Shown here: positions 1 through 39,239 of the stretch, piece by piece
Position numbering within the stretch: the first letter of the stretch is position 1
How the letters are laid out: every line of letters starts with the position of its first letter
Assembly: GCA_903901975.1 (NCBI GenBank)
Contig: CAIUTB010000086.1
Location: forward strand, 1-39,239
Source of the DNA: an uncultured Bacteroidales bacterium
GTDB taxonomy: Bacteria > Bacteroidota > Bacteroidia > Bacteroidales > Paludibacteraceae
Reading direction: 5' to 3'
DNA: 39,239 nt
Translations under genes and position numbers: made by a program
The notes under the pieces: generated by a model
What the model saw: the letters and a program-made list of their open reading frames with translations, nothing else
Databases searched by the model: none
What the model was told of the DNA's origin: nothing

Positions 1-116
1 ATGTAAGTGTATACTTTTGATTTGTAACGCAACAATAAAATTTCAAACGCTTGATTATTACCTTTCTCATACAATTTCACCAATTCGTCATCGGTTAATT
101 GATTCAGAGTTTTCAT
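1..116 (-). CDS. ECF RNA polymerase sigma factor, N-terminal 38 residues (cut by window edge)
   Basis: Reading leftward from an ATG at 114-116 gives 38 codons that run off the window without a stop. The peptide begins MKTLNQLTDDELVKLYEKGN and continues with QAFEILLLRYKSKVYTY, which matches the start of sigma-70 region 2 in Bacteroidota ECF sigma factors (an acidic 'DDELV' opening, then a 'F..L..RY...V' helix). ECF sigma factors direct core RNA polymerase to a dedicated promoter set; many Bacteroidota ones act in envelope stress or glycan sensing, and this fragment does not tell which. The gene has its own promoter about 80 bases upstream and is separated from queG by 229 bases, so it is probably an independent unit. 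The family call is strong for so short a piece; the regulon is unknown. Confidence 0.8.
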   Translation of the reverse strand, partial: MKTLNQLTDDELVKLYEKGNNQAFEILLLRYKSKVYTY

Positions 117-196
117 TACTTTTAATTTTGAGGTTTAAAGTAATTGTAGGCAATAGGCGTTTTAAAATTTTAAGGGTTAGTAAAATGTTTAGACTG

Positions 197-227
197 CAAA
201 TATAGTGAATGAAATTACAAAAACAAA
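197..227 (-). promoter_or_regulatory. Bacteroidota-type promoter of the ECF sigma gene
   Basis: On the minus strand a -33 box TTTG (plus-strand CAAA, 224-227) is followed by exactly 19 bases and then TATATTTG (plus-strand CAAATATA, 197-204). This fits the Bacteroidota primary-sigma consensus TTTG-N19-TAnnTTTG perfectly. Transcription would start around 190, leaving a leader of roughly 75 bases before the sigma-factor ATG at 116. Because it looks like a housekeeping promoter, the sigma gene need not be autoregulated at this site. Confidence 0.75.
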
Positions 228-345
228 CTTTTTATTGATTATTTTGCGAGAAAATTGTGTTTTTGTTGTAAAAGCCGTTAAAATCAGGTTTTTGTTTTTA
301 GCAAATAAATACAATCATTTATCATACAGAACAACAAAAAGACAA

Positions 346-1320
346 TTATTGTTCAAATTTGCCTGAGTTTTTCAAAACTTCGATATTCTGTTTTAATTTT
401 TCGTATCCGGCACGTTTTATAGCCGAATTTTTAAAAACCCGATTAAAGGTCTCTTTTGAAACTTGCTGCCAGGTTTCAGCATTCCAATCCAAAACTGATT
501 CATTTTCAAAATCCGGATTTACAGGCGATAGCTCGTTATGTTGATGAGCTGTTGCCCATTTTTTATTCCAGGGACAAACATTCCCGCAAATATCGCATCC
601 CAATGCATAATTTGATAACAGCGGGTTAAACTGAGAATTAATTCCGTGTTTGCTCTCGATAGTGAGATATGAAATGCACTTAGTTGCATTCAATCCGGTA
701 TTATCCAGCGCTTTGGTCGGACAAGCATCAATACAGCGGGAACAAGTTCCACAACGATTTGGGATAGGTTCATCATATTCAGCTTCCGCATTCAGCATTA
801 AAATTCCGATAAAAACAAACGAGCCGAGTCCCGGATTTATCAGCTGCATATTTTTCCCAATCCAACCCAATCCGGCACGTTGAGCCCAACGGCGTTCGAG
901 AACCGGAGCAGAATCGACAAAAGTATGTTGAAAATCAGTTGTAACGATTTCAGAACCAAACTTTTCAGTAATCTTTTGTTCGAGTTGTTTAAGCTTTTCT
1001 TTTATGACAAAATGATAATCAACAGCTGAGTAAGCATATTTGGCAATTTGTGGAGCTGTTGAATTCTGAACTTTTGCAGGGAAGTAATTAAGCAAAACAG
1101 CCACCACCGATTTACAGCCCGGAACTAATTTACGTGGGTCTGTTCTTTTTTCAAAATTCTGAGTCAGGAAATACATGTCACCATGCTTTTCTTCTGTCAG
1201 CCATTGTTTTAAATAATCAGCATCTTCGCTTAGTTCTTCAGCTTTGGCTAACCCGCACGCATCGAACCCAACTTCCAGGGCGCCTTGTCTGACAAACGAA
1301 GAAAGCTCTATTTTTTGCAT
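346..1320 (-). CDS. queG: Epoxyqueuosine reductase QueG
   Basis: This 324-residue protein is QueG, the cobalamin- and iron-sulfur-dependent enzyme that reduces epoxyqueuosine to queuosine at position 34 of GUN-anticodon tRNAs in the cytoplasm. Visible signatures are DSAPVLERRWAQRAGLGWIGK at residues 136-156, whose Asp136 corresponds to the family's proposed general acid, a first 4Fe-4S motif C190-x2-C193-x2-C196-x3-C200, and a second cluster region C242-D-I-C245-x3-C249-P. Length is within the usual range. It is the last gene of the leftward series beginning with the rhomboid pair, 20 bases after the thioredoxin-fold lipoprotein gene. No other queuosine gene is in the window. Confidence 0.95.
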   Translation of the reverse strand: MQKIELSSFVRQGALEVGFDACGLAKAEELSEDADYLKQWLTEEKHGDMYFLTQNFEKRTDPRKLVPGCKSVVAVLLNYFPAKVQNSTAPQIAKYAYSAVDYHFVIKEKLKQLEQKITEKFGSEIVTTDFQHTFVDSAPVLERRWAQRAGLGWIGKNMQLINPGLGSFVFIGILMLNAEAEYDEPIPNRCGTCSRCIDACPTKALDNTGLNATKCISYLTIESKHGINSQFNPLLSNYALGCDICGNVCPWNKKWATAHQHNELSPVNPDFENESVLDWNAETWQQVSKETFNRVFKNSAIKRAGYEKLKQNIEVLKNSGKFEQ

Positions 1321-1340
1321 CTTGCTGAAAGCGGAAACAA

Positions 1341-2480
1341 TCAGATATTCTTTTCAATCACTCGTTGAACCTCTGACAGTTTATTATAGCGTCCGATTAT
1401 AACGCCTTTTTTATTCAAAACAAATATGGTCGGAATACTTGACACATTATAAGACGAAACGTATTTTGTTTTAGGTCCATTCTCGTCACGAACACAAACC
1501 CACGGAATAGACTGAACGGCTTGCAACCACAAAGCCTTATTCTGATCAAGCGAAATCTGATAAATTTCGAGTCCACGACTGTGATATTTTACGTAAATTT
1601 CGCGTAACGAAAAGATATAGTCTACACTTTCCTTCACTTCATAAGAGGCAAAATCAATCAATACCAGCTGACCTTCCAATGAAGATAAGGTCTTGATGGC
1701 ATTATCTTTATTGGGCAAAGCAATATCAATATAACCGGCACTAGCTTTTGACAAAATTTGATTCCATGTTTGTTTTTCCGTAACGCTTCTCTCTGCTTTA
1801 ATTGCCTGAATAACATAAGTATATAAATTCTTACTTCGGTCGTAATCGGGCATAAAAGTATTAAAAGAAGTGGCTACCGCCGCGCAATATACTTTGTCTG
1901 CCTTTATATATGGAGTGAAAAGATAAATATTATTGACCTGCTGATAAATAGCAAAATAAGCTGTTAATGAGCGTGGATTTTCAAGAATCAACTTTTTAGC
2001 CATTTCTTTATGCACATCTATGTCTTTCTCAATTTCTGCTATCCGACGAGCCTGTTCTTCTGCCGACATATCTGCTTTTATCTCATTTACTTTGGTTTGA
2101 ATATGTATCAACGAGATTCGCAGTTTTTGTATTTGCTGCGACTCAATTGAACCTTTTACAACATAATCAGTCGCAAAATTATCAGCTTTTGCTTCAATGG
2201 AAATGGTTTCGCACGAATCGACAGCAAAAGTAATATACTTGTCAGCTAATCGCAATCGGTAAAAATCGGGATATTCAGGTCGGGCTGATTTAAAGCTAAA
2301 ACTTCCGCCGGAACCTAATTTAATAGAATCGACAACAGTATTTTCAGCTATACCATTATGTTCCAGATACAAAATTTTACCGGCAGCACCATCTACTTTT
2401 CCTTCAAGGTAATATTTAGAATGTTGTTTGCAGCCAACAAAAATTGTGAGAATAAACAAGAGAAAAAGTGATTTTTTCAT
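1341..2480 (-). CDS. Thioredoxin-fold lipoprotein (DUF4369/TlpA-like) lacking CXXC
   Basis: A 379-residue predicted lipoprotein: signal peptide MKKSLFLLFILTIFVGC with the lipobox cysteine at residue 17. Residues about 22-110 look like the DUF4369 beta-domain common in Bacteroidota TlpA-like proteins ('YLEGKVDGAAGKILYLEH'), about 115-170 is a charged helical linker, and about 265-379 is a thioredoxin/AhpC-like fold. The fold keeps 'LVLIDFA' (272-278), 'GLEIYQISLD' and the cis-proline loop 'SSIPTIFVLNKKG' (Pro350). Where a redox-active protein has WCxxC, this one reads SYEVKES (279-285), so it should not do thiol-disulfide exchange by the usual mechanism. It sits 17 bases after purE and 20 before queG, with no evident functional link. 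Periplasmic membrane-anchored location is inferred from the lipobox; function is unknown. Confidence 0.8.
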   Translation of the reverse strand: MKKSLFLLFILTIFVGCKQHSKYYLEGKVDGAAGKILYLEHNGIAENTVVDSIKLGSGGSFSFKSARPEYPDFYRLRLADKYITFAVDSCETISIEAKADNFATDYVVKGSIESQQIQKLRISLIHIQTKVNEIKADMSAEEQARRIAEIEKDIDVHKEMAKKLILENPRSLTAYFAIYQQVNNIYLFTPYIKADKVYCAAVATSFNTFMPDYDRSKNLYTYVIQAIKAERSVTEKQTWNQILSKASAGYIDIALPNKDNAIKTLSSLEGQLVLIDFASYEVKESVDYIFSLREIYVKYHSRGLEIYQISLDQNKALWLQAVQSIPWVCVRDENGPKTKYVSSYNVSSIPTIFVLNKKGVIIGRYNKLSEVQRVIEKNI

Positions 2481-2497
2481 AGCAGCTGATTTTATTC

Positions 2498-3004
2498 TCA
2501 GTTTGTTTTAAACTTGTACGTTACTTTGGAAAGCTGCTCGTTGGCTTCAACAATTTTCTTTTTCAGATTTTCTTTGTATTGAATCAATTTGATTTGCAGA
2601 TCGTTATCACCCACTGCCAACATTTGAACTGCCAGAATTCCTGCATTCAAAGCACCATTTATTCCAACGGTTGCTACCGGAATTCCCGGAGGCATTTGTA
2701 CAATAGCAAGCAACGCATCCATACCATCAAGCGAAGCATTGATCGGCACTCCAATAACCGGAATTGTTGTCATTGAGGCAATTACACCCGGTAAATGAGC
2801 CGCCATACCGGCAGCAGCAATAATCACTTCGATGCCATTTTCACGAGCATTTGAAGCAAATTGCTCCACTTCGCGAGGCGTACGATGTGCCGACAAAGCA
2901 TTCATCTCAAACGGAATTTCAAATTCATCAAGCAGGGTAGCCGCTTTTCCCATTACAGGCAAATCGGATGTGCTGCCCATAATTATACTAACTTTGGGTT
3001 TCAT
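2498..3004 (-). CDS. purE: N5-carboxyaminoimidazole ribonucleotide mutase PurE
   Basis: The 168-residue product matches class I PurE, the cytoplasmic octameric enzyme that converts N5-CAIR to CAIR in de novo purine synthesis. Signatures seen are the phosphate-binding GSTSDLPVMGKA near residues 10-21, the SAHRTP motif at 39-44 with the conserved histidine, and 'AAAGMAAHLPGVIAS' in the middle, followed by 'VIGVPINA' and 'MPPGIPVATVGI'. The partner purK is not in the window. It lies 58 bases after gcvH; a gcvH-purE pairing is familiar from Bacteroides-type genomes. Start is the ATG giving MKPKVSIIMGS, the normal family beginning. Confidence 0.95.
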   Translation of the reverse strand: MKPKVSIIMGSTSDLPVMGKAATLLDEFEIPFEMNALSAHRTPREVEQFASNARENGIEVIIAAAGMAAHLPGVIASMTTIPVIGVPINASLDGMDALLAIVQMPPGIPVATVGINGALNAGILAVQMLAVGDNDLQIKLIQYKENLKKKIVEANEQLSKVTYKFKTN

Positions 3005-3062
3005 TTGGTTTGGTTGAATAAGTTGATTGGTTGATTTAGTTTACAAATTGATTGCCTGGTTT

Positions 3063-3443
3063 TTAAGCTCCTATCAAAGCTTCATAATCAACTGCAGAAA
3101 GCAAAGAATCAAGTTGTGAAGGATTTGAAATTTCAATCTTCACCATCCAGCCTTTTCCATAAGGATCATCATTTACGTTTTCAGGCGTATCGGTTAATCC
3201 ATCGTTAGCTTCCAAAATTTTCCCATCTACAGGCAAATATAAATCAGAAACTGTTTTAACAGCTTCAACTGTTCCAAAAACTGCCCCTTCAGTAAGTGTT
3301 TCGCCAATAGTTTCAACTTCAACGAAAACAATTTCGCCCAATTCGCTTTGAGCAAAATCAGTAATTCCCACAAATGCTTCTTTTCCTTCAACACGAATCC
3401 ATTCGTGTTCTTTGGTGTACTTTAAATTAGCTGGTACGCTCAT
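3063..3443 (-). CDS. gcvH: Glycine cleavage system H protein
   Basis: A 126-residue lipoyl-carrier protein of the glycine cleavage system. It shuttles the aminomethyl group between the P, T and L proteins on a lipoylated lysine; here that is Lys63 in 'GTVEAVKTVSDLYLPV'. 'YTKEHEWI' near the N-terminus and 'DPYGKGWMVKIE' near the C-terminus are also typical. Length is normal. None of gcvP, gcvT or lpd is adjacent. The gene lies between the EEP-family gene (30 bases away) and purE (58 bases away) in the leftward series. Confidence 0.96.
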   Translation of the reverse strand: MSVPANLKYTKEHEWIRVEGKEAFVGITDFAQSELGEIVFVEVETIGETLTEGAVFGTVEAVKTVSDLYLPVDGKILEANDGLTDTPENVNDDPYGKGWMVKIEISNPSQLDSLLSAVDYEALIGA

Positions 3444-3473
3444 AATAATAAGTTTAAAATTGTTGATGTATAA

Positions 3474-4589
3474 TTATATTTTGTTGATTTTTAGCTGACA
3501 TAAAACCGGATAATGATCGGAATAATTTACTTTATCAGTTTGAAAAGTGACGGGTGTAAATGCATTTTGATCATACAGAACATAATCAATTCTGAATCCG
3601 TAAAATGGTTCCTTAAACGTCCACCCAAATCCTAAACCGGTTTCAGCAAAAGCATCTTTGAGTTTTCCTTTCATTTTGGTATAAACATAAGAGCCTGGCA
3701 CATCGTTAAAATCACCACATACAATTACTTTATTTGGAGATTTGGCAATTAACCCGGCTATTGTGTCGGCCTGACAAGCCCTTAATTTATAGGCAATCCC
3801 TAGTTTATTTGAAAAAACCAGTGTCATATCTGTCAGATTATCAGCATCAAATTTTTCTTTCAACTTGACAGAATACGCTCTATCAGACTCAGTAATCCGG
3901 TTTGATTCCAAATGATTATTGAATAATCGAATAATAGTACCGTTTACATTAATATCGGTAGAAATTGAAATATTAAACCGTGAATTAAACTCGATTCTTT
4001 GTCTGTCAACAATAGGATATTTCGAAAAAGTGGCAATTCCTAGTAATCTACTGTGCATTCGGGCTTTAATCTCAACATGTTTATAGGGATATTTACTAAA
4101 AATACGCATCATATCATCAAGAGTGATATATTGTTTGTTAGTGCTTACTTCAAATTCTTGTAAACAAATAATATCGGCATTTGAATCAATAATGTAACGA
4201 ATCACATTATTTCGTTTTTGAGGAGTATCTTTTACTAAATCTCCACTCATCTTAGTATTATATGTCAACAATTTTATAGGAGTAACTACTTTTGGTGTTT
4301 GCAAATTTCCAAAATGAAGCGGGAAAGTATTACTTATTTGCGTTGCTGATAATAACATTAGACTCAGAGATAATAAGAAAAACCATTTTCGGGTCATTAT
4401 CCAAAGCAAAACGAAAACAAAGTTTGCAATAATGGTAACCGGGAAGAGAAGTGGAAAATATGCAGGTGCAAGAAAAATATGAGGACTAATAATAGTTCCG
4501 ACTAAAGTAATTAACAAGAAGAAAATTGCAACAAAATTTGCTACAAGAAGTATCCATTTAATTAATTTTTTGCCAAACATTAATTTCAA
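3474..4589 (-). CDS. Membrane-anchored endonuclease/exonuclease/phosphatase (EEP) family protein
   Basis: 371 residues. The first ~85 contain three hydrophobic stretches (about 12-31, 38-62, 67-82), then a complete EEP (DNase I/AP endonuclease-like) domain faces, by topology inference, the periplasm. Metal and catalytic residues are recognisable: Asn111 in 'LTYNTKM', Glu145 in 'ADIICLQEFE', His226 in 'NNHLES', Asp293 and Asn295 in 'VCGDFNDVPGS', Asp335 in 'FRIDYVLYD', and Asp358-His359 in 'SDHYPV'. A hydrolytic phosphodiesterase or phosphatase fold is therefore intact; the substrate (nucleic acid, lipid head group or inositol phosphate) cannot be told. It follows two rhomboid protease genes; I recall this rhomboid-rhomboid-EEP order from other Bacteroidota. 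Confidence 0.85.
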   Translation of the reverse strand: MKLMFGKKLIKWILLVANFVAIFFLLITLVGTIISPHIFLAPAYFPLLFPVTIIANFVFVLLWIMTRKWFFLLSLSLMLLSATQISNTFPLHFGNLQTPKVVTPIKLLTYNTKMSGDLVKDTPQKRNNVIRYIIDSNADIICLQEFEVSTNKQYITLDDMMRIFSKYPYKHVEIKARMHSRLLGIATFSKYPIVDRQRIEFNSRFNISISTDINVNGTIIRLFNNHLESNRITESDRAYSVKLKEKFDADNLTDMTLVFSNKLGIAYKLRACQADTIAGLIAKSPNKVIVCGDFNDVPGSYVYTKMKGKLKDAFAETGLGFGWTFKEPFYGFRIDYVLYDQNAFTPVTFQTDKVNYSDHYPVLCQLKINKI

Positions 4590-4646
4590 CTTAATAATTG
4601 ATTTAATCGATTCCCTAATTATTAATTATGAATTGTGAATAATTAA

Positions 4647-5534
4647 TTATTTGTTTCCCTGTTCAAATAATCGTTTTTTTTCTTCGGCCGTTAAACTTTC
4701 GTATCCAGAAGTTTTAATTTTATCCAATACTTTGTCAATTTCAACCATTTTACGAGCTTTATTTGCGTTGAATTCAGCGTCGCTCATTGATGTTTTGTAT
4801 TTGTTTTTGCTGTGTCTAATTTTCAGCTTACGAGGGCGAAACAAACCAAATAATTTATCCAAAATGAGGTTTAATCCGCTTGTCAAGTCTTTACCTTGAC
4901 GCAAAGATACAACAAATAAATAACCTGCCAAAGCACCACCTAAATGGGCTAACTGACCACCTCCATTGTTGGATGTGATACCAAAAAAACTGGTTAAAAC
5001 ATAGAAAATAGCTATGTATTTAAGCTTCACACTCCCAAAAAAAATAAGTTTCAATTCCATATTTGGAGAGCGGTATGCTGTAGCCAGAATAATAGCCATG
5101 ATAGAACCTGAAGCCCCTAACAATAAGCTTTGATGAATTAAAAGGGAATAAAAGGGGAATAAATTAAAAGCTGCGATATAAATGACAGCTGCCATTAGTC
5201 CACCTAAAACATAAAGCCCAACTAATTGCTTTTCGGAGAAAAACAAAAGAAATAATTTCCCGAACCAATATAGAGCAAACATATTAAAAAGAATATGAAA
5301 AAACTCTTCGTGCAGAAACATATAGGTGATTGGAGTCCAAACTCGATAAAGAAGCTGAGATAATTCAGCTGGAACGGCCAGATAGGACAACAAAAAAGAG
5401 CTGGAAAAATTAAAAAGCAGAAAAAGAATCTGAATAATCTTCAAAAGCAGAAATATAGTGCAATTGAGATAGATCAATTTAATTAGAGAATTTCCCTGCT
5501 TAAATGTCAGTTTAAGATTATCGAAATAATTCAT
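4647..5534 (-). CDS. Rhomboid-family intramembrane serine protease (second of tandem pair)
   Basis: 295 residues with about six hydrophobic segments. Rhomboid signatures are intact: 'FFHILFNMFALYWFG' with Asn84, the catalytic Ser142 in GASGS (140-144), and the catalytic His197 in 'QLAHLGGALAGY'. It should cleave membrane-spanning substrates in the inner membrane; substrates are unknown. Residues after about 230 form a basic then helical cytoplasmic tail ('SDAEFNANKARKMVEIDKVLDKI'), which resembles the small DUF6576-type tail that I associate with Bacteroidota rhomboids. The gene starts 11 bases after the other rhomboid gene. The two are only moderately alike, so this is an old pair rather than a recent copy. 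Confidence 0.9.
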   Translation of the reverse strand: MNYFDNLKLTFKQGNSLIKLIYLNCTIFLLLKIIQILFLLFNFSSSFLLSYLAVPAELSQLLYRVWTPITYMFLHEEFFHILFNMFALYWFGKLFLLFFSEKQLVGLYVLGGLMAAVIYIAAFNLFPFYSLLIHQSLLLGASGSIMAIILATAYRSPNMELKLIFFGSVKLKYIAIFYVLTSFFGITSNNGGGQLAHLGGALAGYLFVVSLRQGKDLTSGLNLILDKLFGLFRPRKLKIRHSKNKYKTSMSDAEFNANKARKMVEIDKVLDKIKTSGYESLTAEEKKRLFEQGNK

Positions 5535-5545
5535 AAATGATTAAT

Positions 5546-6337
5546 TTACATAACGTTTTTTCTTTTCCAATACAATATTAAAATAGCCCCAAAAAGCATA
5601 CCTCCAAGGTGGGCAAAGTGAGCAATATTGTCACCTGAAAATTTGACCACTCCCATTGATAATTCTGCTACGCCATAAATTAATACAAAAATACGGGCTT
5701 TTATTGGAAATGGTATCGGAAAAACAAAAAGTTTTTGTTCTGGAAAAAGCCAGCCAAAAGCCAATAATAAACCAAAAACTGCACCAGAAGCTCCTACTGT
5801 TATCGGCAAATTAAGGAATATTTTTTTCATTTCAATAATTTCGGGTGATTTTAACAAACTCACATTTTCTAGTCTGAAATACTGCCCTAATGTATCTTGA
5901 TGATTAAGTAGAACACTTCCTGAATTGCTTGATATGGCTTCATTAAACGATGAAATAATCGGATTGAAATCAATAGTCCAAAATATCTGTTGTATAATTC
6001 CAGCCCCGATTCCGGTAATCATATAGTAAATGAAAAATCTTCTGGAGCCCCATAAATTCTCCAGTACAGAACCAAACATATATAAAGCAAACATATTAAA
6101 GAAAATATGTGCTAATCCACCGTGCATAAACATATAAGTGACCAACTGTACCGGGTTGAAATTTGAAGACTGCCAATAATGCATCCCCAAAATGTTGTTT
6201 AAATTGGTATTAGAACCAAGCCGTGCAAATAAACCAGGAGTTAAATTCATAGCAAGAAGCAATATAACATTAATGATAATTATGTTCTTTACAACTGGTG
6301 GAATATTGCTCAAAAAAGTGGGGCGGTAATTATTCAT
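5546..6337 (-). CDS. Rhomboid-family intramembrane serine protease (first of tandem pair)
   Basis: 263 residues with about six hydrophobic segments. Key residues: Asn81 in 'GGLAHIFFNMFALYMFG', catalytic Ser184 in GASG (182-185), catalytic His243 in 'IAHFAHLGGMLFG'. An insertion of about 45 polar residues (about 125-170, 'NEAISSNSG...') sits between the N-terminal membrane helices and the catalytic serine helix and probably forms an extramembrane loop; its paralogue lacks it. It is the first gene of the leftward series, with a candidate promoter in the divergent region shared with the HU gene. No lipobox or cleavable signal is seen, as expected for a polytopic protein. Confidence 0.92.
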   Translation of the reverse strand: MNNYRPTFLSNIPPVVKNIIIINVILLLAMNLTPGLFARLGSNTNLNNILGMHYWQSSNFNPVQLVTYMFMHGGLAHIFFNMFALYMFGSVLENLWGSRRFFIYYMITGIGAGIIQQIFWTIDFNPIISSFNEAISSNSGSVLLNHQDTLGQYFRLENVSLLKSPEIIEMKKIFLNLPITVGASGAVFGLLLAFGWLFPEQKLFVFPIPFPIKARIFVLIYGVAELSMGVVKFSGDNIAHFAHLGGMLFGAILILYWKRKNVM

Positions 6338-6491
6338 AGTAAATTATTTTAGAAATAAAAAGATAAATTAGGAAATTTAATGGCAGTTATCAGTGCAATA
6401 ATTAAATCAATTAAATTTAGAAGCTAAAATTTCGATAGAAATATACACTTGAAAGTGACTAGAACAGCTATTTTTACTGAATAACCTGTTA

Positions 6492-6522
6492 CAAAAGTAA
6501 TTAAAATACCCTTGAAAACATG
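6492..6522 (-). promoter_or_regulatory. Candidate promoter of the rhomboid-to-queG series
   Basis: On the minus strand TACTTTTG (plus-strand CAAAAGTA, 6492-6499) fits the Bacteroidota -7 consensus TAnnTTTG. At the N19 position the -33 box is CATG on the reverse reading and matches TTTG poorly. If used, it leaves a leader of about 150 bases before the first rhomboid ATG at 6337. Confidence 0.35.
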
Positions 6523-6580
6523 TTTTCTAACACATTTTTTGAAAAGATGTAAAAAAAACTGATTTTTTTTAATTTAAATG

Positions 6581-6611
6581 CTTGTATATTAATTCCAATC
6601 TATTACATTTG
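6581..6611 (+). promoter_or_regulatory. Promoter of the HU-family gene
   Basis: CTTG (6581-6584), 19 bases, then TACATTTG (6604-6611). This matches the Bacteroidota consensus TTTG-N19-TAnnTTTG in all but one position. The predicted start of transcription near 6617 means an upstream in-frame ATG at 6582 lies inside the promoter and cannot be the translation start; the ATG at 6663 is used instead. Confidence 0.7.
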
Positions 6612-6662
6612 CAAAATCAAAATCTATTTTTTAAAGTTTCTAATAAACAAAATCAAATTCTT

Positions 6663-6935
6663 ATGAACAAAGCAGAATTAATCAATGCCATCGCTGCTGA
6701 AGCTGGTCTAAGCAAAGTTGATGCAAAAAAAGCTCTTGACGCAACCGTTAAAAGTGTTTCTAACGCACTTGTTGCAGGTGACAAAGTAAGTTTAGTTGGT
6801 TTCGGAACATTTTCAGTTGCTTCTCGTGCAGCTCGTCCGGGTATCAATCCAGCCACAAAACAACCGATTAAAATTGCAGCTAAGAAAGTTGCTAAATTCA
6901 AAGCCGGTGCAGAATTAACAGCAGCTGTAAATTAA
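6663..6935 (+). CDS. HU/IHF-family DNA-binding protein
   Basis: From the ATG at 6663 the product has 90 residues, the standard HU length, beginning MNKAELINAIAAEAGLSKVD. The dimerisation helices are followed by 'KVSLVGFGTFSVASRAARPG' and the DNA-wrapping arm 'GINPATKQPIKI', whose proline in NPAT is the intercalating residue in the family. It acts as a nucleoid-associated architectural protein. A longer frame from 6582 would add 27 AT-coded residues but overlaps the promoter, so I reject that start. HU versus IHF subunit cannot be separated by eye, though a self-dimerising HU is most likely. A strong terminator follows within 30 bases, making it a single-gene unit. Confidence 0.95.
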   Translation: MNKAELINAIAAEAGLSKVDAKKALDATVKSVSNALVAGDKVSLVGFGTFSVASRAARPGINPATKQPIKIAAKKVAKFKAGAELTAAVN

Positions 6936-6960
6936 AATTTGCTGAATTTAAATTTATAAA

Positions 6961-6992
6961 AAAGGAATATGAAAGTCATATTCCTTTTTTTT
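6961..6992 (+). terminator. Rho-independent terminator after the HU gene (works in both directions)
   Basis: A perfect 12-base inverted repeat, AAAGGAATATGA (6961-6972) and TCATATTCCTTT (6976-6987), has a 3-base loop and runs into a T tract to 6992. The opposite side carries an A tract, so it can also stop leftward transcripts of the DJ-1 gene that ends at 7017. Confidence 0.9.
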
Positions 6993-7016
6993 GTTTGTTT
7001 TCAGCAATCAATTAAC

Positions 7017-7559
7017 TCACAATTGAATTGATTCTGCTATTTTATCTGCCGCTTCCTTTCCTTTAAGATCTTCCACTATTTTAAGTGCAAACTTCAATGC
7101 AACTCCAGCCCCTTTAGCCGTGCTGATATTTCCGGATTTAACCACCTTGTCTTTCGATAATATAGCTCTATAAAGTTTATCCTCAAAGCCAGGATAACAA
7201 ATTGCTTCTTTTCCATTCAATAGATTCATTTTACCTAATATAGAAGGAGCAGCACAAATGGCAGCTATTTTTCTATTTCCAGCAGCTTGAAGTTGAATTA
7301 GCTTCTTCAGTTCTACATGTTCGTCTAGATTTCTCGTCCCGGGCATTCCGCCAGGCAGATAAAGTAAATCGATTTCAGAAAAATCCATTTCATTAAAAAG
7401 TGAATCAGCCATCACCATAATATTGTGTGTACCTCTAACAAGTTTATTCTCTGAAATCGAAACTGTTGTTGTTTCAATTCCGGCACGTCTAAAAATATCT
7501 ATGGGTACAATAGCTTCAATTTCTTCAAAGCCATCAGCGAGAAAAACAAGCACTTTCAT
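7017..7559 (-). CDS. DJ-1/PfpI-family protein (YajL/ThiJ-like)
   Basis: 180 residues of the DJ-1 superfamily. The nucleophile-elbow cysteine is Cys102 in 'IAAICAAPSILG', the paired acid is Glu15 in 'GFEEIEA', and 'YLPGGMPGTRNL' is the usual glycine-rich loop. Family members act as glyoxalases, as proposed protein or nucleotide deglycases, or as chaperones; the sequence alone does not choose. Its start is only 4 bases after the tonB-like gene's stop, indicating a shared transcript and probable translational coupling. Confidence 0.9.
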   Translation of the reverse strand: MKVLVFLADGFEEIEAIVPIDIFRRAGIETTTVSISENKLVRGTHNIMVMADSLFNEMDFSEIDLLYLPGGMPGTRNLDEHVELKKLIQLQAAGNRKIAAICAAPSILGKMNLLNGKEAICYPGFEDKLYRAILSKDKVVKSGNISTAKGAGVALKFALKIVEDLKGKEAADKIAESIQL

Positions 7560-7563
7560 AACT

Positions 7564-8385
7564 TTATTGTAATTTGTAATTATAGGTTATAGAACCTTCT
7601 TCAGTATTTTTACCTTGAGTAAACTGTGTTTTGGTGGCAGCCGAAGTGGCATCACGGCGCATTTCAGAATCAGAAATCGTTGTAGGCGATCCAATTGAAG
7701 TGCTCGTTACAGCACCATTTTGATCAACCACTATATTTACAGTAATTTTACCTTCGACGTCTTTCGAATATTTTGGCTTAACCGGACTACCCAGATAATC
7801 TCTATTCCCTAGATTCAGTGAAAATCCAACTCCTGAATTTCCTTTTCCTGTAGGATTTCCCTGTTTACCGAGTACGGAACCGGAACCATAGCCTTTACCC
7901 GTACCATTTCCAGCAGAAACACCGCTACCAGCAGAATTATTATTGGCAAACGAACCACCAATCAGATTATCGGCCTTATTTTTCGCTTCTTGTTCTTTCT
8001 GTTTTTGCTCAGTAATCCGTTTATTTTTCTCGTTTTGCTCATTAAATTGAGCTTGTTGATCTTTTTTTAAACGGTCTTTTTCTTTCTTTTCGGTAATTGT
8101 GACGGTGTTTTCTGTTTGAGTAAAAACATGCTGAGTTGTGGTTTTTGAATCAGTTGCTGTCTCTTTTATTTTAGGAACAACCTCCTCATTAGTCGACTGT
8201 TTTACTGTAGCTGCAGGAACAGCATCGCCAACGCCACCACCATCATAACTATCACCAAAACTAACCAAGAAACCTTGATTTTCAGTTGAACCGGGTACTG
8301 ACAAAACAACAAACCATAAAATGAATAACAGAATTGTAGAGGATAAGGTAGAGCCAATTAGACCATATAATTTCGATTTGTTCAC
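7564..8385 (-). CDS. TonB-like energy transducer, GTG start
   Basis: 273 residues. One membrane segment (about 10-30) is followed by 'ENQGFLVSFGDS', a long polar linker rich in Lys, Glu and Gln (about 85-145, likely helical and periplasm-spanning), a Gly/Asn-rich stretch (about 148-190), and a C-terminal TonB-like domain ('GKITVNIVVDQNGAVTSTSI'). It would couple proton-motive force through an ExbBD motor to outer-membrane receptors such as SusC. The start codon is GTG at 8383-8385; an in-frame stop lies shortly upstream and no in-frame ATG lies between. Genes for ExbB and ExbD, which I recall between pdxJ and tonB at this locus in Bacteroides, are absent: only 90 bases separate it from pdxJ. 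Confidence 0.8.
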   Translation of the reverse strand: MNKSKLYGLIGSTLSSTILLFILWFVVLSVPGSTENQGFLVSFGDSYDGGGVGDAVPAATVKQSTNEEVVPKIKETATDSKTTTQHVFTQTENTVTITEKKEKDRLKKDQQAQFNEQNEKNKRITEQKQKEQEAKNKADNLIGGSFANNNSAGSGVSAGNGTGKGYGSGSVLGKQGNPTGKGNSGVGFSLNLGNRDYLGSPVKPKYSKDVEGKITVNIVVDQNGAVTSTSIGSPTTISDSEMRRDATSAATKTQFTQGKNTEEGSITYNYKLQ

Positions 8386-8475
8386 GCTGAAGAGTTGCCT
8401 TATTAAAATATGTTTGAAGAGTTACTGATGTTTGAACTCAATTTATCAAAATTCGTACCGTTTTTTGAATGACAA

Positions 8476-9189
8476 TTATTCTAACTGTTTTTTATAGCTT
8501 TTTATTGTGTCATCAAGTCCAAAATATAAAGCATCGGCTATAAGTGCATGACCAATAGAAACCTCATCAAGCCATGGAATCATAGTGTGAAGATAAGCAA
8601 GATTTTCGAGACTCAAATCGTGACCGGCATTGATTCCGATTCCAAGTTTCTTGGCTAATTTTGCTGCTTCCACAAAAGGAGCGACTGCCTTTTCTTTGTT
8701 TTTTGGGTAATTCGTAGCAAAGGGTTCTGTAAAGAGTTCTACACGGTCAGTACCTGATTTGGCAGCAAATTCAATATTTTTAAGATTAGTATCTACAAAA
8801 ATCGAAACCCGAATACCTACACTCTGAAAATCAGAAACTATTTCTTTCAAAAAATCTAGGTTTTTGACTGTATCCCAACCCGAATTGGAAGTTATAGCTT
8901 CTGGTGGGTCCGGAACCAGTGTAACCTGATGTGGTTTTACGGATTTTACAAGCTTGATAAAATCAGGCGAAGGATAACCTTCTATATTGAATTCAGTTTT
9001 CAGAATAGGTTTTAAATCCCAAACATCGCTGAACCGGATATGGCGCTCGTCGGGGCGAGGATGTACTGTAATTCCTTGTGCTCCAAATTTTTCGCAATCT
9101 AATGCCACCTGGCATACATTGGGTGTATTTCCACCTCGTGCATTCCTCAAAGTGGCTATTTTATTTATATTTACGCTTAGTTTTGTCAT
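8476..9189 (-). CDS. pdxJ: Pyridoxine 5'-phosphate synthase PdxJ
   Basis: 237 residues, normal length. PdxJ joins 1-deoxyxylulose 5-phosphate and 3-amino-2-oxopropyl phosphate to make pyridoxine phosphate. Signatures: '[17 protein letters not shown]' at the N-terminus with Asn and Arg phosphate contacts, '[13 protein letters not shown]' with the catalytic His/Arg, '[10 protein letters not shown]', and '[13 protein letters not shown]' near the C-terminus. pdxA is not in the window. It is divergent from nadK, an arrangement I recall in Bacteroides, and probably heads the pdxJ-tonB-DJ-1 transcript. Confidence 0.95.
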
Positions 9190-9281
9190 TTTTATTTTTT
9201 CTTACTGAGATTACTGAACTTTGAAACGATTTGCAGGTTTCATTTTCATTTAGTTCCTTTGCAATACATTTATATATTGGA

Positions 9282-9377
9282 CAAAAATAATTAAAAAAAA
9301 CAGAAGCAAGCCAGTTGTTGTTTATCTTTCAATTATTTTTAAACTTTAAAGTAGTTTTGATTTAAAGTTTACTTTTG
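9282..9377. promoter_or_regulatory. Divergent pdxJ/nadK promoter region with two candidate -7 boxes
   Basis: The 228-base gap between pdxJ and nadK contains a leftward -7 box (minus-strand TATTTTTG, 9282-9289) with only an approximate CTTG 17 bases further up, and a rightward -7 box TACTTTTG (9370-9377) without a good -33 partner at N19. The rightward one would give nadK a leader of about 35 bases. Both are candidates only. Confidence 0.35.
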
Positions 9378-9417
9378 TATACATGGAGCTAGTTCGAACT
9401 TATAAATTATCAAAAAT

Positions 9418-10290
9418 ATGAGAGTAGCCATTTTTGGAAATATGTATCGCAGTGTTTTACTGTCGCATATCGAACTGTTGTTTGATTATTTTAAAGATAA
9501 AAATGTGTCCATTTTATTGGATAAAGAGTTGTATGAATTTGTCAACAAAAAAGGGACTTGTAAGCTCGAAGGTGTTGAAATAATTGAAAATGATGATTTT
9601 CAGGCCGATATGGCATTAAGTATTGGTGGTGATGGAACTTTTTTGAATACAGCAGCACGTGTTGGCAGTAAAGGAATACCCATTTTGGGGATAAATACAG
9701 GAAGATTAGGTTTTCTGGCCGATGTGCCGAGCGATGAAATTATACCGGCATTAAATGCGGTATTGAATTCGAAATTTATTGTAGAAGAGAGGTCTTTACT
9801 TTTTGTTGAGACTTCTGATGGAGAAACATTTGAATATCCGGTTGCCTTGAACGAAGTCTCTGTTTTGAAACAGGATAGTTCTTCAATGATGAGTATTACA
9901 GCGAGTGTAAACGGTCAAATGGTTCATACTTATCATGCAGATGGTCTAATAATTTCAACTCCAACAGGATCAACAGCTTATTCCATGAGTGTTGGCGGTC
10001 CGCTGGTTATTCCGCAAACTCAAAATTTCATTTTGTCCCCAATTGCATCACATAGTCTCAATGTTCGTCCGTTGATAATCCCGGATTCCTGGACTATTGA
10101 GCTTGAAGTGCACAGTCGCAGTTTGTGCTATCTGGTAGCTATTGATGGTCGTTCCAAAGTGTTGGATCAGGGTACAAAATTGAGAATTACCAAAGCAGAT
10201 TACAACATAAAGACTATTAAACAGCTGAATCACACGTTTTTCGATACACTAAAAAACAAACTTCTTTGGGGTGTTGATAAGAGGAATTAG
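9418..10290 (+). CDS. nadK: NAD kinase
   Basis: 290 residues. NAD kinase phosphorylates NAD to NADP in the cytoplasm. Diagnostic features are GGDGT at residues 70-74 with catalytic Asp72, 'NTGRLGFLADV' at 93-103, Asn145-Glu146 in 'ALNEVSV', and 'ADGLIISTPTGSTAYSMSVG' (174-193). Length is typical for bacterial NadK. fmt follows 36 bases downstream in the same direction, so the two are probably cotranscribed. Confidence 0.96.
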   Translation: MRVAIFGNMYRSVLLSHIELLFDYFKDKNVSILLDKELYEFVNKKGTCKLEGVEIIENDDFQADMALSIGGDGTFLNTAARVGSKGIPILGINTGRLGFLADVPSDEIIPALNAVLNSKFIVEERSLLFVETSDGETFEYPVALNEVSVLKQDSSSMMSITASVNGQMVHTYHADGLIISTPTGSTAYSMSVGGPLVIPQTQNFILSPIASHSLNVRPLIIPDSWTIELEVHSRSLCYLVAIDGRSKVLDQGTKLRITKADYNIKTIKQLNHTFFDTLKNKLLWGVDKRN

Positions 10291-10326
10291 TTTATAGTTT
10301 ATAGTTGGTATTAATACACATTCCGA

Positions 10327-11265
10327 ATGAGAATAGTTTTTATGGGGACACCCGATTTTGCGGTGGAAAGTTTGAAAATTTTAGTAGAAAATAACTATGA
10401 TGTTGTAGGGGTAATAACTATGCCTGACAAGCCCTCCGGACGTGGACATAAGCTTCAGGTTTCAGCAGTAAAACAATATGCTTTAGACCATAAACTTCGG
10501 TTATTACAACCCGAAAGACTTAAAGATGGGGCTTTTTTGGAAGAATTGAATAGCTTACAGGCTGATTTACAAATTGTGGTCGCATTCCGTATGTTACCTG
10601 AAGTGGTATGGAACATGCCTCGATTTGGGACATTTAATTTACATGCGTCATTATTACCTCAATACCGAGGAGCAGCACCTATTAACTGGTCAATAATCAA
10701 TGGTGAAATAGAAACCGGAGCTACTACATTTTTCCTAACACACGAAATTGACACAGGAAAAGTTATTTTGCAGGAAAAAATTAATATTACTGAAACTGAT
10801 AACGCCGGGACTGTTCATGACCGTTTAATGGTTTTGGGCTCCATTTTGGTAAAAAAAACGGTTGACTTATTAGCTGAAGGGAAAACAGATGCCATTGATC
10901 AGTCTCAATTTATTCAGCCTAAAATAATTCTAAAAGCCGCTCCAAAAATTTTCAAAGAAACCTGTCAAATTGATTTTTCAAAAAGTGTAGAGGAAGTATA
11001 CAACTTTGTACGTGGCTTATCGCCTTACCCTAGCGCATGGACTGAAGTGGAATTTCCAGGACAAAGTGAAAAAACAGCGTTGAAAATATTTGAAACCGAA
11101 AAGGAATTGGATAAACATACATTGACTTCAGGAACAATTGTAACCGATGGAAAAAAATTTGCAAAGATTGCTTTGAAAGATGGATTTATCAACTTGAAAT
11201 CTGTACAGGTAGCTGGAAAGAAACGGATGGAAATTGGGGAATTATTACGAGGGATACGATTCTAA
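10327..11265 (+). CDS. fmt: Methionyl-tRNA formyltransferase
   Basis: 312 residues. Fmt transfers a formyl group from 10-formyl-tetrahydrofolate to initiator Met-tRNA. Seen: 'RIVFMGTPDFAVESL' at the start, the catalytic triad Asn104, His106 and Asp142 in 'FNLHASLLPQYRGAAPINW' and 'EIDTGKV', and the C-terminal OB-fold region ('DGFINLKSVQVAGKKRM'). The peptide deformylase gene often paired with fmt is not adjacent. The gene ends before a long hairpin shared with convergent ridA. Confidence 0.96.
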   Translation: MRIVFMGTPDFAVESLKILVENNYDVVGVITMPDKPSGRGHKLQVSAVKQYALDHKLRLLQPERLKDGAFLEELNSLQADLQIVVAFRMLPEVVWNMPRFGTFNLHASLLPQYRGAAPINWSIINGEIETGATTFFLTHEIDTGKVILQEKINITETDNAGTVHDRLMVLGSILVKKTVDLLAEGKTDAIDQSQFIQPKIILKAAPKIFKETCQIDFSKSVEEVYNFVRGLSPYPSAWTEVEFPGQSEKTALKIFETEKELDKHTLTSGTIVTDGKKFAKIALKDGFINLKSVQVAGKKRMEIGELLRGIRF

Positions 11266-11287
11266 TATGTCCATAAAATAAAATGCC

Positions 11288-11331
11288 AATGTGCCAATGA
11301 AAAGACAGAATTTGTCTTCCATTGGCACATT
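11288..11331. terminator. Long hairpin between convergent fmt and ridA
   Basis: AATGTGCCAATG (11288-11299) pairs with CATTGGCACATT (11320-11331); inside, AAGACA (11302-11307) pairs with TGTCTT (11313-11318), leaving a 5-base loop and a small bulge. The left arm is also half of a tandem repeat (TGCCAATG twice, 11284-11299). No long T tract follows on the plus strand; on the minus strand a T-rich stretch follows. It probably ends or protects both convergent transcripts. Confidence 0.65.
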
Positions 11332-11337
11332 GAGGTA

Positions 11338-11715
11338 TTATTTGGCTGCAATTGTCTCAATTTCAACTAAAGCCCCTAAAGGTAAAGATTTTACAGCAAA
11401 TGCAGAACGTGCAGGACATTCAGTTTGATAGTATTTTTTATACACTTCATTCATTCCGGCAAAATCGACTATATCCGACAAAAAAACTGTCGATTTTACA
11501 ACGTCGGCAAAAGTATATCCAGCTTCATTTAAAATTGCATTGATATTGGCAAAAACCTGTTCGGATTGCGAGATAATTTCCGTTGCGTCAATTTTACCAA
11601 CCACTGGGTTGATAGGCAGTTGCCCTGAAATATACAAAGTTCCGTTGGCCTCAACAGCCTGACTATAAGGGCCTATCGCTGCCGGAGCATTGACAGAATT
11701 AATAATTTTCTTCAT
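11338..11715 (-). CDS. ridA: RidA/YjgF-family enamine/imine deaminase
   Basis: 125 residues. RidA hydrolyses reactive 2-aminoacrylate-type enamines released by PLP enzymes, protecting those enzymes. The conserved core is present: 'AIGPYSQAVEANGTLYISGQ', Arg103 in 'ECPARSAF', and Glu118 in 'ALVEIETIA', which align with the arginine and glutamate of the E. coli active site. The cysteine two residues after that arginine in E. coli is alanine here, a common variation. It is divergent from valS and likely transcribed alone. Confidence 0.92.
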   Translation of the reverse strand: MKKIINSVNAPAAIGPYSQAVEANGTLYISGQLPINPVVGKIDATEIISQSEQVFANINAILNEAGYTFADVVKSTVFLSDIVDFAGMNEVYKKYYQTECPARSAFAVKSLPLGALVEIETIAAK

Positions 11716-11741
11716 AATTTCTATTCTTAATTATTTGACTA

Positions 11742-11749
11742 CAAAGATA
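11742..11749 (-). promoter_or_regulatory. Candidate -7 box for ridA
   Basis: Minus-strand TATCTTTG (plus-strand CAAAGATA) fits TAnnTTTG, about 27 bases before the ridA ATG. No TTTG is seen at the N19 position, so support is partial. Confidence 0.35.
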
Positions 11750-11760
11750 AATATATTTAT

Positions 11761-11791
11761 TTTCTAATACCCTCATTTTTATTTATCTTTG
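11761..11791 (+). promoter_or_regulatory. Promoter of valS
   Basis: TTTC (11761-11764), 19 bases, then TATCTTTG (11784-11791); one mismatch to the Bacteroidota consensus. It predicts transcription from about 11797 and a leader of about 100 bases before the valS ATG at 11899. Confidence 0.6.
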
Positions 11792-11840
11792 CACTCTTGA
11801 AAATTTCAGCCTTAAAAGCTTTTATTACTCTGAAAAAGAA

Positions 11841-11872
11841 TTGATTGCATCTCTCAATGCGATCAAAAATCG
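11841..11872 (+). promoter_or_regulatory. Stem-loop with competing pairing in the valS leader
   Basis: TTGATTGCAT (11841-11850) can pair with ATGCGATCAA (11857-11866), ten pairs including one G-U, around a 6-base loop. CGAT (11860-11863), part of the right arm, can instead pair with ATCG (11869-11872). It has no tRNA-sensing T-box signature, and T-boxes are not expected in Bacteroidota. It could influence valS translation, but that is inference. Confidence 0.35.
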
Positions 11873-11898
11873 AAAATATGTAAATCAAAAATTATAAA

Positions 11899-14514
11899 AT
11901 GGAACTCGCAAGTAAGTATAATCCCACCGACATCGAATCGAAATGGTATCAATATTGGCTAGACAACGATTTTTTTAGTTCAAAACCTGATGCTCGAGAG
12001 CCTTATACCATTGTCATTCCGCCGCCAAATGTAACCGGCGTATTGCACATGGGTCATATGCTCAACAATACCATCCAGGATGTGTTGGTTCGTCGGGCGC
12101 GTATGCAGGGGAAAAATGCTTGCTGGGTTCCGGGAACGGACCATGCTTCCATTGCCACTGAAGCAAAGGTAGTTGGAAAACTTGCTGCCGAAGGAATCAA
12201 GAAAACAGATTTGACTCGCGAAGAATTCTTAGGTCACGCGTGGGATTGGACGCACAAGCACGGTGGAATAATCCTGGAACAGCTAAAAAAACTTGGAGCA
12301 TCGTGTGATTGGGACCGTACGGCTTTTACGATGGATGAGTCACGTTCGGAAAGCGTTTTGAAAGTGTTTGCTGATTTATTTGAAAAAGGCCTGATTTATC
12401 GAGGTGTTCGCATGGTCAACTGGGATCCAAAGGCTTTGACAGCCCTTTCAGATGAAGAGGTGATTTTTAAAGAACAACAAGGGAAATTATTTTACCTGCG
12501 CTATAAAATTGTAGGTGAAGACGGTTATGCAGTTGTGGCAACAACTCGTCCTGAAACCATTATGGGTGATACAGCTATGTGTATCAACCCGAATGATCCC
12601 AAAAATTCCTATTTGAAAGGGAAAAAGGTAATTGTACCATTAATAAACCGAGTAATTCCCGTTATTGAGGATGATTATGTGGATGTTGAATTTGGAACTG
12701 GTTGTTTGAAAGTAACTCCGGCTCATGACGTAAACGACTACATGTTGGGCGAGAAATACAATTTGCCTTCAATTGATATTTTCAATGACAATGGTACCTT
12801 GAACGAAAATGGTGCACAATATGCACAAATGGATCGTTTCGATGTTCGTAAACAAATAGTAAAAGATCTCGAAGCTGCCGGATTGCTCGAAAAAGTAGAA
12901 GATTACACAAATAAGATAGGATATTCGGAACGTACCGATGCAGTGATTGAACCAAAGCTTTCGATGCAATGGTTTATGAAAATGGAAGAATTGGCAAAAC
13001 CCGCTCTCAAAGCGGTAATGTGTGACGAAATTCAATTATATCCGGCAAAATTCAAGAATACTTATCGACATTGGATGGAAAACGTGAAAGACTGGTGCGT
13101 TTCCCGACAGCTTTGGTGGGGACACCGCATTCCGGCATATTTCCTTCCGCAAGGGGGTTTTGTGGTGGCACTTTCTAAAGAAGAAGCTTATCAAAAGGCA
13201 CTGTCAATTGTCGACTATGATCTTAAAATTGATGATTTGCGTCAGGATGAAGACGTACTTGACACCTGGTTTTCCTCGTGGTTATGGCCGATTTCGGTTT
13301 TTGATGGTATCAATAATCCGGAAAACGAAGACATAAAATATTATTACCCAACGAATGATTTGGTAACTGCTCCCGAAATTTTGTTTTTCTGGGTGGCACG
13401 TATGATTATTGCCGGATATGAATATAAGGGTGAAATGCCATTCAAAAATGTGTATCTGACTGGGATTGTTCGTGATAAGCTCGGTCGTAAAATGTCGAAA
13501 TCCTTAGGTAACTCCCCAGATCCGTTGGATTTGATTGCACATTATGGTGCTGATGCGGTGCGTTTAGGTATGCTACTCACTTCGCCTGCCGGAAATGATT
13601 TGCCCTATGACGACAGCCTTTGTGAACAGGGACGTAACTTCAATAATAAGATCTGGAATGCTTTCCGCTTGGTAAAAGGTTGGGAAGTAGCCGTTATTGA
13701 ACAACCGGAATCGGCACGTATGGCTGTGAAATGGTTCGATGCTCAATTGAACAAGACATTAATTGAGATTGATGATTTGTTCTCAAAATATCGTTTATCG
13801 GAAGCTTTAATGGCAGTTTATAAATTGTTCTGGGATGAATTTTCGGCTTGGTATTTAGAGATGGCAAAACCAGCTTACCAACAACCTATTGATCGCACAA
13901 CCTATGAAGCAACACTTGGTTTCTTTGATTCGCTATTAAAAGTATTGCATCCGTTTATGCCATTTATCACAGAAGAACTTTGGCAAGCGCTTGAAGACCG
14001 AAAAGACGGTGAAAGTATTATGGTTCAAAAGCAACCAAATGTAAGTACTGTAGACGAAAAGTTGATTAATGAGTTTGAATATGCCAAAGAGATTATTGCC
14101 GGCATTCGTACTGTTCGTTTGCAAAAGAATATTCCAAACAAAGAAGTTTTAAGTTTGCAAGTAGTTGGCGAGCACAAAGCTGATTTCGATGCTGTGGTTT
14201 CCAAACTTGGCAATCTGGAAACAATAGAACATGTGGCCGACAAAGTAACCGGATCTGTTTCATTCCTTGTTGGTACAACCGAATTTTCAATTCCTATCGG
14301 AAGTTTGATTAATGCAGAAGAAGAAATTTCCAAAATGGAAGCAGAAATAAAATACTTTGAAGGTTTTATTGACTCGGTAATGAAAAAGCTGGGTAATGAA
14401 CGCTTTGTGGCAAACGCAAAACCCGAAGTAGTAGATGCTGAACGTAAGAAAAAAGCAGATGCCGAAAGCAAAATTACTTCATTGAAAGAAGGAATTGTGG
14501 GATTAAGAAAATAA
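11899..14514 (+). CDS. valS: Valyl-tRNA synthetase
   Basis: 871 residues, typical length. It charges tRNA-Val in the cytoplasm. The class I signature HMGH is at residues 50-53 within '[15 protein letters not shown]', and KMSKS is at 531-535. Between them lies the editing (CP1) domain ('[18 protein letters not shown]', '[18 protein letters not shown]'), then the anticodon-binding helical domain and a C-terminal coiled coil ('[20 protein letters not shown]'), as in ValRS rather than IleRS. The ATG at 11899 gives the normal N-terminus [20 protein letters not shown]. It is followed by a strong bidirectional terminator separating it from the PUL. Confidence 0.97.
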
Positions 14515-14536
14515 ATATCAATCTCGGTACCTAAAC

Positions 14537-14585
14537 AAACACGGATAATCAAAAGTAAACTTTATGATTATCCGTGTTTTTAATT
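14537..14585 (+). terminator. Bidirectional terminator between valS and the PUL
   Basis: A perfect 15-base inverted repeat, AAACACGGATAATCA (14537-14551) and TGATTATCCGTGTTT (14565-14579), is extended inward by AAAG/CTTT and followed by a T-rich tract. It lies between convergent valS and the phosphorylase gene and marks the downstream end of the glucan locus. Confidence 0.9.
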
Positions 14586-14608
14586 TAGACTTATTTCTTA
14601 TTTGAAAA

Positions 14609-17600
14609 TCAGATTTTCTGGAAATGAACAACAACTTTGCTTATATTATTGTCTCGGTTGAATATCAATTGGCTTTGTAAATGGCTAAACACATAATCAA
14701 CGGTATGTTGTATTTTTCCATCATTAAATACTAACTCCATTCCCTTAATTCCATCTATTTGATAAACAACAGGGATTGAGCAATATGTAAATGACAAATA
14801 GGGATTTCCTTCCGATTTTTTAATAAATTCTTCAGCCTTCAAAATGGTCGGATTGATAGAAATACAACCATTTTCGACCTGCACCCCCAGTTCATAAAAC
14901 CGACTGATAATATCCTCTTTCACCTGACCTGTCATACCCGGTTGTTGAACGCCGGCCATAGTTGGAGTATGTGAATAGGGATCGAACGGGAATGAGCCAT
15001 ATACAGTAGGTGATTTGTGCGCACCAATACCCGCTTTCACATCGAAATAATGCTGTTCAAGAGCTTCAATTGTAGTTTTACCTGCTGATTGTTCTATGGC
15101 TATTTTGATATTTTCAGCAATAACCAACAACAATTTGGAAACCATATGCCAATAAATACATCCAAGACCTTCATACTTGTAAAACGTGCCCGAACGACCT
15201 GTAAATGACTGATGATCAAAAATTTGTTCGTAAACAGTTTCTAGTTCCAGAATATCGGCATCTGTAACATTGAATTTTCTTTCTTTTTTCAGTTTATCCA
15301 ACGCTTCACGGAGGAAATTGGCATTGTTGAAGTTGGAGTTAAAATGGAACTCACCTTTTATATCGGTGGTAATAATCCGTGAATCGCCTTGTTTGACAAG
15401 TTCTTCCAAGAGTTTTATTCGTTGAACATCGGTGGAATTGATATTATTTTTTTCAATAAACAAAGGTAATCGCTTGTTTGGATACAAAATATAACTATTC
15501 TGGTCAGCACGATACAACGAACTGTTGCGCAAAGCAGTCAATAAAGCGAGCACTTCCGTTGGCGAGAGTTTTCCGGAACTCAACACGGCTACCTGTCCTT
15601 CGAGCATTTCATATAAATGTCGAACCGCAACACTTTTTTCGGAGAAACTAACCAGATTATAAGCGTGATACAAATTATCCGGACGTTTATTCACGTCAAT
15701 TGACTGGTCGAGATAATCTAGAGTCAATGTTAAGAACTCCAGCAGATTTGATTTCGGGATCAGATGGTTTTTACCCGTGAAGCCTTTGTAAATAAGCTCA
15801 CGATAAGCACTTCCGGCATTTCCGAGTTCGTCGGCAACCGTACGACGCTGTTCGTTATTGAACCCTTTTTCGAGTAAAAACGAATTATCAATCAACGCTG
15901 TGTTTATTTCATCAAAGAAACCAAACATTTCGGCCGAAACTGAAAAGCTTTCAGAAGCGGATTGTTGGAAAAGTTCCTGTGCAAAAACCACAAACCGCCG
16001 CATGTAATAGAGCGTCACCATGGAAGCACCTGTTCCAACCAGCGCGTTGTTGGCATCGTTCCATTCCGGGCGAAGCGTGTTCATCCAAATTCCGGCTTCC
16101 GGTATAAAATTGCTGAGTTTAGCGAGTAAAGTGGCGAGCAATTTCTCGGTAAAACTCACAAGTTTCACTTCTCCGTCGGGATCCAACACCAATCGTGCAT
16201 CAGAACCATAGGTTTTTTCAAGATTTTCAATTTGATGATGTAACTGAGAATCAAAACGAATGGAGTTTTTCGGGGCGGCCACAATTTCGGCATATTCCTT
16301 TATACGGTAAGGTACATTAGCATAGGCAAACATCTCTTTATCGAGCCATGAAACCAGACTTTCCGGATAGTGACTTTGAGATACTTCCATCAGTTTCAGC
16401 AAATAAATAATTTGATGATCACCCCAATAGCCAATGTTCGACCACGGATTTTCGGGCTCAATCACTTCCCAGTCAATTCCATCGTTGGTTACCCGATACG
16501 GATTATATCCATCGGCGGTGGTTGCATTCAGAAATTTGGCAATAATGCCGTTGATATATGCCGGATACGACATTGAAAGCGCTTCCCAGTTCTGGAAAAT
16601 ATCGCGCCAGTTGCCCTGATACGAAAGTAGTTTATCTCCGCTTTCGTCCTTTATATTGATATTGAACAAGTTCCACGGACGGCTCGGGTCACCATGCCGG
16701 CGACTAAAGGTAAGTGGCAGATATTCCTGAAACAAACGATATAAATTAGCATCGTTTTGTTGCTGAATGAGTTTGTCAAGTTCAGTATATTCTAGGGTTT
16801 CGGGCAGTTTCGATAAGAATTTTACATGTTTTTCTGCACATTTTTTATTGAAATGCTGAATATGCTTGTTGAAAAACGAACTGTGAATCGTGTAATTATC
16901 GCTATATATTCCTCCACGCATGGTATTGAAAAGTACATTCGAAAAATGACGTGCCACACCATTCTCATCAGCAGTTTGCTGAACACCATCAGCTTGTGCA
17001 ACAATGGCTTTCAAAGCCTGAGTTCCTTTGGAAATATTTTGTTCTACAACTTCTGCAATGTTTGCTGTTTTGCCAATAAAATCTATCAGATTATTCACCG
17101 CTGCCACATCCTGATTCAATTCAGCCACAAAATACCAGGTTTTTATTTCTGCTGGAATCAGTGCCAAATCCAAACAACTGAAAAAAGCCCCTCTGACTCC
17201 TTTTGCTTCAGTTTCAGGGTTTGCTTTTTCGCCATTTCTGACTTTATCCAGTTGTGTTGAACTCAATAAATAATCTGCATTTTCCAATCCAAGAGACCAA
17301 ATGGTATTAGCCCGAAGCGATTCACTTGGTTCGGGGCGATCCACCAGAATGGCCTCCATGCGGAACAATGCCAATCCGGAATTTTCAACCAGTTCGGTCT
17401 TTTTATAACCATCTACCAGAGTTGAATAGGCATTTTGCGTCATGCGGTCTATTCCGGAAGGAAGGATATTTTGCAGTCCATCAACCAGATACACTTCAAC
17501 TGATTCATTACTGTCATTTTTCAAGATACTTTTCTTTACCCAGCCAAAATCGTCGGAATTCATCCAGGCATAACTGAAAGTCAGTCCCAAATCCAGATTC

Positions 17601-18010
17601 TGTTCGGTAAAAATCAGTTTGTTACCGGTTGTGCTTTTGGCAATTGACCGTTCCAGTTTATAAATGCCTTTGTTTCTTTCCGAAAATGGCTCCCACAAAT
17701 AAGTTTTGCCACTTTTGCTGACATGCAAAATAGTTTTGCTGCCGGTCATTTCAGCCGATTCGTTTATTTTATCATCGGTATAATAAGGGAAAAGTGCTGT
17801 GTCGGGGTTTTTCCGACCGGCAGTTAATCCACCGGAACTCGAAATATACATCCAATGGTTGGAATCGCTTGCCAGACTGATAAAAAACGGCTGCATCGAG
17901 TCGTAGTTTTTTATCAGGTAATACTTTTCATCATCAATAAGGACAAATTGTCCGTCTGCTTCTTTTTTGCCGGAAATTACCGGGTTGTTTCCAATAAAAA
18001 TGTTATTCAT
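14609..18010 (-). CDS. Cytoplasmic glycoside phosphorylase, GH149-like (beta-1,3-oligoglucan phosphorylase candidate)
   Basis: 1133 residues from the ATG at 18008-18010 (MNNIFIGNNPVISGKKEADG); an upstream in-frame ATG at 18047 would add 13 residues reading into a hairpin and is less likely. No signal peptide or lipobox, hence cytoplasmic. The N-terminal half is beta-rich ('DSNHWMYISSSGGLTAGRKN'), as in GH94-type phosphorylases, followed by an (alpha/alpha)6 region. The motif RPEWNDANNALVG carries the expected catalytic aspartate at Asp652. 'GRSGTFYKYEGLGCIYWHM' and 'SPTVYGSFPFDPYSHTPTMA' look like phosphate- and substrate-site segments. The size, well above GH94 cellobiose phosphorylases, points to GH149 or GH161, which phosphorolyse beta-1,3-oligoglucans to glucose-1-phosphate. 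The beta-1,3-glucanases upstream support this. It is the last gene of the PUL, next to a GPH transporter. Confidence 0.8.
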   Translation of the reverse strand: MNNIFIGNNPVISGKKEADGQFVLIDDEKYYLIKNYDSMQPFFISLASDSNHWMYISSSGGLTAGRKNPDTALFPYYTDDKINESAEMTGSKTILHVSKSGKTYLWEPFSERNKGIYKLERSIAKSTTGNKLIFTEQNLDLGLTFSYAWMNSDDFGWVKKSILKNDSNESVEVYLVDGLQNILPSGIDRMTQNAYSTLVDGYKKTELVENSGLALFRMEAILVDRPEPSESLRANTIWSLGLENADYLLSSTQLDKVRNGEKANPETEAKGVRGAFFSCLDLALIPAEIKTWYFVAELNQDVAAVNNLIDFIGKTANIAEVVEQNISKGTQALKAIVAQADGVQQTADENGVARHFSNVLFNTMRGGIYSDNYTIHSSFFNKHIQHFNKKCAEKHVKFLSKLPETLEYTELDKLIQQQNDANLYRLFQEYLPLTFSRRHGDPSRPWNLFNINIKDESGDKLLSYQGNWRDIFQNWEALSMSYPAYINGIIAKFLNATTADGYNPYRVTNDGIDWEVIEPENPWSNIGYWGDHQIIYLLKLMEVSQSHYPESLVSWLDKEMFAYANVPYRIKEYAEIVAAPKNSIRFDSQLHHQIENLEKTYGSDARLVLDPDGEVKLVSFTEKLLATLLAKLSNFIPEAGIWMNTLRPEWNDANNALVGTGASMVTLYYMRRFVVFAQELFQQSASESFSVSAEMFGFFDEINTALIDNSFLLEKGFNNEQRRTVADELGNAGSAYRELIYKGFTGKNHLIPKSNLLEFLTLTLDYLDQSIDVNKRPDNLYHAYNLVSFSEKSVAVRHLYEMLEGQVAVLSSGKLSPTEVLALLTALRNSSLYRADQNSYILYPNKRLPLFIEKNNINSTDVQRIKLLEELVKQGDSRIITTDIKGEFHFNSNFNNANFLREALDKLKKERKFNVTDADILELETVYEQIFDHQSFTGRSGTFYKYEGLGCIYWHMVSKLLLVIAENIKIAIEQSAGKTTIEALEQHYFDVKAGIGAHKSPTVYGSFPFDPYSHTPTMAGVQQPGMTGQVKEDIISRFYELGVQVENGCISINPTILKAEEFIKKSEGNPYLSFTYCSIPVVYQIDGIKGMELVFNDGKIQHTVDYVFSHLQSQLIFNRDNNISKVVVHFQKI

Positions 18011-18028
18011 TTTTTTAAAATTAAAGTT

Positions 18029-18085
18029 TTCGAACCGCAATAGAAACAATAATAAACACTATAATTGTTTCTATTTTAGTTCGAA
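18029..18085 (-). repeat. Large intercistronic inverted repeat before the phosphorylase gene
   Basis: TTCGAAC (18029-18035), 3 bases, AATAGAAACAAT (18039-18050), a 13-base loop, ATTGTTTCTATT (18064-18075), 3 bases, GTTCGAA (18079-18085). Nineteen pairs in two blocks around a 3 by 3 internal loop, filling most of the 83-base gap between the transporter and phosphorylase genes. There is no T tract in the transcribed direction, so an RNA-processing, stabilising or operator role is more likely than termination. Confidence 0.8.
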
Positions 18086-18093
18086 ATAAGATA

Positions 18094-19440
18094 CTATTCT
18101 AATGCCCGTTTTGCATCCAAATCTATTTTCATTTGGTCAGTTGTATTTTTATCTATTTTGTAGAAAATCATAAAAATGGCACATGACATATACAAAATAC
18201 CGGGAATCACCGAAACCAGCAATTTGATACCGGTAATGGCTGTGTCGGTTTGTGTAACGTTTGGAACAAACTGCGAAAGCGTGAGAATCCAGCCTGCAAT
18301 GGCAGCGCCTATTCCCCACCCTGCTTTTTGAGCAAAAACCGCAGCTGAAAAATACAAACCGGTGGATCGGCGACCGCTTTTCCATTCTCCATAATCAGCC
18401 GAATCTGCAATCATAGTCCAAAGCAGCGGAACAGCCGGCGCATAAGCCATTTTGGCAATAATATTAAACACATAAATGGTGGTAATATCTTGTACGCGAG
18501 CCAGATAAATCAGTATGAAAAACAAACCGGAAATCAACGAACTACCAATAAAAACGTTTTTGTTTCCAAAGCGTTTTGCCAGTGGTTTTGATAAGGGAAG
18601 TGCAACGATCAACGCCACTGTACCAACCACATTGAATAACTGAACATTGTCTTCTTTGCCCAGATAATATTTGAAATAGTAGGCAATGGCAGCATTTTGC
18701 ATGGCAAACATGATAAACGATATGATGCCAACTAGTGCCAAAATAACCCAGGCTTGATTTTTAAACAAGTTTCTGAAATCTTCTTTCAACGAATTTTTCT
18801 GGGTTTTTGGTGGCTGAACACGTTCTTTGGTGGTTTTGAAAGTAATAAAGAAAAACACCAGACTCAAAGCTGCAAACAAAAACACCGTGTATTGAAACCC
18901 TTGTGCTTTGTTACCATTTCCGAAAAACTTTGCCAGCGTCAATGCCAGTCCGGTAACGATAAATTGCCCGCTGAAACCGGCAATAAAACGGTAGGTATTC
19001 AATCCGGCACGTTCGTAGGTATCGTCGGTCATAACTGCCCCCAAAGCCGAATATGGCAGATTAATGGTGGCATATGCTGTCATCAATAGCACATAAGTTG
19101 CTCCGGCGTAAATAATCTTTCCAAACTCACCAAAATTCGGAGTGGTGAAAGTCAGAATAGCCAGAATGGCATACGGAATCGCACCAAACAAAATATACGG
19201 ACGGAATTTCCCCCAACGTGTATTGGTCCGGTCGGAAACCACACCAATTATCGGGTCAATAGCCATATCCCAAAAGCGGGCAACCAACATAATTGTGCCG
19301 GCAGCTGCCGCCGAAATGCCGTACACATCGGTATAGAAAAACAGCAGCCAAAAGCCCACCATGTCCCAGACAAAGTGCGAAGCGGTATCACCCAGACTGT
19401 AACCAACTTTTTCTTTAAACGATAATTTTGTTGTATTCAT
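18094..19440 (-). CDS. GPH-family (glycoside-pentoside-hexuronide) sugar:cation symporter
   Basis: 448 residues, about 12 membrane segments. The family signature is clear in 'GYSLGDTASHFVWDMVGFWLLFFYTDVYG' (broken here by region: residues about 12-40), 'ARFWDMAIDPIIGVVSDRT' and 'TRWGKFRPYILFGAIPYA', as in MelB-like members of the major facilitator superfamily. It should move a glycoside into the cytoplasm with a cation. Sitting directly before the cytoplasmic phosphorylase gene, it is the best candidate importer for beta-1,3-gluco-oligosaccharides. A second GPH transporter lies 8 kb upstream in the locus. Substrate is inferred from context only. Confidence 0.85.
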   Translation of the reverse strand: MNTTKLSFKEKVGYSLGDTASHFVWDMVGFWLLFFYTDVYGISAAAAGTIMLVARFWDMAIDPIIGVVSDRTNTRWGKFRPYILFGAIPYAILAILTFTTPNFGEFGKIIYAGATYVLLMTAYATINLPYSALGAVMTDDTYERAGLNTYRFIAGFSGQFIVTGLALTLAKFFGNGNKAQGFQYTVFLFAALSLVFFFITFKTTKERVQPPKTQKNSLKEDFRNLFKNQAWVILALVGIISFIMFAMQNAAIAYYFKYYLGKEDNVQLFNVVGTVALIVALPLSKPLAKRFGNKNVFIGSSLISGLFFILIYLARVQDITTIYVFNIIAKMAYAPAVPLLWTMIADSADYGEWKSGRRSTGLYFSAAVFAQKAGWGIGAAIAGWILTLSQFVPNVTQTDTAITGIKLLVSVIPGILYMSCAIFMIFYKIDKNTTDQMKIDLDAKRALE

Positions 19441-19453
19441 TTATTTAATTTTT

Positions 19454-19537
19454 AGCCCCTTGCCCCCCCCAAAGGGGGTTCCAGAGAGGAGTCTGAAACT
19501 AATCTAAAAGTCCCCCGGTGGGGGATTTAGGGGGCTT
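19454..19537. repeat. REP-like GC-rich double-hairpin element
   Basis: An 84-base element whose ends are inverted (AGCCCC at 19454-19459, GGGGCT at 19531-19536). It encloses two GC hairpins: a C tract (19463-19470) with AAA and GGGGG (19474-19478), and CCCCC (19512-19516) with GGT and GGGGG (19520-19524). Its composition differs sharply from the AT-rich flanks. On the other strand it reads 'CCCCCTAAATCCCCCACCGG', which I recall as a dispersed intergenic repeat in many Bacteroidota genomes. It lies between the GH-A and GPH genes. Confidence 0.7.
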
Positions 19538-19539
19538 GT

Positions 19540-21186
19540 TTATTTCCGTCCCACTTCTTTTGCCCAATCACCGCGGTAAATCAGTTTCTGATCGTGAATT
19601 CTGAAACTGCATTTTCCGTATTGAACAGTAATACCTGCCGAAGCATTTACTACCCAGCAATTATCCGGAATCGGGAAGAAATTCTCGGTTTGAATATGCT
19701 TTTTATCCTGTTGATCTTTTATTGAAACCGTTACCTGAGGACCAACTTCCCAACCTAAATGCGTATTGTAGCTCACTCTTAAATCGTCGCCCAATTTTAA
19801 ATTACCATTAGTTACAATCTTTGTTTTCACTGAAGCAATTTTTCCGGTATTTAAATCCTTATCCGGAGTCACTTCAATGGTCAATGTTGGTAATTCAATA
19901 GGTTTATTTGATGCTAAAATCATTATTGATTCTGTTTTCAGCAATTTACCCGATTTATTATAAAACTCGAAAGCAAGTTCCAAATCTTCAATACCTTTTG
20001 CTGCAATATCTAATTGGTCGGCAAAATATCCTTCTTTCATTATATTTTTAGAATACAGCACTTTATCATTGAGTTTGACTGTAACTCTACTCACATCCTT
20101 ATCGGTGTAAAGTTCCAATGGAATTTTTCCTGATTGATAAATCTCATTGTTTTTCGGACTGATAATCAATGCTTTCATATAGTCGCGCATTGCAAACCAA
20201 ACCGGACGTGGCGAACCGTATTTGTCGTTCACATCGCTGTAGCCCCAGAAACCAAACCATTCTTCAGGTTGATCGGGATTATGATAATTTTTGTCACCAC
20301 CCTTCCACCAGCCATCGGCATAGTAAAACGGACACATTCCCACTGCTCCTGCATCGATTAAATCGCGGTAATTAGCAATCAGCCCATTGCTTTGCTGTAT
20401 GAGTGTTTGTCCTCCATATCGCCCGTAACCTTTGTGCGAAACCGAATATCCAAATTCCGTGCAGATAAATGGTTTAGTACGACCGTTGAGCTCAACAAGA
20501 CCTTTGACATAATCTTTGAAACCCATGGTGGCAGTTTGCGCTTCGCTGTGGTCGTAACAATTGTAAGCATTCACATCAAAATAGCTTTCGTCCATATAAT
20601 CACTAATCATTGCATTGGCTGAAAGCGTTACAGGAATGCCGGGATGTTCAGCATGAATAAGGTTTATCAGGATTTTCATTAAGTTGACAAACGCATTTCC
20701 ACTCATTTTATACACATGGTCGGTTTGTGGCTCATTGATAACTAAATATGTGATGATACAATCGTATTTTTTAGCAAATGTCATCACCTTGGCGACATCA
20801 GATTCGCATTTTTTTACAAAAACCGGGTCACCATAAATACCTTCCGGATTAATTTCGAGCCCCATGATAAGTTTTAATCCGGAGGCTTGTACGACTTTTA
20901 ACTGAGGTTCGGAAAACTGACTCCAGGTTCGGATAGTATTATATCCGGCTTCTTTTATCACTTTCAAATCGAATTTCAGCAAATCCAAATCGTCGGAACG
21001 CACACCTTCGTAAGGATGTTGTCCGGGGCGCGCACCAATTTCATAACCAATGGCCTTGATAAAGAACTTTTCGCCATTTAACCAGTACCAATTATCCTTA
21101 ATTCCTATGCTCGTTTTCGATTGGGCAAACACAGAAATTAAAGATATCTGACACATAAAAATTACAAATGCTAATTTGAGTTTCAT
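19540..21186 (-). CDS. Secreted clan GH-A TIM-barrel glycoside hydrolase, family not assigned
   Basis: 548 residues with a signal peptide (MKLKLAFVIFMCQISLISVF, cleaved near residue 22) and no lipobox or T9SS tail, so probably periplasmic. 'YWLNGEKFFIKAIGYEIGAR' opens the barrel; the acid/base is Glu152 in 'YLVINEPQTDH' and the nucleophile Glu244 in 'PFICTEFGYS', the clan GH-A pattern. Aromatic residues in 'CPFYYADGWWKGGD' fit a sugar site. Residues from about 345 form one or two Ig-like beta domains. Candidates are GH158 (known in Bacteroides beta-1,3-glucan loci), a GH2-type barrel, or a GH72/GH17-like enzyme; I cannot choose by eye. Context suggests trimming of beta-1,3-gluco-oligosaccharides between the outer and inner membranes. 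Confidence 0.75.
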   Translation of the reverse strand: MKLKLAFVIFMCQISLISVFAQSKTSIGIKDNWYWLNGEKFFIKAIGYEIGARPGQHPYEGVRSDDLDLLKFDLKVIKEAGYNTIRTWSQFSEPQLKVVQASGLKLIMGLEINPEGIYGDPVFVKKCESDVAKVMTFAKKYDCIITYLVINEPQTDHVYKMSGNAFVNLMKILINLIHAEHPGIPVTLSANAMISDYMDESYFDVNAYNCYDHSEAQTATMGFKDYVKGLVELNGRTKPFICTEFGYSVSHKGYGRYGGQTLIQQSNGLIANYRDLIDAGAVGMCPFYYADGWWKGGDKNYHNPDQPEEWFGFWGYSDVNDKYGSPRPVWFAMRDYMKALIISPKNNEIYQSGKIPLELYTDKDVSRVTVKLNDKVLYSKNIMKEGYFADQLDIAAKGIEDLELAFEFYNKSGKLLKTESIMILASNKPIELPTLTIEVTPDKDLNTGKIASVKTKIVTNGNLKLGDDLRVSYNTHLGWEVGPQVTVSIKDQQDKKHIQTENFFPIPDNCWVVNASAGITVQYGKCSFRIHDQKLIYRGDWAKEVGRK

Positions 21187-21206
21187 CTTCTTATAATTGA
21201 TTTTAA

Positions 21207-21246
21207 GTCTCTAAGTTCTCCGTCAAATGACGGAGAACTTAGAGAC
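21207..21246 (-). repeat. Perfect 19-base inverted repeat between GH81 and GH-A genes
   Basis: GTCTCTAAGTTCTCCGTCA (21207-21225) and its exact complement TGACGGAGAACTTAGAGAC (21228-21246) are separated by two bases; four more pairs are possible outside with a small bulge. It occupies most of the 76-base gap. In the transcribed (leftward) direction the following bases are not a T tract, so termination would be weak and partial at best. Confidence 0.85.
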
Positions 21247-21262
21247 CAACTTAAACACAATC

Positions 21263-24200
21263 TTATTCTTTTACAACTTTAGCATTCATCATTCCACGTG
21301 AACTGTCAGCTTTTACAAAATAAATTCCAGTTTTGAAACCTTCCATATTCAGGTTATAATCTGCCGGGATTTTTGCATCAAAAACACAATTACCAATGAT
21401 ATCATACAACATCAAACGGCAATTATCTTCGGGAAGAACAACATGCAGTACATTCTTAACCGGATTAGGATAGAAGAATGGTTGACTTAACATTACGTTT
21501 TCTACAGCAGTGCCGTCGCATTTATTACCAACAGTATAGGAGAACTGTTTGGTAACTACCATACCACCGGCATAAGCAAATTTACAGGCTATTTTTATCA
21601 CCGAACCTATAGTTTGACCCGTAAGTGTTTTAGTGAATTTTTTACCTCCTGAATTAGCCATAGACGTTTCAACAAAGCCTGAAGTATAATTCCAAAGATA
21701 GGCCACTAATCCCGCTTTATCATCTAGCATTTCAAAATTAATAACGACATCAGTACCGGTGGTTACAAAACCATATTTATAACCCACGCTGAATAAACCC
21801 TGTGAGGCATCAGAGGCTGTTCCAACACAATCAGTATTTGTATTAGGTGACGTTGTGGCTGAAAGCACAATCGGATTATTCGCAGCTTTGTTTCCGGTTA
21901 GATCGCTGGCAGTAATACTGAATGAATAATTTGTTTCAGGAGCTAAAGCTGTAATCATCAACGACTTTTGAATGCCTGAAGCAGTTGAAATACCAGTATT
22001 ACTTGTACCATAAGCCACGTTGTAAACAACTGTACCTGAATCATCAGTGGCATTGAGTAGCAATTCAACAGATGAGCCTGTAATTGCTCCTAAAGTAGCT
22101 GTAAAGCCGGTTGGAGCTTGTGTGTCATTGGTTGTACTTCCACAATCAGAGCCCACAACGTATGTGATATATTTTGTGACTGACATTCCACCCGAGTAAG
22201 CAAATTTACAAGCATAACTTATTGTTGAACCGGCAGTTTGACCGCTGATTGTAGTACTGAAAATATTTCCGCTTACATTGGTCATTTGAGATTCAGCAAA
22301 TGGTGTTTCTTTCCACAAATAAGCAATTAAACCCGGCTGATTATCAAGCATTTCAAAAGTTATATTTACATTGGTACCTACAGTTTCATAAGTGCACTTA
22401 TAACCCACACTAAATGAACCTTGTGTTGCAACTGTTGAAGTTGTTGTACACATCATTAAAGGAGCAATAGTTACATTTGCAGCCTGAGATGTGCTTACTG
22501 CAGCTCCATTATCAGTAGCTTTAGCAGTTATAACATAATTTCCTACTGTCGGATTCCAGGTAGCTGTATAAGGTGCAGTTGCAACACTTGAAATCAATGT
22601 TGTTCCCTGATAAAAATCAACTTTCGAAATCGTTCCATCAAAATCACTGGCAGTAGCAGTTAAAGTAACCAGTTTACCTTGAGTAAATGTTGAATTATCA
22701 GTTGGAGCAGTCAACGAAACCGTTGGAGGAACATTGGCAGTACTAGTCACCATTACCTGAACGGTAGTATAAGCTGTTCGTAAATCTGTATTTGTAACTG
22801 TCAGTTTGAATTGATACATTCCTTCAACCAATCCACTAATAGCTGGTTTTATGGTAGTTATATCCGAAATCTGAGCCACTGTCGGACCGTAAACCTGTTC
22901 CCATTTGTAAGTAAGTGCTTTAGAACCCGATTCAATACTTGCCGAACCATCCAAACTTGTTGAAGTTACCGGAAGAACCACTTTTATATCCGTTCCTGCA
23001 TTTGCAGTAGGATAACTGAATGTCAAATCTCCCGTGCGGGCAAATGTCATTTTGCCGAGATTAAATTCTCCGGATGAGAATGCCACTTTCAATATATGCT
23101 TACCAGCTGTTAAAGGAACATCAGCAAGTGTATTGGTTGCCCATATTGTCCAAACTGTAGAAGATGTTGAAGGAACAGGAATATCCGATGAGACTGTTTG
23201 ACCATCCAGTTCTAAATGGAATGGACCACCACCAGCCGAATTGCCTGATGAATAACGGAATGCAAACGAGTATAAACCCGACTGAGCCACATTGACTGTG
23301 TATTTCAGCCACTCGCCCGATGCTATTGTTCCAACAACTGCACCTTCTACCTGATCAAGTGAAGCATCCACATATTCGTCCATACGGAAATTACCTGCAT
23401 TAGCAGTAGTTACATCCAGATAAGAGATATTCTGACCTTTACCTCCTTCAAAAATATCGTATTTTCCAGCCTCGATTGTTCCCGGAATTGCCGAAACAGT
23501 TCCCGCATAAGGCAATTCGTTTCCAACTAAAACCTGAGCTGTATTAGTAACATTGTATTTATCTCCATCGAAAATTTTAGAGTAGAAATTATGAATTCCC
23601 AATTGTAAATTGGTGGCTTTTAATGTAAACGGAGCAGTTGTAACAATACCCAACGAAACCGTTCCATCCATAAATTCAACTTTGGTTGGAGTACCACCCG
23701 AAGCAACAACATTCAATGCAGCATTTCCACCTACGAATGCCTTACCGAATGATGAGCTAATCGTTCCTGAAAACCTTCCATCCATACTGGTTGCCATTTT
23801 TCCTGCCGAAACAAGCAATTGATATCCAGTGGAAAATGTAACAGTTATGGGTGAAGCGCTGTAGTTTTGAGCCACATAATTTATTACTCCATTTTTAACG
23901 AAAGCTGCTGCAATAGGATAGTTAGCAGTAACTGCTGCATCAACTCGTCCTAAGGCATTCATAGCATGTAGCCAATGATAGGTTTGTGCATCAGAAATAC
24001 CAAATTTGATATCTCGGTTCGGGAATGAATTATACATCTCAATAGCTTTAGCGGGGTCTTTAAATGCAAGATATTCCCACATAATGTCATGCCAAAGGTT
24101 CGGGTTAACCTGATTGCTCGAAATGCCGGTATTGGATACAATCTCGTCCCAAAGGCGTTTCACGTATACAGTGTCCTGACCTAAATACAGCGAACCTCCC

Positions 24201-26026
24201 TGAATCGGATACATTTCAATACCGTATGATGCAGCTATATCAGCAGTCCAGAATGTACCATTGTCATTACTGTTTGCCCAAACACGTGAATACAGGCTGT
24301 ATTTTTGCGAAGCAGGAAAGTTTCGGTGATGAATATCCATGTAATATTCTTCTATACCGGTTTGCTCGGTTGTATAAAGATAAATTCCCAAATCGCGAAT
24401 GGTTTTATCGCCGGTAGTTTGACCCCAATTAATAAGCGAAGCATTGAAATTCATACTTTCAGAACTTGATTCCTGATTATTTCCATTTGGATTGTTGGCA
24501 AAACCATCTACCCAACTATGGCCTTCGTATGGACTAAAATTACGTAAATAAGGGAACATAGCATCATTCCGGTCATATGCAGCTGCATCACGAACCAACA
24601 TATTCACCATACCACCAAATTGAGCTGCCCAACCGGGACTAAATTGCGCTACAAAAGCTGCTGCCTGTATAAAATAACCCCAGTGGAATTGTTTGTCATT
24701 CAATCCGTTATCCTGACCATAACCAGCCGGATAACCAATCATGGATGACCAGGTTGAATTATAATAAAACAAGAAAGCTACTTCGCCATTATCGGCTTTA
24801 AACCAGTTTTCGAGACGGGTTTTAAGGGTAGCTAAAATTTTATCGCGAGAAGCTATATTGCCCATTTCATTTGCAATACGGGCAGTTTGCATCAATTGAT
24901 TAAACACCTGTCCTTCGTTGTACGAATCGGTCCAGGTAGCCATCGTGCTATTTTCCAGTCCGGCAATTTTGTCGGTTAGGTTTGTTGGCATAAATCCTTT
25001 GCTGTAATTATCCACGTAAGGCAAAGTTGGCAGAATGCCATGAAACGTATTCTCAACACTGAAACTGTTTCCTGCCATGGTTTTCATTTCACCACGAACG
25101 GTTGCATAACTGTACTTGTCCGGAACTGGAGAACTGGCAGCCAAATGCCCCCACTGGTGTGGAAGTAATCCTATCAACATATTAGTTGCGGTTCCTTCTT
25201 TTACTACAGTTTGAACATTAAAATCGGTATGCATTACAGCAGTCGCTTCGTTATAAGAATAAGTGGCTGTGGTACTTACCGGAAAAACATACGCATATTG
25301 TTTATATTCGTTAGCAACAGTTGTCACATTACTTGCAGTCAGTGGAATAAATGCCATAGACCAATAGTTTTTACCATTCAGGGTTGAAGTATACACCGCT
25401 CCGTTTTGCGTCCAGGTACTTCCGGTTGGAGCATAAACTGCAAAATCAGCACCGTTTTTCACGTTGGTACAGATAAGCATTTCGTTGGAAATTACCACCG
25501 TTCCTGAATTCACAGTAACCTGAGCCACATCGGCGGTTTTCTTTGTAAAATAGAGAAAAGGCATGGCTACTCCGGCTGTTGCCTGAAATTGGTGAGTTCC
25601 ATCATTCCAGTCCATAGTCACTGTCCAATCGGAATAATCAGAAACTGTCGTGTTTGAAGTTGAAAGTCCGGTAACACCCACTAAAAATGGCGTTAGATCA
25701 TCGATTACACCTGTAGGTATATAACTAACTACCAATCCGGTAGTGGTTGTTTTCATGGTGTACGGATAATTGAAAAGATTGGAAGCTGTTCCATTCTTGA
25801 CCAACGCTGACCACCAGTCGCTGGTTGGAACAGGTTTTCCTGCTGCATTTCCACTCAAATATGGTGTTCCCGAAGGATAAGCGTTTCTTCCGGCAACATC
25901 ATTTCCCGGAAAAGTTGTTCGGTAACTTCCGCTCCCAACAGGAACGAACTGAGCATTCACATTTAAAGATAAGACCAGGCTTATACAAAAAATGATTGAA
26001 AAAATAGAAATTTTAATTTTTTTCAT
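21263..26026 (-). CDS. GH81 endo-beta-1,3-glucanase with CBM6, Ig-like, FN3 and repeated C-terminal modules, T9SS-exported
   Basis: 1587 residues; signal peptide ends near 'NVNAQ' (residue 26). The GH81 domain spans about 45-760: 'PVPTSDWWSALV' near the start, Asp444 in 'DKQFHWGYFIQAAA' (general acid position) and Glu519/Glu523 in 'NQESSSESMNF' (base position), with 'SPYEGHSWVDG' before it. GH81 enzymes cut internal beta-1,3-glucan bonds by inversion. Then follow an Ig-like segment (about 770-835), a CBM6-like jelly roll (about 843-1000), a PKD-like domain (about 1003-1095), an Ig-like domain (about 1097-1188), a three-cysteine module (1193-1298), FN3 (1301-1393), a second copy of the module (1400-1503), and a T9SS tail (about 1515-1587, 'FFYPNPVKN...'). 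Cell-surface or secreted. Unusually many accessory domains for GH81. Confidence 0.92.
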   Translation of the reverse strand: MKKIKISIFSIIFCISLVLSLNVNAQFVPVGSGSYRTTFPGNDVAGRNAYPSGTPYLSGNAAGKPVPTSDWWSALVKNGTASNLFNYPYTMKTTTTGLVVSYIPTGVIDDLTPFLVGVTGLSTSNTTVSDYSDWTVTMDWNDGTHQFQATAGVAMPFLYFTKKTADVAQVTVNSGTVVISNEMLICTNVKNGADFAVYAPTGSTWTQNGAVYTSTLNGKNYWSMAFIPLTASNVTTVANEYKQYAYVFPVSTTATYSYNEATAVMHTDFNVQTVVKEGTATNMLIGLLPHQWGHLAASSPVPDKYSYATVRGEMKTMAGNSFSVENTFHGILPTLPYVDNYSKGFMPTNLTDKIAGLENSTMATWTDSYNEGQVFNQLMQTARIANEMGNIASRDKILATLKTRLENWFKADNGEVAFLFYYNSTWSSMIGYPAGYGQDNGLNDKQFHWGYFIQAAAFVAQFSPGWAAQFGGMVNMLVRDAAAYDRNDAMFPYLRNFSPYEGHSWVDGFANNPNGNNQESSSESMNFNASLINWGQTTGDKTIRDLGIYLYTTEQTGIEEYYMDIHHRNFPASQKYSLYSRVWANSNDNGTFWTADIAASYGIEMYPIQGGSLYLGQDTVYVKRLWDEIVSNTGISSNQVNPNLWHDIMWEYLAFKDPAKAIEMYNSFPNRDIKFGISDAQTYHWLHAMNALGRVDAAVTANYPIAAAFVKNGVINYVAQNYSASPITVTFSTGYQLLVSAGKMATSMDGRFSGTISSSFGKAFVGGNAALNVVASGGTPTKVEFMDGTVSLGIVTTAPFTLKATNLQLGIHNFYSKIFDGDKYNVTNTAQVLVGNELPYAGTVSAIPGTIEAGKYDIFEGGKGQNISYLDVTTANAGNFRMDEYVDASLDQVEGAVVGTIASGEWLKYTVNVAQSGLYSFAFRYSSGNSAGGGPFHLELDGQTVSSDIPVPSTSSTVWTIWATNTLADVPLTAGKHILKVAFSSGEFNLGKMTFARTGDLTFSYPTANAGTDIKVVLPVTSTSLDGSASIESGSKALTYKWEQVYGPTVAQISDITTIKPAISGLVEGMYQFKLTVTNTDLRTAYTTVQVMVTSTANVPPTVSLTAPTDNSTFTQGKLVTLTATASDFDGTISKVDFYQGTTLISSVATAPYTATWNPTVGNYVITAKATDNGAAVSTSQAANVTIAPLMMCTTTSTVATQGSFSVGYKCTYETVGTNVNITFEMLDNQPGLIAYLWKETPFAESQMTNVSGNIFSTTISGQTAGSTISYACKFAYSGGMSVTKYITYVVGSDCGSTTNDTQAPTGFTATLGAITGSSVELLLNATDDSGTVVYNVAYGTSNTGISTASGIQKSLMITALAPETNYSFSITASDLTGNKAANNPIVLSATTSPNTNTDCVGTASDASQGLFSVGYKYGFVTTGTDVVINFEMLDDKAGLVAYLWNYTSGFVETSMANSGGKKFTKTLTGQTIGSVIKIACKFAYAGGMVVTKQFSYTVGNKCDGTAVENVMLSQPFFYPNPVKNVLHVVLPEDNCRLMLYDIIGNCVFDAKIPADYNLNMEGFKTGIYFVKADSSRGMMNAKVVKE

Positions 26027-26121
26027 TGTGGCAATTATTATTGATTTTTTAATTTTCCAACGTGTTACGGAGTTATATATTTAACAACCAACTTATCTTA
26101 CAATTAATTAATTTCAGGCTT

Positions 26122-27552
26122 TTACAGATTGTCAGCACGCCTCTGTGCCAATTTTTCTTTAATTTCGTATGCTTTTGCTTCTGTTATATCGTATTTCCAT
26201 ATCACAACAATAGCAAGTATCCCACTGAAAATAGGTATCAGTATATCAGCAATTCGTAGGTTTGTTATGGTTTCAAGGGTTTGCACCTTAACTTCCTGAT
26301 TAAAACCAATATAGTGCAAAACCACTCCACTTAATAACATGGCAGCTGCCGTTCCGAGTTTTACCATCCACCAGTAAACTGCTCCAAACATACCTTCGCG
26401 TCGTTCGCCATTATTCAATTCATCCAAATCGCATACATCAGCAGTCATCGACATCATCAACGTAAACAATCCACCAATACCGAATGAGAGGAAGGGTATC
26501 GGCATAAACATTAACCATGGATTTGCCGGATTAAATCCCCACCATTTTAGCGCGTAACCAATCATCGAAAGCAAAGTGGCTATGATAAATGCATTCTTTT
26601 TGCCCACTTTAACCGAAATAGCAGTAACAATTGGAATTACCAGAAAAGCAGTGGCAATGGAACTAACTGTGCCAAACCATGCCGGCCATGTTCCCGCAGC
26701 ATTTGTATCGCCTTTGAAAAGATAATACACGATGATGAAGAATGCAAACTGAGCAATTGTCTGAAAACCATTAAAAATAAGGAATGTAGTAGCACAAAGT
26801 TTCACAAAAGGTTTGTTTTTCAGGGTGAGTTTAATTCCTCTGAAAAATTCTTTTGAATTGACTGCTAAGTCTTTCATCGACAAATCGGCCAACTTACTTT
26901 TGTCCAAATCCACCTTTTCTTTGTTGAAAAGAGCCGGCATAATTCCCAAAACCATACATAATCCACCTACCCAAACTGACAGGTTACGGGCTCCTTCGGG
27001 AGCAGAATGATAGATAGATTGGTCATATATTATTACCCAAAACCACGGAGCAATCATCCATGCTATTTGTCCCATAAATTGGGAAACGGCCATCAATCGG
27101 GTGCGTTCGTTATAATCGGGAGTCATTTCGTAGCCTAACCCGATAAGTGGAGCTGCAAAAACTGTATAACCAATATAGAAAAACAGCGATACAACTAAGA
27201 AATAGAAGAAATTGAACAACTCGGAGTTTTCTGGGTGTAATTGCCACATAACCATGAAGGCAAGTCCGGCAATCAAAGCACCAACCAAGATGTACGGTTT
27301 ACGACGTCCCCATTTTGATTTTGTATTGTCGGATATAAAACCCATAATCGGATCGAGCAGAGCATCCATAAAGCGCGGAATTGCCCCTAATAAACCGGCT
27401 AGAATAGGATTCATGTGTAGTGACATTACCAATACAACCATAAAAACTCCCAACGCTGCCGGAAACAATTGATTGGCTAAATGTCCTGATCCAAATGCAA
27501 TTTTTTGTCCAAAAGGAATAATATCTTCGGAAGATGTTTTGTAACGACTCAT
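26122..27552 (-). CDS. GPH-family sugar:cation symporter (second copy)
   Basis: 476 residues, about 12 membrane segments. GPH signatures: 'AIPRFMDALLDPIMGFISDN', 'SKWGRRKPYILVGALIAGLA', 'GLGYEMTPDYNERTRLMAV'. It differs widely from the other GPH protein in the locus, so the two probably arose long ago and may prefer different substrates, for example glucose or disaccharide versus longer oligosaccharides. It lies between the short GH16 gene and the GH81 gene. The inner-membrane role is inferred from the family. Confidence 0.85.
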   Translation of the reverse strand: MSRYKTSSEDIIPFGQKIAFGSGHLANQLFPAALGVFMVVLVMSLHMNPILAGLLGAIPRFMDALLDPIMGFISDNTKSKWGRRKPYILVGALIAGLAFMVMWQLHPENSELFNFFYFLVVSLFFYIGYTVFAAPLIGLGYEMTPDYNERTRLMAVSQFMGQIAWMIAPWFWVIIYDQSIYHSAPEGARNLSVWVGGLCMVLGIMPALFNKEKVDLDKSKLADLSMKDLAVNSKEFFRGIKLTLKNKPFVKLCATTFLIFNGFQTIAQFAFFIIVYYLFKGDTNAAGTWPAWFGTVSSIATAFLVIPIVTAISVKVGKKNAFIIATLLSMIGYALKWWGFNPANPWLMFMPIPFLSFGIGGLFTLMMSMTADVCDLDELNNGERREGMFGAVYWWMVKLGTAAAMLLSGVVLHYIGFNQEVKVQTLETITNLRIADILIPIFSGILAIVVIWKYDITEAKAYEIKEKLAQRRADNL

Positions 27553-27576
27553 AATAAATTGGTATTGGTTTTAATA

Positions 27577-27644
27577 ATTAATGACTTTGTATTGCTATTT
27601 ATTTATTAAAAAATCTTGACTCATTTAATGTCGAAGTCATTAAT
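27577..27644 (-). repeat. Spaced 11-base inverted repeat between GH16 and GPH genes
   Basis: ATTAATGACTT (27577-27587) and AAGTCATTAAT (27634-27644) are exact complements 46 bases apart, in the 110-base gap. The wide spacing and AT-rich arms suit an operator or a large RNA fold more than a terminator. Confidence 0.5.
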
Positions 27645-27662
27645 CCTACATATCAGATTAAT

Positions 27663-28550
27663 TCATCTGTCGAATAAATAAAACTCATCTTTGTCATTTC
27701 TTTTTTGATATACTCGTACATAATCTACATACATTTTGGCTTCTCCATTGCTCAGTGCAGTAATCTGATTTATATCGTAGAGTTCTGAGAAAGTACCACC
27801 AACAGCCAGGTTGAAGATTAGGTAAAATGGTTTTCTAAAATAACGTGATGTTTGATTTGCATCGTTTCTGCCTGTAATTGGCATTTCGAAATAAGGTTTC
27901 GTATTCGGAAATTTTTCTAAATCCAGATACATGTTGATCGAATCGGGTGTCCATACTAAGGTAAAGGTATGAAAACCATCCTGTAAACTAAACTCACTGG
28001 TAGTTGACATTCCTTTATTTGGATAACTGCCACCGTTCCAGCTTTCTCCCCAATGGCATGCACCATTAAAAAGCCGGTCTTGCGTTCCTGAATCGATTCC
28101 TTTTTTATGCCCCATCTCAACAATATCAATTTCACCACATTTAGGCCAAATAGCTTCAGGCGAGTCACTTCCAAGCATCCAAAATGCAGGCCATAAACCA
28201 TTTGCAGTTTTAGGAAGTTTTATTCGAGCTACAATTTTTCCATATTTAAAATTCATTTTACCTTTGGTAGATAAACGTCCCGAAGTAGCTGATTTTTTTT
28301 CATAGAACTCCTTTCTGGCAGTGATAATAAGGCAATTTTCGCCACTAACCGGTTCTTTACCCACTGAGATATTCTCTGGTTTATAATACTGTAATTCCTT
28401 GTTTCCGCCACCATCGCCGCTTAACACTGATATCCAGACAGAATTATCTACTGTTGTTTTATTAAAGTTATCTTCCCACACAAGTTTATAATCCTGTGCT
28501 GGAGCTACCATGGAAAATAACCAAAAAAACACGACTATTGTATTTTTCAT
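27663..28550 (-). CDS. GH16 beta-glucanase (laminarinase-type), single domain
   Basis: 295 residues from the ATG at 28548-28550 (MKNTIVVFFWLFSMVAPAQ, a clean signal peptide); a longer frame from 28637 would put a polar 29-residue stretch before the signal, so I reject it. The GH16 core is a jelly-roll with the catalytic motif EIDIVE: nucleophile Glu140, Asp142, acid/base Glu145. 'LWPAFWMLG' and 'GACHWGESW' are typical of beta-1,3-glucanase subgroups. No T9SS tail or lipobox is seen, so it is probably periplasmic, unlike the other two GH16 enzymes here. Its N-terminus after the signal (QDYKLVWEDNF) closely matches the longer GH16 upstream, suggesting duplication. Confidence 0.92.
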   Translation of the reverse strand: MKNTIVVFFWLFSMVAPAQDYKLVWEDNFNKTTVDNSVWISVLSGDGGGNKELQYYKPENISVGKEPVSGENCLIITARKEFYEKKSATSGRLSTKGKMNFKYGKIVARIKLPKTANGLWPAFWMLGSDSPEAIWPKCGEIDIVEMGHKKGIDSGTQDRLFNGACHWGESWNGGSYPNKGMSTTSEFSLQDGFHTFTLVWTPDSINMYLDLEKFPNTKPYFEMPITGRNDANQTSRYFRKPFYLIFNLAVGGTFSELYDINQITALSNGEAKMYVDYVRVYQKRNDKDEFYLFDR

Positions 28551-28578
28551 TAAATTTCTTTTTTTAATTAAATCAAAG

Positions 28579-28791
28579 TCATTCAACAACCGATTTAAAA
28601 AACTTATTTTGAACCCAAATGTTTCCAAAAAAATCATTAGTTGAAACAGTTAGTTCTATATTATGTACCTCATTATGTGTATTTCTTGCAAAAGGGTTTC
28701 TGTTTTGCTGCCATGCTTGATGGATTCCAAAAGCAAAAACACAAAATAAAAGTCCCACACATAAATTAACCGTTTTTTGTTTCATTTCCAT
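28579..28791 (-). CDS. Small hypothetical protein with hydrophobic N-terminus
   Basis: A 70-residue frame fits neatly between two GH16 genes: it starts 19 bases after the upstream stop (28811) and ends 28 bases before the downstream ATG (28550). The N-terminus MEMKQKTVNLCVGLLFCVFA resembles a signal peptide or membrane anchor; the rest is polar with 'NNPF'-like and 'VSTNDFFGNIWVQ' stretches and matches nothing I recognise. It could be a real small exported protein, or the remnant of a gene broken during GH16 duplication. Placement and signal-like start are the only support. Confidence 0.4.
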   Translation of the reverse strand: MEMKQKTVNLCVGLLFCVFAFGIHQAWQQNRNPFARNTHNEVHNIELTVSTNDFFGNIWVQNKFFKSVVE

Positions 28792-28810
28792 ACTGTCAGA
28801 TTTTCTTTGC

Positions 28811-30727
28811 TTACAATTTTATTACTTTCTGAGTTGATATAGTTCCGTCAGCCAGTTGAATTTTAATCAAATAATTTCCGAAAGAAATATCATTTAAGTC
28901 TATTGTTTTTTCACGACCACTAACTATAAAAGATTTTACTGTCTGGCCTAAAAAGTTACACAATACAATCTGATTGATTTCCTGATCAGCTGTCAGATGC
29001 ATACTGTTAATTACTGGATTTGGGAAAATATGAACATTTTGATTCATTACTGATTCTACAGCATTAGTCTTGTTTGAATTAAAGGAAATATTATCCCAGT
29101 AACTCACGCGTTGAGCAGTTCTATCTGATGAATTATCAGGAATAAGAGTAAGTCGGGTGATAGTCTGCCCAATATGGCCGGTTAAATCAAATGTAAGTAC
29201 TTCCCATTGATTTATCTGAGTATTCGGAACAAGTATTTCAAAATTTGTCGATCCGTTTTCTAATTTTAAATCAAAGTTGCTGATATAACTTTTGTAAACC
29301 ATTACTTTCACTTTGCAATTATCTGCTGTTAATGCGATTGAACCGATATTATCCGAATAAAGACCAGCCCAAGACATTGCTCCGGCATTGACAGTATATT
29401 TTGCACAATTAGCCGAAGAATTGACACCTGTTGGATTGGGATTGGGTACCACCGAATAAAGTGAACTTGCATTGTCCCCGTTTCCAAATAATACCCATGT
29501 CCAGTTCTGACCAATAGTTTCGTAATCAATAGTTGCAACACCATTGTAAGAAATACCTGTAGTGGAAGAGATGCTGAGCGGATTATTTGCTGCAGCATTT
29601 CCATTTGCATCTTTGGCAACAATGGAGAAAGTATAATTGGAAGAAGAGTTGAGTCCGTTTACAATATACGATGTCTGTACACCGGATGTTCCTTTCACAG
29701 TAAGGGTTGATGTTCCATAACTAATGTAGTAAACCACACTACCTGAGTTATCAGTAGCATTGAGCAATAGTTCTACACTATTGGGAGTTACAGCACCTTT
29801 AGTGGCAGTAAATGCGGTTGGTGCCTGAGTATCTACAATGGTAGTTGGACCATTGAAAATTTCACCTTTTACGCCTTGTTGGTAAATACGAACATAATCC
29901 ACCCACATTTTCGCAGGAGTTCCATCGGTGGGTAATGCTGTTATTTTGGATAAATTTGAATTTCCGGTAATTCCGGTAAAATTGCCTCCTATAGCGAGAT
30001 TCAAAATAATTCCGAAAGGTTTGTGAAAGTAATACGATTTATCACCAATCAAATTTGTTCCGGTAATACTGAACTGATAATAAGGTTGAACGGTCGGATA
30101 TTTATCCAAATCGAGATACATTTTTACTGCCAGTGAATCCCAAATCAATGTATATAAATGAAAATCATCCTGAACACCATAAGGTGCATTTGTGTCGTAC
30201 GAATTGTAAGTCCAATTTTCGCCCCAGTGACAGGCACCATCCATAAATCGATCCTGAGTTGATTGCGAAATACCTCCTGTAGCACCCATTTCCAGAATAT
30301 CTATCTCACCACAACGAGGCCAACCAACAGAACTAATATCGTTGCCCAACATCCAGAATGCCGGCCATAAGCCATTGGCAGTATGAGGTAATTTAATGCG
30401 AGCTTCCACTTTTCCGTATTTAAACGACACATTTTTAAGTGTATTTAATCTTCCGGAAGTAACTACTTTTCCACCGAAATTTTCACGTTTCCCATTAATA
30501 ACCAGACAATTCACCCCACTTACATCCTGTTCAATGTCAATATTCTCGCGCCTATAGTATTGCAATTCATTATTACCACCACCATCACCGTTTACTTCAA
30601 CATTCCAGTGCTGAGTTTCATTCAAAACAGGATTATCAAAATTATCTTCCCACTTTAGTTTATAGTCCTGAGCTACGAGCGACAGAGAAAAGATAAGCAT
30701 ACAAAAAACCAATATCTGTTTTATCAT
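28811..30727 (-). CDS. GH16 beta-glucanase with FN3 and jelly-roll domains, T9SS-exported
   Basis: 638 residues. Signal peptide MIKQILVFCMLIFSLSLVAQ; GH16 domain about 21-290 with EIDILE (nucleophile Glu141, Asp143, acid/base Glu146) and 'LWPAFWMLGND'; FN3 about 299-392 ('DTQAPTAFTATKGAVTPNSV'); a beta jelly-roll of carbohydrate-binding type about 400-560 ('QRVSYWDNISF' at its end); T9SS tail about 565-638 ending STQKVIKL. It is expected at the cell surface, cutting beta-1,3- or mixed-linkage glucan. The FN3 domain closely resembles those in the GH81 and in the 543-residue neighbour, showing domain exchange within the locus. Confidence 0.92.
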   Translation of the reverse strand: MIKQILVFCMLIFSLSLVAQDYKLKWEDNFDNPVLNETQHWNVEVNGDGGGNNELQYYRRENIDIEQDVSGVNCLVINGKRENFGGKVVTSGRLNTLKNVSFKYGKVEARIKLPHTANGLWPAFWMLGNDISSVGWPRCGEIDILEMGATGGISQSTQDRFMDGACHWGENWTYNSYDTNAPYGVQDDFHLYTLIWDSLAVKMYLDLDKYPTVQPYYQFSITGTNLIGDKSYYFHKPFGIILNLAIGGNFTGITGNSNLSKITALPTDGTPAKMWVDYVRIYQQGVKGEIFNGPTTIVDTQAPTAFTATKGAVTPNSVELLLNATDNSGSVVYYISYGTSTLTVKGTSGVQTSYIVNGLNSSSNYTFSIVAKDANGNAAANNPLSISSTTGISYNGVATIDYETIGQNWTWVLFGNGDNASSLYSVVPNPNPTGVNSSANCAKYTVNAGAMSWAGLYSDNIGSIALTADNCKVKVMVYKSYISNFDLKLENGSTNFEILVPNTQINQWEVLTFDLTGHIGQTITRLTLIPDNSSDRTAQRVSYWDNISFNSNKTNAVESVMNQNVHIFPNPVINSMHLTADQEINQIVLCNFLGQTVKSFIVSGREKTIDLNDISFGNYLIKIQLADGTISTQKVIKL

Positions 30728-30790
30728 TAGATTGAAGGATGAAGAAAGTAAATTCTAAAATGTGAGATTGATGAAAATGGATTAGAAAAT

Positions 30791-30820
30791 AAGTCCGCGA
30801 AGAAAACTCTTCGCGGACTT
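30791..30820 (-). terminator. GC-rich hairpin after the 543-residue protein gene
   Basis: AAGTCCGCGAAGA (30791-30803), loop AAAC, TCTTCGCGGACTT (30808-30820): 13 perfect pairs, 9 bases after the stop of the gene ending at 30829. On the transcribed strand it is followed by ATTTTCT, a weak T tract, so it may terminate only part of the transcripts before the GH16 gene. Confidence 0.7.
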
Positions 30821-30828
30821 GAAGAAAA

Positions 30829-32460
30829 TTATAATTTTACAAATTTCTGAGTTGAAAGTTGACCATTTGTCATTTTTGCAACCAGAATATAGTTACCGGT
30901 AGCTAAACCTGATAAATTAATCACTTTCGAATTTGCGTTTGCAACTTCAGTTCTAAGGTTTTGACCTAGTAAATTACGAACAGTTACTTCGCTCATTTCT
31001 GATTGACTTGAAACAAACAGGTTGTTTGATTTCATATAACAATTAATGACTGGAGAAGCTAACACATCATTGATTCCATTTGTAAACGTCCAGGTTCCTT
31101 TATAGAAAACTACATTATCAATATAGAAAGTGCCTGGTCCAGAGAAAGTTCCAAAACCTATCTGAATTGGGAGAGTTGATGCACCTGATGCTAAAGCACT
31201 AACAGGAATATCAATACTGTTCCATACATTGGCAGTAAGAGTACTATGATTTGTAGGAGTAGGTAACACATACCATGTACCAGTTGGAGTTACACAATAT
31301 TTCAGTGTAGCACCTACTGCATCTGTACCTGGATAAATGTCAAAATGTAAATTTGTCATTCCGGTAATAGTTAATGCATCGAATTGAATGCCACCTCCAC
31401 CACCACCAGCTGTTGTGGCAACGAGCTTTAAAGCATTTCCGGCATCAGCTAAAGTTGCAGCCGACCAGGTAGAGTTCCACCATTGTTGAGTAAGATATAC
31501 GAAGTTTGTAACTGAGGCAGTATAAGCATCGCTATATATTGATTTTACATTAGCAGCAGCAACTGTAGGAGTTGGTGAAGCAGGTATGGCAGAACCAGTT
31601 GTAATCGGAACAACAATCGGGTTATTTGCAGCAGCATTTCCGGCAGCATCTTTACAAGAAACACTAAATGAATAAGCAGTCGAACCTGACAAACCTGTAA
31701 CAGTATAGTCTTTTTCAACTCCTGAAACTCCTGCTACATTCAATGTTGTGGTGCCATAAGTAATTGTATAATTTACAGCCCCGGAATTGTCAGTTGCATT
31801 TAGTTTCAGAATTACGTCGGAATTTGCACCATTAACTGCTGTAGCAGTAAAACCTGTTGGTGCCTGAGTATCAGCACTTGCATCAGACCAAAAATAGATA
31901 TTATCTAAATATACAGTGCTATATTTAGAGCTACTACCCGCAACTCCCAATGAGTACCATTCATTCGATTGGAATTTAAACTGAATTACAGAAGCTAATA
32001 CAGCACCTGTAAATGCACTTAATGGAATATCAAGCGATGTCCAGGTACCATTCGTTGCTACTGTTTTAGTTACAGTGAATTCGCCACCAGTCCAGATAAT
32101 TCCAATTGGAAAAGTAGCAGCATTGGCATCATTAGTCCAAACATCGAGGTGGAGGTATTTCATTGTGCTACAAACTTGCGCACTTCCAAACTGAACACCC
32201 TGATAATTCATATTTGAATACTTAATAATATGATCAGCTGTTCCAATGGTTAAAGGTGCATAAGCAGTTCCCTGACCCCAATTAGGAAAGAAATCTGTCC
32301 CGGTCACATTGGTATAAGCATCACTGAAAATCGAGATAACATTACCCGAAGATAGAGTTGGCGGCGTTGGAGCCGAAGTTGTTGGTTGAGCTAAAACGGC
32401 TGCAGTTGCCAAAGCAATCATTGTTGCCAAAGCAAAGTAAAAACGTGTAACTTTTGTCAT
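30829..32460 (-). CDS. T9SS-exported multimodular glycan-binding candidate (two jelly-rolls, FN3), no catalytic domain
   Basis: 543 residues with signal peptide (ends near 'AAVLAQ', residue 25). Jelly-roll module 1 (about 38-194) starts 'VISIFSDAYTNV' and ends 'STVYLDNIYFW'; FN3 (196-288); module 2 (about 300-455) starts 'VKSIYSDAYT' and ends 'GTFYIDNVVFY'; T9SS tail (about 467-543) ending STQKFVKL. No glycosidase motif is seen. Start and end motifs and tryptophan-rich strands fit a CBM4/CBM11-like jelly roll. In a Sus-type locus, such a protein may serve as a surface glycan-binding protein, but anchored by T9SS instead of being a SusE/F-type lipoprotein. Binding is inferred. Confidence 0.75.
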   Translation of the reverse strand: MTKVTRFYFALATMIALATAAVLAQPTTSAPTPPTLSSGNVISIFSDAYTNVTGTDFFPNWGQGTAYAPLTIGTADHIIKYSNMNYQGVQFGSAQVCSTMKYLHLDVWTNDANAATFPIGIIWTGGEFTVTKTVATNGTWTSLDIPLSAFTGAVLASVIQFKFQSNEWYSLGVAGSSSKYSTVYLDNIYFWSDASADTQAPTGFTATAVNGANSDVILKLNATDNSGAVNYTITYGTTTLNVAGVSGVEKDYTVTGLSGSTAYSFSVSCKDAAGNAAANNPIVVPITTGSAIPASPTPTVAAANVKSIYSDAYTASVTNFVYLTQQWWNSTWSAATLADAGNALKLVATTAGGGGGGIQFDALTITGMTNLHFDIYPGTDAVGATLKYCVTPTGTWYVLPTPTNHSTLTANVWNSIDIPVSALASGASTLPIQIGFGTFSGPGTFYIDNVVFYKGTWTFTNGINDVLASPVINCYMKSNNLFVSSQSEMSEVTVRNLLGQNLRTEVANANSKVINLSGLATGNYILVAKMTNGQLSTQKFVKL

Positions 32461-32510
32461 AACTTTTGTTTTTTAAAATTAATAATTTGTTTTATTTGAA
32501 AATTGAAATA

Positions 32511-32549
32511 CAAAAAAGTTCGTCCACAGATAAATCCCCGTGGACGAAC
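32511..32549 (-). terminator. Terminator after the 713-residue protein gene
   Basis: On the minus strand GTTCGTCCAC (from 32549) pairs with GTGGACGAAC (to 32518) around a 12-base loop and is followed directly by TTTTTTG (32517-32511). This is the best intrinsic-terminator candidate inside the PUL and would reduce expression of everything downstream relative to susCD, the third GH16 and the 713-residue protein. Confidence 0.75.
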
Positions 32550-32559
32550 ATTTATAGAT

Positions 32560-34701
32560 TTATAGTTTTACAAGTTTTTGAGTAGAAACCTGACCATTAG
32601 TCAATTTCACTGTTACCAGATAATTTCCAGCTGCAACATTGCTTAATTCAATTGACTTTTCAAGACCGTTTACCATAGTTATTTTTACAGTTTGTCCAAC
32701 CAAGTTACGAACAATCACCTGACTAATTTCAGATTTAGCTGAAACTGTAAGTTTATCAGTCATTGGATTTGGATAACAACTTACAAGTTCTGAAGTTTCA
32801 ATTGCATTTAAGCCTGTCGATGTATCATTGAAAAAATACAGATTATCCATATAGAAGGTACCACCAGTACCACCGTCAAATTTAAATTGGTCGATGGCTG
32901 TATAAACCACTCCAGTATAAGTTGTCAACATAATGTCAAAACTGTTCCAGGTATATGCTGTTAATGTTCCAAGTGAAGTTGGAAATTCAGCTCCTCCGGG
33001 GTTGTGACTGATTGGAGTTAATCTTACAGTTGTTTCTGTTGTAGGGAAAATATCAACATGCAATTTATTCATGCTGCTAACATCGGTTGCATTTAATGTG
33101 ATTCCCTGATAACCGAAATTTGAATATTGCATTGCATTATTTCCTCCAAGTGTTGTTGCAGTAGCTACCGTTTGTTGTCCCCAACCTGGGAAGAAATTAG
33201 GAGACCCAACATTTGTATAGGCATCACTATAAACCGAAATAACTTTTGCTGCAGCAAGAGTAGGAGTTGGTGCTGCTGACGGTAATAAAGGACTCTGAGT
33301 TACAGTAATAGTTTTAGTTGTACCGCTTCCTGTAATGGTAACAGTTGCTGTTCTGCTTGAATAAGTAGAGTTTGCAGATGTAGCAGTTAATGTAATAGTT
33401 GCATTTCCTGTACCACTTAAACTACTTGGTGTAAGCCATGTTTGGTCGCTGGCAACCGTCCATGTACTTGATGTAGTAATACCAAACGTATTTGTACTGG
33501 TTGCAGGTTGTGCAATAGTTAATGATACAGTCGAAACAACAAGTGATGGTACTACATTTGTGTAAAAATAGACATTATCCAAATAGAAGGTACCGTTCAT
33601 TCCCCAAAAGCCGACTTGAGTCAATTTAGTTAAATCAAGACTTGGCTTGCCTGTTTTAAAATCAGCTAATGAAATGTCAAAGCTGTTCCACTGATTTGCA
33701 ACTAATGTATTAGCAGGGTGGTATTCATTGCCAGCAGGTGCTACAATACCTATCTGCATAGTTGTTACAGTGGTTGGGTAAATGTCAACATGTAAAAATT
33801 GCATTGAACTAACATCTTGCAAGGTTGAAACTTGAGTACCAAAGCAATTCCCACTTGTAATTAACTTCGAGGTATTACCACCCGTAACTACGTCAACAGA
33901 AGTGGTAGCGGCCCACCATTGAAAAGCATTTGATACACAGGTATAGGTATCGCTGTAAATTCCTATAACAGTTGCAGCATTACGGGTTGGTGGTGTAGGA
34001 GCAACGGGGTGTGAAGCTGTTGTAAAGCTTGCAGAAGCTGAATTAGTCGATATATTTCCCGCTGCATCTTTTGCGGTAATTGTCAAGTTATAACTTGTAG
34101 AAGCAGCTAAACCGCTAACTGTAACATTTCCAGATGAGTTAGTAAGAAGTGCTTTATTAGTTATACCATTTGTTGCATCGTTGGCAACATAATTGATAAC
34201 AGGTGAAGTAACGTCATCCGTTGCTGTTAATGTCAAATTTACAGAACTTACGGTTGGTGTCCCTACCACAACAGCTGTTCCCATTACAGGCTTCGTAACA
34301 TCACTCGATGTACCACAGGCATCTCCTACAGTATAAGTCAAATCCGTAGTTCTTGCAGAAGCTCCAGCATAAGCAAAATAACAAGCGTAAGTTATAGTTG
34401 CACCCGGAGTCTGTCCAGTTAGTGTATAAGTGTATTTTTGGCCACTTACAAGAGCCATGTTGGTATAAGCATTAGCTGGAGTAACAAGTTGTGCTACTAG
34501 CCCCGTTTTAGTGTCCAACAATTCAAAAGTAATTGTTACACTAGTTCCAGACGTTGTAAAGGTATAATTATACCCTAACGTAAAAGATCCTTGAGCCGCT
34601 GTAGTTAATGTTCCGGCACATGCAGTGTTTGTAGCATTAGCTACACTTCCCCAAGTTGCTATCGCAACTAAAATAAGGAAAAATCTAGTAATTTTCTTCA
34701 T
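32560..34701 (-). CDS. T9SS-exported multimodular glycan-binding candidate with BACON domain, no catalytic domain
   Basis: 713 residues; signal peptide ends near residue 23 ('SVANA'). Order: three-cysteine module (about 25-130; Cys28, Cys107, Cys129) like the two in the GH81; FN3-like (135-228); jelly-roll (about 235-382, 'VIGIYSDTYTCV' to 'GTFYLDNVYFY'); BACON domain (about 385-470, 'SSTWTVASDQTWL'); second jelly-roll (about 475-626, 'VISVYSDAYTNV' to 'GTFYMDNLYFF'); T9SS tail (640-713) ending STQKLVKL. No catalytic signature. BACON domains recur in Bacteroidota glycan-associated proteins. It probably binds beta-1,3-glucan at the surface; it and the 543-residue protein look like related products of module shuffling. 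Confidence 0.77.
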   Translation of the reverse strand: MKKITRFFLILVAIATWGSVANATNTACAGTLTTAAQGSFTLGYNYTFTTSGTSVTITFELLDTKTGLVAQLVTPANAYTNMALVSGQKYTYTLTGQTPGATITYACYFAYAGASARTTDLTYTVGDACGTSSDVTKPVMGTAVVVGTPTVSSVNLTLTATDDVTSPVINYVANDATNGITNKALLTNSSGNVTVSGLAASTSYNLTITAKDAAGNISTNSASASFTTASHPVAPTPPTRNAATVIGIYSDTYTCVSNAFQWWAATTSVDVVTGGNTSKLITSGNCFGTQVSTLQDVSSMQFLHVDIYPTTVTTMQIGIVAPAGNEYHPANTLVANQWNSFDISLADFKTGKPSLDLTKLTQVGFWGMNGTFYLDNVYFYTNVVPSLVVSTVSLTIAQPATSTNTFGITTSSTWTVASDQTWLTPSSLSGTGNATITLTATSANSTYSSRTATVTITGSGTTKTITVTQSPLLPSAAPTPTLAAAKVISVYSDAYTNVGSPNFFPGWGQQTVATATTLGGNNAMQYSNFGYQGITLNATDVSSMNKLHVDIFPTTETTVRLTPISHNPGGAEFPTSLGTLTAYTWNSFDIMLTTYTGVVYTAIDQFKFDGGTGGTFYMDNLYFFNDTSTGLNAIETSELVSCYPNPMTDKLTVSAKSEISQVIVRNLVGQTVKITMVNGLEKSIELSNVAAGNYLVTVKLTNGQVSTQKLVKL

Positions 34702-34775
34702 GACAGTAATTTTTTTGATTGTTTATTTGTTATTTGTTATGAAATTTATAGCTACAGCCTGAAGTGCCTAAGCTA

Positions 34776-35783
34776 TTATTTTATTAGTTTAAATGTTTTG
34801 TTATCAGTTTTCAAAAAATAAATCCCGCTTGCTAACTGATTTGTTTTTAATGTTTCGTCACCTGTTATATCCTTTTGTAATATCTCCTTTCCAAGGCTAT
34901 TAAATAGTTTTACTGAAGTTGGAGTGTCTGTTTTCACATTAATTACATCCGAAAACTTTGTTGGATATACCTGAAGGTTTACATCTTGTAATTCGTTCAC
35001 AGCAGTATTAAGTTGATATAGATGAACATAATCCACCATCATTTCTACTGGATTATTAAAAATTGTATCATCAACTGTACCACCCATTGTACCTCCAATA
35101 GCAAGATTCAGAATTACATAGAAATATTGATCAAAAGGCCATCCTGTTGACGTATCGGTAAAATTGCGATAAAGAGTACCTGTATTAACATTGTCGACAT
35201 AAAACAATATTTGATCCGGATCCCATTGAATTGAGTAAATATGGAAGTTATTTTCCATGTTAGCTTGATACACTTTAGCAAACCAATTATTTCCAATAGT
35301 ACCATTCTTCAGGGCAGTATGTACGGCGTGAGAAGTCATAGTAGGATTAGAACCAATATGCTCCATGATGTCAATTTCACCACTTTTCGGCCAGCTTCCA
35401 TAGACACTCGACTGTGGCATCATCCAGAATGCAGGCCAGGTACCCTTACCTGAAGGAACACTAATTCTGGATTCAACTTTTCCGTATTTAATAAATCCTT
35501 TGCTTTTTGAATAAATTCGACCGGAAGAATAATTACGATCTACTACATAATTTTCCTTTTTGGCTGTAATGATTAAGTTTCCGTTTTCAACCCTAATATT
35601 GTTTGTACCATCGGTATAATATTCTTGTTCCTGATTGGCAGCATAACCTACCTGTATATTCCACTTGGTCAAATCGAGTGTAGTACCGTCAAATTCATCG
35701 GCATAAACCAACGAGTAGCCACCTTGAGCACTGACAGTCAGACATATTAAAACTATAAAGCTGAAAACGAATACCTTTTTCAT
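34776..35783 (-). CDS. GH16 beta-glucanase (laminarinase-type), T9SS-exported
   Basis: 335 residues; signal peptide MKKVFVFSFIVLICLTVSAQ. GH16 jelly-roll about 22-265 with EIDIME (nucleophile Glu136, Asp138, acid/base Glu141), 'TWPAFWMMP' and 'PFDQYFYVILNLAIGG'. After the domain a T9SS tail (about 270-335, 'VNELQDVNLQVYPTKFSDVI') follows with no linker domain. More distant from the other two GH16 proteins ('MEHIGS' rather than 'MG' after the motif), so it probably represents a different GH16 subfamily and may differ in product length or tolerance of beta-1,4 or beta-1,6 branches. Confidence 0.92.
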   Translation of the reverse strand: MKKVFVFSFIVLICLTVSAQGGYSLVYADEFDGTTLDLTKWNIQVGYAANQEQEYYTDGTNNIRVENGNLIITAKKENYVVDRNYSSGRIYSKSKGFIKYGKVESRISVPSGKGTWPAFWMMPQSSVYGSWPKSGEIDIMEHIGSNPTMTSHAVHTALKNGTIGNNWFAKVYQANMENNFHIYSIQWDPDQILFYVDNVNTGTLYRNFTDTSTGWPFDQYFYVILNLAIGGTMGGTVDDTIFNNPVEMMVDYVHLYQLNTAVNELQDVNLQVYPTKFSDVINVKTDTPTSVKLFNSLGKEILQKDITGDETLKTNQLASGIYFLKTDNKTFKLIK

Positions 35784-35811
35784 AAATTTATCGAGATTGT
35801 AAAGGAGGTTT

Positions 35812-35847
35812 AATTCTCACCGAATAATTTCTTACCCGATGAGAATT
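35812..35847 (-). repeat. Intercistronic inverted repeat before a GH16 gene
   Basis: AATTCTCA (35812-35819) pairs with TGAGAATT (35840-35847), with CG/CG pairs inside beyond single mismatched bases. It lies about 30 bases before the GH16 ATG at 35783, in the leader between two PUL genes. No T tract follows in the transcribed direction. Confidence 0.5.
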
Positions 35848-35875
35848 TTAATAGTTTAATTAAAATTGAAATCGA

Positions 35876-36757
35876 TTATTTAATTTCAATCTTTTTGTTG
35901 AGACTACCTGAACGTACGATATAAATACCTTTCTGAATATCTTCAATACCCATAATAGCTTCGTTTGAAACTCTTACTTTGGCACCGGTAATACTATATA
36001 ATTCAATTGGTTGAGTTGCTCCAACCACGCTGATTGTTTTGCCAGTCTGAATTACATCCAAATCTGATTTTACACTATTTACAGCAGTTGTTCCTTTTTT
36101 GTAAACAAAAATGGCATCCATATTTATGGTTGTTCCTGAGGTACCACCACTTAAGAAATAAACCACATTGGCATTAGCAGGTACTGCAGCAGGATAACGA
36201 AGTCCAAGATTAAAAAATGCTGACATAGGGATTTCAATTAAGTGCCATTTATTGTCACGAGTGAAATTTGTGTACGGTTGGTAGGTAGTCGTTCCATCCA
36301 CAAAAGCACTAGCACCGATACAAACACGAGCAGTCAATCCACCAGGACCATCCATACCAATAATATGAGAAGCAGTGTTTGATCCTTTCATGGCAATGTG
36401 TAAGGTGTAATCAGAAGTTACTGCAGTCATGTCTTTAGAAATCGGACCAGAGAAACCAAATCCTGACCAACCCACTGAATTTACAGAAAAGGAAAGGAAA
36501 GTTCCAACTTCACCGTTCCAGTTTGGACCAGAAGCAGTTAATGCAGTATAAGTACTACTCCATACATACAAAAAGTAATTGGTGTCATCAACCCGATAAT
36601 CTTTAACAACATTAGCAGCTGGAATTTTGGCAGCTGAAACATCATCCAAATAAATCAGATAATAGTTTGAACCTTTAGTAAAATCGTCTTGTGCGAAAGC
36701 ACTTGTTGCAAAAGCACTCATGGCCAGCAACATCAAAGAAAAAGTAAGTTTTCTCAT
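35876..36757 (-). CDS. Secreted T9SS protein following SusD, putative surface glycan-binding protein
   Basis: 293 residues; signal peptide MRKLTFSLMLLAMSAFATSAFA (cleaved near 22). The middle (about 25-225) is beta-rich, ending 'TINMDAIFVYKKG', which parallels the end strands of jelly-roll binding modules. Residues about 232-293 form a T9SS-like tail ('SITGAKVRVSNEAIMGIEDI', 'GIYIVRSG'). I see no catalytic motif and cannot assign a family. Directly following susD is where Sus-type loci usually place a SusE/F-like surface glycan-binding protein, so that role is likely, with a T9SS tail instead of a lipid anchor. Confidence 0.65.
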   Translation of the reverse strand: MRKLTFSLMLLAMSAFATSAFAQDDFTKGSNYYLIYLDDVSAAKIPAANVVKDYRVDDTNYFLYVWSSTYTALTASGPNWNGEVGTFLSFSVNSVGWSGFGFSGPISKDMTAVTSDYTLHIAMKGSNTASHIIGMDGPGGLTARVCIGASAFVDGTTTYQPYTNFTRDNKWHLIEIPMSAFFNLGLRYPAAVPANANVVYFLSGGTSGTTINMDAIFVYKKGTTAVNSVKSDLDVIQTGKTISVVGATQPIELYSITGAKVRVSNEAIMGIEDIQKGIYIVRSGSLNKKIEIK

Positions 36758-36813
36758 AATGATAATTAATTAAATTGTAAATAAATAATAATGAATAATT
36801 GTAATTTAAAGTG

Positions 36814-36841
36814 TGTAACCGACCGACTATAGCCGGTTACA
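36814..36841 (-). repeat. Intercistronic inverted repeat after susD
   Basis: TGTAACCG (36814-36821) and CGGTTACA (36834-36841) form an 8-base stem with a 12-base loop, 8 bases after the susD stop. The T tract lies on the plus-strand side, so for the leftward mRNA it follows no terminator pattern; a 3'-end-protecting role for susCD mRNA after processing is possible. Confidence 0.5.
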
Positions 36842-36849
36842 TTTTTTTA

Positions 36850-38409
36850 TTAATATCCGGGATTCTGTGCCATTGGATTCAAATCAATTTCGGCAGCCGG
36901 AATTGGGAATAATTCATGCTTTCCTTTTTCAAATGTAGCCATTTCAGTTTGTGCTGCAGTTGTTTCAGTAGCTTTGTAGGCATCCATGGTTTCTTTGGCA
37001 ATTCCCCACCGAACTAAATCGAACCAGCGGTGACCTTCCATAGCCAGTTCTACTCGGCGTTCGTGGCGAATAGCTTTGCGTAAATCGGTTTGATTATCGG
37101 CATAAGTGCCATAAGGGAAAGTCGGTAAAATGGCAGATGTTCCCCGAGCACGTGACCTTACGCTTTCCAGTGCTGTTTTGGCTGCTACCAGATTATTTAT
37201 TTCGCAACAGGCTTCGGCGTACATAAGTAATACATCTGCATAACGGATTACTTTATTATTGATTGGACCACGGGTAGGATGTGACATACCAATATAAGTA
37301 CTATCAGGATTCATTAACGCATACTTTTTATTCAAATATCGACAACCAAGATATATTTCTTCTGCAGGATTTGCAATTTCAGCATCTGTGGGGTTGATAA
37401 TAGTAGCATCACGACGCGGATCTTTGGTTTCGTATTCGTTGTAAAGATTCTGAGTCGGTTTATTGAATCCCCAACCACCAACTTTCGGAGCACGTGAACG
37501 GGTAAGAATTGTTGTAAATGTACCACGGGTAAACCCATCGCCATTACCGTAATCGCTTGTTCCTTCGGCCATATACTGAATTTCAAAAATGGATTCTTTT
37601 CCGTTTTCGCCGCCCAATGTAAAGTTATCGGCATAATTTGTAACTAAGGAGTATTCACCTGAGTTGATAATTGAGTCACCCCATGATTTGGCCATATCAA
37701 ACTGTTTGGTATATAGATACGTTTTCAACAACATAGCCTGAGCTGCTCCTTTAGTTGCACGTCCCAAATCACCGGAAGTATATTTACTTTTCTTCCAAAG
37801 TAAGCTGTTGGCTGATTTTAAATCTGAAATAATAAAGCTATTAATAGAGTCTGCAGTTGCACGAGGTTGTACCCATTGTTTCGAACTTCTTACCACGAAG
37901 TCAACCTTAGGTACACCACCAAATATACGAACCAGGCGGAAATAATACATTGCTCTGAGGTATTTGGCTTCGCCAATAACCCGGTTTTTCACACTGGCAG
38001 TCAGTAAAGCATCAGTTTTCATGCCCGGAACCTGATCGAGCACTAAATTACAACGTCCGATTCCAATGTATTGTGCTCTGTAAAAATCAAGCAGATAGGC
38101 ATTGTTTGTTGCTGTTTTAAAGTTTTCCATGTCATAAACTATCGACATATCGCCAATACTCTGGCCACCCTTCAATGCATCGTCTGAAACAACATCGCCA
38201 ATAAACCATTCAGGAAAATAAGTAGAGTTGAATTCCCACATTAGTGGCACATAGGCACCATTTACTGCCTGAATGGCGGTACTTCCGGAGGCGAAAAAGT
38301 CACTCAATTTGGTTACTGCAGGAGATGGTGCTGTTATCCAATCCTGACATGAAACCAACGATAAAGCCATTGATAGTACGAAAGCGGCTTTGAATATATA
38401 TTTTTTCAT
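36850..38409 (-). CDS. susD: RagB/SusD-family outer-membrane glycan-binding lipoprotein
   Basis: 519 residues; lipoprotein signal MKKYIFKAAFVLSMALSLVSC with lipid-attached Cys21. SusD-like features include 'YLRAMYYFRLVRIFGGVPKV' (TPR-like helices), 'VIRYADVLLMYAEACCEINN', 'RHERRVELAMEGHRWFDLVR' and the C-terminal 'HELFPIPAAEIDLNP..AQNPGY'. SusD proteins cap the SusC channel and deliver oligosaccharides. It starts 55 bases after susC. The symbol marks the family; the expected ligand here is beta-1,3-glucan on the basis of neighbouring GH16 and GH81 enzymes. Confidence 0.95.
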   Translation of the reverse strand: MKKYIFKAAFVLSMALSLVSCQDWITAPSPAVTKLSDFFASGSTAIQAVNGAYVPLMWEFNSTYFPEWFIGDVVSDDALKGGQSIGDMSIVYDMENFKTATNNAYLLDFYRAQYIGIGRCNLVLDQVPGMKTDALLTASVKNRVIGEAKYLRAMYYFRLVRIFGGVPKVDFVVRSSKQWVQPRATADSINSFIISDLKSANSLLWKKSKYTSGDLGRATKGAAQAMLLKTYLYTKQFDMAKSWGDSIINSGEYSLVTNYADNFTLGGENGKESIFEIQYMAEGTSDYGNGDGFTRGTFTTILTRSRAPKVGGWGFNKPTQNLYNEYETKDPRRDATIINPTDAEIANPAEEIYLGCRYLNKKYALMNPDSTYIGMSHPTRGPINNKVIRYADVLLMYAEACCEINNLVAAKTALESVRSRARGTSAILPTFPYGTYADNQTDLRKAIRHERRVELAMEGHRWFDLVRWGIAKETMDAYKATETTAAQTEMATFEKGKHELFPIPAAEIDLNPMAQNPGY

Positions 38410-38464
38410 ATTTGTATTATTTTTAATTTGAATCTGTTTTATTCTACTGTTCTTGAATTAAAGA

Positions 38465-39239
38465 TTAGAATCCTAAATTTACACCAACCAACATGGTTCT
38501 GGCCTGAGGATAATTTCCATAATCTATTCCACCACCAATTTCAGGATCGTATCCGGTATATTTGGTAAAAGTCAGCAGGTTATTTCCTGAAACATAAATA
38601 CGCAGGCGGTTAATCTGAACTTTCTGAGTAATACTTTTAGGAATAGTGTAACCTAGTTGAATGTCTTTCAAACGAAGGTATGCACCGTCTTCAATAAAAC
38701 GACTGGAAGCTCTGAAGTTGTTTGTACTTCCGTACGGATTAGGAATATTTCCCGCAGGATTTGTTGTAGTCCACACATCACGCATGGCAGTACTTAGTGT
38801 AGCTTCTTCGCCTTTTCCTTCGGTGCGATAACGTACCTGGTTGTAAATTTGATTACCATAAACGCCCTGGAAGAACAATTGCATATCAAATCCTTTGTAA
38901 TCAACCGAAGCACTCAGACCATATGTAAGCCATGGGAATGGATTTCCAAGATTCATTTTATCACTGTCGTCAATTTTTCCATCACCATTCAAATCAAGGA
39001 ACTTGGCATCTCCACCTACTGCTCCGGGCTGAATAATTGTTGCTGTTTTATTGGTATAAGCCAGTGCTTCAGCATCAGATTTGAAAACTCCCAGGTATTT
39101 ATAACCCCAGAATGTATTTACCGGTAAGCCTTCGTCGCAAAGTAAAATATTATCAATACCATTGTACATTTTTTGCCCACCATTCAATTTCGTCAACTCG
39201 TTGCGGATAAAAGATACATTCCCACTTAAGCTGTAATTA
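38465..39239 (-). CDS. susC: SusC-family TonB-dependent receptor, C-terminal 257 residues (cut by window edge)
   Basis: The frame is open to the right edge; a TTG at 39194-39196 is internal, since codons above it continue 'NYSLSGNVSFIRNELTKLNG', typical SusC barrel sequence. Further on: 'FWGYKYLGVFKSDAEA', 'DLNGDGKIDDSDKMNLGNPF', 'DYKGFDMQLFFQGVYGNQIY', 'LRLKDIQLGYTIP' and the ending 'MLVGVNLGF' with the terminal aromatic needed for barrel assembly. The missing part should hold the plug, the carboxypeptidase-like N-terminal domain and the TonB box. It imports oligosaccharides through the outer membrane with SusD and TonB. The locus promoter and any regulator lie beyond the edge. Confidence 0.95.
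   Translation of the reverse strand, partial: NYSLSGNVSFIRNELTKLNGGQKMYNGIDNILLCDEGLPVNTFWGYKYLGVFKSDAEALAYTNKTATIIQPGAVGGDAKFLDLNGDGKIDDSDKMNLGNPFPWLTYGLSASVDYKGFDMQLFFQGVYGNQIYNQVRYRTEGKGEEATLSTAMRDVWTTTNPAGNIPNPYGSTNNFRASSRFIEDGAYLRLKDIQLGYTIPKSITQKVQINRLRIYVSGNNLLTFTKYTGYDPEIGGGIDYGNYPQARTMLVGVNLGF

Follow-up and report, generated by a model that had tools for sequence, protein, structure and literature searches.

Organization and extent of the locus

The window (the whole stretch of DNA analyzed, 39,239 nucleotides) is the entire contig C86 of a Paludibacter-like Bacteroidota genome. The genes at 14609-39239, obtained by mechanical ORF calling as throughout this study, are all located on the minus strand and include a susC/susD pair and linked CAZyme genes, constituting one co-directional PUL:

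14609..18049, minus: predicted cytosolic GH149 beta-1,3-glucan phosphorylase (NCBIfam, phmmer, active-site residues)
18094..19440, minus: GPH-family inner-membrane symporter 1, adjoining GH149 (MFS_2, TIGR00792)
19540..21186, minus: GH157 beta-1,3-glucanase (clan GH-A), signal-peptide-like N-terminus, exported (LaGH157 similarity)
21263..26026, minus: GH81 endo-beta-1,3-glucanase, secreted; CBM35-like, PKD, Big_7, fn3, T9SS tail (Pfam, PDB 6fop)
26122..27552, minus: GPH-family symporter 2 (MFS_2)
27663..28637, minus: GH16 endo-beta-glucanase (Pfam E 5.7e-16; PDB 5nbo E 2.4e-48; motif EIDIVE)
28811..30727, minus: GH16 endo-beta-glucanase, fn3 and T9SS tail (Pfam; LamCAT 6jh5 E 8.3e-47; motif EIDILE)
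30829..32460, minus: secreted fn3 protein, T9SS tail, no catalytic domain recognized (TIGR04183 29.9 vs 23)
32560..34701, minus: secreted fn3/BACON protein, T9SS tail
34776..35783, minus: GH16 endo-beta-glucanase, T9SS tail (Pfam E 3e-25; PDB 7wwc E 3.5e-53; motif EIDIME)
35876..36757, minus: glycan-binding-type protein beside SusD, 293 aa; beta-sandwich and weak T9SS-like tail
36850..38409, minus: SusD-like lipoprotein (Pfam SusD_RagB E 1.3e-45; lipobox)
38465..39238, minus: C-terminal part of SusC, the gene running on into contig C92 (TIGR04056 230 bits, model 730-981)

The susC, susD, three GH16, GH81, GH-A, two GPH and phosphorylase genes recognized in a first-pass annotation are all present, co-directional and approximately where they had been placed. 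Beyond that list, the locus encodes three more proteins: the 293-aa glycan-binding-type protein and two that carry fn3 or BACON domains and T9SS tails.

Because the window is an entire contig, the right edge marks a break in the assembly. There C86 overlaps the end of C92, another contig of this genome, by 141 identical bases, and the parts of SusC on C86 and C92 both align to the single SusC of the same-genus genome G547, and likewise to that of G144. C92 carries the start of susC, then a divergent gene for a 968-aa Y_Y_Y/Reg_prop regulator, and then thrS, so that the locus is flanked by thrS and valS. A linked sensor/regulator is common in PULs, but not universal. The locus is a complete PUL, predicted to act on beta-1,3-glucan, and genome searches and reading of C92 revealed no GH1, GH3, GH17 or GH30 between thrS and valS. 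A GH3 past the right edge, which would have counted against the proposal of a PUL ending in phosphorolysis, is absent on C92 up to thrS. Labels of neighboring genes, of C92 genes and of GH3 genes in the genome are best phmmer matches (E 1e-4 to 1e-10) rather than curated annotation.

Exported glucanases and probable surface proteins

Five genes encode exported glucanases, namely three GH16, GH81 and GH157. The GH157 protein is similar over its full length to LaGH157 of Labilibaculum antarcticum (PDB 9fz9, 9g5g and 9g4n; E 1.7e-270 against 9fz9) and retains the catalytic glutamates; the nucleophile E244 corresponds to chain position 224, the E224A site of the structure titled GH157. A search of the available literature found no papers citing these three PDB entries. 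As the predicted GH157 model is poor (pLDDT 54), membership in this family rests on sequence; a fold search with this model contributed no more than the titles of PDB entries that sequence similarity had already identified. GH81 is assigned by its catalytic-domain match to PDB 6fop (GH81; E 8.6e-133) across residues 28-747. The GH16 catalytic motif, E-x-D-x-x-E, is present in all three GH16 proteins, and several named laminarinases are among their nearest solved relatives. The GH81, GH157 and GH16 families are active on several beta-1,3-glucans.

The proteins at 30829..32460 and 32560..34701 are probably surface glycan binders; the Pfam tail match of the former is slightly below the cut-off. 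The 293-aa protein has no Pfam match, and its TIGR04183 score (16.2 bits) is below the cut-off of 23. Among the folds nearest to its predicted model (pLDDT 63) are CBM11, CBM30 and CBM29 (E about 1e-5 to 1e-4), interspersed with unrelated microtubule-associated proteins. Its homologues are lipoprotein-like in loci L038 (another genus), L184 and L034 (same genus).

GH149 phosphorylase and GPH symporters

The large phosphorylase has 1133 aa from an ATG at 18010 (the open frame has 1146 aa from a TTG). Assignment to GH149 is established by NCBIfam NF058639 (1595.4 bits vs a cut-off of 1150; model 3-1133 of 1134 covered) and by likeness over the full length to Pro_7066 GH149 (PDB 6hq6/6hq8; phmmer E=0 against 6hq6). 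The Pro_7066 active site has W-N-D, R-D and a phosphate-site His, according to the accessible text of the structural report (PMC6771811); in a comparison confined to these residues, they are identical in the present protein (W650 N651 D652, R469 D470 within W-R-D, and H955). All three motifs occur in 98 of 99 GH149 frames, which were partly chosen by such motifs. The enzyme is predicted to release glucose-1-phosphate from beta-1,3 oligomers in a phosphate-dependent manner.

Its cytoplasmic location, as earlier proposed, is supported by an N-terminus with no hydrophobic stretch and no export signal; the GH149 proteins of all 80 named loci likewise begin without a hydrophobic N-terminus (here and below, export was judged by a hydrophobicity count, not by a trained signal-peptide predictor). 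GH149 enzymes attack from the non-reducing end. A second GH149 copy in the genome was rejected, as genome search gave none, and so was a GH94 partner, with none over the cut-off and one sub-threshold match (18.7 bits, contig C3). According to the available part of the report (PMC6484121), GH149 accepts beta-1,3 oligomers from DP 2 upward and Pro_7066 breaks G3 down to glucose, so a glucosidase would not be strictly needed for linear chains.

GPH symporter 1 matches MFS_2 (E 2.2e-116) and TIGR00792 (399.7 bits vs a cut-off of 231); symporter 2 matches MFS_2 (E 9.8e-67, 225.8 bits vs 27), with a TIGR00792 score of 185.7 bits, under the same cut-off. Of the 18 same-genus genomes where this neighbor of GH149 is visible, 16 have a GPH gene in that position, and in related genomes the GPH-GH149 pair can also stand away from the rest of a PUL.

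Relation to known PULs

This kind of phosphorylase is already known, and the absence of glucosidase genes from the cluster is a mild variation. GH149 in Bacteroidota PULs has been published since 2018; those PULs likewise combine susCD pairs, beta-1,3-glucanases and GH149 in one locus, and a role in beta-1,3-glucan degradation was proposed for them (Kuhaudomlarp, 2018; PMC5827456). In the accessible text, their common features are GH3 and/or GH30_1, plus GH17 and/or GH16 (PMC5827456). In the present locus, the former feature is absent and the latter is represented by three GH16; GH17 is absent, whereas GH81 and GH157 are present. As far as the available portions of the reports go, laminarin PULs of Formosa (PMC6246565) and Muricauda (PMC13188888) have GH16 and GH149, as here, but carry GH17 and GH30, neither of which is found here; in some Muricauda clusters, GH3 is reported in place of GH149 (PMC13188888). 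GUL-1 of Bacteroides cellulosilyticus WH2 similarly directs susCD and GH157 to beta-1,3-glucan, but its exo-hydrolases GH3 and GH2 finish the oligomers in the portion available (PMC10229575), whereas the present locus offers a phosphorylase. The contrast with known beta-1,3-glucan loci drawn in the first-pass annotation is not supported in the form given, as GH149-containing laminarin PULs were already in print.

Hydrolases elsewhere in the genome and in related genomes

Genome search revealed six GH3, two GH30 and one GH2, the GH3 and GH30 all being on contigs other than C86; GH3 genes are located on C143, C93, C49 and C40. No GH1 was found in the whole-genome search, and no GH17 with a protein query that gave matches in both positive-control genomes. 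Phosphorolysis "instead of hydrolysis", as earlier claimed, is therefore true of the locus, which indeed has no GH1, GH3 or GH30, but not of the cell. PUL-type GH3 genes at 67-73% identity are present in at least eight other same-genus GH149 genomes, whereas the GH3 of this genome reach at best 45% identity to those of related PULs among the matches listed; a displaced orthologue was thus rejected. Bin completeness is 98.6% for this genome and 75-100% for GH149-bearing genus members, so failure to find a gene elsewhere in a genome does not prove that the gene is missing.

Within the genus, G547 has nearly identical architecture with one T9SS protein fewer, and G144 has a similar locus that additionally lacks GH157 and symporter 2; the stretches read in both, from susC to GH149, contain no GH3, GH17 or GH30. 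Exceptions within the genus are G105, whose GH149 has GH3-type genes at distances of about 9 and 19 kb, G562, where GH30 adjoins GH157, and G560 and G550, where GH17 is present. The named-locus and genome surveys overlap in shared records (L065/G569, L066/G548, L067/G570, L068/G082, L070/G560 and L080/G026).

In other genera of the family, GH3 adjoins GH149 or is one gene away in 8 of 9 loci read, and all nine GH3 inspected from GH149 loci of the family (eight from other genera, one from G105) have lipoprotein-like N-termini. Exported GH3 beside cytosolic-looking GH149 suggests that the two act in different compartments, and their earlier treatment as alternatives is not sustained. The presence of PUL-type GH3 is scattered on the GH149 tree, with clustering no greater than in many shuffles, and the idea that either condition, with or without GH3, arose just once was rejected. 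If the pathway proposed below is right, the locus would also point to GH3 and GH149 working in separate compartments and being gained or lost independently.

Proposed pathway and alternatives

In the pathway favored here (probability roughly 0.75), the polymer would be cut by secreted GH81, GH16 and GH157, as their families suggest, and oligosaccharides would enter the periplasm via SusC/D. One or both GPH symporters would carry the still-oligomeric sugar into the cytosol, where GH149 and phosphate would convert it to glucose-1-phosphate units, leaving one final glucose. Because GH149 is the only predicted intracellular enzyme of the locus, the last step within this locus would be phosphorolysis. 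Substrate, reaction direction, transport specificity and co-expression are all presumed in this scheme. The GH157 of B. cellulosilyticus itself proceeds to disaccharides and glucose in the accessible text (PMC10229575), so part of the glucose may be set free extracellularly. If the pathway is true, a Bacteroidota beta-1,3-glucan PUL can do without glucosidases in its own locus, relying on an enzyme that keeps the bond energy as glucose-1-phosphate, and would provide a clean test case of whether anaerobes that degrade polysaccharides profit from phosphorolysis. The suggested saving of ATP per bond, and its benefit to a fermenter, might follow.

A stricter version, in which a Paludibacter-like sub-group with loci free of GH3, GH30 and GH17 finishes beta-1,3-glucan wholly by cytosolic phosphorolysis and passes all oligomers through GPH-GH149, seems unlikely. 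A mixed route, in which exported GH3 from elsewhere trim most oligosaccharides to glucose in the periplasm and GH149 handles only the cytosolic remainder, is a serious contender at somewhat less than even odds. All six GH3 of the genome have exported-type N-termini, one of them, on contig C143, being of BglX type (845 bits vs a curated cut-off of 666), and the frequent GH3 neighbors of GH149 in other genera are consistent with such a division. However, all six lie away from this locus and, at no more than 45% identity among the matches listed, are not orthologous to the GH3 found in related PULs, and two GPH symporters would suit import of oligosaccharides better than that of glucose. As exported GH3 may share periplasmic work, the favored pathway and the mixed route overlap. 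Storage of glucose-1-phosphate as beta-1,3-glucan by GH149 is highly improbable: the reaction is reversible in the available text (PMC5827456), but the gene neighbors a symporter gene within a locus for import and degradation that also has five exported glucanase genes. Cellular phosphate, moreover, normally favors phosphorolysis.

Whichever route finishes the oligomers, the chance that the locus targets a beta-1,3-glucan other than laminarin, such as callose, curdlan, mixed-linkage glucan or the wall glucan of fungi or yeast, is close to even. The named laminarinases among the GH16 structural relatives argue for laminarin, although none of the evidence tells the candidate substrates apart, and the breadth of the GH81, GH157 and GH16 families accommodates the others. 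A GH157 has been characterized on fungal glucan, in the accessible part of that study (PMC10229575), and the same genome holds a beta-1,6-glucanase PUL on contig C40, with GH3 and two GH30.

Gene content and boundaries of the locus

The minus-strand genes at 14609-39239 are separated by small intergenic gaps. Sequence searches (Pfam, NCBIfam, PDB) confirmed the gene content claimed in the first-pass annotation and added two fn3/BACON T9SS proteins and a 293-aa protein; the order is:

14609-18049, minus strand: GH149 phosphorylase
18094-19440, minus strand: GPH symporter (GPH1)
19540-21186, minus strand: GH-A hydrolase (GH157, see below)
next, minus strand: GH81 protein with a T9SS tail
26122-27552, minus strand: second GPH symporter (GPH2)
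next, minus strand: two GH16 proteins, two fn3/BACON T9SS proteins, third GH16 protein, 293-aa protein, SusD
38465-39238, minus strand: SusC C-terminus, cut by the contig end

The window is an entire contig of a 3.97 Mb genome in 170 contigs (98.6% complete). A search with the SusC N-terminus from G144, a genome of the same genus, gave its best match in the window's own genome at the end of another contig, C92 (65% identity). This end and the window, once reverse-complemented, overlap exactly over 141 bases with the reading frame preserved. Both SusC parts (C92 and window) align to one SusC in the same-genus genome G547 (75 and 78%), as they do to a single SusC in G144 (63 and 64%). Past susC, C92 encodes a divergent 968-aa Y_Y_Y/Reg_prop regulator and then thrS; to the left lies valS, ending at 14514. 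The locus is thus bounded by thrS and valS. GH3, GH30, GH1 and GH17 are absent from it in searches including the C92 continuation. The earlier observation that the window has no GH1, GH3 or GH30 therefore holds, and the GH3 gene to be looked for past the right edge does not occur up to thrS.

The glycan-binding-type protein adjoining SusD (35876-36757) was compared with homologues in L031, L189, L038, L184 and L034. In the window, G144 and G547 the protein is extended at its C-terminus by a stretch carrying a weak T9SS-like tail; the homologues in L038, L184 and L034 are without this extension and begin with a lipoprotein-like N-terminus. The surface anchor has apparently been swapped between homologues.

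GH149 and GH157 enzymes

The phosphorylase has no match in Pfam-A, and scores 1595.4 bits against the NCBIfam GH149 equivalog (cut-off 1150). It resembles the characterised GH149 Pro_7066 (PDB 6hq6) over almost its full length, and it keeps the active-site residues that the accessible text of PMC6771811 gives for that enzyme, as W650, N651, D652, R469, D470 and H955 (numbered from the ATG). GH149 takes laminaritriose to glucose, according to the accessible part of PMC6484121.

Residues 22-548 of the GH-A enzyme match PDB 9fz9, by its title a GH157 of Labilibaculum antarcticum, and E244 aligns to E224, the position mutated in 9g4n (E224A with laminaritriose). As the predicted model is poor (pLDDT 54), the enzyme is assigned to GH157 on sequence. 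A search of 395 genomes of the class at E 1e-20 or better detected this type of GH157 in one, that of the window, besides the same-genus genomes. GH157 precedes GPH1-GH149 in the window, G547, G562, G566, G548 and G570. A published GH157 locus differs in that GH3 and GH2 carry out the final hydrolysis (PMC10229575, accessible part).

Hydrolases outside the locus and the extent of the proposed phosphorolysis

The genome encodes six GH3 proteins, all with exported-type N-termini by inspection and hydrophobicity; the one on contig C143 exceeds the BglX cut-off of 666 bits (845), and two others fall slightly below (647 and 649). On C93, GH2 adjoins GH3, along with GH88 and GH92. A second beta-glucan PUL on C40 (about 43290-56000, L147) contains GH3, SusC, SusD, a 472-aa protein and two GH30, one above the endo-1,6-beta-glucanase cut-off of 700 (763.8) and the other below (393.7); this PUL may complement the window locus on branched glucan. 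The genome contains no GH1, no GH17 (detected in both positive-control genomes) and a single GH94 match, under cut-off. Exported beta-glucosidases thus exist, and no cytosolic one of the searched families was found.

GH149 occurs in 21 of 48 same-genus genomes. Its surroundings were read in 20, leaving out a fragment (G573); contig ends in G559 and G575 leave 18 with a visible neighbour, which is a GPH gene in 16 (exceptions G560 and G550). G547 has near-complete window architecture from SusC/regulator to GH149, including GH157 and GPH2, with one T9SS protein fewer; G144 resembles it but additionally lacks GH157 and GPH2. No GH3, GH30 or GH17 was seen within the stretches read in either. Against this pattern, GH3-type genes lie at distances of ~9 and ~19 kb from GH149 in G105, GH30 adjoins GH157 in G562, and GH17 is present in G560 and G550. 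G094 and G545 carry the GPH-GH149 pair, other PUL genes being unrecognised in the stretches read. A 1738-aa secreted-looking protein adjoins GH149 in G547 and G566 and shares its contig in G570 (L171:9314-14530, L180:1013-6229, L195).

In a family sample, 18 of 150 genomes have GH149, 14 of them from other genera. Among the nine of these read, GH3 adjoins GH149 or lies one gene away in eight; in the ninth (G026), the contig ends in a GH30-like fragment. The N-termini of these eight GH3 are lipoprotein-like, as is that of the G105 GH3. Among the matches listed, orthologues of this PUL-type GH3 (sister genera, G105) at 67% identity or more occur in 9 of the 21 same-genus GH149 genomes, including G105, which supplied the query; three are ambiguous (G560, 53%, and G572, 55%, both at full length; G554, 48% at full length plus a 56% fragment), and nine, including the window's own, have at most 48%. 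When mapped onto a tree built from 36 GH149 sequences (20 same-genus; G554 scored as lacking this GH3), its presence requires five changes, matched in 62 of 500 shuffles. Presence is scattered and no clear lineage trait.

The first-pass annotation read the locus as ending in phosphorolysis instead of hydrolysis. As a description of the locus, this is likely right (probability about 0.75). That the bacterium as a whole has replaced hydrolysis by phosphorolysis is a stronger claim and appears doubtful, because the genome has exported GH3 outside the locus and, across the genus, the occurrence of GH3 does not follow that of GH149.

GH149 loci in other bacteria

In the accessible text of PMC5827456, most Bacteroidetes GH149 genes lie in predicted PULs or CAZyme clusters, commonly with GH3 and/or GH30_1, plus GH17 and/or GH16. 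The accessible parts of other papers place GH149 in Formosa laminarin PULs (PMC6246565), report GH3 in its place in some Muricauda clusters (PMC13188888), correlate its copy number with chlorophyll (PMC11573768), find higher expression in spring (PMC10811738) and recover its reads from laminarin-fed sediment (PMC11919646); that of PMC11345257 does not mention it. No description of a GH149 PUL without GH3/GH30 was found in the literature searched, which lacked most subscription journals.

In the best 80 of 573 confirmed named loci (flanks up to 10 kb), GH3 occurs in 22, GH30 in 48 and GH17 in 50; 65 have at least one of these families. A hydrophobic N-terminus is present in 0 of 80 GH149 and 18 of 23 GH3. 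Dropping 36 leaves 44 with near-full flanks, of which 40 have one of the three families and 39 GH3 or GH30. The remaining five (L086, L089, L103, L109, L126) indicate that GH149 loci without GH3/GH30 exist elsewhere too, as a minority.

In 10 of the best 80 (L075, L076, L088, L090, L093, L097, L103, L108, L121, L122), a sugar transporter and a ~440-aa GH2-type TIM barrel protein, remotely linked to GH157 by profile comparison, directly precede GH149; L103 (Eudoraea) has this trio and no GH3, GH30 or GH17 within 10 kb. Of the 80, 44 encode a protein of ~990 aa that weakly matches a GH2 TIM barrel (L106:3872-7018 and relatives, fragments counted). GH149 also lies on MAG contigs labelled Actinomycetota, Brockarchaeota, Rhodobacteraceae and Clostridiales (L069, L089, L107, L131), where it may be mis-binned or transferred.
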